DNA of 64,000 nt. Source: Paramacrobiotus metropolitanus (Eukaryota > Tardigrada > Eutardigrada > Parachela > Macrobiotidae). The position numbers and the translations under genes are program-made. Under the pieces are notes generated by a model. That model did no database searches, was not told the DNA's origin, and saw only the letters and a program-made list of their open reading frames with translations. Of the stretch, positions 1 to 64,000 are shown piece by piece (within the stretch, counting starts at the first letter, position 1; the number at the start of each line of letters is the position of its first letter). The DNA is taken from positions 1,054,001 to 1,118,000 of the forward strand of contig NW_026570225.1 in NCBI RefSeq assembly GCF_019649055.1, read 5' to 3'.

Positions 1-1015
1 CCACCTACTGATTCGTTTTTTTACTAGGCCATGAGAAGTACGGTATAGTTATACGTGTATTCCTCGTACATAACATATATATACACTCTTTGCGAATTAT
101 TGAAACAGTCCTCGAACAGATGCGACGGCATACTCGGTTGTTTACGGAAGCTGCTGACCCTTGTGCACTGTGTTTTTCTAGAGTTTTAGAGTAGAGTAGT
201 CGATCGTAAACAAGCAAACTACGTATAGCTCACCCCCCCCCCCCCACAACGCGTAAACTTTTCTAAGAAAATCTGCATGTAAGACGTCTGTTACTTTAGT
301 AATCGATTCTTGATCAAAAATTGACACATCTCAACGTAAGAAACATGTGCCGCATAAACATTACTTGACTAAATGAGCAGCCCTGACCAATAATCTGGCA
401 AAAAGACAATGCGAAATATTGTGATTCCAACAAAGATTGTAGCTCCGACGTCCTGTTTTAGCCCTGTGCTCTCACTGTTTTCTGCTCTCAATTTGCATGA
501 TACGAAAGAATGTGGGTATGAATAACAGTATTCCCCTTTGGTAGGTGAATTGTTGCATAAATTAGTGATTTCTTATTAATATTGATCATTTGGCAATGTG
601 GCGCATTGAAACTGCGTAGGCCAGTTGAGAGCTGCGAATTGCGCCGTGACTGTAAGCAACTTCCGCTTCTCAAAAAAGAACAAAGAGACGCGCGCGTTGC
701 AACACCTCAGTGTTAGTTGAATGGGCTTGCATAATTCTTTAATTCCATTGTAATCTGGCTTGCTGTACGTGATTTGAATTGCACATCATAGCCGTTTTGA
801 TGTTGACGTTTCCTTTGGACTATTATCCGTATGTTTGGTGTCAGAAAGTAGCGGTATTTTGTTACCAGTTCTTGATCAGCGGAAAATTTTGATCATCTTT
901 GCCGCGCAATTGGCAAAACAATCTGCGGACATTCAGTAAACGAGTTGCATATCGTTGCTCACGCTGACGCTGCCATGAAAATGCTCAATAACTAAAACTG
1001 TTGTGTGTATTACAG
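1..1015. other. non-coding stretch, probably intron of the next gene
   Basis: No convincing exon is visible on either strand. It holds a run of 13 C at 233-245 and otherwise AT-rich sequence. The stretch ends in TATTACAG at 1008-1015, a good splice acceptor for the exon that follows. That exon opens in phase, with two leftover bases before its first full codon, so the 5' exons of the gene lie further upstream, in this stretch or outside the window. Confidence 0.5.
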
Positions 1016-4000
1016 TGTCAGGGAGTTTTCGCTCCAAACTGTTCTCATCCAAACACCAGGACGACAAACCCGAAGAAATGCCATCGCACCGGAAATACTC
1101 CCTGGAATCACCGATGCCGGATGATGCCTTCAGCACTAGTTCGTGTGCAATCAGTCTATGCGAGCCCGAACGCAGTATATCCAATGCGTCCACACGGCCC
1201 TCATCCACATTATCCGCTGCCAAGAAAGCCCGCAACTGGCACAAGCGCTTGTCAGGCTCGTTTGCCGGACTGAAATCGCCCACCGAGAGCTACAGTGAGG
1301 CGGTGGACCGGACTGTCCATCCAGAAGCGACACATACGATCAACTACATTACACCACTGAATTCTGTGGTAACGAAACACTACAGCAAACATGTGTCGTA
1401 TCAGTCGTCCATGGGCGATGTGCAGGTGACTCAGGAAGATATCCATAAATCGGCCACGCTGCCGGCGCGAATGGAGGAAACCGGCGCTCATGATCACCGC
1501 CGTAAGTCCCCCTGGAAGCGCCTGTTTAATCGTAAGAAAAAGGATCCATTAAAGGAAGAAGAACTGGACGCCAAGGAGACAAAAGACATATCGAATAAAT
1601 CACCGGATAAAGTGGATTACATTGTGGAAAGCCGTACCGGAGCGGAAACGGTCATTTTCACCAGCGGTCCGACGCTGGAGCCGACGGACCCGTCACACTC
1701 CGACGGACTGAATTCCGTGGACGGGTTGACCTTTGAATCAGAAGACGAATCATGTCGACCGAAGAGCCCGGATTCTTTTGAGGAATTCTCCTTTAAGTTC
1801 AGCAAGGAAGACTGCCAGCCGGTGCAGGCAACACTACCGCAACATGTTGTCTATAAAATCCATCAGCTGGAGCCGGCGCATCATGCTGTGGCGAATGATG
1901 CAGAGCTCCCAGACCATACGGACACATCGAGTACACCGGAAAAGAAGGAAAACAAGAGCGCTAAACCACAGCCAACCGTCCGCACAAGATCCACGGTCTC
2001 CAAAGACGAGCAGATGGAACTGGCGAAAACAGACGCTGTCGAGGCAAACATCGATGGCCATCATGACGACACGGAGACATTGATCCGCGACAAAACAATG
2101 AGTGGAAAAGCTGCCAAAAGCCTAGAGGAAAAACGCGCAGTTCGTCGGAGTGCATCAGCGGATATGCTTGATACGAAAGCAGCAACTATGAAAAGGGTAG
2201 CACAAGAAGAGCCGGAAAAGCAGAAGCCAGCTCGGAAATCACTTCCGGCAGAAAGAAAGCCTCTACTCCGCCATTCTAATGCAGAAAAGAGGAGCACCAT
2301 CAACACCAGCCAGAAGCCAACACTGTCAACAAAAGCAAAGGAAAATCAAGCAGCTGAGGCTTCTGTTGAAAATGGCAAAAAGCAATCTAAACTGAAATAT
2401 CCACTACGAACCGCTCCTGGGTGTCACCCGGCTTCGAATTTGGCAAATCCACGGGTATGAAGAGAATAGTACTCGTACTGATTTTCGTTTTTTTGCATGT
2501 AGGAAGAACTCGCACTGTAATATTAAATTTTGCTCGTCGCCGCATACAAACTATGGGTAGCCACATTAACTGACCATTGACCAGCTGTTGTGTTTTAGCC
2601 AAAAATTCAGAACAGAATTCCTACCCAGTCAACACAATCATCAAGAAATAAAGAAAACATCCCTGCTCGCAAAAAACCGGCTTCGGAAAATCCATCAGAA
2701 GCGAAGAAAGCCATTACGAAACGTCGTTCCTTCCGGCGCCGCAACAGCGGTCGGGGACAAAAATCGTCCGCTAAATCCAAGACCACATATTCACCGACAC
2801 GCGACACAATACGGACACCATCCAGCCGGTTGGATTTCACGCAGGTCCACGTAGCGCAAACAAACAGCGTTATGCGCCGGCGTTCCTCCAGTCGGGATAC
2901 GATTGGTAATCTCGGCAACTTCATCAATCACAGCGCCGCAGGCACTATGGATTCAGAGAGCAAGGATCTCGATGAATGGGAAAGTCTGGAAGGCACGTCC
3001 AGCCCGGTGTCGATGCCGTCCAACTGCAGCACCAGTGGAGATACGGAGCACAGTGGATGCAGTAGTGGTGGTCAGAGAGGCGGCGTCAAGGGCAAACAGA
3101 ATGCTAGTAGTCTGATCAACACCCCGTCAGGTATCAGCGTCATGGAGGACTTGGATGTGCCACACCGACTGCCAATTCCCAGACCGATCCCCGTCAAGGA
3201 CAGCTGCGTGGTCGCCATGGGCGACGATGCCGCCAGTCCCTCGTGGACTCGCAGTTGTGCGACCCTGTTAAACTACCACAAGTAAGTATGGTTCACTGCT
3301 ACAAGTCAGTCCACAACTGTTAGGCGGGTATGGCGCACGGTTACAGTACGAGTACTTATAATACCACAGAAGTACGTTTCTTTGCATCTTACGAGTACTT
3401 ATATTATGCAGATTCTTGTTGCCTATCTTGCTACATGCTGTGCTTGTTTTTGCTGCGCTTTGTGCTGTCAGTTATTTGTTCTACCTACTACAACTTCTGA
3501 TTACTGTAGAGCTGCTGATTAACGCTTGGAAATTAAACCAACTGAAGCTTGTATGCTTACGTTCTACCCTTATCATACAGTATTTCGCGATGACCTATCA
3601 ATTCGGGTGGTGTATGTGGCACCTTATGTGAACAATGACATGTTTTTATTTGGCTTCGATCTCGTAATTGCAGTATGTACTGTACAAGTATTACGGCTTT
3701 AGCTATAGTCAGACTATACGTAAGTACTTTTTTAACTTTAGTTTGGGAATACGACGTGAATGTGCACAATATAATATACTTAAGCACAGGTGATTCTAGT
3801 AACACGCGCAGAATTTGAATAAAGATCCGAGTTTTGCAACATGCCCTTTCGTGCAGTCGAGAACTTACAAATGAAAAAAATCACTTCACTTGATCGGTTG
3901 TTTCGCTCATGACCACGTTAGCAATAAATCGAAATCGTGCCTTTTCGCAGGTTAAGTCGATAGCTTACCGTCTCAGTCCTCGTACTTTAGCTCTCTAAAA

Positions 4001-4846
4001 ATTTTATTTCTTCGAGAAGTTCATTTAAAAGCGAACGAGCAGAATATTATTTTTTATTTTTAATAAGCACTCTTAATTATGTAAGCCAATGCGCACTGTT
4101 GGAATCAAAAGATCAAAGATGAGCTTCATTGAAGTGATCGGTCCAACAGCTGGGAAGTCCAGGCGGAGGGGAGCGTCCGATTTGTGAATTATATATTACT
4201 TATAGTTCGTTTCGCAGATCTGTTCGCTGTAACGCATACAAATTACAATTAAGAGCAGTTCGGACAGCACAATGTCCGAAAACATAATCCCCTGGAAAGG
4301 TCGCCTCATTTCGATAACGCCCCAATACATGTATTTGTTTCAGGTGGTTCAACGTCAACCAAAATTCAATTTCGGCAAGTTGTTTGGATGACGATGTCCT
4401 AAACAAACGTCATACTGCCGTACCTGAATTGTCAGGGTTAGTGTTTAGTTAAGCGCTCTTTTTGTACAGGCACAATCACAAAATAATTGTCTGAATCAAC
4501 TTATGCATGGCAGCATGCATGATGTGAAAACGAAGGTAGGGAACTTCCAAAACCATACAGCTTTGAATCCTTCGATATTGCTAATTTGCTTTTCAGGGAT
4601 ACACTAATCGCGCCCGGCGGACTGCGTTTAGTAGAACTGCGTGATATGGCTGGCAACGTACTGCACTATTGGGAATTCATCGGTGATAAGGATGTACCAA
4701 CCACATTTCGTATCGGGCTGCCATTAAATGCGACGCAGGCTTCAGTTAGCGACTATAATATGGATGTGCAACAGTCTAAAGGAAAAATGACCGTTGTCGC
4801 ATTGGATACTTACGGAAATCTTCTGCAACGCTCGTTGACGAGTTGA
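1016..4846 (+). CDS. unrecognised Ser/Thr/Lys-rich protein, last three exons (partial gene)
   Basis: Three exons join with matching phases: 1016-2454 (donor GTATGA), 2599-3281 (acceptor TTTTAG, donor GTAAGT) and 4597-4846 (acceptor TTTCAG, stop TGA at 4844-4846). Together they give 789 residues. Most of the protein looks disordered, with many Ser/Thr-Pro and Lys/Arg patches such as KSPWKRLFNRKKKD and a RRRNSGRGQK patch, as in a phosphorylated scaffold or cytoskeleton-associated protein. Only the last 80 residues, encoded by the final exon (APGGLRLVELRD onward, ending RSLTS), look globular, with an alternating beta-strand pattern. The N-terminus is missing because the first exon seen starts with two bases of a split codon. 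I do not recognise the family. The gene model is firm; the function is unknown. Confidence 0.75.
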
Positions 4847-6687
4847 AAGTTTAATATTTTCCAATCATTAATGTGACTTCATAAGGAACCGGGAGTGGTT
4901 CTTTTTCAATATTTTTAGTTTTATATTGCTGCAATTCTAATATTAGCAACATCACAGCTGATATCGGATATCGTTTGCGCTTAAGGCGTCTCATGGCTGT
5001 GTTTGCTGAACGAACGTTTTCTGATTTATTTTCTTGAAATTGTTTTCTACAGCCTGCGCGTTTACGTGCTCATAATGGTGCTTCGTAATTTGTGACTTGA
5101 ACATATGCGATTTAAAAACTTTGCTGTTTATTGCATTCCAGTGAAAGTATGATTGAATCAGTTCAAAACAATCAGAGATTGGTGGCAGGTTCCGCTGAAA
5201 ACCATCCCCTAAAGACACCTCACCACACATTTCACTTTCTGTTAAATATGTAAACAGTTGTTGATTCCTGATATATTGACATGCTATGCGGAAGTCGCAA
5301 TACGACTACCGCACTAGATGACCAATCAAACTCGCTAGGGTGACCAACCAAACGCACTTGATAAAGCGGAAAAATTTGAATCTGTTTGTTCTGGGCACTG
5401 GTGAGGTGCGATGCTCACTGCATCCCACTAAATTGATACCTTACAGGACTTCCGCTGGTACATCACTACATCTCTACGTATAGAAGTACATATCATACTG
5501 CTTTCCTTTGTTGGAAAAAAACTGAACGGAGACCCAGATGCGTGTGACAAACTGGAGCACTAACTCCGTGGTGAATCTGGTGACTTGATTGGCACTCATG
5601 AGTCTCGACCGTCTCCAGTCAGACTGGTGCGATATCTATCGGACATATTCGGTGGACCGCACATATGGTTATCCCTACTCTCCTCCGCTGTCTCTCGAGT
5701 GGCCTGTAGGCCGTGATCACTCAACTGCACTCTGTTATATCGAGATCTTCAAATTTCTACTATGGTCCTGCATCCGATCATGTTTATACGCAATATATTC
5801 ATTCAGCTCATTTTTTCGCCTACCGAAGCCGGTCAGTTGACTACTGTAGCTGCTAACTGCTAAGCCATGCAGTGAGGCGCTCTAGCAAAGACTGCAAAGT
5901 ACAGAATGAATGGACATTAATTTCAAGTAATTGTCCAATTGTGCATTCATTCTGGACCGCTAGCAGCGGACGGGATCACAATCAGCTTGTTTCCACCAAC
6001 ACTTGTCCGATTATTTATTTAAGTACAATATATAGCTCTACTTGAACACAAATTCTGTAGAATTTTGACTGTTTTCTACGTTTGAACTTTTCAGTTGAGA
6101 AGATTACTGTACAGTATAATAATATAATATAGTATGACATTGTATCATCGCGGCTGCTTTTTTTCTTAATACTGTTCTCCTTTTTTAAGTACTTGCTACT
6201 TCTTAATTTATGGATGCTCCCTTACTTCTTCTAAAAGTACTTTACTGTACGAGTAGTGAAATACAGTACTAGTAATAAATTTTGGCGCGACCGACTTGAC
6301 ATCTGCAAGACTACCGCAGCGTCCGCACTGTACGCACGACGCAGCGTACGGGAATGTGCTCACCAGTCAGAGCCTCAGTGGCCAGTGCTCACTGCTCATA
6401 GCGCAGTGAGCGTTGGGGCTGATCGCGTACGGTGCCCTGTCGCACGGCAACTTGAGTGCGTGACGTTAGGGGTGGAAAGTTGTATGAGTCTGTAGCGTTG
6501 TGGCAAATGCAGAATGGGAGATTTATCGGAGCTCTGTAGTACTTGTACATAGATGTAGCTGTGCTGAAATTTTCCGCACTCCAACTTAGATAAAGGGTAG
6601 AAAAACCAAAAATATTGGTGAAACCCTGCTGACGACTGACGAGAAGCTGTTGTTTGGCTGATATTCTATTTTCTTACATCTTTTATC
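4847..6687. promoter_or_regulatory. intergenic region with putative PP1 promoter and 5' UTR
   Basis: No gene is visible. The segment from about 6280 to 6500 is clearly richer in G+C and CpG than its surroundings and lies just upstream of the PP1 start codon. It is therefore the best candidate for the PP1 core promoter and 5' UTR. No TATA box stands out. The rest is AT-rich with recurring AGTACT/TACGAGTA words. Confidence 0.35.
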
Positions 6688-13225
<6,538 letters not shown>

Positions 13226-13824
13226 GGGTCGTTTACTATGGCACAATGGCTTACTTATTCTGTTGCAACTCATAACGGCTGTCCTATTCGTTGCTTTGTC
13301 CATCTGTCAGCGTGTGTTTTAAGGCTACTGATTTCGGATGTTTCTTGTTAATCACGGATTTTTTCTCTCATTTTCTTTGTTGGAGTTTAGATGCAGCATG
13401 ATAGGCATGCAGAAGAAAAGGAAGTTTGCGCTGCGGCCATAGCGCGGTGCAAGCAGAGGCAGTTTTAGCAAAAGCGCCCGAGAAGGTCAGCTATGAGTAT
13501 GACTACGGTTTGGTTTTGATGATGATTTCAAAAGCTTCTGAGTGCCGCTCAGGATGCATTATGGTTGTATTAAATTTTGATATTACCACTATTTGCTGAT
13601 TATGGTATTTCATAAAAGAAGGATGTTCCGATTTTGTTGCATAAACTGGAATTTATGAGTTAGGCTAGTTTTGTCATGATCAGCCTTGGTACAAATATAG
13701 AACAAATGTCCAATCATTCCAGTGCAGCCCTGTACAGTGCCCACACCGTATTTATTTAAGGGCGAAATACACAAAATCGTAGAAACCAGCAGAATATTAC
13801 TCGTAGTACTGATACTCTGAATTC

Positions 13825-13830
13825 AATAAA
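13825..13830 (+). terminator. candidate poly(A) signal of the PP1 gene
   Basis: An AATAAA hexamer, 600 bases after the PP1 stop and before the LTR element. It is the first clear one on this strand downstream of the gene. Cleavage cannot be verified here. Confidence 0.4.
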
Positions 13831-14221
13831 CTAGGAAAAATGCACGTTGGCGTGCATTGGCAGACCGGAGCGCAGAATGCAGCTTTTCGCTTGTGCAAAT
13901 GATAATCAATTTTAACTTACAATTAACATAATCAATAATTTCAACTTAGCAACATAACCAGCCAGCAACATTTTCGTAATGACCTTTTGTAACAACCTGT
14001 CGTAACGGACACAGATACATTTTTGCATTGGTGCTGAATTAAGAGGACCTTCGCTACGCTCCGGTCGACTATATACTCGTTTTTAACAATAACTAATAAA
14101 TTTCTGCGTACATGACGGTGTACAATGAACTGCCAACTGTTAAAAGTCTGAAGACTGTAAGTGCTTCAGTGCAACTGCACTGTTCATTTGAACGGAAAAT
14201 GGTAACTTCACCTTAACGTTA

Positions 14222-14663
14222 TGTTAGAGGCACGACAGCCTGCGTGGTAGATACGTCACTTTGCGTACCACCGCACACATGCTGATTCGCCCTCTCTTGT
14301 ACGTACGTGAGTGGCTGCACTGCACTCTCCGCCTAGCGGATACACCGCGGGCGCACTCACTGAGCATACTTGCTCTCTCGCTCCTCTCTCGCTGTATGAC
14401 TCAGCGCTTATACGCTCGCGTTGGATACGAGTCCAGTCTGCGCACTCACATTCCTTGTGTCTGGACAGCGTGACGCCGTTGCCGCCAGCACATTCTATTC
14501 TTTACATTTCATTACGCGTTAGAACTCGCTCGCAGCAACTTGACTTGCTGATTTCACGCCAGACATTGGCTTTGTTGTTCTTTCCCCGCAATCACGCGGT
14601 ATTTGCTCCACTTTATTTGTACAATAAAGGCACTCTGTGAGCTCTCTGCGCTTGCCTGTCACA
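14222..14663 (+). repeat. 5' LTR of the giant element (442 bp)
   Basis: It begins TGTTAGAGGCACG and ends CTTGCCTGTCACA. It matches 41169-41629 along its whole length. Differences are a T/C change in GATACGTCAC, a G/A change in TTGCTGATTTC, a missing CT dinucleotide in the CTCTCT tract, and 17 fewer bases at about 14502, where the 3' LTR has a perfect palindrome. AATAAA at about 14624-14629 is the likely poly(A) signal of the R region. Confidence 0.95.
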
Positions 14664-14690
14664 TGGTAAGCAGATCGTCTGGTTTTCTGT
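14664..14690 (+). promoter_or_regulatory. putative primer-binding site overlapping a splice-donor consensus
   Basis: The bases directly after the 5' LTR read TGGTAAGCAGATCGTC. TGG matches the complement of a tRNA CCA end, and the next bases loosely resemble the complement of initiator tRNA-Met (TGGTAGCAGAG) with an extra A. The same bases contain G/GTAAGC, a near-perfect 5' splice site. If used, it would join the LTR leader to the acceptors at 35231 and 37548. Position supports the PBS; the tRNA identity and the splicing role are inference. Confidence 0.5.
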
Positions 14691-15920
14691 CCACCGGATC
14701 CTTTGAGGAGACGGTAAAGGCATAATTGGCGGAGAACTCGAAGAACCCGTGGTTGAAAACAGATTGACTGCGAACGCAGCCTCTGCTTCAACCTGGTCTT
14801 TGCTGTCTTGCGACTGTGGTAGCAACAGGTTGATCGCAAAAGCGATCCCTGTCACCTTCGCTTGCCCTATCTTTCGCCTCTCCCACACAAGGAGAGCAAC
14901 TCGGCTGACTGCCCCAGACGGACGAACGGGAACTTCCCCACCGCAACTGACGGGACAGGCTCAGAAGGTAGCCTGCAGCGCGCAAGGATCCTCCCAACAA
15001 TCGGGGACCTTCTCCTTGAACGGAGACCCGCAACTTTAACAGCGGAATTCGACCTCCCAACAGCGGATCACCGACCTCCACGGATACCGTAACAAACCGG
15101 TAAAGTCCTGGTTACAGGTCGTTATAGGTCGAAAGGAGTTACAATCCTTACTTTCTAACGGCTAAAAGTAATTTCTAACGAAGAAATTTTACTTTTCTAC
15201 GGTTAAAAGTTAATTTTTGTCGGAGAAACCGACCTACAAAGTTACTTTTACCGACCTAACGGACCACTCTGTGTAACTGACCAAAGGGCGGTCATCCTCT
15301 TACTTGTTTGATTTGACGGATTTCCCACCGTCAGAAAAATTTCTAAAGGACCTAGAAATTATTTCTAACGGTTGGAAATTAAAATTTCGACCAGAAAACA
15401 TTTCTGATCGACCTAAAAATAATTTTGTTTTTCCGCGAAAATAAGCGCGAAAATCAACGAACTTCCTTGTGACGTCAGAACGCTCGATTTTCAGTACTTT
15501 GAGGCTAGCCAATCAGCGTGCAGGGGAAACTTCCCACAGGCTTAACATAGGCGTGAATCATCATTTTTTAAAATTTTGCACGCGGCTCGCATTCTGTGAC
15601 GTAGGCAGTGAAGTGCAAGACCACTTAACCCTGTGACGTCATACTGGTCAGCACAGTAGTATAGGACGTACTCAACTGTAGTACCTTATCATACTGTACG
15701 GTACCATAGTACTGTATTGTAACGTTGTGTACTGAGTCACACACAGACACATCAACAATAACAACAACATCAAGTCGGATCATCCTGACCCTCGGAAGTT
15801 CCTGAACCAAAAGACGTTCCTGATTCAATTGAACATCCCCACATAAGGGATTGTTCAATTTACTGTGCAACAGCACAAGTCTCTCGTCGGTTCTACTCGA
15901 ACGGACCTGACCCGACAACA
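14691..15920 (+). other. long untranslated leader of the giant element, rich in hairpins
   Basis: About 1.2 kb between the PBS and the first ATG. No ORF looks real. The part at 15140-15430 has several small inverted repeats, for example AATTTCTAACGAAGAAATT, GTCGGAGAAACCGAC and AATTTCTAAAGGACCTAGAAATT. One hairpin of the shared-loop family is at 15836-15850 (TCCC-CACATAA-GGGA). Such a leader would normally hold the packaging and dimerisation signals. Confidence 0.6.
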
Positions 15921-18787
15921 ATGTCGAACCCGAAGAAGAATGAATACGCCCGAGAGTTTAACACGGACTATTCGCGGCGCCTGACCTCAACCGCGCCGTA
16001 CTCACTTCGGCACTCCGGTCAGGATAAGAGTCAGCCGTCATCAACGGACTCAACGAAGTCGGTCGAGGCACGGGAGAAGCGTAACGAGCGGATCCTCCTC
16101 GCCGATTCCAACCCGACGTCGGATGACAGCTTCGAGGACGCCCACGATAAGACGTTCCTCGAGCCCAAAGCTGACTCAGCAGCCCCGTCCCACCCGACCG
16201 GGGGGGGGGGGAATCGGAGAAGCTGCAGGCTGAGACCACATTGTCTCATGCCGAGGCGGAACACCCACATGGTGTACCGACCTCCCTGGACTCAACAGAA
16301 GGACCTCAACTGAGCTCACAGAAAGCTCAGGAGTCGGTAACGACCATGAAAGTCACCGACTCTGGACGCAAATCACCCAACCAGACGGATAATGCGAAGA
16401 TGTCGACCTCGCCCAACTCGGGTAAAGCGACTTCACCGACCTTGAAGGTCGGGAGGCAACCGATAACAGAAATCGGTCAAGTCCAACCGACAACAGAAGT
16501 CGGTAGGGCTTCACCAACCTCAAAGGTTGGCCAACAGACACCGGCCTCGGAGGTTGGTTATCCTCAACCAGACAGGATGGAAGGTCAATCGTCACCAACC
16601 AAGGACGTTGGCTACCGGAGCAAGGAAGTTGGTATAATCCAACCGACCACAGAAGTCGGTAGGGTTTCACCGATCAATCAAGTCGGACCACTTCCACCGA
16701 CCAAGGTCGGTCAACAGAAGCCGACTACTGAGGTCGGACCTCACCCGACAACACAAGTAGGAACTGAGGTCGGACAACAGTCGCCAACCAGGCAAGTTGG
16801 TCAAGTACAACCGACCTCCCTGGAACAGAAGCCAGTGGATAACAGATCGGATAAGGAAGTCCAGCCGACCAAACTAATGGTCAAAACGGGAGAAACCGAG
16901 GCGCCACCACGAAGTGGACCTTACCCAGCTGGATCACCGACCAACATACCGATGCCTAACGAGAAGGCTATCTCACCGCTGAGTCGACCTTCGCCAACAG
17001 AAGGCAGGTCGACCCGAGTAACAGAAGCTCAGCCGAAGGTGAAATCGGACAAGTCGCCAACAAGTCGACCTGTCGACTTACTGAAGAAGCAGTCGCCACC
17101 AATGTTCGAACTCGGCGACTCGGGTAGTGAAACGCCACCACCCATGGATGACGTTTTCGACAAAACGATAATGTCACGTCCCAACACCAAGGATGGATTC
17201 TTCCGAACGCCAGTGGCACCCCACTTGGGTAACCATAGGTACCAAGCAAGCACGCTTGAGTACACGGCACGGAAGTGGATTGCATCCACACCTCCAGAAA
17301 AGATCGAAGACGTTGATCGACTCAGGAAACGATGCCAGGATCTGATAACTCAAATCATCCTGGCTAACCAAATCGTTCACTCGACGGAGAGTCAGATGTC
17401 TCGGTCGGAGGACACCCACAAGCTTGAACGAAGGCGATGGGAAAAGGAACTCGCTGAAGCCAACAATGGCATAGCCGCTCAACAGCGCCGGATAGAACAT
17501 CTGGAAAGCCACCTCAAGAGGTCCGACAACCCATGTCGGTACGACTTTGAGGAGGTTGGACGACTCAGAAGTACACTTGCGACGTCGGTGGAATCGGTCT
17601 TTGAACTTAGAAGACGGCTCGCCACCGTGGAAAAAGACCTGGCTGACACACAAACAGCCTTGGTTGAATCGGAACTGGCAGCAGGGACATTCCACCAACA
17701 GCTCAATCAAGCCAACGAAGAGGCTGAAGTGTACCGGAACGAGGTCGACAGATACATTGTCGAACTCAAGCAGGCCGATGACGAGGTCGACCGGCAAAGA
17801 CACCGTATTGAACAACTCGAAACGGAGATGGAAATTCTCTTGGCCAGGGCAGGACGACAGTTAATGGCTCACTATAGCCAGCAACCTGCCTCACCTGACC
17901 AAAGTAGAGCCATCACCGACCTGGAACAAGCAAACGCCCAACTGGTCGACCAGGTCTACGGACTTAACGATGTGCTGAAGGAGGAACAGAGACTCCGAGC
18001 ACAGCTGGAACACAGCCTGGCGGAAGCCCAGAAAGTGTATGAAGCGCAACAGAATCGCATCACACACTTGGAAATCCGCGAAAACGACCTGTACAACTAT
18101 GGTCTGGATGCGGATAAATATATCGATGACTTAAATCGATATATCGACGAGATGACCAAATACACCGATGACTTGGATACGGAGGTACGGTGCCTCCAGG
18201 AGGAAACAAAACACCTGGAACAATCCAGGACGGAACCTCCATCTTACAGGACTTCGATGGCAACGGATTTCCACTTTGAACCGTCGCAAACTGTTCGAGA
18301 TATCCTGTGGGACATCCAACCTAAGGAGCAGAAGAAGAATCCGACCTTCTTCATGGGTGTGGTGACAAATAACCCACTCACCGGAACTCCACCGCAGCAA
18401 CAGCCTCTGCCCCTCCGTTCAGAACCGGAACGGAATACCTCGACTGCGGCACCACACGTGCCAACGTCAAACGTGCCGACAACGACGACGGCCACGTCAG
18501 GTACCTACACCAGTACCACGTATGCAACTCACACATCGATGCATGCGCCAGCGCCCACCACGTCCCACCCGAAGGGACCAACGCCTAACCAATGGGGCGC
18601 AGGACGGCGACTGGGAGAGCGAACAGGCTCACATCCAAACTTGGATGACTACGGACGCTTGACGATAAGCGACCCCGACTATAAGCGGACACGAGCCAGG
18701 TCATACAATAATGACCTTCCTCAAGCAGGACAAGGCGGACAACCGAATCCGGAACGTCCTCCCGCTACTCATCCGGAAGATCCTTAG
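15921..18787 (+). CDS. ORF1: coiled-coil protein upstream of Gag, interrupted by a G-run frame break
   Basis: ATG at 15921 opens the first long frame of the element. After about 93 codons it reaches 12 consecutive G (16200-16211) and then reads out of frame to a stop at 16313. The frame one base back is open through the G run to TAG at 18785, so the two parts form one gene of roughly 950 codons broken or recoded at the G run. The middle part (16400-16850) is a Pro/Thr/Gln-rich repeat of PTTEVG-like units. The C-terminal half (about 17290-18220) is a long heptad-like coiled coil rich in Glu, Arg, Leu and Gln, followed by a Pro/Thr-rich tail. No known domain is recognised. Position before Gag and the coiled coil suggest a structural role. 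It ends at a single UAG with the same frame open into Gag. Confidence 0.7.
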
Positions 18788-20344
18788 TACGCGCCTCGGT
18801 TCCGACCCACAGAAGGTCGAGTACCACCAAGAAGGCCGTTTAGAGGCCAGTATGGAAGAGTGAACGACCTTCCAGCTGGATTCTACCAGCAGCCACAACG
18901 GCCCCCACGAGCACCAGCTCCTCAGCCGGAACCATACTCGGCCGGATATCCAGACCAACAAGGTCGGGGATACCAAGACCAACAAGGTCGGGGATATCCA
19001 CAACAACAGAATTATGGATACCCGGATCAACAGTATCAGTACTATCCTGACCAACAAGGTCGGGGATACCCGGAACAAGGTTGGGAAGCAAACCCTCCCC
19101 CACCGCCTGCCATGGACGCCCAACAAGCGGCTAACCGGGCATTTCAGGAAACAATGATACGTGTATGTGCCCGCGGACGCACACAGAAACTGCCGGAATT
19201 TGACGGTGACCATAACAAACTTGAGGGATGGTTAAAACAAATCCGTCGATTCTACGCAGAAGCACAGGAATGGCATGAATCGGATCACACATTCATGACT
19301 GACCTCATCTCGCGACTCGAAGGCCAAGCCGCACAATGGCACAGAGACACCGCCGGCAGTGAACCAGCCGGAGGATGGCCAGTCAACCTTTGGTTGGCTA
19401 AGTTCGAAGAGCGGTTCGGAGACAAAAACAAGGAAATCAACGCCGTAACCGCCATGGCCAAACGAAAGTACCGCTTTGGACAAGAGACGCCGGAACAGTA
19501 CTATGACGCCATGATGAACATCAAGTCCCGATGCGACACCATAACGGATCAAATGGCACTCTTTCACTTGAAGGATAACATCCATGAACCCAAGTTACGA
19601 GAAGCCTTGGAGATCCGTATGCCGGCAACTCCGGTAGAACTGCGCGACTACATACGCCAGTTCGTAAACGGAAAGGAGATGTACGACGTGGTGAAGGGAT
19701 CACGGGATACAGACTATGCCCGGGTCCGAGCAACAACGCCGACACCAGCTCCTTTACCGCAGGCGCCAGTACAAACAGTGTACCAGCCATACATGATGCC
19801 GGGATACCAAAGTCCACCGGCAACGTACGTGCAACCGTCCGTACCAATGACGCCACCTGCGCAAATGGCGCCGGTCCAGCAACCGACCTGGGCCGGAGTG
19901 GCGGCTGTCAACGTGGCAGCACCCCAACCAGTAGCCGGAGCCCCAACAAATAACTACGGAGGCCCAAGTCCTGGCTCTGAAGGTAACCAGAATAACGGAA
20001 ATTCTGACTATAACCAAAACGCAAACCAGGGATACCCCGCTTACGGTCAGAATCCCACACAAGGATTCGGCGGCGGAGGTTATGGTCGCGGAAAAGGACG
20101 TGGCGGCGGAAATCGCGGTCGCGGTAACCGCGGCGGAGGCGGAAACCAACAGGGTAACCGACCTTCCCAAGCACAACAGAGTGCTCGGCAATTCACTACC
20201 TACGCGGATAAGATGGAACAACTGTTCCTTCAATGGACGCTAGCGGACAGCTTCACTTGCCACTTTTGCAAGTTCGGGAACCACCCCCAGGCACGCTGCG
20301 CGTTCATCGGCACTCGGGTACAGGACAACCCGAATCGCCGCTGA
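18788..20344 (+). CDS. gag: Gag (capsid and CCHC nucleocapsid)
   Basis: The frame is the same as ORF1 and opens directly after its UAG. No ATG sits near its start, so synthesis by readthrough, or from an unseen start, is plausible. The N-terminus is Pro/Gln/Tyr/Gly-rich with repeats of YPDQQGRG. The middle, counted from the GTG at 18860 (about residues 110-270), is a retrotransposon Gag domain (LPEFDGDHNKLEGWLKQIRR, then the WLAKFEERFGDKNK block). A Gly/Arg/Asn-rich RGG-like stretch precedes one zinc knuckle, CHFCKFGNHPQARC, which fits CX2CX4HX4C (Cys467, Cys470, His475, Cys480 on that count). Gag forms the particle and binds the genomic RNA. It ends in UGA at 20342 with the frame again open beyond it. 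Confidence 0.88.
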   Translation, partial: YAPRFRPTEGRVPPRRPFRGQYGRVNDLPAGFYQQPQRPPRAPAPQPEPYSAGYPDQQGRGYQDQQGRGYPQQQNYGYPDQQYQYYPDQQGRGYPEQGWEANPPPPPAMDAQQAANRAFQETMIRVCARGRTQKLPEFDGDHNKLEGWLKQIRRFYAEAQEWHESDHTFMTDLISRLEGQAAQWHRDTAGSEPAGGWPVNLWLAKFEERFGDKNKEINAVTAMAKRKYRFGQETPEQYYDAMMNIKSRCDTITDQMALFHLKDNIHEPKLREALEIRMPATPVELRDYIRQFVNGKEMYDVVKGSRDTDYARVRATTPTPAPLPQAPVQTVYQPYMMPGYQSPPATYVQPSVPMTPPAQMAPVQQPTWAGVAAVNVAAPQPVAGAPTNNYGGPSPGSEGNQNNGNSDYNQNANQGYPAYGQNPTQGFGGGGYGRGKGRGGGNRGRGNRGGGGNQQGNRPSQAQQSARQFTTYADKMEQLFLQWTLADSFTCHFCKFGNHPQARCAFIGTRVQDNPNRR

Positions 20345-20638
20345 TACGAGGATTGGCATACGCGATACCTGACGGGAGGATCGTTGGGTTCGGCCAACCC
20401 GAACTCGGCACAGATCGTGCCACCCCCGCGCCAACGCCAACAAGGAGGAGGCTCGGGCGGCGCTGGTAACGGAAACCAGCAGACCGGCTCAGGAAGTGGG
20501 TCCGGCGGAAATCGCAGGTATAGCGGGGGTCAACAAGGATCCCCGGAGCAGCGGCAACAGTTACCGCCACATCAACCCTTTGGCGCGCCGTCACCCAACA
20601 ACGGGCCGGCTCGGGGAAACCCCTCGGAAAACGCCTAA
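20345..20638 (+). CDS. in-frame extension after Gag, Gly/Gln/Pro/Ser-rich
   Basis: 98 sense-frame codons continue the Gag frame after the UGA at 20342-20344 and end at TAA 20636. The sequence is low complexity with stretches of GGGSGGAGNG and SGSGSGG type and has no ATG at its start. It may be the C-terminal tail of Gag reached by readthrough, or Gag tail cut off by a point mutation in this copy. A GGGTT/AACCC inverted repeat lies about 40 bases after the stop. Confidence 0.5.
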   Translation, partial: YEDWHTRYLTGGSLGSANPNSAQIVPPPRQRQQGGGSGGAGNGNQQTGSGSGSGGNRRYSGGQQGSPEQRQQLPPHQPFGAPSPNNGPARGNPSENA

Positions 20639-20643
20639 GGTAG

Positions 20644-22446
20644 ATGAGCTCCGGTGACTCATTCGACCTGCGACATCCCACCGAACCACCGGACAAGGAT
20701 AACATTACTAACCAATCGTACCTTAACCGGACATCACCGGAACCCACAACAGAAGGGGTAGACATCCAACGGATGGATGCATTGGTCACACAATTTGGTC
20801 TGAACCATAACAGTACGGAAGAAGAGTTCGTGAACGCATTCTCGGCTTCAACAGAAGAAGCCACAATGGCCAGAACAATGGCAGAACGACTTGGAATTTT
20901 TGTCAACAATGGCAAAATTGAGGTCCGGACCGGAACGCAACGAATACCCGACCTACCTGACCCAGCGCATCAACTTGGCGTTGGAACGTCAGAGGTCGGA
21001 ACGCAAGAAATGCTCGACCCACGCAGCACAAACAATGTGACTGCGCCGCCCGCCACAGAAAGTGACGCAGGACGGACCGGCCACGAAAGCTGGACCGGAC
21101 TGCCGGTGAGAAGAAACTCAACCGAGCAGCCCAGACAAGGGCCAAGACGCGGAGGACCGGGACGCCGATTCACGCAAAGGGGCAACAGAAACTACCCCCG
21201 AGTATCATCCGCACGCGCAACGGATCGATACGCTGCGACGATGGCAGCCATCGACCTCACCGAAAAACCGGAAGGAGAAGTCGAAATATGGGAAGAAGTC
21301 CCACTGGAAGCACAGGTACCCACTTACTCTCGGCCGGAGCAAGCGGACCTCTTCCAACCTCAACCGGCAAGAACTGTAGCCGGATCTCGGACGTTCGTAA
21401 ACTTCGATTACATGTGGTCACAATTGAGGCCAACAGAAGCCCCGATGCAAGATCGGATACGAGAGCAAACACGACGGTTCGAAACCACCGACGTGCTGGA
21501 GGACGGAGTAGCTAACCGAACTCAGGTGCAGGAAGTGGTCACAGCCGAAGTGCAACCGACTCAAGGTACGCTGACGCCAACAGAAGGCGAACCAGTTTCC
21601 TTAATCCCCGTCACACCGACAGTACGGGAAGTCACCTTCGAAAAAGGGACTCACAAGAAACCAAAGACGGTCAGAGCCTGGACACACGCAATCCAGATCG
21701 GACCAACGCCCACAATGGCGATGCTCGACACAGGAGCGGAGACTTTGCTGATCGAACAACGGTTTTGCGAACAAAACAACCTGCCGATACAACCTCTCGG
21801 CCATTACACTCGGATACTTGGCGTAGGCGGACAAGTTGCCTTCACCGTAACTCACTGTTGCACCGTACCGGTAACGCTGCAGGGATTTACGAGCCATCAC
21901 ACTTTCCACGTTCAACCGGATAACGCGGACATCCCAGTGTTACTTGGATGCGATTACCTTCATTCCAAGTTTTCCTTCGTGCTAACGCCCATTCCTAATC
22001 CAGAACGACCTGGAGGAATGACGGTAGTGCAGTCTATCCCGATACCAGAGGCATCGGGCACGGTAATAAGTGAAGCAAGGATAAGTCGGCTTGATCACCC
22101 GTCAAACCCCCCGCCCAACAACATTTGCCGTGACTGCCGGGATACTAACCGTACTCTGACCGAGGAAATGCAACTGCACAACGCCATCGAAGCGTACGAA
22201 GAGAGGATACGGACCGGAAAACTACGTCCGCAGAAACGCATACTTAAGACGGTAGTCAGGTCTATCCCGATACCAGAGGCACCCGCCACGGAAGCGGATG
22301 CCACCTTAGAAGTCCAACAGAAGTATCGGACTTGGTTCACGGGAATTCAACATTTCCTCAACCGACGGACGTTGGAAATGTTGGCCACTCTGCAACAGAA
22401 CGGAGCGGTAACCACTGACCAGATACAGGAAGCACAACGGACATGA
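20644..22446 (+). CDS. pro: protease-containing ORF
   Basis: ATG at 20644 follows the previous TAA by five bases and lies in another frame. Of the 600 residues, the first 340 are polar and unrecognised, with a short Arg-rich patch (RRGGPGRRFTQRGNR). The retropepsin-like domain spans about residues 345-450: catalytic LDTGAETLLIE (Asp362, Thr363, Gly364) and the C-terminal IPVLLGCDYLHSKF, which is the usual ILG-type motif. Cleaves the polyprotein. The last 130 residues contain two copies of a SIPIPEA motif. Ends in UGA at 22444, with the same frame open downstream. Confidence 0.82.
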   Translation: MSSGDSFDLRHPTEPPDKDNITNQSYLNRTSPEPTTEGVDIQRMDALVTQFGLNHNSTEEEFVNAFSASTEEATMARTMAERLGIFVNNGKIEVRTGTQRIPDLPDPAHQLGVGTSEVGTQEMLDPRSTNNVTAPPATESDAGRTGHESWTGLPVRRNSTEQPRQGPRRGGPGRRFTQRGNRNYPRVSSARATDRYAATMAAIDLTEKPEGEVEIWEEVPLEAQVPTYSRPEQADLFQPQPARTVAGSRTFVNFDYMWSQLRPTEAPMQDRIREQTRRFETTDVLEDGVANRTQVQEVVTAEVQPTQGTLTPTEGEPVSLIPVTPTVREVTFEKGTHKKPKTVRAWTHAIQIGPTPTMAMLDTGAETLLIEQRFCEQNNLPIQPLGHYTRILGVGGQVAFTVTHCCTVPVTLQGFTSHHTFHVQPDNADIPVLLGCDYLHSKFSFVLTPIPNPERPGGMTVVQSIPIPEASGTVISEARISRLDHPSNPPPNNICRDCRDTNRTLTEEMQLHNAIEAYEERIRTGKLRPQKRILKTVVRSIPIPEAPATEADATLEVQQKYRTWFTGIQHFLNRRTLEMLATLQQNGAVTTDQIQEAQRT

Positions 22447-23649
22447 GAACCTGTAATAGCTCTCACCGAAGACATCGATGATGAGGCTTGGGAATGGGAA
22501 GATGAACGAGTCCCAATTCACCGGCAGTACATGGAATACGGACTTCCTGTACCACGCCCTCTGGAGATACCCTACCAAGAACTGGGCGGAGCACTCTTCA
22601 GTTACATGCGACAAGTACAGTTGTATGGAGAATCCACAACATCTGCGTTTTGGAAACGGTACGGCGAGGATACCTCAATAACAAGGAAGATCCCCGACCC
22701 GTTACCGGCAACAATGGAACACTCACCGAAGGATGTGAAGTTTGTCAACAGTCTACAGAAACCGACTGAAAACACGCAAATCGGCGAAACTGACCGACCA
22801 GAATGTTGCATAATTTGCAACGACAATATTGATGGAGTCATCCGGACGCTGAAGACCCATCATGACCTGACTTGGGTTGACGGCAGACCGTCGTCACCGG
22901 CCCCTCCGCAACCAGATCGGAAGGTAAACTCAAGCCGGAAAACTAAATTAGTAGCTAACCATTGGCTGAGCAACATAAGCTCACAGCCATCCGACCTGGA
23001 GAAACAGGAAGGAGAAAGTCGACCGACCCAACCGACGGATACGGCCGACCTACCGACCTCAGAACTCGCAAAAAGCAATGTGCCACCGACCACAGAAGTC
23101 GGACATGGTAACATGCCAGAGGTCGACCTTGAAAGTGGATCAGCCATAGAGATCGAAGACTACGATTCGGATGGCTCGGACGTACAAAGTTCGAGTGATT
23201 CACCGGACACGGGCTCCGATAATGAACCTTCGGAAGAATCCGAAGAGGATGATGATGAAGAATTCGACCCGTCAGTACGGAACTGTAGGTCGGACAAACC
23301 GCGGAATGACGACTCGGATGACTCTTCCGAGGAGGATGAAAAACCGACCTATGATGTCAGGCTAACAAAAGCATTGCGGTCCATCATCCATACTGAACTT
23401 ATAGTCGACACTCCTCCGGAACAAACCGGACAGGAAAAGCCAGTCGATCCCGAGCAACAAGCGGAACTGGAACAACTTCAAATTCTGAGAGAATTTGGAG
23501 GAGGTGAACCGGAGAAAGACGATCTCCGACCTTCGACGATAGTAGTCCAGCAGTTGACAACGGAACAACCAACATCGGTTAACTTGACTGACCAACAGAA
23601 GTCGGAGCAACCGCGCCCATTGCAAAAGTTAACTCAATTACGGAGCTGA
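22447..23649 (+). CDS. unrecognised acidic ORF between protease and RT
   Basis: It continues the protease frame after the single UGA, so it may be the C-terminal part of the same protein. The first methionine is at 22531. About 400 codons. It holds a possible zinc motif, CCIICNDN (CX2C) followed by a His-rich THHD, then a long disordered and strongly acidic region rich in Asp, Ser and Glu (about 23150-23350). No known family. Its last 58 bases overlap the RT frame, which is one base back, so a -1 frameshift is the likely link to Pol. I see no canonical slippery heptamer in the overlap. Confidence 0.55.
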   Translation, partial: EPVIALTEDIDDEAWEWEDERVPIHRQYMEYGLPVPRPLEIPYQELGGALFSYMRQVQLYGESTTSAFWKRYGEDTSITRKIPDPLPATMEHSPKDVKFVNSLQKPTENTQIGETDRPECCIICNDNIDGVIRTLKTHHDLTWVDGRPSSPAPPQPDRKVNSSRKTKLVANHWLSNISSQPSDLEKQEGESRPTQPTDTADLPTSELAKSNVPPTTEVGHGNMPEVDLESGSAIEIEDYDSDGSDVQSSSDSPDTGSDNEPSEESEEDDDEEFDPSVRNCRSDKPRNDDSDDSSEEDEKPTYDVRLTKALRSIIHTELIVDTPPEQTGQEKPVDPEQQAELEQLQILREFGGGEPEKDDLRPSTIVVQQLTTEQPTSVNLTDQQKSEQPRPLQKLTQLRS

Positions 23650-25990
23650 ACTTGGGCAACAAGCACCCACAAGTTCACCATTTGGCACTGGACCCGTTCA
23701 TCGACTCGAAGCCGCTAGACCGACAAGTGGTCTTCAACAGCGAGCGCGTCTCTCTCCCACCATACTCAACGTGTTCTATCAAGGTACGGACGGCTAAACC
23801 AATGGACCCGATGAGAACCATCTACTTCTACACTTTACGGCGGAAGCACCGACCTATCCGACCGATTGAAGCCAAAATTGAGATCCGACCTCAGATAGAC
23901 ACGGCCTGGATAAACATCCAGAACTTAACTCGTCAACCGAAGATACTGAAGAAGGGCATAAAACTTGGCCACATGCAGTACAGCGACATGTACGAACCGG
24001 ACATCGACAACGAACACGTCGAGTGGGACCTCCCACATGGAATCGCCAAGACATGGCCGCCCAAACCGGAACCGAGGCCATCACCAAAATTTGAAATTTT
24101 CGAGGCGACAGGAGTCAGAGCTCAACGGAAAGTAAAACTCCTACCTCGGGCGATAACCCAAGCCCATGTCGTTATGGATGTAGCAGTATCCACCGGACAG
24201 AAACTAATGTACCTTGGTGGATCCGACCCCCAACGAGACGGAGTCGAAATGATGGATGGCGTAACGAAACATGACGGGAGACGATTTACCGTCATGGTAG
24301 CCAACCATACTCACCGTGAGGTCACCTTACGAAAAGGCGAACCCATGGGCAGAGTCGAACCGTTCCAAATGATGACGGACGACCAGAGAATCGAAGAAGC
24401 GAGAATACGCTCAGCTCAAGTAGAGGAAGAAGACGCGGAATCCCAGGAGGAACGACGAAAAATCATCGACTCCATGAACTTCGGTAAGAACTTAACCGAC
24501 GAACAACTTGCCCAACTTAAGGCAGTTGCCTGGGAATACCGGACCGTCTTCCCAACCTCGAAGAAACCATATGGAGACGTCAAAGGTGTAACACACACCA
24601 TTGACGTCCAAGGTGCACAGCCGATCAAGATGAACCCCACCAGAACAAGCTGGAAGGGACGTGAATTCATCCAAAAACATGTGCAGGAGATGCTCGACCA
24701 AGGAGTCATCGAACCTTCATCGGCTGCATGGAGCTTCCCCGTCGTCTTAGCCGCGAAACGGAACGGAGACGGCACGGTAGGAACCCGTTTCTGCATCAAC
24801 TACATAAAGTTGAATGCGGTAACGAAAAAGAATAATTACCCATTACCGAACCCGGACGAGCTACTGGACCAGTGCGCCGGAATGGAGTACTACGGTAAAG
24901 TGGACTGTCAGTCCGGCTTTTGGCAAATTCCCATGGATGAAAACTCCAAGGATTACACAACCTTCGTAACACCGAAGGAATGTGGAGATTCAATCGTATG
25001 CCATTTGGAGTCTGCAACGGACCAGCGACCTTCCAGATGCATATGGACAAGATAACGGCATCAGCCCGGAAGAAAGGCGTGTTTGCTTACATTGACGATA
25101 TCATATTCTTCGGTAAAACATTCGAAGATTTCGTCGAGGCCTTCCGAGTGACTCTCGAATGCCTCAGGGATGCCGGATTCACCATCAAACCCTCCAAATG
25201 CGAGGTCGGAACGGACAAAATGCTGTTCCTCGGACACGTCCTCAGTAAGGACGGAGTCCAAACCGACGATGAAAAAGTTGCAGCCATAGCTCAACACGAC
25301 TACCCGAAGACGGAACGCCAACTGAGGTCGTTCCTGGGGTTGGCTAACTATTATCGGAAGTTCATCCGAGGATACGCCCAGAAGACATCGAAGATGTACG
25401 AGCTCCTACGGAAGGACCAGAACATCAAAAAGGACTGGACAGAGGCCCACACGGCTGAGTTCAACGAAATTAAGAAGGCGTTAACAGAAGCGCCAGTACT
25501 GGCAAAGTTCGACCCGTCAAAAGAGACCGTCATCGAATGTGACGCAAGCGGAGCCGGACTTGGCGCGGTGTTATCCCAGGACGGACATCCGATCGCCTAT
25601 GCCAGCAGAGTCTTACACGGACCCGAACTCAACTATGGAGTTACGGAATGGGAATGTTTGGCCGTGGTATGGGCAGTGCAGAAATTCAAGCACTACATCG
25701 ACCATGGACCTTTCACCGTACAAACGGATCACCGAGCATTGCAGAACCTGCTCAGATGCGAGTCAAACCGACCTGGCATCAACCCTCAACTTACACGATG
25801 GGCACTGGCTTTACAAGGACGGGACATAACCATCAAGTATAAGCCGGGAGTATTCTGCGACAATGCGGACGCCTTGTCGAGGTGGCCACTCGAACGCAGT
25901 GACGACACGAAGAGTTGGATCAGGTGCCTAACTTCGAAGACTTTAAGGACGAAATTAAAGTCTGCACCGTACGCACCTTACGACGTCTGA
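23592..25990 (+). pseudogene. pol: reverse transcriptase-RNase H of the giant element, frame-broken in this copy
   Basis: The frame opens at 23592, inside the end of the previous ORF. RT begins near 24560 and has the usual Ty3/gypsy blocks: the GVIEPSSAAWSFPVVL segment, the RFCINYIKLNAVT segment, and the KVDCQSGFWQIPM segment containing the first catalytic Asp. Close to 24975-24980 the frame changes by one base inside the RT palm and the first frame runs to a stop at 25055. The rest reads in another frame: the MPFGVCNGPATFQ block, FAYIDDIIFF (catalytic Asp pair at 25094-25099), FLGHVLSKDG, LGLANYYRKFI, then RNase H (ECDASGAGLGAVL, TEWECLAVVWA, VQTDHRALQNL) ending in the DNADALSRWPL block. A break at this point is not a normal recoding site, so it is a mutation or an assembly error. 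The end overlaps integrase by 88 bases. Confidence 0.9.
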
Positions 25991-28251
25991 AGGATAACGC
26001 ATACAAGAAGAAGAAGAGGGATGAGAAGGAATCACCAGAAATTCCACTCTCACCACCTCTCCCCGGATGCAACGTCATTTCGGACTGGGATGACCTGAGT
26101 ACCACAGAAGTACGGGTCGTTAACATACCAGCTCCGAAGACGCCGGAACCGAACATAACGGAACCAACCATCCGGACCGCAAACACAGCGGAAGAGTCGG
26201 ACGAGTCAAGCCCACATGGCGAGACACTCGTACCACCCGTGTCAACAAACGCGGAACTGCGGAAAGCACAGCTGCGAGACCCGCACTTACGGAAGATAAT
26301 CGATGAACTGGAGAACCTGGATAAACTCGACTACAAATCGAAGTACACCGAGCACTACCAGATGGCTCAAGGACTCCTGTATCGATTGAAGACAATCAAC
26401 GACAAGCTGGAACGATGCTTTGTCGTACCTCTCTTCATGCGAACGAACATCATACGGTCGCTACATGCTGGGAAAACCGGAAACCACTTCGGACGTAACA
26501 AGACGGTCGAAGCATTGAAGTTGGGTTACTATTGGGAACGAATGTCAACGGATGTCTTTGAATACATTCGGAAATGCCGACAGTGCATTTTGGCCAACAA
26601 GGTCCGACGTCCCCCACCGGGTAAACTCCAAAAGATGGAGGTTGGCGAAGCTTGGTATCGCATCTACGCGGACTTCAAGGGACCTTTACCTCGAACGCAG
26701 ACGAAAGGATACCAATACATCGCAGTGGTAACTGACCAGCTGACGAAGTTCACCATCGCCCGGGCAACTAAAACGAACACCGCGAAGGAATTCGAAAAGT
26801 TCTTCGTGGAAGATGTCCTGCTGAAGTATGGAATGCCGACCTTCATTCACTCGGACCGAGGAACACACTTCACGGCAAAGACATTCGCTAAGGTCGCAAG
26901 AATCTTCGGCATCCAACATACGCTTGGAACGGCCTATCACCCAGAAGGTCAAGGACAAGTCGAACGGCAAATGCAGACGATATGGGACGGAATACGAAAG
27001 TTCTGCAACATGAAGGACGGACACCGTTGGCACAGAGCCTTACCATACGTCGTCTGCGGGATGAACAGAGCAGTCCATGCCTCGACGAAACATTCACCGT
27101 ATCACATGCTGTATGGTCGAGAAATGACCATGCCCCAGGACTTGGTAGCCGGAACGAACGCACCGGAGCAGTATACGGACAAAGAACATTACATCAGGCG
27201 GATTAAAGAACGACTTCAACGGGCTCATGAAATTGCGCGCATCAACATCGATGAAGCCTTCGAACGGAGTGCCGAAATTTACAATAAGAAGAAGTCGTCA
27301 CAAACCTTCAAACCACGGGATAAGGTAACGGTGGAATTTCCAACTAAGGACCCCGCCAGGATGGAACGATATGACGGAGAGTGGACGGTCATCAGTCATG
27401 TTGGCCCGAACAATCTGCTACTCCGAAGTGAAGACGGACGTGAAGACACCGTTGCCGTCGACCGAGTAAAACACTTCCCAGCCGACGCACGTCGACCAGT
27501 AACTCGGTCATCTGGTCAAAAGAAACCGGATAACGACCTGGGAACCGACCCCACAGAAGGGAAGGCAACCAGTAAGTCGAGTAAAAAGCCCGAAGTAACC
27601 GTCGAGCAATCGGAGAAAACGGACTTAACCGACCAACCTGAAGTAACGGTTAAGAAAAGAGGTCGAGGTCGACCTCGGAAGAAACCGCCGATGGACTTCG
27701 AGACACCAGCCCTGCAGGAACTGCAGAAGCAGAACGTGATACCAGATGAGCCCAAACCGACCTTGGAGAAACCAAAAGAGTCGGACAACAAGTCCGGAAC
27801 ACTGGTTCAGCCATCCAATCAACCTCTGGAAGAACCCACGAAGTCGGTAACTAAATCGACGAGGAAGAAGAAGTCGGATAAGACGACCGACCCGGCGGCA
27901 CCGACCACAGAAGTCGAAGTAGCCGACCAGGGGGTCGCACCGGCTAAGTCAAAACGGACTTACAAGAAGAGAACGGTTAAACCAACCGATCCGGCGGCAC
28001 CGACCACGGAAGTCGAAGTATCCGACCAGGAGGTCGAACCGCCCAAGCCGAAACAGAAAATCGGAACTGTTAAGAAACCGAAGCTGACAGCACAACAAGT
28101 GCTGGAGGAAACTGAAGTCGCTGAAGACGAAGCCCATAAGGAAATCCTCGATAGAATTTCGGAAGGACGGGCGGACTCGGAGAAACCAGTCAAAATAGCA
28201 AAATCAAAGACACCTAAACAAGCAGTCACAACAGAACAGACTCAGTCATAG
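25903..28251 (+). CDS. int: integrase with AT-hook tail
   Basis: The frame opens at 25903, overlapping the RNase H end, and lies one base back from it. Residues below are counted from the TTG at 25915. HHCC zinc-binding region: His184, His190, Cys221, Cys224. Catalytic core: Asp253 (YADFKGPL), Asp314 (HSDRGTHF) and Glu350 (GQGQVERQMQ), that is DX35E. Next comes a module with MERYDGEWTVISHVGPNNLL that resembles the GPY/F module of Ty3/gypsy integrases. The last 240 residues are a Lys/Pro-rich tail with KKRGRGRPRKKPP at about 580-592, a typical AT-hook with a GRP core, and two repeats of PAAPTTEVEV. Integrases of this group often carry a chromodomain here; the AT-hook may replace it for target choice, which is inference. 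Ends in TAG. Confidence 0.92.
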   Translation, partial: RHEELDQVPNFEDFKDEIKVCTVRTLRRLKDNAYKKKKRDEKESPEIPLSPPLPGCNVISDWDDLSTTEVRVVNIPAPKTPEPNITEPTIRTANTAEESDESSPHGETLVPPVSTNAELRKAQLRDPHLRKIIDELENLDKLDYKSKYTEHYQMAQGLLYRLKTINDKLERCFVVPLFMRTNIIRSLHAGKTGNHFGRNKTVEALKLGYYWERMSTDVFEYIRKCRQCILANKVRRPPPGKLQKMEVGEAWYRIYADFKGPLPRTQTKGYQYIAVVTDQLTKFTIARATKTNTAKEFEKFFVEDVLLKYGMPTFIHSDRGTHFTAKTFAKVARIFGIQHTLGTAYHPEGQGQVERQMQTIWDGIRKFCNMKDGHRWHRALPYVVCGMNRAVHASTKHSPYHMLYGREMTMPQDLVAGTNAPEQYTDKEHYIRRIKERLQRAHEIARINIDEAFERSAEIYNKKKSSQTFKPRDKVTVEFPTKDPARMERYDGEWTVISHVGPNNLLLRSEDGREDTVAVDRVKHFPADARRPVTRSSGQKKPDNDLGTDPTEGKATSKSSKKPEVTVEQSEKTDLTDQPEVTVKKRGRGRPRKKPPMDFETPALQELQKQNVIPDEPKPTLEKPKESDNKSGTLVQPSNQPLEEPTKSVTKSTRKKKSDKTTDPAAPTTEVEVADQGVAPAKSKRTYKKRTVKPTDPAAPTTEVEVSDQEVEPPKPKQKIGTVKKPKLTAQQVLEETEVAEDEAHKEILDRISEGRADSEKPVKIAKSKTPKQAVTTEQTQS

Positions 28252-28332
28252 GGCCATAGGCGTAACTTAGAATAAGTTATAGTCATAGGTAGCTTAACAG
28301 TAGCTAGGTATAGGCCGACCTTTGGTGTCGAA
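28252..28332 (+). other. short untranslated spacer after integrase
   Basis: 81 bases with stops in all forward frames, rich in TAG/TAA words. It separates the pol region from the accessory ORF block, which starts with a proper ATG at 28333. It could hold an internal translation start signal or be spliced over; nothing more can be read from it. Confidence 0.5.
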
Positions 28333-30333
28333 ATGGAACCTCTTCAGTTGACCGGAACATCTTCAGTTGAATTTACGGGAGTTGGTAGAATTCTAACGCG
28401 CCGTATTCCTCTCCTTAACAGCAGACAACAATGTCGGGCCGACAACCTTCAAAGGGCCTACGTACATTTAACGCCCACGGACCCAGATGCCATTAGAACG
28501 GCACGTCAGAAGATCGACACCTTGGCTGCTTACTTAAAGCAAGCCCAAGAACTCTTCGACAAGGTCGATCCGAACGACACCGAGAGCCGACAACTTAGGT
28601 CGGTAGTTGAGAGGATCACAGAAATCCTCGACTCGGAACCGTCGTGTACTCGGATTGCCACACCATTACCTCCACAACGGCCAGCACCGACCACAACAGC
28701 AGTGATGACGTTGGTACGGACGACGCCGATACCCGACGTCTTGAAACACGTTGAAACAATCAACCATGCTGGTCGGGACTTAGCCGAAATTTACAATTAC
28801 CAGCTGAATCGACCGATGTCACCGACGAAAGTGACTGACCTCGAACGAACGGACCGAAACTTGCGGATCGAGCTGGACTTCGCTGAAACACTTAGCGAAT
28901 GGGGTGTTCCAACATGCGGCCAACCCAGGGAAAGGTTGGAGGAAGCCCTTCGGTCAATAATCGACCATGTTAAAAGATATCAGCCGGTGCCAACACAAGC
29001 ACCAGCCAGAGAGGCGACGCCACCTGAAGCGGAGCCATCTCCAGCCCCATCACCGGGACCTGCTGATAGACTTGAATTCGCTGAAGACGCCAGAGACCAA
29101 CAAGAGGTCAACCTGGACGAGGTCGAAAATCAGTACCGAGAAGCAGTAGATGTGCTGGAGAACCTAGCCAAGCAGCTTCGCGATCTCAACCCAGCGGATA
29201 GATCGGAAGATCGTCTGAGAGTGGCGCTGGAACATCAGCACACCATCTGCTCCAGGCGAGTTGATGACTTGTGGAGGATATTGGAGGCGAATCCACGGAC
29301 GGTTCACCTCCCACCGACCCAACGAACAGGGCCGGCTCCCACGAAGTCACAGTCAGAACTGGCCCAGGACGAAATGAAGAAGTTAAAAACAGACTTCGCC
29401 AGAGCAGAACAGATTGCGGTCAACCTCCAGGTTCAGATTAATAAGATGGAAGGTCACGACCCAACCATGGCCAATGTGAAGAGAGCGCTGGAAAGCCAGC
29501 TAAGGATTTCCCAGATACGCGTCTCTGACCTTTGCAACAAAACTGACAAGTTACGCACCGAGAGCCACCGGAGAACAATGGCTCGGATAGCGTCGAATCA
29601 GAAACCGACCTCAACAGGAGGACCGGCTCAACCGAAGCCACCAGCACAGAATTTAGCTACGTTACGAAGCGCCCTCAGCTACGCGGAAGAAATCGTCGTC
29701 AACCTGACGGTACGACTCGCGGGCATGGATGACAATGATCCAGCCCAAGCAGCCGACAAGAAGACGGCCGAAGACCGACTGAAGTCTTCTCAACAACGAG
29801 TCCGCGAACTAACAGCGAAAATCTCCGCGCTTCAAAGTCAGCAGTCAGCACCGACCTCGACTAGCTCGACTCAGCCGACCTCAACAGTTGGACCGGCCCC
29901 ACCGACCTCAACAGTAGGAACGGCTCAGCCAAAGCCAGTGGACACTAGCGACCGACCTATGTCCCCGGTTACTGAAGCCCGAATAATGTCAGCAATACCG
30001 GACCCAGGGACGATGCCAACAAGTGCACCAGCCCACTTGGTTAACCTGGTGAATCAGACGGTAGAACTCATCACAGAAATGAGGGCCCGTCGAATCTTTT
30101 GTGATTCTACCAGCCGGTTAGCGCAAGACTTGGACCGCGATATTTTGGCTTGGGGAACCAACGTGAAGTTCCTCCGCCAACTCCATCATCCAGACGCGCC
30201 GAAGACTCCCGGCATACGAGGCCATATAATTAGGACCTTTTCATGGTTGGAGACGCGAGTCCGAGACTACATAGAAGAACGGGACCGTGACCAAGAACGT
30301 AAGGAAATGGACCGTCGATCTCGGATCACATAA
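28333..30333 (+). CDS. accessory ORF A: four-fold repeated helical protein
   Basis: ATG at 28333, 666 residues. It contains four similar helical segments of about 60-70 residues: near residues 55-97, 252-318, 337-398 and 438-495. Each has a first helix with an A..L.NL..Q pattern, a short turn with a (N)DP or NPAD motif, and a second helix such as KRALESQLRISQIRVSDL. Pro/Thr/Gln-rich linkers separate them. This looks like repeated antiparallel helical hairpins, spectrin-like in layout, but I do not recognise the family. The C-terminal 120 residues are a fifth, different helical region rich in Arg and Asp. It ends in TAA at 30331, which falls inside a shared-family hairpin (GGAT-CACATAA-ATCC). 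The frame stays open afterwards. Confidence 0.65.
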   Translation: MEPLQLTGTSSVEFTGVGRILTRRIPLLNSRQQCRADNLQRAYVHLTPTDPDAIRTARQKIDTLAAYLKQAQELFDKVDPNDTESRQLRSVVERITEILDSEPSCTRIATPLPPQRPAPTTTAVMTLVRTTPIPDVLKHVETINHAGRDLAEIYNYQLNRPMSPTKVTDLERTDRNLRIELDFAETLSEWGVPTCGQPRERLEEALRSIIDHVKRYQPVPTQAPAREATPPEAEPSPAPSPGPADRLEFAEDARDQQEVNLDEVENQYREAVDVLENLAKQLRDLNPADRSEDRLRVALEHQHTICSRRVDDLWRILEANPRTVHLPPTQRTGPAPTKSQSELAQDEMKKLKTDFARAEQIAVNLQVQINKMEGHDPTMANVKRALESQLRISQIRVSDLCNKTDKLRTESHRRTMARIASNQKPTSTGGPAQPKPPAQNLATLRSALSYAEEIVVNLTVRLAGMDDNDPAQAADKKTAEDRLKSSQQRVRELTAKISALQSQQSAPTSTSSTQPTSTVGPAPPTSTVGTAQPKPVDTSDRPMSPVTEARIMSAIPDPGTMPTSAPAHLVNLVNQTVELITEMRARRIFCDSTSRLAQDLDRDILAWGTNVKFLRQLHHPDAPKTPGIRGHIIRTFSWLETRVRDYIEERDRDQERKEMDRRSRIT

Positions 30334-31737
30334 ATCCAGTCGACACGTAACCCGCCTGACGCCTCCATCCCGCCACCACGCGCAGGCACAGCGGCTTACC
30401 AAGACCCTTTCGCGGTTCCACAATCCATACCGGATAAGGAAATCCAGTTAACTCTGCAGACCGCGGACAAACTGATTGGTGAACTTTACCAATTACGGGA
30501 CTCAACCGACCCGCAGACTCCGCAGTACTGTCAGATCGACATCAACTTGGGCCACTTGGAGAACAATGCCAAGGAGGTCCGGTTCATTCTCCGACCTGAG
30601 ACACAACGGACCGTCAAGAACCAGGATCGGCTACGGATTCTCAAAGTCAAAATTGACAGCTTAGCGGAAGACTTCTATAAACGGAAGCAACAAGAAGCGG
30701 AACGCAAGATGGAAAAATCAACTGCCGCGAAGAAGCTTAAGGCGCAACTTAAGCCGCCGGTTCAACCTGTCAAACCATTGGAGGTTCAACAAAATGAACC
30801 CATGGATGAAGTACCGCCACTCGGGAACGAACTCGAGGTCGGAGCATTCGAGCAGGTGGACATGGACACTAATGAAACCCTAGTAACACCGCAGGACGGC
30901 CAACCGAAGCCGATTGTCCGACCTGCTCGACCAGGAACTTTGCCCGGGCTACCACAGAAAGAGCCCACAAAAGGGATGGACGACACGGACGACAAAGGTC
31001 CGCGTAGACGTCTCTTTTCACCTCCACCAGTCCGAACGAAGGAACAACTGTTGGAATTCCTGAAGGCAACTCCAACGGATGGAACACAGTCGGGTCAGTC
31101 ACAGAAACCGACCCCGGCAACAAAGTCAGTGTTCACGTCCGGAGTCCATAAGAAGTTAATCCGACAGGCCAAGAATTACGACCTGGAACGGATACTGAAT
31201 GAAGCCCACCTAACAGAGGGACTGAGGCTAGGAAAGCTATCCATTGACGAGCAACAAGCACTCGGCCAACGGATATACGCGCTAATCCAGGACAGGGATA
31301 AGGCTTTACGCCGACCGATGTTTATAAGGTGCGGAAGACAGGCATTACGACAGCTTCCGTTGGATGCGGCCATTATCAAGCCAGTCCAACTACTTCGGCA
31401 CCCCCGCATCAACCCTGCCGCTTACACTTTGGAATTGGCCCCCCAACCCGGTCAACAAGTCACCGAGAAAATTCGATGGGTCATGTCGGATAGCAGCGAC
31501 GAATCTGACCACAGCTACAAAAAGGGTGCTCAGATCGAAGATGACCCAACCTATGACGACGACTTAACGTGGCAAGAGACTCTGCTCATGGACGCACAAA
31601 CAAGTTCCGGGTCGTCATATGGATTTCGACCGGCTGAAACAACGCCGAGACGGAGTAGATCCCCGGTGAAACAGATCTCACCGAACCGGGCAGCGTCTCA
31701 ACCGGCAACGATGCCGAGTCAACCTCCGAAGGAATAG
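30334..31737 (+). CDS. accessory ORF B, in frame with ORF A
   Basis: 467 codons follow the TAA at 30331 in the same frame; the first internal candidate start is the TTG at 30547 and there is no early ATG. It begins with a helical part resembling ORF A (QTADKLIGELYQLRDS, then RLRILKVKIDSLAEDFY), then a Pro-rich linker, a compact 90-residue region (LIRQAKNYDLERILNEAHL onward) and an acidic Ser/Asp-rich end. ORF A and B may be one protein, joined by readthrough or split by a recent mutation. No family recognised. Ends in TAG at 31735, with the frame still open. Confidence 0.55.
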   Translation: MQSTRNPPDASIPPPRAGTAAYQDPFAVPQSIPDKEIQLTLQTADKLIGELYQLRDSTDPQTPQYCQIDINLGHLENNAKEVRFILRPETQRTVKNQDRLRILKVKIDSLAEDFYKRKQQEAERKMEKSTAAKKLKAQLKPPVQPVKPLEVQQNEPMDEVPPLGNELEVGAFEQVDMDTNETLVTPQDGQPKPIVRPARPGTLPGLPQKEPTKGMDDTDDKGPRRRLFSPPPVRTKEQLLEFLKATPTDGTQSGQSQKPTPATKSVFTSGVHKKLIRQAKNYDLERILNEAHLTEGLRLGKLSIDEQQALGQRIYALIQDRDKALRRPMFIRCGRQALRQLPLDAAIIKPVQLLRHPRINPAAYTLELAPQPGQQVTEKIRWVMSDSSDESDHSYKKGAQIEDDPTYDDDLTWQETLLMDAQTSSGSSYGFRPAETTPRRSRSPVKQISPNRAASQPATMPSQPPKE

Positions 31738-32991
31738 CCACGAAGGTTTACGCCCCGGAATACTCCAACTAAACCAAAGCAGACCCCGGAGGAGATGGAC
31801 ACAACGTCTCCGAAGCAGGTCGGACTTGAATCACAAAATGAATCGACCTCGGAACCAGCCAAGTTGGTTATTGATGAATCTCGAACGAACGAACCGGCAA
31901 CAGCTCCGGGCAAGAGAAGCAAGAAGAAGCAGCAACCGGCTGAAGACTTCTCGCGCGAATTTCACGATGACCCGGCCTTGAAGCATGTTCAGGACCTGAC
32001 TAGGTCGGAACAGGACGTGAGCGTTGACATCGCATTTCCAGAGGACAAAGAACTCTGGAACTCACTTAAGTCACGTCGCGCTAGCCTCGTTGGAAACACC
32101 GACGCAGTTCGTAAGGAACATGAACGCCTTACGCAGAGGATGGCTGAGGTCATGAAACGAATGGGAGAACGATTCCGAGCGGAGAAGACCCGACCTGCGG
32201 CACAACAACAGGCTGCTACGACTCGGCAGAAACTCTTCGCACAGGACCCGAAAACGACCTCCACGACAACGCGTCAACTGGTCGTCAAGATGAAGAATCC
32301 CCAACCAGTAAGGGAACCTTCCGTGCAAATCCAGGACGAACCGTTACTGGACTCGAAAGTGATTAACTCGGCTAACTCGGCTAAGTTATCACGGAGGGAA
32401 AAGAAGAAGGCCAAGAAAGAGGCCAGAAAGGAAGCCGAAAAGGAGGCAACCAAGGAACCTCCAAAGGAACCGACCAAACCCAAATCGGATACATCAGTCA
32501 AAACGCCGAAACCTAACCCGGCCAAACGACATAAATCCTCAGACGACCTTGACACCTCCGACGCTGGCCCACATAAGCCGGACAAGGGGAACGCCAAGGA
32601 GGAGTACGATTACGACGCAGCCAAACAACGGATGCGAGAACTGATCGCTAGAGCAGGTACGATGGCAACTAAAACAGAGGCCGAACGACCACACGAAAGG
32701 TCTAAGCCGACGCCTAAGCCACCTGTCAAAGTAGCGAAGCTTCTACGTCCAAGAAAGACTCGGACGACGGATCAGAAAAACCTTCGGAACCCGATGATGG
32801 AATCTCCGACCATGGGGAAGCCGATCCGTACGAAGGATTTAAAGGCGATCGGAACGAAGAATGGAGTCACGAAGAAGACACTGACGCTTCCGAATGGCCA
32901 GCCCCTGATGACGTACGTCAGCGGCTACCCGACGCTCAACCTGGCGACCGACCAGTCGGATTCCATACAGTACGACTTCACGTCGAAATAG
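31738..32991 (+). CDS. accessory ORF C, highly basic, in frame with ORF B
   Basis: 417 codons in the same frame after TAG 31735; ATG at 31795. The protein is very rich in Lys, Thr, Pro and Arg, with a nucleolar-type stretch of alternating KK and EA residues (about 32390-32460) and KKNGVTKK-like patches, so binding to RNA or DNA is possible. A short helical region lies near 32080-32200. No family recognised. Ends in TAG at 32989, again with the frame open on the other side. Confidence 0.55.
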   Translation, partial: PRRFTPRNTPTKPKQTPEEMDTTSPKQVGLESQNESTSEPAKLVIDESRTNEPATAPGKRSKKKQQPAEDFSREFHDDPALKHVQDLTRSEQDVSVDIAFPEDKELWNSLKSRRASLVGNTDAVRKEHERLTQRMAEVMKRMGERFRAEKTRPAAQQQAATTRQKLFAQDPKTTSTTTRQLVVKMKNPQPVREPSVQIQDEPLLDSKVINSANSAKLSRREKKKAKKEARKEAEKEATKEPPKEPTKPKSDTSVKTPKPNPAKRHKSSDDLDTSDAGPHKPDKGNAKEEYDYDAAKQRMRELIARAGTMATKTEAERPHERSKPTPKPPVKVAKLLRPRKTRTTDQKNLRNPMMESPTMGKPIRTKDLKAIGTKNGVTKKTLTLPNGQPLMTYVSGYPTLNLATDQSDSIQYDFTSK

Positions 32992-34989
32992 TCCGAAGCG
33001 TCAGGAACGCCCGAACAGAAGGCAAAGATGTCTATCAGTTATGGTACGCGACCTCTCGACCAACTTAAGGATCGTAGGTCGGACCTCACCTTGGCTTACA
33101 CAGAAACTTATGATGGCAATAGTGGCATGGGCTTTGGACTTCGGATTAGCCGTAGCGGTCCACCGACAATGGGGACGGATCGCCGAGCTGATCGCACCCG
33201 ACATCATCCAGAAGCTCAAAAGTGCCACAGCCAGAAATCAAGACGACCCCCGACGAGAATCGTAAGATGCATCGGATACGCCAGAAACCCTCGCGGATCC
33301 TCCCTACTGCACATCGCCCGTATATACAACGTGATGTACGAGAACAGTCAGGGAAACATCGATGTAATAATGGACCTCTTACGACCCGTCATCGCAACGA
33401 TGGTGGCGGAATTTTCTCTTCAAACGATCAACGCGGAACGCGACTTGCCACTTCGGTACACAGTACCTCGGTTCATACCGGAACAGCAACGACGCGACTT
33501 CAAACTCCGGATGTCCTTCTTTAATCGACAGCGCTCTCCAGAAGGTACCGAAATGACCGTTGAAGAATACAACGAGACGGATGAACAACCATCCGGAGAA
33601 GCGGCGGATATGTTGAACATTGCACGAGCATCTGGTATGTCGTCACAGAAACGACTACCAATTAACCGACCTCGGGCACCGTTCGAACCGGCAACGTATG
33701 TCAACACCGCCCCGGCACCAGGACGAGCAAGTGCGACTAAGGCAGGTCGGACCACAACAGGACGCTTTGCCGCGAGAGATACACAATCTCTCCCACCGGC
33801 CTCACCGATGGAAATTTCCCCGGCTCCGGAAGGTAAGACTCCACGGAAGAGTCAACCTAAACCGGCCAAGTCAACAAAGAAGTTGGCGAAGACCAAGGAA
33901 AAGACGCCCTCGGAAGAGGAAGACGAGGACGAAGAAGATGAAGATGAGGACGACGACTATCAAACACCAAAGGGATCGGAAGATGAGGATGATGACGATG
34001 ATCAACCTCCACCGGCTTCGGCACCCCAACAGCAGAGTGAACCGGAGATTTCCGACAGTCAGAATGACCCACCGGCCGATAACAGCAACGAAGCCGATGA
34101 GCCGATGGAAGAAGATAGTGGTGACGTCTACGTTCCTCAGAATTACCGTCAACAAGTACGGCTAACACCAGATTCCGACCCGAATCAACTCCTCACGGAA
34201 TGGAACGAGGATACTCAGGAACTCTTACCGAATGAGATTCCGAGACTACCAACTGTAAACGTCAAGTACCTGAAGGTAGCCACCAAACGTGCACACACCT
34301 TACCCCCACGCGTCTCGGAATACCACCCGGGATGGATGTATACCTTCGCGGCTTTAAAGGCCCTGGCGACCTGTGGACCGAAGTTTGCGACACCGAAGAA
34401 CGCATTTCAACTCCTTAGGCACCACAAGATCGGCGACATCGGTGGAGGTTGGAGGCAACTAAGCCAGAGCAACGTATACCGGTACTGTAACCTTGGGTAT
34501 AACGAAAGTAAAATCATACGGACATATACCAGCACCAAGCGCAAGTATTACGAGTTCCCACCGGAGAAACGAGACCCGGCGCCGACCACTTACGAAGGTT
34601 GGGTACATGCCATTGAAGCGTGTATGGAGATGTCGTGGCACCCGGTAGGATTGACCCGCGGCGAAATCTTACACCAGCTGGTCGCTCGGTTTGAATTTGG
34701 CTGGGAAGCCGAAAAACCTCAGCTAGTCGACCCGAAGTACAAGCCCACGAACAGAATTAAGGGAGGCGAAAAGTACATGCTGGGCGACGACCTGGACTTC
34801 GTCTTTAACAAGGGATTCTTCCAGAAGAGATTTGGCATCAACCAGACTCGGGAAGGCGAACGATACGAAGCCCTTAAACCATCGGTACATCGATACGGAC
34901 ACTTACCGAAGCATCCACCGACCTTGGAGCAACAGAAGGAGTCAACCGACTCTCTCCAGGTGAACCGGGTGGAATCGACGAACGGATGA
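32992..34989 (+). CDS. accessory ORF D, in frame with ORF C
   Basis: Same frame as ORFs A-C; ATG at 33028, 653 residues, stop TGA at 34987. The part at 33100-33240 is Arg/Pro-rich in this frame, but another frame there encodes a plausible amphipathic helix (MAIVAWALDFGLAVAVHRQW), so two compensating indels may have occurred. The middle is disordered, with a long run of Asp/Glu at about 33915-34000. The last 220 residues look globular, with aromatic and charged blocks such as GWMYTFAALKALATCG, RQLSQSNVYRYCNLGY and HPVGLTRGEILHQLVARF. No family recognised. Confidence 0.6.
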   Translation, partial: SEASGTPEQKAKMSISYGTRPLDQLKDRRSDLTLAYTETYDGNSGMGFGLRISRSGPPTMGTDRRADRTRHHPEAQKCHSQKSRRPPTRIVRCIGYARNPRGSSLLHIARIYNVMYENSQGNIDVIMDLLRPVIATMVAEFSLQTINAERDLPLRYTVPRFIPEQQRRDFKLRMSFFNRQRSPEGTEMTVEEYNETDEQPSGEAADMLNIARASGMSSQKRLPINRPRAPFEPATYVNTAPAPGRASATKAGRTTTGRFAARDTQSLPPASPMEISPAPEGKTPRKSQPKPAKSTKKLAKTKEKTPSEEEDEDEEDEDEDDDYQTPKGSEDEDDDDDQPPPASAPQQQSEPEISDSQNDPPADNSNEADEPMEEDSGDVYVPQNYRQQVRLTPDSDPNQLLTEWNEDTQELLPNEIPRLPTVNVKYLKVATKRAHTLPPRVSEYHPGWMYTFAALKALATCGPKFATPKNAFQLLRHHKIGDIGGGWRQLSQSNVYRYCNLGYNESKIIRTYTSTKRKYYEFPPEKRDPAPTTYEGWVHAIEACMEMSWHPVGLTRGEILHQLVARFEFGWEAEKPQLVDPKYKPTNRIKGGEKYMLGDDLDFVFNKGFFQKRFGINQTREGERYEALKPSVHRYGHLPKHPPTLEQQKESTDSLQVNRVESTNG

Positions 34990-35231
34990 GGAGACGTGAA
35001 ATACGTCGAAGGAGTCGCAGAACCGACCTCCTTCATAAGTGCCACATAAGTACTTATGATTACCGACCTCCTCTTGGACACAACAGAATGTCCCGACCTA
35101 CCTCAATAGGCACCACATAGTGCCTTGGACCAGCTCGAGAACCGACCTGGCCCGACCGTTGTAATTATAGGGTGTAACATTTATAGGATAACGAATCCGA
35201 GAAACGGATCGTTTAATTTTTCTTTTAACAG
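34990..35231 (+). promoter_or_regulatory. spacer ending in a strong 3' splice site
   Basis: No ORF. It contains two hairpins of the shared-loop family, 35076-35093 (GGACA-CAACAGAA-TGTCC) and 35109-35124 (GGCAC-CACATA-GTGCC). It ends in TTTAATTTTTCTTTTAACAG at 35212-35231, a long pyrimidine-rich tract followed by AG, which is rare in this A/C-rich element. The next ORF is open from exactly this AG. This is the sequence pattern of a spliced subgenomic mRNA. Confidence 0.65.
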
Positions 35232-37370
35232 CCGCGAACGGAGGCGTACACGACGGACTGCCGACATTGCAGAGAAAACTCAACTCCGCAGGGCAACAGA
35301 CTCCCATGCGCGGACTGCATAATTTTCTTTTCGGACGAACATACCCCACAGGTCGGACGCCGTGACGCGACGCAAGCAGCGGCTTTGTACATAAACGTCG
35401 TCGCTGGAAACATTAGCGCATACCGACGCTTGGCTCGCAGCGAACGCCTGATTAACCAGTTACGGGCCTACGAACAGGATCACTTGTCGGAAATTCAACG
35501 CAACCGCGCTTCCGACCCTGGATGGACTCACACGGCACCACCGGTACTAACTAACCAACTTCTGGAATACCGTCAGCAACAGGACCTGAGGCGCCAGGAT
35601 GAGGACCGTGCGAAACTTAAGGCAGTCAACGAAAGAATTGCCACAATGAAGGTCCATCCACCACCAACGAAGCATGAACCGGAAATCACTGTTCGGTTAC
35701 AGCAGCCCACAGAAGGCCGCACAGACACGGAACAGGTGATTCACGACGTTCGAGAAGTAATAGTCGGAGACATCCACCGACCTCTACAAACCGCGTCAAT
35801 CCAAATGATGATGCGACAGGACGACGGAACCATGAAGGTGGTCACCCTTTACCCCGCAACGGAGGAACAGATGGCAACGATCCCACAGAAGGTCGTTCCA
35901 GTGGTTACGCAAACCCAGCCTTCAGTTCCCCAGCAGATTCTTCAACCTGGACCTTCGGCACAACCAGTTGCCCCGTCGACGACTCAACAGCAGCGCCGAC
36001 CTGCCAAACCACTGGCCGGACATGACCTTCGCCATAGGCTCGGACACGATGCTCGACATAGAATCGAGGAACGACGAGCCTCTGCCGGACAGGGCAATAG
36101 TGAAGCGACTAGACCTTCACCTGGAAAACGGTCAAGTCCGGAGAAGACAAGTATGGGACTGGTTGTCGACTCAACTAGCAAGTCGAAACGGAACTTTGTC
36201 CCACCTGAACAACAACAGGAACCGGAAGCCCACATGGCGGAACCGGCAGATCAACCTGAGGGAATGGATGTTGAAGTGGCAAATCAGATGGCTCCGATGC
36301 CAACAGTGCAAGTGCCAAGCCAGGACGACCCTCGCTACGACAACGCCCGACGACAGGGAGTAGAAGTCGTTATGCCACATCCGAACGAACGGACGAATTA
36401 CATCATGAATACTTTGGGATACGAGGAACAACACCGACCAAACATTTGGCGGATGGTAGAAAACCTGCGTCAGTTCCTCATCCGATCTGGATTTCAGACC
36501 CGATTCCAACTGAACAATTGGATGGGTGAGTTCAACATGAACGACCATCCTAATGTCGACCACCCAATCAATCGAGCAAACGCCTTGCCAGCGGTGACTG
36601 ACCCGGCACTGTTGGACATACCTCTGTCCACACCGGAGAGGACGAGTCTAAGTCAACTCGGACCTCAGGAGTACTCGCGCGATCAACTGGAGAGCGTGGC
36701 TCAGTTTGTCATCACCGACGCCCACCCGGCATTTGTCATCGCAGCAGCTCGAGCGGCCCTGGACCTACTGCAGTACCTGCCGGAAGAAGAACCAGGACCG
36801 GAGGACCATAACGCAACCATTTTACGGTATATCTTCGCAGCAAGGTTGGGCAACTACTTTTGCCATTACACCCTGTGGGGAGCACGCCGAACCGGCCATA
36901 TACCACCAGAACTCGACACAGTCGTCGCACAACTTGGCTCACCCATGCGAAGCATCATCTTGGCAGTTTGGTTACGCGACCTCCTTTACATACAGGAACG
37001 GCACGCGTCCAGGTACGCCTTTCGAAAGGACTTTAAAGACCCTGATGATGATGCGGCTGAATTCGTAAAATGGTACCGAGAAGAAAAGGCACTACCTAGC
37101 GGATTCACCTCGAGACCGTACGGAGAAGGGATGTCGGACGATTTGGCACCCGGCGCAGTACCTAACGCGCAGAAACTCCGTAGGAAGGTCCAGAAAGCCA
37201 AGAAGGCGCGAGCGGAACATCCCGGCCAGGAAGATACTCCCCAACAGAGTGGGCAGGCAACGTGCAAACCTGAAGTCTTCCGGCGCCTTGGTCGACCACC
37301 GAAACCTGACGACGAAGATGACGAGGACTACTTCGGTGGAGACCCGCCGATCTCAGTCCCCTTGGGATAA
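35232..37370 (+). CDS. accessory ORF E: zinc-motif protein starting at a splice acceptor
   Basis: The frame is blocked by TAA in the pyrimidine tract (35226) and is open from the acceptor at 35231 to TAA at 37368, 712 codons. There is no ATG in its first 100 codons, which fits a start codon supplied by an upstream exon. The first 32 residues contain CRHC and, 13 residues later, CADC: a CX2C...CX2C zinc-ribbon or treble-clef-like pattern. Next are a charged helix, a Gln/Pro-rich linker, a Met-rich part, and a C-terminal globular domain (about 36360-37130) that is mainly helical (IAAARAALDLLQYLPEE, RYIFAARLGNYFCHY). The end is Lys-rich with an acidic tip. No family recognised. By position it corresponds to env in retroviruses, but it has no signal peptide or membrane anchor. 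Confidence 0.68.
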   Translation, partial: PRTEAYTTDCRHCRENSTPQGNRLPCADCIIFFSDEHTPQVGRRDATQAAALYINVVAGNISAYRRLARSERLINQLRAYEQDHLSEIQRNRASDPGWTHTAPPVLTNQLLEYRQQQDLRRQDEDRAKLKAVNERIATMKVHPPPTKHEPEITVRLQQPTEGRTDTEQVIHDVREVIVGDIHRPLQTASIQMMMRQDDGTMKVVTLYPATEEQMATIPQKVVPVVTQTQPSVPQQILQPGPSAQPVAPSTTQQQRRPAKPLAGHDLRHRLGHDARHRIEERRASAGQGNSEATRPSPGKRSSPEKTSMGLVVDSTSKSKRNFVPPEQQQEPEAHMAEPADQPEGMDVEVANQMAPMPTVQVPSQDDPRYDNARRQGVEVVMPHPNERTNYIMNTLGYEEQHRPNIWRMVENLRQFLIRSGFQTRFQLNNWMGEFNMNDHPNVDHPINRANALPAVTDPALLDIPLSTPERTSLSQLGPQEYSRDQLESVAQFVITDAHPAFVIAAARAALDLLQYLPEEEPGPEDHNATILRYIFAARLGNYFCHYTLWGARRTGHIPPELDTVVAQLGSPMRSIILAVWLRDLLYIQERHASRYAFRKDFKDPDDDAAEFVKWYREEKALPSGFTSRPYGEGMSDDLAPGAVPNAQKLRRKVQKAKKARAEHPGQEDTPQQSGQATCKPEVFRRLGRPPKPDDEDDEDYFGGDPPISVPLG

Positions 37371-37524
37371 CAGGTTCCCACATGCGAACCCGAGTCCCCC
37401 ACTTCAACAGCAAGGAAGGGACACTAAGCCGAGAAACGGCAGAGTCGAGAATCGACCTGGCAGAGATCCTGCCCAGCTGAGAAACAGCACCGTCAAGAAA
37501 TGACGTGGAAACATGGAACGGAAA

Positions 37525-37886
37525 TTTTTTTTTTACATTTTCTTACAGATCCTAACAGCAGATGTGAACCACGAATAAGCCAGAAGAGCCAACCACATAA
37601 GTTGGCCGGATTCTTCGGTCAGACCCGGAAACGCGTGGTCAAGACCTGGGTGTTCCGGTTCTTTCACCGTACCGGTACGTCCCCCGAGGAATCCCCTGGA
37701 ACGAACTGGGCAACCGACCTCAGTTCCCCAGCATGGCATGAACAGATCGACAACCACATCTACTTTGACCGGAGACAACAGACGCCCCGGCCTGCTAACA
37801 TAGCATATCGTGAACCACGCTCTGCTACCGAAGAAAATTACTCCGGCCAACCGACTCTGGAGTACAGACCGAGAGGATTACGCTAG
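37525..37886 (+). CDS. small ORF F at a second splice acceptor
   Basis: A tract of ten T, then ACATTTTCTTACAG, ends at 37548 and is a second strong 3' splice site. The frame reading DPNSRCEPRISQ from 37548 stays open to TAG at 37884, about 112 codons. The product is Arg-, Pro- and aromatic-rich (KTWVFRFFHRTG) without recognised domains. It includes a shared-family hairpin at 37588-37606 (GCCAAC-CACATAA-GTTGGC). Coding status is uncertain because composition is biased throughout this element. Confidence 0.35.
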
Positions 37887-38560
37887 CATGGTGCGAAACA
37901 CGTCTCTGCGCTTGTTTCACACCGTGTTTGCCTGGCACCCGTGGCCGACTTTGGGACCGGGTAACCGACCAGTAACTTTCGTCACCGCAGACAGTGGTAT
38001 CCTCATCGGTTTGGAATGTCACATGGTTCGGAATTGACCACAGAAGTCAAAACCGACCTGTTACGACATGCATGGCGCATTGGATTAATTAAAGGCAGGA
38101 GCGAAGAACCGGATTCCCGCCCAGAGACCTAACTCCGCAGATTGCGACTTTAACCATGTCTCGCTACCTCAGTTAACCACAGAAGTTGACCATTCCCGAG
38201 GAAGCCAAACTAAGAAAGGAAGTGGCTCAGACCGTGCCACAGAACCTCGATCTACTACATTTGTTGACCACGGAAGTCAACCAACCTCAAGGTAGAACTC
38301 GGACCTCCTCGTTACGACTCGGATAACCTAGTCGACCACAGAAGTCGGTGAAGTTCTAACTTTACATCCGAGGAACGAGCTGTGGAAATACTCCGGCAAC
38401 CGGACTCCGGAGTAGAAACCAGCGAGGATTCCGCCAGCATGGCCCGGAACACGGCATTACGGCGTGTTCCAGGCCATGCTTGCCAATGCACCCATGGCTT
38501 ACTCCGGCAACCGGACTCCGGAAGTAAGAACCAAAAGCCGGTCGACCGCAACAAGGCGGA
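37842..38560 (+). repeat. diverged direct repeat in the 3' region
   Basis: The segment 37842-37943 (CTCCGGCCAACCGACTCTGG onward) is related to 38388-38495 (CTCCGGCAACCGGACTCCGG onward), each followed by an AGCATGG...GAACACG block. A third partial unit starts at about 38501. Each unit opens with an inverted repeat, CTCCGG...CCGGAG. This is an old internal duplication inside the untranslated 3' part of the element. Confidence 0.6.
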
Positions 38561-41168
38561 CTGTGTCAACTATGACCTGCTACCTAGAATCGACCACAGA
38601 AGTCGACTTGCCAACGGTAGCCGACCTTAGAAATGTTACCACTCGACCAACTGACGTCGACCTGAGGGAAGCATACGGAAGTCACAAGTCGGATAGCCTT
38701 ACGGCAACCTCTACTGACCACAGAAGTCGGTAATGTTGACCGCAGACCGCGGCATCTAACCACGATCTTAGTCTGGGCGGATTCTCCGTTTGAACCCAGA
38801 CCTACAGGCTCTCAACTAGGAACCTGTACCCGGAGTCCAATCGCAGTCTCCCCCGGAGGATATCGGATAAACCAACCGATTCACCGGTGACCACGACTAC
38901 GCGCGGCTTGACCGTGCTGCCATTACCTGAAGAGGAACAGCGACGGTGATTTGGCTACTGGTGTACCAACGACTCCGCCGCGACCTGCTTCCCCATGTCT
39001 TAATGGAACATCCTAGGCAAACCGTGTTAGAACACACGGCTTGCACCCCCAGACAGACCCCACCCCGGACGTGTGGCGTCTTTCCCCAACAGAGGTGGTA
39101 AGGCGTCACAGGTTCGCGGAACGGAATGAAGAAACTTCAATCAGGGAACGAAGATCTGATTCTACCTCAGTTTGCATGCTGCATGGGGATGGGAACGGGC
39201 AATCTGACATAAGTCGGGGCCCGAGGCACAACGCTGCCGAGGCGCGAGAACCGTACGCCGGTCTGAAACCAAAGAGTCTGTCTTGTGGAGTGGGACCACA
39301 GAAGTCCCTTGATGCCACAAGCGACCTGGATTGCATGCTGAATGGCCAACAGATGCCATGGAATTGCCGAACTCGACGGAACTTGGACCCGTCCAGAGGC
39401 AAAGTTACGGACCCGAACCAGGGCATGTTAGAGGCACGGGCCGGATCACCGCTCCAAAACAACTTTACGGAGCCTGGACGGACGCCCAGAGGCTTAAACC
39501 GACCTCTTGACGGACGGAACCGACCTGGATGAAGAATCACCGACCTTGGGTTGGATAACATTATGTCCGACCTCAGGTCGGATAAAGTGGAATAACCGAC
39601 AACAGGTCGGTCATGAGGAATCATGGGATCACCGACCTCAGGTCGGATAACGTAGTAACCGACCTCGGATCGGACATGTGAAGTAACCGGCAACAGGTCG
39701 GTGGATGGACACACCATCTAAGAGGATTACGGAAAACGACTTCCGGACGGAAAGAATCGACCTCAACCGACCCGGGATTTGGAGTAACCGACCTCCAGTC
39801 GGATAACATTATTACCGACCTCAGGTCGGATAACCGGTCCAACCGACCACAGAAGTCGGTTAGCAACGCCGGATCGTTCGGATTCGCTTGGAACATCAGC
39901 GGATTAGCCGAAATACGACCCTCGAACGGACCAGTCACGTGGTAACCGACCTCGAGTCGTACATACATCAGGAACCACCGATAACAGGTCGGTGAAGGAT
40001 CATCAAATTGAAGAACGGAATTGGAAACGACCTCGAAGTGGACGAATTCGACCTAACGGGACTTGTTTGGCCCCACATGGGCCTAAATAACACGAGTTAC
40101 CGAGGTCGACCATGGAGGTGCGTTATCACCGACCTCAGGTCGGATAACATTGTGACCGACCTCAGGTCGGATATCCATCTCAACTGACAACAGGTCGGAT
40201 GACAACAGTGAATCATCAGCGGATGGACGGAGCAACAAATTCCGACCGGACCCTCGAGCCAGTTCGCCTCGGAAAAGTCTTAACCAGGCTCGTGGTAGCA
40301 GATTTAACGGGTTTTAACCGACCACATTCCATCGGCATTACCACTTGGCGACCACATAAGTCGCATGACACAAGTACGGTTTTGTCCGACCTGAACCTTT
40401 GGAATTCGGGACTTAGCCGAACTCCCTTGCCGCCGGCTAACTTACCGGTAGGCCGACCTTGGTCCGATGACCTTGGTCCATTCCCCTTAATTAGAGAGGA
40501 TGCTTCGGCATTCGCAACAGCGACAGTGCCTCTCTCTCCGGAACGGATGAATACGAGTCGGACGTAAGTGTCAGCCGTGCTTACCCGACCTCGGACGAAT
40601 TTACCGGTTACGTTAGGTAACCCGGGAACCGACGCCCCGGACCCGACACACAGGACTGCATTTAGACAGGAGACCCCGTGGAAACTCAAGACCCGTGGAC
40701 GTCATCCTAGTCGGAATAAGCCCCCGGACAGATCTCTTTTTAGTATTTTTATACACTTTCTAACAAATGGAATTGTATTTTACTTAGAATCTCTAACCAG
40801 ATCTGTTTGCATTTACTTTTTGCTCACTGGAATTGTGATTAAACTTTATTACTTTTTACTTCGCGCTGTTTAACCGTCATTACACTTCTCTTTTACTTTC
40901 TCCGCGAGCCAACAGAAGCAAGATGCCTGCCAACAGAAGCGAAACCGGTCCAACAACAAACCCCGAGCGGCTTCCAGATTTGCGGCCGTGAGTTGCTTGC
41001 CTCTCATGGGTCTGGAAGTGATGGATGGGACGGTCAACAGGACACCGGACTCCCACTGGAAGAGGACGCGTACCGGCGACCCCACATGGGTCGACCGGAG
41101 AGGTGCGATCCTGGTGCGGTACTGAGTCGGAGCATCCTCGCAGGAGCTCGGATTCCCGCCCAGAGGCA
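37887..41168 (+). other. 3' untranslated region of the giant element
   Basis: 3.3 kb without a convincing gene. It is rich in shared-loop hairpins (for example 38034-38050 TTGAC-CACAGAA-GTCAA and 39292-39308 GGGAC-CACAGAA-GTCCC) and, from 39567, in near-perfect palindromes. A 163-codon frame at 39041-39532 and a 101-codon frame at 40568-40873 exist. The second ends in two similar hydrophobic stretches (FIHFLTNGIVFYL and IYFLLTGIVIKLYYF), but its start is of ordinary biased sequence. AT-rich DNA at 40735-40865 precedes the LTR. There is no clear polypurine tract just before the 3' LTR. Confidence 0.55.
39567..40198 (+). repeat. array of 15-nt palindromes CCGACCTCAGGTCGG
   Basis: The exact sequence CCGACCT-C-AGGTCGG occurs at 39567-39581, 39632-39646, 39815-39829, 40129-40143 and 40156-40170, usually followed by ATAAC. 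Between them are variants such as CCGACCTCCAGTCGG, CCGACAACAGGTCGG and CCGACCACAGAAGTCGG (39843-39859). The last two exact copies recur at +2930 in the tandem duplication. Spacing is irregular (about 25-300 bases), so this is a dispersed array and not a satellite. Confidence 0.85.
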
Positions 41169-42922
41169 TGTTAGAGGCACGACAGCCTGCGTGGTAGATA
41201 CGCCACTTTGCGTACCACCGCACACATGCTGATTCGCCCTCTCTTGTACGTACGTGAGTGGCTGCACTGCACTCTCCGCCTAGCGGATACACCGCGGGCG
41301 CACTCACTGAGCATACTTGCTCTCTCGCTCCTCTCTCTCGCTGTATGACTCAGCGCTTATACGCTCGCGTTGGATACGAGTCCAGTCTGCGCACTCACAT
41401 TCCTTGTGTCTGGACAGCGTGACGCCGTTGCCGCCAGCACATTCTATTGTAGAAATGTAGAGAATCTCTACATTTCATTACGCGTTAGAACTCGCTCGCA
41501 GCAACTTGACTTGCTAATTTCACGCCAGACATTGGCTTTGTTGTTCTTTCCCCGCAATCACGCGGTATTTGCTCCACTTTATTTGTACAATAAAGGCACT
41601 CTGTGAGCTCTCTGCGCTTGCCTGTCACAGTTACAAATTTGTAGAAAATGAATTATAATTACTGTAGTCATATTTACCTTGTGAGTTCGGACAAAAATTT
41701 TGGTTGAGGACAAAAATATGAACGTATCGTGTGCGTAAACTGTTAAGTAGTGCAACTGCATTTCATGCACTTACACGCCGTTTGTTTCGAGTGTGTTCTT
41801 CGATGTACGAGAAGTGCTCGAGACGGTCTTAACTGATCGTGAATAAACAGGTAATAGTTTATGTCTTGTTAAGAAAAAGATCAATACTGCGCACGGCCTC
41901 CCCACAGTCTGGAGATCTCTCTAACCAAAAACTTTTAAAAAAATCTGATACCACAGTTAAATCGGCCGTGGTCCAGAACTGCGTCACATGACTTTTGTTT
42001 TTGAATATGTCCGATCAGAATCGTGCCGGCACGATGCCGCAAACGATCCAACAAGTTTCAAGCCGCATTATTAAATACGCAAATTAACTAGAATAAATTG
42101 AACTTTTTTTCGTACAACACCAACCACAAAATTAAGTATCTGTAATCATAAGTTAACTTATCGATTTTCGTTGTCGGCACATTTGTAAAAATGGTAGGTG
42201 TTGACTATACGGACAGTGCGTTACAAGTAAGTTTGTTAATCGGGCTGTTCGATTTTGGTAAGACCGCTCTTCTAAACAACTGCTAAAAGCAAAGAGCCGC
42301 ATTTATTATTTTTAAGGTGAGCTAGTGAGTAACCGAGACACTATCACTGACCAGCGAGCAAAATCGCTAATTGAGTGAGTGAGTTACCGAGCTACCACTA
42401 CCGTCCAGTGAGCAAAATTGTTAATTGACCTGATTGAGTTACCGAGCTACCACCGGTCCACCACTATCAAGTGCTCAAAATCGCTACATGAATGAGTAAC
42501 CAAGCTATTCGTTGATTGGTGCCGTGGATCACAAGAAACGCGGAGGCGAAGCCGCAGATGTTTCTTGTCAAGGAACTAGATCTATAACATAACTACAAAA
42601 AAAGCTGAGGCATCGAGATCGGAAAAACCAGAACCTAATAAAAAAACTGTAAACGCCATTAGATTCAGCATGTTTAGAAACTGTGTCACATGCATTTTAT
42701 TTCTTAAAAAAATTATTTAAACCCGTCCCACCGATGCCGGTTTCGGCAGAACTGGTTTCGGTAAGGCTTTCAAGGTGACCTTGAGAATAATAGCAATGCC
42801 AGTTGCTTAGAACATTTTATTTTATTAAAGTGTTAAGTATGTACTACAATAAATTTGTAGTATTGTATTTGCAAACATGTTGAATTTTAATCGCCTGATT
42901 GTTGTTCAAATGTTCAATTTTT
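40007..42922 (+). repeat. tandem duplication, copy 1 (2.9 kb: element 3' end, LTR, flank)
   Basis: It matches 42937-45852 at a constant offset of 2930 bases. I find only three differences: T/A near 41453, one T fewer in copy 2 near 42110, and one A more near 42190. It includes the last 1.16 kb of the element body, the 3' LTR and 1.29 kb of host flank, so the duplication took place after the insertion. Confidence 0.95.
41169..41629 (+). repeat. 3' LTR of the giant element (461 bp)
   Basis: TGTTAGAGGC...GCCTGTCACA, matching the 5' LTR. It has the extra CT and a 17-base longer segment containing the palindrome AATGTAGAG-AAT-CTCTACATT at about 41454-41474. AATAAA at about 41589-41594. It is followed directly by GTTA, the target-site duplication. 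Confidence 0.95.
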
Positions 42923-42936
42923 GTTCAAGTTCAAGC
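41630..42936. other. host flank with a small minisatellite block and a hairpin
   Basis: No gene. It holds at about 42308-42512 a few units of the GAGTGAGT...CCGAGCTACCACC...CAGTGAGCAAAAT minisatellite that expands downstream, and at 42531-42568 a hairpin with arms ACAAGAAAC and GTTTCTTGT. All of it recurs in copy 2 at +2930. Confidence 0.6.
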
Positions 42937-45852
42937 ATTGAAGAACGGAATTGGAAACGACCTCGAAGTGGACGAATTCGACCTAACGGGACTTGTTTGG
43001 CCCCACATGGGCCTAAATAACACGAGTTACCGAGGTCGACCATGGAGGTGCGTTATCACCGACCTCAGGTCGGATAACATTGTGACCGACCTCAGGTCGG
43101 ATATCCATCTCAACTGACAACAGGTCGGATGACAACAGTGAATCATCAGCGGATGGACGGAGCAACAAATTCCGACCGGACCCTCGAGCCAGTTCGCCTC
43201 GGAAAAGTCTTAACCAGGCTCGTGGTAGCAGATTTAACGGGTTTTAACCGACCACATTCCATCGGCATTACCACTTGGCGACCACATAAGTCGCATGACA
43301 CAAGTACGGTTTTGTCCGACCTGAACCTTTGGAATTCGGGACTTAGCCGAACTCCCTTGCCGCCGGCTAACTTACCGGTAGGCCGACCTTGGTCCGATGA
43401 CCTTGGTCCATTCCCCTTAATTAGAGAGGATGCTTCGGCATTCGCAACAGCGACAGTGCCTCTCTCTCCGGAACGGATGAATACGAGTCGGACGTAAGTG
43501 TCAGCCGTGCTTACCCGACCTCGGACGAATTTACCGGTTACGTTAGGTAACCCGGGAACCGACGCCCCGGACCCGACACACAGGACTGCATTTAGACAGG
43601 AGACCCCGTGGAAACTCAAGACCCGTGGACGTCATCCTAGTCGGAATAAGCCCCCGGACAGATCTCTTTTTAGTATTTTTATACACTTTCTAACAAATGG
43701 AATTGTATTTTACTTAGAATCTCTAACCAGATCTGTTTGCATTTACTTTTTGCTCACTGGAATTGTGATTAAACTTTATTACTTTTTACTTCGCGCTGTT
43801 TAACCGTCATTACACTTCTCTTTTACTTTCTCCGCGAGCCAACAGAAGCAAGATGCCTGCCAACAGAAGCGAAACCGGTCCAACAACAAACCCCGAGCGG
43901 CTTCCAGATTTGCGGCCGTGAGTTGCTTGCCTCTCATGGGTCTGGAAGTGATGGATGGGACGGTCAACAGGACACCGGACTCCCACTGGAAGAGGACGCG
44001 TACCGGCGACCCCACATGGGTCGACCGGAGAGGTGCGATCCTGGTGCGGTACTGAGTCGGAGCATCCTCGCAGGAGCTCGGATTCCCGCCCAGAGGCATG
44101 TTAGAGGCACGACAGCCTGCGTGGTAGATACGCCACTTTGCGTACCACCGCACACATGCTGATTCGCCCTCTCTTGTACGTACGTGAGTGGCTGCACTGC
44201 ACTCTCCGCCTAGCGGATACACCGCGGGCGCACTCACTGAGCATACTTGCTCTCTCGCTCCTCTCTCTCGCTGTATGACTCAGCGCTTATACGCTCGCGT
44301 TGGATACGAGTCCAGTCTGCGCACTCACATTCCTTGTGTCTGGACAGCGTGACGCCGTTGCCGCCAGCACATTCTAATGTAGAAATGTAGAGAATCTCTA
44401 CATTTCATTACGCGTTAGAACTCGCTCGCAGCAACTTGACTTGCTAATTTCACGCCAGACATTGGCTTTGTTGTTCTTTCCCCGCAATCACGCGGTATTT
44501 GCTCCACTTTATTTGTACAATAAAGGCACTCTGTGAGCTCTCTGCGCTTGCCTGTCACAGTTACAAATTTGTAGAAAATGAATTATAATTACTGTAGTCA
44601 TATTTACCTTGTGAGTTCGGACAAAAATTTTGGTTGAGGACAAAAATATGAACGTATCGTGTGCGTAAACTGTTAAGTAGTGCAACTGCATTTCATGCAC
44701 TTACACGCCGTTTGTTTCGAGTGTGTTCTTCGATGTACGAGAAGTGCTCGAGACGGTCTTAACTGATCGTGAATAAACAGGTAATAGTTTATGTCTTGTT
44801 AAGAAAAAGATCAATACTGCGCACGGCCTCCCCACAGTCTGGAGATCTCTCTAACCAAAAACTTTTAAAAAAATCTGATACCACAGTTAAATCGGCCGTG
44901 GTCCAGAACTGCGTCACATGACTTTTGTTTTTGAATATGTCCGATCAGAATCGTGCCGGCACGATGCCGCAAACGATCCAACAAGTTTCAAGCCGCATTA
45001 TTAAATACGCAAATTAACTAGAATAAATTGAACTTTTTTCGTACAACACCAACCACAAAATTAAGTATCTGTAATCATAAGTTAACTTATCGATTTTCGT
45101 TGTCGGCACATTTGTAAAAAATGGTAGGTGTTGACTATACGGACAGTGCGTTACAAGTAAGTTTGTTAATCGGGCTGTTCGATTTTGGTAAGACCGCTCT
45201 TCTAAACAACTGCTAAAAGCAAAGAGCCGCATTTATTATTTTTAAGGTGAGCTAGTGAGTAACCGAGACACTATCACTGACCAGCGAGCAAAATCGCTAA
45301 TTGAGTGAGTGAGTTACCGAGCTACCACTACCGTCCAGTGAGCAAAATTGTTAATTGACCTGATTGAGTTACCGAGCTACCACCGGTCCACCACTATCAA
45401 GTGCTCAAAATCGCTACATGAATGAGTAACCAAGCTATTCGTTGATTGGTGCCGTGGATCACAAGAAACGCGGAGGCGAAGCCGCAGATGTTTCTTGTCA
45501 AGGAACTAGATCTATAACATAACTACAAAAAAAGCTGAGGCATCGAGATCGGAAAAACCAGAACCTAATAAAAAAACTGTAAACGCCATTAGATTCAGCA
45601 TGTTTAGAAACTGTGTCACATGCATTTTATTTCTTAAAAAAATTATTTAAACCCGTCCCACCGATGCCGGTTTCGGCAGAACTGGTTTCGGTAAGGCTTT
45701 CAAGGTGACCTTGAGAATAATAGCAATGCCAGTTGCTTAGAACATTTTATTTTATTAAAGTGTTAAGTATGTACTACAATAAATTTGTAGTATTGTATTT
45801 GCAAACATGTTGAATTTTAATCGCCTGATTGTTGTTCAAATGTTCAATTTTT
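42937..45852 (+). repeat. tandem duplication, copy 2
   Basis: Second copy of 40007-42922. The two copies are separated by 14 bases, GTTCAAGTTCAAGC, that resemble the GTTCAAATGTTCAA directly upstream, as in templated filler at a repair junction. Its coding content is only the truncated end of the retroelement. Confidence 0.95.
44099..44559 (+). repeat. third LTR, created by the tandem duplication
   Basis: A 461-bp LTR almost identical to 41169-41629 and also followed by GTTA. Because sequence upstream of it is the 3' end of the element and not a target site, it is a copy of the 3' LTR made by DNA duplication and not an independent insertion. Confidence 0.93.
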
Positions 45853-45911
45853 AAATGCCTAAAAAATCCGATTCCCCTGGTTGAATTAGCCCAGGTTTCG
45901 AAGGAAACAAA

Positions 45912-46375
45912 AGCCAGTGAACAAAACTACTAAGGCAGTGAGTGACTCAGCTACCGCCACTGTCCAGTGAACAAAACGAAATCACTAGCTGAGTGATGAC
46001 CGAGCAATAAATCACTACCCTAGGTGAACAAAATTGCTAGATGAGTGAGTGATCGAGCTACCACCACTGTCCAGTGAATAAAATCGCTAGATGAGTGAGT
46101 GACTGAGCTACCACCACCGTCCGGTGAACAAAATCGCTAGGTGACACCGTTAGTGAGTGATCGAGCTACCACCACTGTCCAGTGAATAAAATCGCCAGGT
46201 GGGTGAGTGACCGAGCTACCATCATTGTCCCGTGAACAAAACTAGGTGAGTAAGTGACTGAGCTTCCACCACCGTCCGGTGAACAAAATCGCTAGGTGAG
46301 TGAGTGACCGAGCTAACACCACTGTCCAGTGAACAAAGTTGCTAACTGAGTGAGGGACCGAGCTAGACTCCTTGC
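45912..46375. repeat. minisatellite array, units of roughly 50-60 bp
   Basis: Eight or so imperfect units built on GAGTGAGTGACCGAGCTACC, then ACCACTGTCCAGTGAACAAA, then ATCGCTAG. Units vary in length and base sequence (for example CCGTCCGGTGAACAAAATCG). The same unit occurs in the smaller blocks inside the duplicated flank. Confidence 0.85.
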
Positions 46376-46467
46376 CTAAGAAGTTCTACAATAACTGCTA
46401 AGGCAGTTAGTGAATTTACTAACGAATTACTGCAAATGGAATGATTTGTTCAAAACGGCCGTGGATC

Positions 46468-46505
46468 ACAAGAAACGCGGAGGCGAAGCCGCAGCGGTTT
46501 CTTGT
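46468..46505. repeat. nested hairpin next to the minisatellite
   Basis: Outer arms ACAAGAAAC and GTTTCTTGT (9 bp, perfect) enclose inner arms GCGG and CCGC. A near copy is at 42531-42568 and, through the duplication, at 45461-45498. The shared context GGCCGTGGATC or TGCCGTGGATC upstream suggests a small dispersed element or its terminus. Confidence 0.6.
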
Positions 46506-47822
46506 ATAAATATAATATAAATATATCGGAAATAAAGCAATAGTAAGAACTAGGGTAGTTCTTCGTAGAGCCGAATCTGCCGACACATTGTGTCGTTAAG
46601 GAGAATTTGTACTATGGTCGCAAGATGGAAAACGAGATTTTCGAAATTCTACAGTTGTAATAAGAAGGGTTATATCTATTACTGGGCGGAAGTTAAGTAA
46701 AATTACTTTGCAACGAAAAAAGTTATTAAAGTTTTTTGGTTGGCGATCAGGAGCAATTTGGCGGGCTGGGGTATTTTTCTACACTACTGCCATCTGTGGT
46801 CAAAACCAGTGAAAGAAAGATTGCTTCGAGAAGATGCCTTGTGGTTGTTATGGTTGGCGCTAGAGAATGGAAAGACACAGCGCTGTCCTGTGAGTGCACA
46901 TGAAAGAGTGGCCAAAGTCCACTCTTCGGTGTGCACACAATCAGTGTGGCGGCACTGCAAGCGCAGAATCGGTAAGACCAAAGGAAAGCGCAGTACAAAA
47001 GAAGGTTCTTCGTCCCATCCTGAACAATTTTTGAAAAACAACTTCTAAAATCAATAACAACTCGCATCGGTTTCAGAAAATTTCACACTTTGATCAGACT
47101 AAAGAAAAATCATTTTCAAAAAGAATTGTGAAGCGTTTTTGTGGAAAATGTTTATGTACTCTATAGAATATAAAATAAAGTAACTTTGGGTGTCAAAAAG
47201 TTTGTTTTTTTCAATACCGGGTGGGTTTTTTTGAAAAATCGCTCCACAATACTTTAGTCATTCTAACGGAACACACTGCTGTTCTTGAATGAAAAATTTA
47301 AAAAATCTGCTTGAATTGTTATTGCGTCCGCAAAATAACGACCTTAAATCAGTAACTTTTACACTTTAAAATAACCAAACCGAGTTTAGACTTCTAATAT
47401 AAGTAGTGAAAATATCATAGTGTTGGGTGCAATGCATAGTTATCATGCAGCACAAGGACACGCATTGCGCCAGCGAGAACAGTCAAAAGAGGTCGAAATC
47501 AGTAGAATCTCTACTTAACGCTCCTGCATAACTAGCATCTTGCTCCGCAAAGAAAGTATCGGGATCGGATTTATAAATTGAACATCCCCTCGCATGTAAG
47601 TGCTTCGTTTTCAGTAGTTATCAGGATCTATTATGGTTACCTAAATTTGGTATTGTTCGTCTGTAAAAATTTAATAATACCAGTCCCATTTCGGAATACA
47701 CATTGTCATACCCATACGGTACACAATCACGTATTACGCAGATTTGTGATCAACTGCAAGCCATTTGTACTTGCTCGATCACAAACACGCCGGCTGATAT
47801 GAGGCTTTTTTAACATGCAGGC
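46506..47822. other. stretch without recognised features
   Basis: AT-rich DNA between the minisatellite hairpin and the tyrosine-recombinase element. A 102-codon frame at 46740-47048 has no recognisable similarity and no supporting signals. I see no RNA gene. Confidence 0.4.
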
Positions 47823-48035
47823 AAAGAGAATTAGCGGAGCTAATTCCTGTTAATGCAGCAAAGGAGGAATAGGCGGGACTATGTCTCCTCGTTGGACAGC
47901 GGTCATTTGAGATAGCACTATGTGTGGTTTCCTGTTAATGTGACTCTATATAAGCCGATTTCCTCTGGCATGTACTTGTAGCGTTGTGATTCAGTTGCTT
48001 TTGCAGCATTACCGTATGTATTGTCAAATCGTATC
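47823..48035 (+). repeat. A1 direct repeat with promoter
   Basis: It begins AAAGAGAATTAGCGGAGC and ends AAATCGTATC. It holds the perfect inverted repeat GAATTAGC-GGA-GCTAATTC and a TATA box, TCTATATAAGCC, about 60 bases before the transcribed part, so it is likely the promoter. It matches A2 except for a few substitutions and a 6-base TTAATG duplication present in A2. Confidence 0.9.
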
Positions 48036-48107
48036 AAACGTAGCAAATCGCATCTCAAACGCTGTGTATCTCAAACGGTGACCTTTATCTTATGCGGGGT
48101 GATTACT

Positions 48108-49299
48108 ATGCCTCAACTCAGGAAACAACGCTCTCCATCTCAATCCGCTCAGTCGGATTTATCGTCTTTGTCATCCTCCAGTTCGTCATCTTCCAGTTCA
48201 TCATCTTCGTCGTCCAGTACTGGATCGCAGGATTCTGGTAATACACGCTATTTTGTTGCTGATAAGCGCCATGCGTCTCGTTCCCCTTCCGTCAAGAAGA
48301 AGTCCCGTTCTCGTGTTCTGACACGGCAGAGTCGATCCCCATCGGTGGAATCATTGCTTCGCAAGCAACAAGACCTTACGGCACAACTGGAGAATTTGAA
48401 GAGAATCTCCCGGAACCAGACATCCGCTAAGCCTGTTGCATGTGGATCCAGTCGTTCTCCCAGCATAATTGTAAGTGACAATTCAGTTCCTGTCAGTTTT
48501 CCCAGATTGCCGGTAAAAGATCGGTTGGGTCCAAATCCGAATTTGCCGGCTGTTCATCCTAATATGGAATCTGCTCTCCGTAGCAACGACCGTTTTGTTG
48601 ATTTCACTGAGTTGTTAGCAGCTGCTGATTTCCAGTATTATGCTGGTCTTCACGACAAGTCTGCTTTCAAGCCTACCGCGATTACATCGTTCGAACAGTG
48701 GGTTAGTGCCTATGTAATTTTCATGGCGCATCGCTCTCACCATTACCCGTATATGCAGTTGCCCATGTTGAAATATCTTGGTGTCGTGACAAATCTTGTT
48801 CTGAGCGGGTACTCTGTTGCCCAGTGGTTAAATTACGACTATCGTTTTCGCATGGCCGCACGCACGCACGCACGCACGTGCGCAGCCAGGTAATGTGGCT
48901 ATGTGGGAAGAGACGCACAACGAGATTCTTCGCCAGTCGTCCCAGATGCAACAACATCATGTGCAGCAACCTTTCGATTACCGACCGCGCCGTAATACTG
49001 ATTATCGTGCTTGTCATGTTTGCCGACTTACCGGACATATGGCCCGGGATTGTCCTGAAAAGCTGGTGAGTGACGTAGCTGAAGCTGCTCGTAATAACCA
49101 ACTTTTTCGTAACCGGCCGGCTGTCGCCGGCAGTGAGCGTAAAGATATCTGCTACGAGTACAACGAAAGATCTTGCTCCACTCCATGCCGGAACAAAAAG
49201 CGGCATTTGTGCTTCCACTGCGGCGCAGGCGGCCATGGCCAGTATTGCTGTTTTGCCTTGCATAATGCCAGAAAAGCCGGTAACTCCGTTGCGCCATGA
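48108..49299 (+). pseudogene. gag: Gag of the YR element, frame-shifted at a (CGCA)n repeat
   Basis: ATG at 48108. The N-terminus has a run of Ser residues, then RS-type repeats, then a globular part (FVDFTELLAAADFQYYAGL, EQWVSAYVIFMAHRSHHYP). At 48857-48880 the DNA is a CGCA tandem repeat, and the frame that carries the protein ends at TAA 48891. The next frame is open from before the repeat to 49299 and encodes the rest of Gag: a CCHC knuckle, CHVCRLTGHMARDC (CX2CX4HX4C), and a Cys/His-rich end with CFHCGAGGHGQYC. Loss or gain of repeat bases explains the break. It may be an assembly slip at the repeat. The end overlaps pol by 35 bases. Confidence 0.8.
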
Positions 49300-50854
49300 A
49301 GTTTTTGTTACCATGTTAGCACAACATCCTGATCGGCTGTTCGTACGTCACATTTCTAATATCCTTTTATTTGGAGCGGATATCGGCTATACTGGACCAC
49401 GCAGTTCTTGGTTTGTGCGCAATGCTCTGTCTGCGCATACTCATCATGATATTTTGTTAAAATCTGTCGAGCGTGAGGTATCGTTAGGCCACTCTGTTGG
49501 CCCATTCGATCAACCACCTCTACCTAATTTTGTTGTTAACTCTCTTGGTGTTATTCCTAAGGACTCGGGCGGTTATCGAATTATTAATAATCTTTCACGT
49601 CCAGCTGGTTGTTCTGTAAATGATTATATCGATCGTCCTACATATACCGTATCGTATTGTACTGTCGATAACGCAATTAAACATTTCAAAGCAGCTGGTA
49701 AAGGTGCTATTATGATAAAAACGGATATACAACATGCGTTTCGTTTAGTACCAGTTAGCCGGCATGATTGGCCATTACTGGGTTTCCGGATTGGTAATAA
49801 ATTTTACTTTGATGTCGTTCTTCCATTTGGCTGTCGGTCTTCACCTTATCTATTCTGTCTTTTCTCAGAAGCGCTACGCTGGATCCTGTTTCATGTAACT
49901 AAATACGTGTGGTTTCTTCATTATGTAGATGATTTCCTGTTTATTGGGAAAACTGACTCTGTTCAGTGCCAGGTCATTTACAACAAGTTTTGTGAATTAT
50001 GTTTAGCGCTTGGTTTCCCGTTAGCTGCCGATAAGACGGCAGGTCCGGCTACTTGTTTGACATTTCTTGGTATCCAACTTGATTCTGTTTCCGGTACTAT
50101 TTCTCTGCCAGATAAAAAGTTAGAAGATATAATTACTGTACTCAATTCCTGGGTAAATCGCAGCTCGTGCACTGTCACAGAACTGCAAAGCCTTATCGGC
50201 AAGTTGCAATTTGCTGCCAAGTGTATTCCCGTTGGCCGCTTATTTTTAAGACGTATGATTAATCTGTTGCCTCAGTGCATATCCAAAGATATTGTGTTAG
50301 ACTTGCATTTTCACGCCGATCTTCAATGGTGGCGCGATTATTTACCGACTTGGAATGGTACCAACTCGTTTATTGATATCGATTGGTCTAATTCTGATGT
50401 TTTACATTTTTATACTGATGCAGCGAAATCCTACGGCTTTGGTGGATATTTTGCTGGAAAGTGGTTCAGCGGGCGGTGGCCAGCCAGCGTTGATATCTCT
50501 AAGTGCAGTATTGCTTTGTGTGAGTTGATTCCTGTTTATATTGCATGCGTGTTATGGGGTTCCTCTATTACCGGCAAGAAAGTTTTGTTGCATTCCGATA
50601 ACCTTGCAGTTGTTCAAGCGTGGTCTAAATTTTCCTCTCGTAACGCTGATATTAACCGGATAATGCGTAAAATATTTTACATCGCCGCACAACATAACTT
50701 TAATCTTAAAGTCGAACATATTTCTGGCTGCGATAACACCATTGCTGATACTCTGTCGCGTGGTCAGTTTAATAAGTTTTACGAGTTGTGTCCTGATGCT
50801 AATGCTGTTGCGGAACTCATTCCTGATGTCTTGGTTGATTTGTTTTTAATCTAA
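49265..50854 (+). CDS. pol: reverse transcriptase-RNase H of the YR element
   Basis: ATG at 49265 (MPEKPVTPLRHEVF), 529 residues, intact, overlapping the end of gag in a different frame. RT motifs: KDSGGYRIINNLSRP, IMIKTDIQHAFRLVPV (first catalytic Asp), VVLPFGCRSSPYLFCLFSEA, and YVDDFLF (Asp222, Asp223). LTFLGIQLDS follows. RNase H: HFYTDAAKSYGFGGYF, IALCELIPVYIACVLWG, LHSDNLAVVQAW and NTIADTLSRG. This is the DIRS-order RT arrangement, with RNase H directly after the thumb and no integrase. It copies element RNA to DNA. The stop TAA lies one base before the YR start codon. Confidence 0.93.
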   Translation: MPEKPVTPLRHEVFVTMLAQHPDRLFVRHISNILLFGADIGYTGPRSSWFVRNALSAHTHHDILLKSVEREVSLGHSVGPFDQPPLPNFVVNSLGVIPKDSGGYRIINNLSRPAGCSVNDYIDRPTYTVSYCTVDNAIKHFKAAGKGAIMIKTDIQHAFRLVPVSRHDWPLLGFRIGNKFYFDVVLPFGCRSSPYLFCLFSEALRWILFHVTKYVWFLHYVDDFLFIGKTDSVQCQVIYNKFCELCLALGFPLAADKTAGPATCLTFLGIQLDSVSGTISLPDKKLEDIITVLNSWVNRSSCTVTELQSLIGKLQFAAKCIPVGRLFLRRMINLLPQCISKDIVLDLHFHADLQWWRDYLPTWNGTNSFIDIDWSNSDVLHFYTDAAKSYGFGGYFAGKWFSGRWPASVDISKCSIALCELIPVYIACVLWGSSITGKKVLLHSDNLAVVQAWSKFSSRNADINRIMRKIFYIAAQHNFNLKVEHISGCDNTIADTLSRGQFNKFYELCPDANAVAELIPDVLVDLFLI

Positions 50855-50855
50855 A

Positions 50856-51782
50856 ATGAATCGGACAATAAAACGTTTACTCAGAAATCACATTTCTGAT
50901 GCGTCGCGCTCTGCCTATAGTGTGGCTGTATCCGCTTACTCTAAGTATTGTCTAGCGAATAACTACAAGTTTCACCGGTCCACTCTACTTCGCTTTATTG
51001 CCCATCTGTTTGATCGTGGCATTGCATATTCCACTGTACGTGTTTACATTGCCGGCATCTCTAACTGGCTGAAAGAACATGGCCACACTGACTTCACTAA
51101 GACATTAATTATTGAACAAGCAATTAAAGGGTTTGCTCGGCTCCGTCCAAATCAGCGTGATCAAAGACAACCGATATCTCTCGATGTTATGAGATTAATT
51201 AAGGCGCGCCTTAATGATTCTCAGCTGGCATCTTATGATAAGGTGTTGTTCTGGGCGGCTTGTAATGCTGCATTCTTTGGCTTTTTACGTCCTGGTGAGT
51301 TTACCGTCTCTCACACTCACTCGTTTCGTGCTGGTCGCACTCTCCTGCTTTCTGATCTTATCCTTGGTGGGAATTCTGTTATTGTGACCATAAAAAGATC
51401 AAAAACAGATCAGATGTCCTGCGGCTCTCGATTATCTCTCTCATCTACTAAGCGTTCCGTCTGTCCATACCGCGCTATCTCGAAATTCTATGCACTGCGT
51501 TGCGGCATTGGCTTTTCTAATGTTTACCCGTTTTTCATGTATCCTAATGGCACATTCTTATCACGGTCTCGATTTGCTGGTACTCTTAAACTACTGCTGC
51601 ATGATATTCCTTATGCCTCCCATTACACGCCGCACAGTTTCCGTATTGGGGCGGCAACCGTCGCGTCGGAGCTTGGATGCTCTCCCACAAGGATCAAACG
51701 TGCCGGTCGTTGGAAGATCCAAGTGTACTCCCGCTACATCCGATCGGTTCGGGCGGTAGAGGGGCTTCGTCCCTACAAATGA
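50856..51782 (+). CDS. tyrosine recombinase (integrase) of the YR element
   Basis: ATG at 50856 follows the pol stop by one base. 308 residues, intact. N-terminal SAM-like DNA-binding part (AYSKYCLANNYKF, RFIAHLFDRGIAYSTVRVYI). Catalytic residues: Arg145 in FLRPGEF, a basic beta-turn Lys in TIKRSKTDQM, His260 and Arg263 in HSFRIGAAT, Trp in GRWK, and Tyr294 in YSRYIR as the likely nucleophile (Tyr291 is an alternative). It integrates a circular DNA copy by site-specific-type recombination, without target duplication. It ends in TGA, followed 17 bases later by B1. Confidence 0.92.
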   Translation: MNRTIKRLLRNHISDASRSAYSVAVSAYSKYCLANNYKFHRSTLLRFIAHLFDRGIAYSTVRVYIAGISNWLKEHGHTDFTKTLIIEQAIKGFARLRPNQRDQRQPISLDVMRLIKARLNDSQLASYDKVLFWAACNAAFFGFLRPGEFTVSHTHSFRAGRTLLLSDLILGGNSVIVTIKRSKTDQMSCGSRLSLSSTKRSVCPYRAISKFYALRCGIGFSNVYPFFMYPNGTFLSRSRFAGTLKLLLHDIPYASHYTPHSFRIGAATVASELGCSPTRIKRAGRWKIQVYSRYIRSVRAVEGLRPYK

Positions 51783-51798
51783 CTCGAGTTTGGGGTTT

Positions 51799-51918
51799 GG
51801 GGGTTGTTGTAGAAAGGGCTTATGGGATCCGCTGCGTCGGTCACCTACGCCTGAGCTACGTTCATACGCCCAAAGTACCAATAAAACGTTATTTCCGGTT
51901 CGTGCCCGGCGCTGCCTT
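51799..51918 (+). repeat. B1 direct repeat
   Basis: GGGTTGTTGTAGAAAGGGCT to GCTGCCTT. It contains CAATAAAACG, a likely poly(A) signal. Compared with B2 it has about eight extra bases (CCCGGCGC-like) near the end. Confidence 0.88.
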
Positions 51919-52137
51919 AAAGAGAATTAGCGGAGCTAATTCCTGTTAAGGCAGCAAAGGAGGAATAGGCGGGACTATGTCTCCTCGTTGGACAGCGGTC
52001 ATTTGACATAGCACTATGTGTGGTTTCCTGTTAATGTTAATGTGACTCTATATAAGCCGATTTCCTCTGGCATGTACTTGTAGCGTTGTGATTCAGTTGC
52101 TTTTGCAGCATTACCGTATGTATTGTCAAATCGTATC
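51919..52137 (+). repeat. A2 direct repeat
   Basis: Copy of A1, including the GAATTAGC-GGA-GCTAATTC palindrome and the TATATAAG box, with TTAATG duplicated. It directly follows B1, forming the B1A2 internal repeat used as template bridge in elements of this class. Confidence 0.9.
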
Positions 52138-52169
52138 TCCCGCCCACCCTCCCCTTGTTGTTTATGGAG

Positions 52170-52283
52170 GGGGGTTGTTGTAGAAAGGGCTTATGGGATC
52201 CGCTGCGTCGGTCACCTACGCCTGAGCTACGTTCATACGCCCAAAGTACCAATAAAACGTTATTTTCGGTTCGTTGCCTTAAC
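52170..52283 (+). repeat. B2 terminal direct repeat
   Basis: GGGGGGTTGTTGTAGAAAGG to GTTGCCTTAA, copy of B1 and the right end of the element. Host sequence (CATTGGATTTTTAAC) follows. Confidence 0.88.
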
Positions 52284-52998
52284 ATTGGATTTTTAACATT
52301 GGATGCAACACCTGGTGAGTGAAAATATTGTTTTTTATGCTAATTACAGCACATTTATATATCGTAAGTATATTGTACTGACAGCAAGTCAATAATATGT
52401 TCAAATACATACGGTTCAGTTGTACAAGCGCTTGATTTAGTGTATCGTGTACGGTCCAACTGTGCACACACATTAATTTTCTCATTTAGACTTTGTCCAT
52501 ATCATTTTTCACAAGACCTGCTTGCAGTACTTAGTACTAGTATCTTGCTAATTAATTTTGTATACATTTTAACAGCTTGAGGAATCCAGCTACAGATACT
52601 AGAATTAATCAAGTGACGCCATCCAGAGTACAATAGATTAAAACACCATAATACTGATAAAGAACGATGACAGCGCTCAAAATAACCTTGATGCATCATA
52701 TATGTTATTTGTATTAATACCTACACAAACAAAGCATTTCCTAATCTAAATCGAATTATTTCAAAATCTAATACAGATACAACGATCAGCAAACTGAATC
52801 TTTGTTTTGCCGCAATACACAACTGCAGGTCAACTACACGATCTAAATACAAGTACGGATACTACAAGTAACGTACTATTTCTTTTGCGTTGTAATTATG
52901 AAATTGTGAGGAATATGCATAATACCGGGAAAAACGATTTGAAGTAATCGTGCATTAGCTTAAGTTTCATAACTATACAGCAAATAGTGAACTCCGAT
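52284..52998. other. 3' flank of the transporter gene
   Basis: AT-rich DNA between the YR element and the stop codon of the minus-strand transporter. It should hold the transporter's 3' UTR. No gene or clear poly(A) hexamer on the minus strand was identified. Confidence 0.4.
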
Positions 52999-55900
52999 TT
53001 AGGTGTGCATAGCAGCTGCAATGTGGTTGCCGTTGTTCTTGACATTAGCGTGCAGATCCATGGCCATAATACTGGCGGTACGACTCCGCGCACGCTTCTG
53101 CGCATGCGTATCCCGGTATGGGGTGATCAGCTTTTTTAATCGCTGCGAAACAACGCTGACATTAGTAGCACGGTAATTAAGTTACATATGTACAAGAGTT
53201 GCTGAGGTCGCGCACACCTGTAAGGGTAACCCGGGCGTCCTGATAAATTTAATAATGGCCACAACCGGCATGCACAACATCGATACCGCAGCGATGCACC
53301 ATCCCAGCGCGTTGGCCCACGTCGGATACTTATAATCGTTGACCACCAGTGGCTCATAGTTGTAGATTCCATACAGGATTATAAACTAGTGAAAACAGTT
53401 ACAGGCCAAAACTATTTTGTGCAACAAGTGCCTCAGAGTATATGGCTCAGTTATACAAAAAAATGCAATGCCGACCATACATACTTTTATATATATGTGA
53501 ACTGTTTCTGTTTTCCTTCTTGGTTGTAAGTGAATCTTATAATGATATAGGTGTGTTCCTCGAAAGCATAATTATAATGGCTCACCCAAGAAATCCAAAA
53601 TCTAATATTTAGTAGGAATTTCGAAATAGTGTTTTCAATGGCTTACCAAAACAGCTAACGGAGAAACCCAGCGCCAGCATATTCTCCAGAATAACCCAGG
53701 CGTAAATCCCAGCATTTCGCGAATGTCCTCGCATATGCGTTTTTGACCTGTATATGTGGACCATCTTGTCAGAAATTTGGTTCTGTACGTGTGTATAAAT
53801 GTAATTTCTAGTGCTGCATCAAATTGAACATTGATAAACAAGGTAGACTACGATACTACGTAATTGTTATGTCTCATTTGACAAGTTACAACCCATCCTA
53901 CAATGCAGCATTTGATAGAAGACTTAAAATCGTTACTTTTACAGTACATCTTCACTGCCTGAAATTTTGTTTACAAACCATAAATCCAGGATACGGCAAT
54001 GCACTCTAAGAAAACCGCTAACATTAGCGAATATCCAGCTGCATAGGAATCCAAAAGTTGCACAATGTAAAATCCTCCCTAAATTTATTCAGAAACTAAT
54101 TTGTGGTTTATTAAACAACATGCACTAGAACGACAATATAAAGACGCTAGGTTAAAGAATTAAACATCGAAAAAGGGGATAGGTAATCTTGTCATGGCCT
54201 TATTCCTCTTATAAGCAACGAAATAAGCAGTAGAAGATATGCAATATGTCTTCACGTTAACTGATTTCGGGTGAATGATTACCATATATAGGGAGGCAAA
54301 CCAGGAGTAATCAAGATTCAAGAATAATTTTTAACCATGATAACCATGATATATTTTAGCAGAAGTACTGGCTAAAATATATAGATATAAAATGCTGTTA
54401 TAGTTTATAAGTCAGTCTGTACTGTTCTCACCTGAGTGCAAGTTGCCAATCCGGCTGCGAAAAAGTAGAAAGTGAACAAGCATCCGACAAAAATCTCCCG
54501 ATGTTTTTCAAATAGTGGAACCTCATCGCTGACACCGGTAATAACGGCTTCGGAGCCGGCAAAAGAACTATCCAGACCAATGGTCAGTAGCATGAGGAAG
54601 AAGAACACCGACCAGAATGCCGAACCCGGCATAGTGGCCAACGCTTCCGGATAAACCACAAACACTAGACCAGGGCCTTCCTTTGCCACATCCTCCACCT
54701 TCTTACGCACTTTCCATGCCATATAGCTGTTACATTAAATTTCATGTTAAAAGTTTGGCATGTGCTTATTTTTAAATTCAATTTGTACACTCTCACGCTG
54801 CCCGTAATGGCACTTGTTAATGAGAATTTAGCACTGTATTTCACCAAGAACAAAGCGAATAATGTGAAGGTCATGAAAGGTTGCATAGGGCAGTGGAGAG
54901 TGACAAAATCCGTTTTACTTCAGAAACTTTACCCAAGCACACTGAAGATCACCAACCCAGATAGGAAGGAAGTTAACAAATTGATACAGCTTGTTAGGAT
55001 GGCATCGCTGAAAACGGTTTGAGCAAGAAAGACTGTACGTCAAGTATCAATCCAGTTTGTATTATAGGCCTCTTTTGTGCGCACTTACTAGTAAACGTTA
55101 TTGTTGAATTTATTGTAGGACGCAAACGCCAACAATACCTGAAGCATTCGGAAAAGATTGTGTTAATTATTTCAAGATCTGTTAGGAAACTGATTGTATG
55201 CATGCTACAACTGTTCTGTTTCAAAATCGAATATTTCGCGGAAGACGTAAAATCAAACTATAACTTTAGTTTTAGATGCAATAAACACTACAGCGTTATC
55301 GTAAAACTGATGTCTTAAAGCAGTTAAACTAATAGCATCTGATTAGTAATTGTTATTGTATAACGTAACTACCCAAAATACTCGCAAATTATCAGTTTTG
55401 GCTGCAGTACTTATGTTTGTATGTGCAAAGGCTAATCGAACTATGCGTACCCCAAAACCAGGTCCAAGAGAGAAGAAAACCTGTGTCGCGGCATCGACCC
55501 ATACCTGCAAAATTTTCAAAAATTAATATGTGCGACTGTGAATGCGGCATGTAACCGCGTGCGCCTAAAGTTACGTATTTTATCAGTTAACCCCTCTTCC
55601 TTCGGGAACTGTGCCCGTTAAAACAACGCTTTAATTTTATTTAAAGACACAACAAAGGGTTTCTTTCGGCGTTCCTCGTGGAAGGTTTACGAAAACGTAG
55701 TGACCCGGATCCAAACTAACGAAATACGGTATGCCAGTGAAACTTATTAAAGCTTTTAGAAATTTTTTGGCATTGTAGAACGGTACGTACTGTTTGACTA
55801 AGAATACGCACAAATGAAAACCGCAAATCAGTTGATGTAATTTTTCAGATTTCTTAGTAAAGGAAACAATTTTTGATAGCAAAATCCTTAGTGTTTGCCA

Positions 55901-58900
55901 TAAGAAGCCGAATAGTAATGGTTTACTGTTTTATCTGTTGTATTCGGTAGTGAATATTACCGATGGCTTGTATAATTCCTCGAAATTGGGTGTAAGATAG
56001 TACATAATACCATCCAATGATCCCGGAAGGGTTACACCGCGAATTAGCAGGGCAATTAGACCGATCTGCAGCCATAATTTAGCTTGTTAAGGATGAATTA
56101 CATCACTTTCTCGCGGGAAACTTACGTAAGGAAAGACGGCTGTAAACCAAACAACCTGTAAAAAAACAAGATTCATGAACATATGTATACTGGCCCTTAC
56201 GATACAGTGCCACGTACCATGAGTTGTAGTTTTTCCCTAACGTTAACGTTAGTTTAGCTCGTTGTTAATCGTAACTCTTTAAGTATCGATCTGACCATTA
56301 CCCGGCAATCATGCCGGTTACGGGCCAACTGTAATGTTATCAAAGCAGGATATTTTTTATCGATTCCCAATACACAGATCTCCCGTTATGTGCCCTGCTG
56401 TCACTTGCGAACCTTTTTCTTTCCTTCGTTTACATCCACTATATTGCTCCTGCTGAGAAAGTAGTTTTACTTAGCCAGTCAAAACTTGCGCTTAGTATCA
56501 ATTACCATCCAGTAGGCATCTACCTGTGCAGGCAAGCGTAACCGCGCGCGTCTATTGTTAGGCATGAAAATGGCTTTTTCATGTAGTGCGCAAGCAAATT
56601 TCGTCCAATCACGTCAATCACTTGCTTAAACACTTCCGTTCTATCCCATCTGACCCGATGGAAGCCGAACACGCTATGTTTAATCGAAATATGTATCAAT
56701 CACACCTTTTTTCCTTTTGCGTAATTTAAGATTGCCTCAAACTGCCTAGAGTTGCTGCACTCCGTGAAACAAAAATATGCTTACGGATTCTTCAACTGGA
56801 AAAGGAAAATGCATACTTCAAAGTATTTGGACTTATTGTACTTAATACCGCTCAGCGTTTAAGTCCCTGTTAAGCGTTTTGAGGGATAAGCCAGGTTTTC
56901 GTTAGAATATTTTAATTTTTGCCAATTAAATACTGGCAAAATTATTGCTGGCACAACACTATAGACTAGGTATCTATGGCTTTGTACTAGTAATTCTTGG
57001 ATACGAGACGTATGTTAATGCCAGCAACCTTATCTATTTATCCTAAAAGTTTTTACTTATTTAATTAATATTATAATGTCGCGGACTGAGTGACAGCGAC
57101 TAGTTGTATTCTTCCCCACACTGCCGTACTACATTAGAGTCTGTTCAGGATATCTAGTTGCCATACCTTTCCGGAGGATAAGACACCCTTCCATAAACTG
57201 AAGTAGCAAATGATGTATATGGCTAATAGACACAAGGCATTAGGCCAGAGCACAATTCCTAGATCATCCAGACCGGAACTTTTATGCACCTCCAAGACAG
57301 AGCGACTGCAATATACATATGCGTACATTATAAAAAGATTAATTTAATTTTGGTCTTTTCGAATCACTGCTACATACCGGCATAAAGTTTTTTACTGTAT
57401 TGACATAAATAGAGTAATAATATTAGCAAAATTATTGCAACAAAATAATAGGCTAGTTGAACGGGAATGAAGTTATGCATAAGTGTTTTTGCTGAAAGTG
57501 ATGTTATTGTAGAAAAAACAATTCAAGAAATTAATAGACAAAAAGATACCTAAAAATTTTGCCGCTGTCAAAGAAGCTTCGCTTACTAAAAATACTCGTC
57601 AGCAGACGATCGGCAATGATTCGTTGAGATTGAAATGTTAGACTGAAGCAGTAGACAGGCTTCCAGGATGGCGGAGGGTGTAAAATTGTTGGCGGTTAGA
57701 TTAAAACCTAGCTTTGAGCGAAGACATGGAGAGATCTGCTGCGGCACCAGACTGGTGGCTGGTGCCGAAAGGTCACAGTTGAAATGCGATAACACTCCTG
57801 ACACATCTGTGACTTCATCGTACGCCCCCGTACAATCATCGGTGTTCCAGTCATTCCCACAAGTAGCCCAGGGAAGTGTCGAAGAAAAGGAAGCAAAAAA
57901 GAAGTATAATGCCCAGCTTAGGATTTGGTTGTAGAAAAGGTCTGCCAATTTATCCAATAAACATTTGTTAGGAAAATGTAGGCCGGCAATAATTACAAAC
58001 AAGACTGCAAACTGATACGTACCAACAAAAAACGAAACTACAACAACGGCAAGACCAACTCCTAAAACAAATACAACAATTAAATCCATATGTTATATGC
58101 ACGATATTCATACGGGCGATAATTGCTAACACTTCATATATCTTTTTTTGATGTAATTTTTGGCAGGAAACGTTAACGTTATTAATAATTCTCAAGTAAA
58201 TGCAGTAAGAAAAACTATAATATTAGACTGATATACCCCGTGAGTTGTTCATAGCAATGCTGCAACATTGATACAATATCAATATTGGTATTGCTCACAG
58301 CCATGTTGTTAGAAATTCTATTGTATTATATTATATTGCAGAGCAGCACTACCATGCCTCTGCCATATTTAAGATAGGGAAATTAAAAGAATTATACGAG
58401 TATAGTACTATTATATCGCGCGGTAGGTATCCAAGTGCTGCCATTTCACACAACAACATTACATATGCCATGCCTCTTACGGTATACAAAAGTATCATGT
58501 CAGTGCACTGTGAATCGTAATATACGCATCTGTGGTTTTGACGGGCGGTGTTTACCAATATTTCGCCATCATGCGGATCATTCGGCAAGAAATGCTAACA
58601 GAAACTATACCTTTGAAAAGGGGCACTAAGCGTCCCCAGCACGTCACAGCGCCTTTCCGATTGTACTGGCCCAACGCCAGCTCCAAATAGAATAAAGGAA
58701 CGCCACCTAAAAGCGGCTAGAACTTCCGGCACACTTGCAATTAAGGCGTTTTCACTGGCTGAATCAAGCCATAATAGCTATAATCCGCTATTTATTGATT
58801 AACGATAAGCTGCGGATAATGTGTACCACTCGGAAATATAAGCACAATGTTGACACAAAAGATGTTTGTTCGATGTCTTCGAATTTTTTTGCTTCAATAA

Positions 58901-60193
58901 CAACTTCAAAAGGAAAATAAAATTTTATATGCACATGGGTCACATGCACTATGCATACAGATATGTATTGTCGCATATAGGAATAAAAGCTACTGTACCT
59001 CCGACAACGTTTGTAAAGTTAAAAAATATTAAAAATGTCTAAATGCTGTATTACCAAACTTTTTACACCACTCTTATCTTTACAAGGATTGATTAGCTTT
59101 AGCGAACAGTTATGCATTAACGTATATTTTACGTATATTAATAGCGTATGGTATGGTTGTGGTTGTACAGTTATATCAGCATTAACTTCAAAAACAATTT
59201 CACAACAAAGTTGATGTATACTGCCTCTTTATTACCGCTTAATTATTTAATTATATTGAGAGGGGTGCACTATGTTGACTAAAGCATTAATATATCTATG
59301 CAGACAGTTGTATATGTGTATTGCACGATAGTATACAATAGATCAGCTAGCTAGACAGTAAAAATAGTTTACGGTTGCTCTTACCCAGTATAAAGAATAT
59401 CATGTAAGGCACCAAAAAAGCACCTGGAAAAAGAGTAAAGAACGCCTGTTAATTTGGGAGAAGGAAAAATCTATTGTACACTAAACAGCATACGCATATT
59501 TACATTATATAGGTTTGAATAATAAATGATAGGCAAACAACAGTCAACCAACAGCTGTGAGCCAGTTTTGTACAAAAATCACGTCTGTAAGCACGTGTAG
59601 CGTAAGGTCACTACAGCCGGGAACTCATAAACTTACCCCCGCCATTTTTGTAGCAAAGGTAAGGAAACCGCCAAACATTAGATAAATCCACAGAAAATCC
59701 GATTACACTATATTGATAACAAAAGCAACATACTGAGAATGACGCAAAACACAATCCAGTTTGTGACGCGATAAATTGGAATAACCTTAACAAAAAGTCA
59801 ATTTTCTTGTCCCATGTAACGCGCTCTTCCAGAGTAATGCAACTCAGTCGACGTACGGGATCACCGGGACTGGGCACTGCCAGTAAGTTATTGACTGGAA
59901 TGGTCAGGAGGTTGCCTTGTGTTGCAGCGGCAGTTGGACTGGTTAATGGACTGGTTGCGTCAAAATTTTCTATAACCAATGTTTAGAACGTCTTGTATAG
60001 AATGCTTATTTGACCTGTCAGGTGAAGTTGATTTATATCCGTAAAGCAAAATGTTTTTGTCGATTGCCAACAAGAGAGAAACATGAAAGGTCACACTCTG
60101 CTTCCTATTACCATCATCCACATTCTGCGTAAAATCGCGCGGTCCGTTGGCTTCCACCGGTGATCCGAGTGGTGTCTTGGTGAGGTAGACCAT
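52999..60193 (-). CDS. SLC6 sodium/chloride-dependent monoamine (dopamine-type) transporter
   Basis: Eighteen exons on the minus strand: 60193-60112, 59969-59786, 59707-59637, 59423-59385, 58706-58611, 58061-58023, 57941-57587, 57305-57167, 56155-56126, 56065-55961, 55504-55451, 55138-55089, 55007-54933, 54726-54432, 54078-53979, 53747-53647, 53385-53218, 53142-52999. All borders are GT-AG and phases agree: 708 residues. Start [13 protein letters not shown]1 reads [20 protein letters not shown]; its Asp is the amine-binding residue that marks monoamine transporters within SLC6. Other family blocks: [95 protein letters not shown], the [20 protein letters not shown] block and [10 protein letters not shown]. 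The extracellular loop 2 is long, with NIS glycosylation and Cys residues. It takes up an amine with Na+ and Cl- at the plasma membrane. [10 protein letters not shown] favours dopamine over serotonin type, but the substrate is inferred. Confidence 0.96.
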
Positions 60194-63134
60194 TATGCGT
60201 GATAGTCCGCACTAGTGATACGTTGAACAATATCCACTGACAGTGGCATCTAATTAAATTACAATTTCCGTACGGGTCCCAACTTGTCTGCCGCGTTCTT
60301 GCAGCAGGATCCCAAGACAGCCATGCATGCTGTTGTCGCACGTTGTCGTCATTTAGCCTTACATAATCTCCAATGATAGGTTTTCTGCCCAAACGGAACC
60401 AAAGCTGGAAGACTTGCTCTGGTGCAAGCGCGAAAAAGGAAGGAATCAGTTTTGGTTTGTTGTCAAAGGTGTTGACGGTAGGTAAGAAAAGCTTTTAGCC
60501 GATAATGTGCAGCAGTTGTATGTCTGTATAACTGTATCCGTAATACGAAAAAAGCCGACACACACACTATGCCCAATGGGAAGTGACTTTAAAAGTAACT
60601 TTACGCAAGGTTACTGTAACTAGTGAGCGCCGGCAAACAGCTTCCTGTTGCCTGTGTCCGTACAAAGGATGATCGATCTCTTCGTTGCTGTTGATCACCC
60701 TCTCTTATTTCCTTTTATAAAGATGCGTACACTATGTATCGCTTCTAAACCCCAAGTAAACCGCCTTACTGAGGAACCCGGCCCGACGACAGGTTTCGCG
60801 TCGTAGCCGCCTCCCAGCGGATAACCATTTCTGGAACTGTATCCGTTATATCAGTCCTTTTCTGGCCGACACAGATTGTAGAAAGGATTTGTACGAGCGA
60901 GCCAAGTATTTATCTAAACCACTTCGAGCCCGAAATATTTTTATTATGCATACATAAAACAGTCATGAGAACCGGTGCATCGCGTGAAACGTTAAGAAAG
61001 AACGAGCAAGTGTGTACAAATACGTAAAATGTAGCACTGCCTAGCAGGTGACAAGCATCGCGAATGATTCGACCTTTAACAGACTCAGACGCGTGCATAT
61101 GCCCAGATATCTTTTACGATTAATAACTATTACCAACCATTCATAACAATTTATGCTTTTTAGTTAATTTTCGTTATGTTCGCACCGTTAAACATTTGGT
61201 GCGTGTCAGTACAGTAATCACATGCGACTGCAGTTGATTGTTCTTACTGTGAGGCTGTGAGCGATTCTCACCTATGGACATACAGTGCAGAATGAATTGC
61301 AGATATAGTTGATGTACACGTGGTACTTTGTTCTACAAACAATGTCTAGTTTTTGAGACACGGGTGCAGCATGCGTTTTTAATACCAAAAATTCAATATT
61401 CGATATATTTTGGAATTCTGACATTTTCGATGCATATTGGAGCAGCATCCACGCTGGTGTATACGAGTATCCCACATAATATTATAATTATTAGTACTCG
61501 TACTATATAGAGTAAATCGTAGTATTTAATGTTCGACTCGGCTTGGAATACCTGCAATACTCGTATACGTACGTGAAAAGCCGCTGTTTTTATGCCGCGT
61601 AACCTGCGACAGCTGAATCTTCCTCGTGACGCATTTGCGAGAGTTTAGTAGCTCAATACAGTATCTGTTGATTGCATCTGTCTGGAACAATATCCTAATC
61701 CAGGCGACCATCCCGACGGGATTATACTATGGGCCAGTATAGAGCGGCAGAATCCGCCATGGTATTGTCCGCATTGTTCGGCTGGGCTTGTCCACACTTA
61801 GCCATAATTGCCATACCATTAACTGTCCCTATCTATCACCGAGATTTAAAAGCCCAGAATAATCCGTCCAGGATTCTTTTGAATTTACTGCGAAGGGATC
61901 TGCTGCTGCTTGATATCAGATGTTTGGCGAGTGCATGTTCGCTCCTCGATGCTTGTGCTGCATGCTTCCGAATACAAAAATCTGTGTTTCGGTATCGATA
62001 TCATGTAACACGAGACTGTAGTGCTTAAATGCATTAACACTCTTGGTCATTCATTACGTTGTATGCAAACAACCAGCCTCCCGGAGCCATTTACTTAGCA
62101 CCCGTGCTTTGGAACCTCGGAGGATGCCGGTGCTTGACACCGAGAAGGCAGTAGCCCACCTACCGGATAAAGTGTTTTAAAAGCATTTGCCACTAAAAGC
62201 CTTATCCTTTGGGTTGGCTGGCTAACGCATATATGATAATGATACACATCGCTGCCGTAAATCGCGTCTTCGTCGACGACGGTTTAAGGTCACGAAAACA
62301 TGAGCAAGTAATTTCAAATTGCAGACACCACTGCGATGTATTATAATAACAAACACCATGGCTAGTTCTGAGTTTCGTACGCTCGCCAACTTTTTTTTAC
62401 ACCCATAGATTTAACATTGAAAAATTATAACAAGGTGATGTTGATTTTTTTTAAATATCTGCATTGTTGGCCGCGCGTGATGCGAGATTTTTTCAATGTA
62501 AAATCAAATTTACTGCTTCGTCGCTTGCTTTAATAACCGCAAAAACACCATTCGCCGCTACAGCGTGAGTGTGCGATGAATGAGAATAAGTTGTGATGAG
62601 GGAATGTAAACCAAGCGCTGAAGACAATAATATGATTGTATTTTGTATGTGAATATATAAGTAATAATACCTTCCCGTCCAAAACATACCAAACGTTTTT
62701 AGAATGTAAATTAGCCGCAAGAGGAAAATGTTTTTGCGATGCTAAGAAGTCCGGAAAGGACTAGCGTCTTCTTCTTCTTGCGTCTTGTATATTACAATTC
62801 ATCAGACCTAATTCCTAAAAACATAACAGCTTGACGCTCAACAGAATAATGATAATGATGAATAGGCAGGAAAATATTAGGAGTCTTCAAGTGGTTATTT
62901 TCGCATACCTGCTCAGTTTATTTAGCCAAGCAATGAAAAATATTTGCATGAACGCGGTGTCATTTGCAAGTCAGAATATTCAACTGCTGTCCGTTCGGTC
63001 CGACAGTCTGGCAATTTCCGAATGTTGGTCTTGTTCTGAATATAGCACTTTTACTAATTAAAATAATATTCCACAGTAGCGAAATATTGTTCGGAAAATT
63101 ATTACTCGAAAGCTCAGACATTTTATTAACTGCA
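60194..63134. other. intergenic region upstream of two divergent genes
   Basis: 2.9 kb between the start of the transporter (minus) and the secreted-protein gene (plus); both promoters should lie here. A plus-strand frame at 61729-62028 starts with ATG but shows no family signature, so I do not call it. No tRNA or other RNA gene was recognised. TACGAGTA/TACTCGTA words recur around 61460-61570. Confidence 0.4.
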
Positions 63135-63508
63135 ATGTCAATACGGCGCGAAGATCTTCTGTTGCTAATCCACTTTCTTGTCAGTTTGATGGTCAGTTCG
63201 GCTATAATCCATGCGGCACCGTTATTCGAGGAGCAGTCATCCCAGGATTTCACCCTGCCTCCCGCAACCGATTGGACAAGCCCACCGGCATTTTTTACCT
63301 TTCCGCAGGCCGCCTTCACTGAATCTCCAGTTTTTGATCAAACTACGAATCAAGTATGTTACTGAGGTCTAACATAATTTTGCCTAATTAACTGCCCGTG
63401 TGTGTATTATGGCATGTTCATGCTCTTTTGTTTTGCTAGCAGCAGTTTCCTACTTTCTCCCAAGTGATATCGACAGAATCACCCGTTTTTGAACAACTGA
63501 CCAGCCAG
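63135..63508 (+). CDS. secreted protein, first two exons (partial, continues beyond 63508)
   Basis: ATG at 63135. Exon 1 is 63135-63353 (donor GTATGT) and exon 2 is 63440-63508 (acceptor GCTAG, donor GTATTT), both phase 0. The protein starts with a short charged stretch and a hydrophobic segment, LLLLIHFLVSLMVSSAIIHA, a good signal peptide with cleavage near HAAP. The mature part is Pro/Thr/Phe/Gln-rich. Exon 1 ends in TESPVFDQTTNQ and exon 2 in TESPVFEQLTSQ, so the exons carry a duplicated 12-residue motif. No family recognised. The donor shows that more exons follow, in the last 490 bases or outside the window. Confidence 0.65.
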
Positions 63509-63965
63509 GTATTTTACAAGTATACTTGCAGCAATCTTTACTTGCACCAACTAACCTCATAACCTCATAATTGCATAACCCTGCAATATGCACCGGCTTG
63601 GCTTTTGAATTTGTAAAGTCCGCCTATTTTAAATACTTTATACGTAAAAACTTGCAGTAATTACCTACCGGACAAAAAAGAGATTTTACAAAAGTACCTT
63701 GATACCAAAATTAATTCAATTTATTAATGACGCCGGTTAGAGTGTATTATGCAGCTGTGCCTTACTGCTAGGTCGACTATATATCATGTCACCTTTGATC
63801 ACTTAGAACACACGTTATACATAATGTACACCCACGTGTATTGTTCGAAAATTTTCATAAGATACAAAAATTCTCATAAGATTTTTAGACGACTGAAGCA
63901 TGTGATTTACGCATGCAATGAATTTGTGTAGAGCTGGACCAACATTCCCGAGCCAAACAGCTTAC
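63509..63965. other. intron or intergenic stretch
   Basis: AT-rich DNA with no clear exon. It follows the donor of the secreted-protein gene, so at least its beginning is intronic. Confidence 0.35.
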
Positions 63966-64000
63966 CTATCAGCCCGAATGCCGATGGTGCAGCACTCATC
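63966..64000 (-). CDS. possible minus-strand exon end at the window border
   Basis: Read on the minus strand, the last 35 bases encode DECCTIGIRAD and then meet a perfect donor, AG/GTAAGC, at 63965-63960. The open piece is far too short to identify, and chance is possible. Confidence 0.2.

Follow-up and report, generated by a model that had tools for sequence, protein, structure and literature searches.

A Ty3/gypsy LTR element of about 27 kb, located at 14221-41629 of the window (the whole stretch of 64,000 nucleotides of Paramacrobiotus metropolitanus DNA that was analysed), carries a family of small hairpins in which a constant loop is closed by stems of changing sequence. The hairpins are oriented with the loop on the sense strand, are spread along the whole element in coding as well as noncoding regions at about one per kb, and constitute a dispersed RNA-level system of probable protein-binding sites. 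Table 1 gives an overview of the hairpins, LTRs and open reading frames of this copy.

Both strands of the whole window were scanned for the loop (C/A)ACA(G/T)AA enclosed by 4 or more Watson-Crick pairs. This strict scan revealed 24 hairpins on the plus strand and none on the minus strand, confirming the sense orientation claimed in an earlier sequence-only reading of this DNA. All 24 lie inside 15835-43294, the hairpin at 43278 being the tandem-duplication copy of that at 40348. The loop sequence itself occurs 82 times on the plus strand (24 with a stem) and 24 times on the minus strand (0 with a stem). The 14 hairpins listed by the sequence-only reading are all present, 13 of them at the exact coordinates and the fourteenth as 35076-35093 with an 8-base loop. 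The family extends beyond the loop (C/A)ACA(G/T)AA of that reading and includes (C/A)ACGGAA and some 8-base loops. An unbiased ranking of 5-base loop cores placed ACAGA first; of its 85 occurrences, 14 are part of a hairpin (P 2e-18). Comparisons with composition-matched sequence and with the host flanks, both proposed at that time, gave the same picture: order-3 Markov sequences of 15801-42937 contained a mean of 0.10 and a maximum of 2 hairpins in 300 draws versus 23 in the real sequence, and two sets of flanks showed 7 vs 7 and 3 vs 3 hairpins by strand when the rule was relaxed to AC(A/G)NA at any position of a loop of 5-9 bases on a stem of 5 or more. Under the looser rule the element in the window has 45 sense and 1 antisense hairpins, and seven copies together have 258 and 6. 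A search of 14000-46500 against Rfam 15 at gathering score yielded 0 matches. Six pieces were folded, one of which was no better than shuffles (z -0.59), and for the leader hairpin at 15835, when folded alone, the favoured inner register is displaced by one base.

Table 1 Features of the element in the window
Feature	Position	Strand	Basis
5' LTR (ATGTTAG...GTCACA), GTTA just upstream	14221..14663	+	
Leader hairpin ATCCC-CACATAA-GGGAT, outer stem with bulged U; covaries in other copies	15835..15851	+	
ORF, coiled-coil-like, P-T-T-E-V-G-like peptide repeats	16241..18787	+	weak match, below cut-off
Hairpin CTGAGCT-CACAGAA-AGCTCAG	16310..16330	+	
Hairpin ACCGAT-AACAGAA-ATCGGT	16459..16477	+	
Hairpin ACCGAC-AACAGAA-GTCGGT	16486..16504	+	
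Hairpin ACCGAC-CACAGAA-GTCGGT	16642..16660	+	
Hairpin CGACC-CACAGAA-GGTCG	18803..18819	+	
Gag-like ORF: capsid-like region, RGG/GRG-rich stretch, one CCHC knuckle	18860..20344	+	by eye and position
Gag-ORF hairpin CAGAAT-AACGGAA-ATTCTG; covaries in other copies	19988..20006	+	
ORF with retroviral-type aspartyl protease	20644..22446	+	Pfam
Hairpin GGCTTC-AACAGAA-GAAGCC	20844..20862	+	
Hairpin CGCC-AACAGAA-GGCG	21575..21589	+	
Hairpin TGAGC-AACATAA-GCTCA	22967..22983	+	
Hairpin CCGAC-CACAGAA-GTCGG	23086..23102	+	
Reverse transcriptase and RNase H; two overlapping ORFs in window copy	23652..25990	+	Pfam
Integrase	25915..28251	+	Pfam
Hairpin GTAC-CACAGAA-GTAC	26099..26113	+	
Hairpin CGAC-CACAGAA-GTCG	27902..27916	+	
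Five accessory ORFs, starts 28333, 30547, 31795, 33028, 35385	28333..37370	+	purifying selection
Hairpin GAGGAT-CACAGAA-ATCCTC	28611..28629	+	
Hairpin CTCAT-CACAGAA-ATGAG	30067..30083	+	
Hairpin GGAT-CACATAA-ATCC	30323..30337	+	
Hairpin GTCGT-CACAGAA-ACGAC	33639..33655	+	
10-bp hairpin TCATAAGTGC-CACATAA-GTACTTATGA, one G-U	35033..35059	+	
Hairpin GGACA-CAACAGAA-TGTCC, 8-base loop	35076..35093	+	
Hairpin AACGATC-CCACAGAA-GGTCGTT, 8-base loop, one G-U	35876..35898	+	
Hairpin GCCAAC-CACATAA-GTTGGC; copy C268 has GCTGAC/GTCAGC	37588..37606	+	
Hairpin TTGAC-CACAGAA-GTCAA	38034..38050	+	
Hairpin GTTAAC-CACAGAA-GTTGAC, one G-U	38172..38190	+	
Hairpin CGAC-CACAGAA-GTCG	38333..38347	+	
Hairpin TCGAC-CACAGAA-GTCGA	38590..38606	+	
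Hairpin TACTGAC-CACAGAA-GTCGGTA, one G-U	38712..38732	+	
Hairpin GGGAC-CACAGAA-GTCCC	39292..39308	+	
Hairpin AACCGAC-CACAGAA-GTCGGTT	39841..39861	+	
Hairpin GCGAC-CACATAA-GTCGC; again at 43278-43294 in tandem duplication	40348..40364	+	
3' LTR, GTTA just downstream (4-bp target-site duplication)	41168..41629	+	

The assignment to Ty3/gypsy is based on the LTR pair inside the GTTA target-site duplication and on Pfam matches in the order protease, reverse transcriptase, RNase H, integrase. Directly 3' of the 5' LTR, where a tRNA primer binding site would be expected, lies TGGTAAGCAGA, which may resemble an initiator-Met site. Ka/Ks was 0.22-0.37 for the coiled-coil-like ORF and 0.11-0.18 for the Gag-like ORF, and in copy C86 the coiled-coil-like ORF and the Gag region share one frame. 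A Pfam search with the Gag-like ORF was without match, its Gag/capsid label being based on inspection by eye and on position; the five accessory ORFs were likewise without Pfam match. The latter showed Ka/Ks values of 0.09-0.48 (rows of more than 100 codons; rough method, with stops in some copies) and 0.69 in a single row of 89 codons, and two structure predictions reached a mean pLDDT of 34 and 35, values too low for the models to be of use. The Ka/Ks row 25056-25987 was left out because it had been translated in a wrong frame. No relative was found for the reverse transcriptase/RNase H piece in a viral contig collection, for the integrase in a collection of genome contigs, or for Gag at E 0.001 among 7186 protein-collection candidates, while the reverse transcriptase search returned generic gypsy matches, the best being a spider contig.

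Many hairpins overlap coding sequence, and a highly improbable explanation is that they are a by-product of P-T-T-E-V-G peptide repeats or of small mobile palindromes. Indeed, the commonest stem of the first ORF encodes, in one frame, a repeated T-T-E-V-G, and some hairpins (26149, 35033) lie in regions of insertion or deletion between copies. Nevertheless, the loop core is read in all three codon frames (9/4/3 of 16 coding hairpins), in line with the earlier statement that it is not a protein motif, and noncoding hairpins are frequent. Furthermore, synonymous-codon shuffles of the ORFs, which keep protein and codon usage, do not reproduce the hairpins: counting loops of the form (C/A)AC(A/G)NAA, they gave a mean of 1.2 and a maximum of 5 in 400 shuffles versus 18 observed. 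As described below, orthologous stems also differ by paired substitutions.

Dozens of copies of the element are present in the genome, and 16 copies or pieces were examined. All 16 carry hairpins, with 253 sense versus 0 antisense in 214.8 kb, the copies being related and not independent. The genome-wide pattern CCGACMACAKAAGTCGG gave 184 matches versus 0 for the backward-read pattern, and CGACCACAMAGGTCG gave 481 versus 1; these control patterns are perfect hairpins too and have identical composition. A fully Watson-Crick version of the hairpin at 38172 (GTCAAC/GTTGAC) is found at 18 other genomic places. The earlier claim that stems vary with compensation holds between copies: after removal of control hairpins overlapping motif hairpins, stems were fully paired after 56 of 169 distinct changes in motif hairpins as compared to 144 of 939 in controls, and where a cell had changed on both stem sides, pairing was found in 205 of 245 motif cases and 430 of 668 control cases. 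Stem loss is also common, as 113 of the 169 distinct changes break at least one pair. The leader hairpin at 15835 and the Gag-ORF hairpin at 19988 covary between copies, and these two make up the formal covariation count among five aligned hairpins (the others being 16310, 37588 and 20057). Two candidate readings were rejected. Mobile palindromic insertions do not fit most alignable orthologues, which differ by substitution and not by clean insertion (many lineage-B orthologues had no alignment; 26149 and 35033 are the exceptions), and a DNA-binding palindrome such as a transcription factor site was discarded because the stems vary freely and the asymmetric loop does not. The RNA-level function proposed in the sequence-only reading is thus strongly supported by the sense-only constant loop, the compensated stems, the surplus over codon shuffles and the genome-wide counts against backward patterns.

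In lineage A the loop has the form pyrimidine-(C/A)AC(A/G)NAA-purine, the pyrimidine-purine closing pair being present in 30/30 hairpins of the selected set A1 and in 103/104 of lineage A overall. A related lineage of the same host (lineage B) has a different loop, mostly C-ACA(A/C)A-G, and the exact loop class of the window is rare there (0-2 per 7-10-kb piece). Such a switch of the loop between lineages within one host argues for a reader encoded by the element. The copies C13 and C43 combine lineage-A-like zinc knuckles with lineage-B loops; zinc knuckles and loop type thus do not segregate together, and the knuckle by itself may not read the loop.

Many RNA-binding proteins read short simple loop motifs, and the loop described here is of this kind, so that a host RNA-binding protein controlling localisation, translation or silencing could be considered. 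We regard this as improbable. Among 100 listed places of the CCGACMACAKAAGTCGG stem version, 90 are located at most 25 kb from an element match, some queries for which themselves contain such hairpins, and 90 of 90 are on the strand of the element; nothing thus points to widespread use in host genes. In addition, the two element lineages differ in their loop code although they reside in one host.

Hairpins are also kept in elements without protease, reverse transcriptase and integrase. A 12.2-kb element with identical LTRs, in which tblastn finds no match to these three proteins, carries 19 hairpins in sense and 0 in antisense orientation and encodes its own Gag-like frame of 618 aa with a CCHC knuckle; downstream of a 99.7% copy of it the flanking sequence is different. 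In an 8-kb piece from a more distant relative, 11 hairpins are sense and 0 antisense. Among the RNA-level roles named in the sequence-only reading (Gag binding, compaction, control of splicing or translation), the presence of the hairpins in such Gag-encoding elements favours Gag binding or packaging. As these elements need mobilisation in trans, they could also be cited for hairpins that act during reverse transcription or at the level of single-stranded cDNA, for example in pausing, strand transfer or annealing by nucleocapsid, and a strand-specific loop would exist on one DNA strand too. We consider such a role quite improbable: no data point specifically to it, and pausing alone would not be expected to conserve loop letters.

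A further possibility, which we judge rather unlikely, is that the loops bind an export or stability factor of element or host origin, in analogy to a multi-site Rev/RRE or to CERV of Cer1, and shield the unspliced 27-kb RNA from splicing or nuclear retention. The great length of the RNA, its many ORFs and the several accessory ORFs under purifying selection without recognised domain would fit this, and according to the accessible text on Cer1, export of its genomic RNA requires an element protein (PMC10309623). Nevertheless, the sites span the whole RNA and do not form a single compact multi-helix element like Rev/RRE, an arrangement with which multi-site export is still compatible. Moreover, tblastn of the accessory ORFs 28333-35385 found no match in the hairpin-bearing elements lacking protease, reverse transcriptase and integrase, though a factor could act there in trans.

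Our leading explanation, held with about even confidence, is that the hairpins are cis-acting sites read by an element protein, likeliest Gag, for selecting and condensing the very long RNA at assembly. A short stem of nearly any sequence would present the fixed loop, and an element-encoded RNA-binding protein, most likely Gag, would read it. By means of many weak, interchangeable sites over 27 kb, Gag may select and condense the RNA at particle assembly, the condensation by dispersed sites resembling packaging-signal-mediated assembly of ssRNA viruses. The RGG-like stretch and CCHC knuckle of the Gag-like ORF were counted in favour of reading by Gag. Retroviral packaging signals are usually located in the leader. 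The leader of the element is not especially hairpin-rich compared with the 3' tail (2 hairpins in 1.6 kb versus 8 in 3.8 kb), which was counted against Gag docking, as were the frequent loss of stems between copies, the rarity of the window's loop class in lineage B, the knuckles of C13 and C43 and the two unfavourable folding results.

It is debated whether the packing of genomes relies on numerous specific contacts dispersed along them, and the idea has been argued mostly from weak motifs in small viruses. Here the hairpin signal is strong from sequence alone (253 vs 0 by strand) and is written over protein-coding information, and natural replicates are provided by dozens of genomic copies, two loop codes and the elements without protease, reverse transcriptase and integrase. 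The idea of dispersed contacts can thereby be tested directly, using short RNAs and a single protein, and the loop system could explain selection and condensation of a 27-kb RNA. Tentatively, this may be the first LTR retroelement with genome-wide loop-coded assembly signals, in which its Gag or another of its own proteins would read one loop, the sister lineage of the same animal would read a shifted one, and Gag-only relatives would carry the code so as to be packaged. If true, a retrotransposon would provide a very clear natural example of packaging-signal-mediated assembly, and a switch of the code would keep two co-resident families apart.

A literature search covering few subscription papers found no description of an LTR element with such a system and thus did not contradict the sequence-only reading, to which no comparable retroelement was known. 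Like the element in the window, Burro of planarians (>30 kb) and Ogre of plants (16-25 kb) are giant, gypsy-like and equipped with extra coding regions, though in other hosts, and the accessible part of their description mentions no dispersed hairpin system (PMC6431247). Cer1 is an LTR element whose own protein, CERV, acts on its genomic RNA, and the part of that account consulted describes no RNA hairpin family (PMC10309623). Stem-loops of genomic RNA are likewise known from retroviruses and Ty1, where the accessible texts place them in the 5' part of the RNA and assign them to packaging and dimerisation (PMC5454406, PMC5035970), whereas the element in the window has about one hairpin per kb over its whole RNA. 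A further close likeness is to the dispersed packaging signals of MS2, STNV, picornaviruses and HBV. As far as the available excerpts go, ssRNA virus genomes contain many dispersed stem-loops with a common recognition motif in varying surroundings (PMC6281560), and the packaging-signal loops of HBV pregenomic RNA share the motif RGAG (PMC7612645). In both cases many stem-loops along the genome share a loop motif and variable stems keep their pairing, here above the level of control hairpins despite much loss. In contrast to these viral signals, the present family belongs to an LTR retroelement and consists of putative binding sites; its loop is visible by simple statistics, and two lineages in one host have two loop codes.

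To follow up the claim of the sequence-only reading that hairpins with a constant loop, (C/A)ACA(G/T)AA, and variable stems are scattered along one element, the window was scanned on both strands. All 14 hairpins listed in that reading were found. Irrespective of a stem, the loop occurs 82 times on the plus strand and 24 times on the minus strand; when a Watson-Crick stem of 4 bp or more is required, 24 plus-strand and no minus-strand occurrences are left, which bears out the proposed restriction to the sense strand. Order-3 Markov redraws of 15801-42937 yielded a mean of 0.10 hairpins (maximum 2, n = 300) against 23 observed, and synonymous-codon shuffles within ORFs a mean of 1.2 (maximum 5, n = 400) against 18 observed. 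A looser rule (AC(A/G)NA at any place in a 5-9-base loop, stem ≥5) gave 258 sense versus 6 antisense hairpins in seven copies of the element, while two sets of host flanks showed no strand bias (7 versus 7 and 3 versus 3). When 5-base loop cores were scored without a prior motif, ACAGA ranked top in the window and in the copies on contigs C176, C163 and C86 of the same genome, ACACA and ACAAA in those on C268 and C13, and ACAAA followed by ACACA in that on C43. In the pooled host flanks no core reached P < 0.003 in this ranking.

The carrier is a Ty3/gypsy element, whose two LTRs differ by a few substitutions and indels and whose target-site duplication is GTTA. Its pol encodes, in this order, aspartyl protease, reverse transcriptase (RT), RNase H and integrase (IN). 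The Gag-like ORF, assigned by eye, contains an RGG-like stretch and a CCHC knuckle, and the ORF preceding it encodes peptide repeats that derive in part from the hairpins themselves. For five accessory ORFs neither a Pfam match nor a recognised domain was found, and structure prediction from shallow alignments yielded no usable model. A rough count, with stops in some copies, gave Ka/Ks values of 0.09-0.48 in rows of more than 100 codons and 0.69 in one row of 89 codons; by this count the ORFs are judged to evolve under purifying selection. A 2.9-kb piece comprising the 3′ end of the carrier, LTR and flank is present as a tandem duplication (99.9% identical), representing either a recent duplication or an assembly artefact. 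Directly downstream of the duplicated end lies a degenerate tandem array. The window also holds a DIRS-like element, likewise assigned by eye, whose recombinase ORF has its best matches, besides the window's own protein, in the tardigrades Paramacrobiotus metropolitanus and Hypsibius exemplaris.

Features of the window and of contig C5
Feature	Position	Remarks
Ty3/gypsy LTR element, 27.4 kb	14221-41629	LTRs, target-site duplication, pol domain order
ORF before Gag	16241-18787	P-T-x-E-V-G-type repeats
Five accessory ORFs	28333-37370	
Tandem duplication copies	40007-42922 and 42937-45852	14 bp between
Degenerate tandem array	45914-46365	~50-bp units, 8.8 copies
DIRS-like element	47823-52278	bounded by short repeats
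DIRS-like element, RT ORF	49133-50854	
DIRS-like element, tyrosine-recombinase-like ORF	50856-51782	
Pol-less LTR element, 12.2 kb	C5:528506-540704 (L034)	identical LTRs, 447/447

A search of the genome with the protease region gave at least 70 matches, from 40 scored candidates. Lineage A comprises the window and the copies on C176, C163 and C86 (84-95% identical to the window), and lineage B those on C268, C13 and C43 (about 75-77%) together with C2, C14, C15 (two copies), C7 and C1; beyond these are one further copy on C25 and a group lacking a match to protease (PR), RT and IN (pol-less). A common rule (loop (C/A)AC(A/G)NA(A/G), stem ≥4 bp) was applied to 214.8 kb in all, with pieces trimmed wherever the element end was known. 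Sense hairpins numbered 104 in lineage A, 103 in lineage B, 13 in the C25 copy and 33 in the pol-less group, with 0 antisense in each, although these counts are not independent because the copies share ancestry. Each of the 16 copies or pieces in the scan, which did not extend to a nearly identical copy on C76 or to short loci L001-L008, contained hairpins. The loop class of the window is scarce in lineage B. Of the 104 lineage A hairpins, 102 end the loop with A and 103 have a pyrimidine-purine closing pair, whereas 90 of the 103 in lineage B end it with G, which can often pair with the first C; in this lineage the next pair outward is unconstrained. At the fourth position of the core, G is found in 77/104 (lineage A) and A or C in 77/103 (lineage B). 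Loop and closure have therefore changed together.

To assess compensation, orthologous stems were compared at their five innermost pairs. Among distinct changes to the stem, 56 of 169 kept full pairing in motif hairpins, against 144 of 939 in control hairpins; where both sides of a cell had changed, pairing persisted in 205 of 245 and 430 of 668 cells, respectively. As to the earlier claim of covarying stems, pairing is thus preserved between copies more often than in control hairpins, but single hairpins are often lost; the target of selection therefore seems to be the set more than the individual site. Two good examples picked from five inspected show two-sided changes at three pairs among 8 sequences (leader hairpin, 15835; C13 orthologue left out for its shortened end, and C268, with an imperfect stem, outside the alignment margin) and at two pairs among 9 sequences (Gag-ORF hairpin; locus L004 left out for its shortened loop). 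In isolation, five of the six folded pieces surpassed shuffles (z -2.0 to -4.5), whereas the sixth did not (z -0.6); the leader hairpin on its own favoured an inner register displaced by one base.

Across the genome CCGACMACAKAAGTCGG had 103 + 81 matches and CGACCACAMAGGTCG 233 + 248, versus 0 and 1, respectively, for the same patterns read backwards, which are perfect hairpins too, with stem and loop reversed. Among 100 CCGACMACAKAAGTCGG matches listed, 90 are no more than 25 kb away from an element match, all 90 in strand agreement with it; of the remaining 10, the one that was read belongs to an element.

Tblastn with PR, RT and IN gave no match in the 12.2-kb element on C5. This element contains a 618-aa frame that shows 51% similarity to Gag and has a CCHC knuckle; its hairpins (stem ≥5) number 19 sense and 0 antisense. 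The C76 copy is 99.7% identical but diverges just beyond the 3′ LTR and thus, judged from this flank, appears to have inserted separately. On C41, an 8-kb piece of a relative (75-79% across the parts that matched) carries 11 sense and 0 antisense hairpins; for the C5 and C41 pieces together 30 were observed against a Markov expectation of 0.4 (maximum 2, n = 60). Loci L033, L026, L034, L035 and L036 form a non-autonomous LTR family, about 12 kb in size, that encodes a Gag of its own and shows no match to PR, RT or IN; its identical LTRs indicate recent activity. In a 9-kb piece on C25 (12 sense, 0 antisense hairpins) the N-terminal part of RT is followed directly by ORF 35385; RNase H, IN and the four intervening accessory ORFs have no match there.

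The hairpins are best read as candidate dispersed RNA binding sites for a protein, because the loop is constant, the stem free but paired, the orientation sense only, the spread over the whole RNA, the set kept without pol and the code lineage-specific. Gag, we infer, would be the most economical reader, since pol-less elements retain Gag and hairpins jointly and need packaging in cis. Grouping by knuckle sequence does not match grouping by loop type, so that another part of Gag or a different protein may carry the specificity. In the portions of the literature consulted, no LTR element with a dispersed hairpin system of this kind was found. The closest described principle is packaging-signal-mediated assembly, which its authors expect to be widespread, with Gag-like proteins named as one more potential case (PMC6281560).
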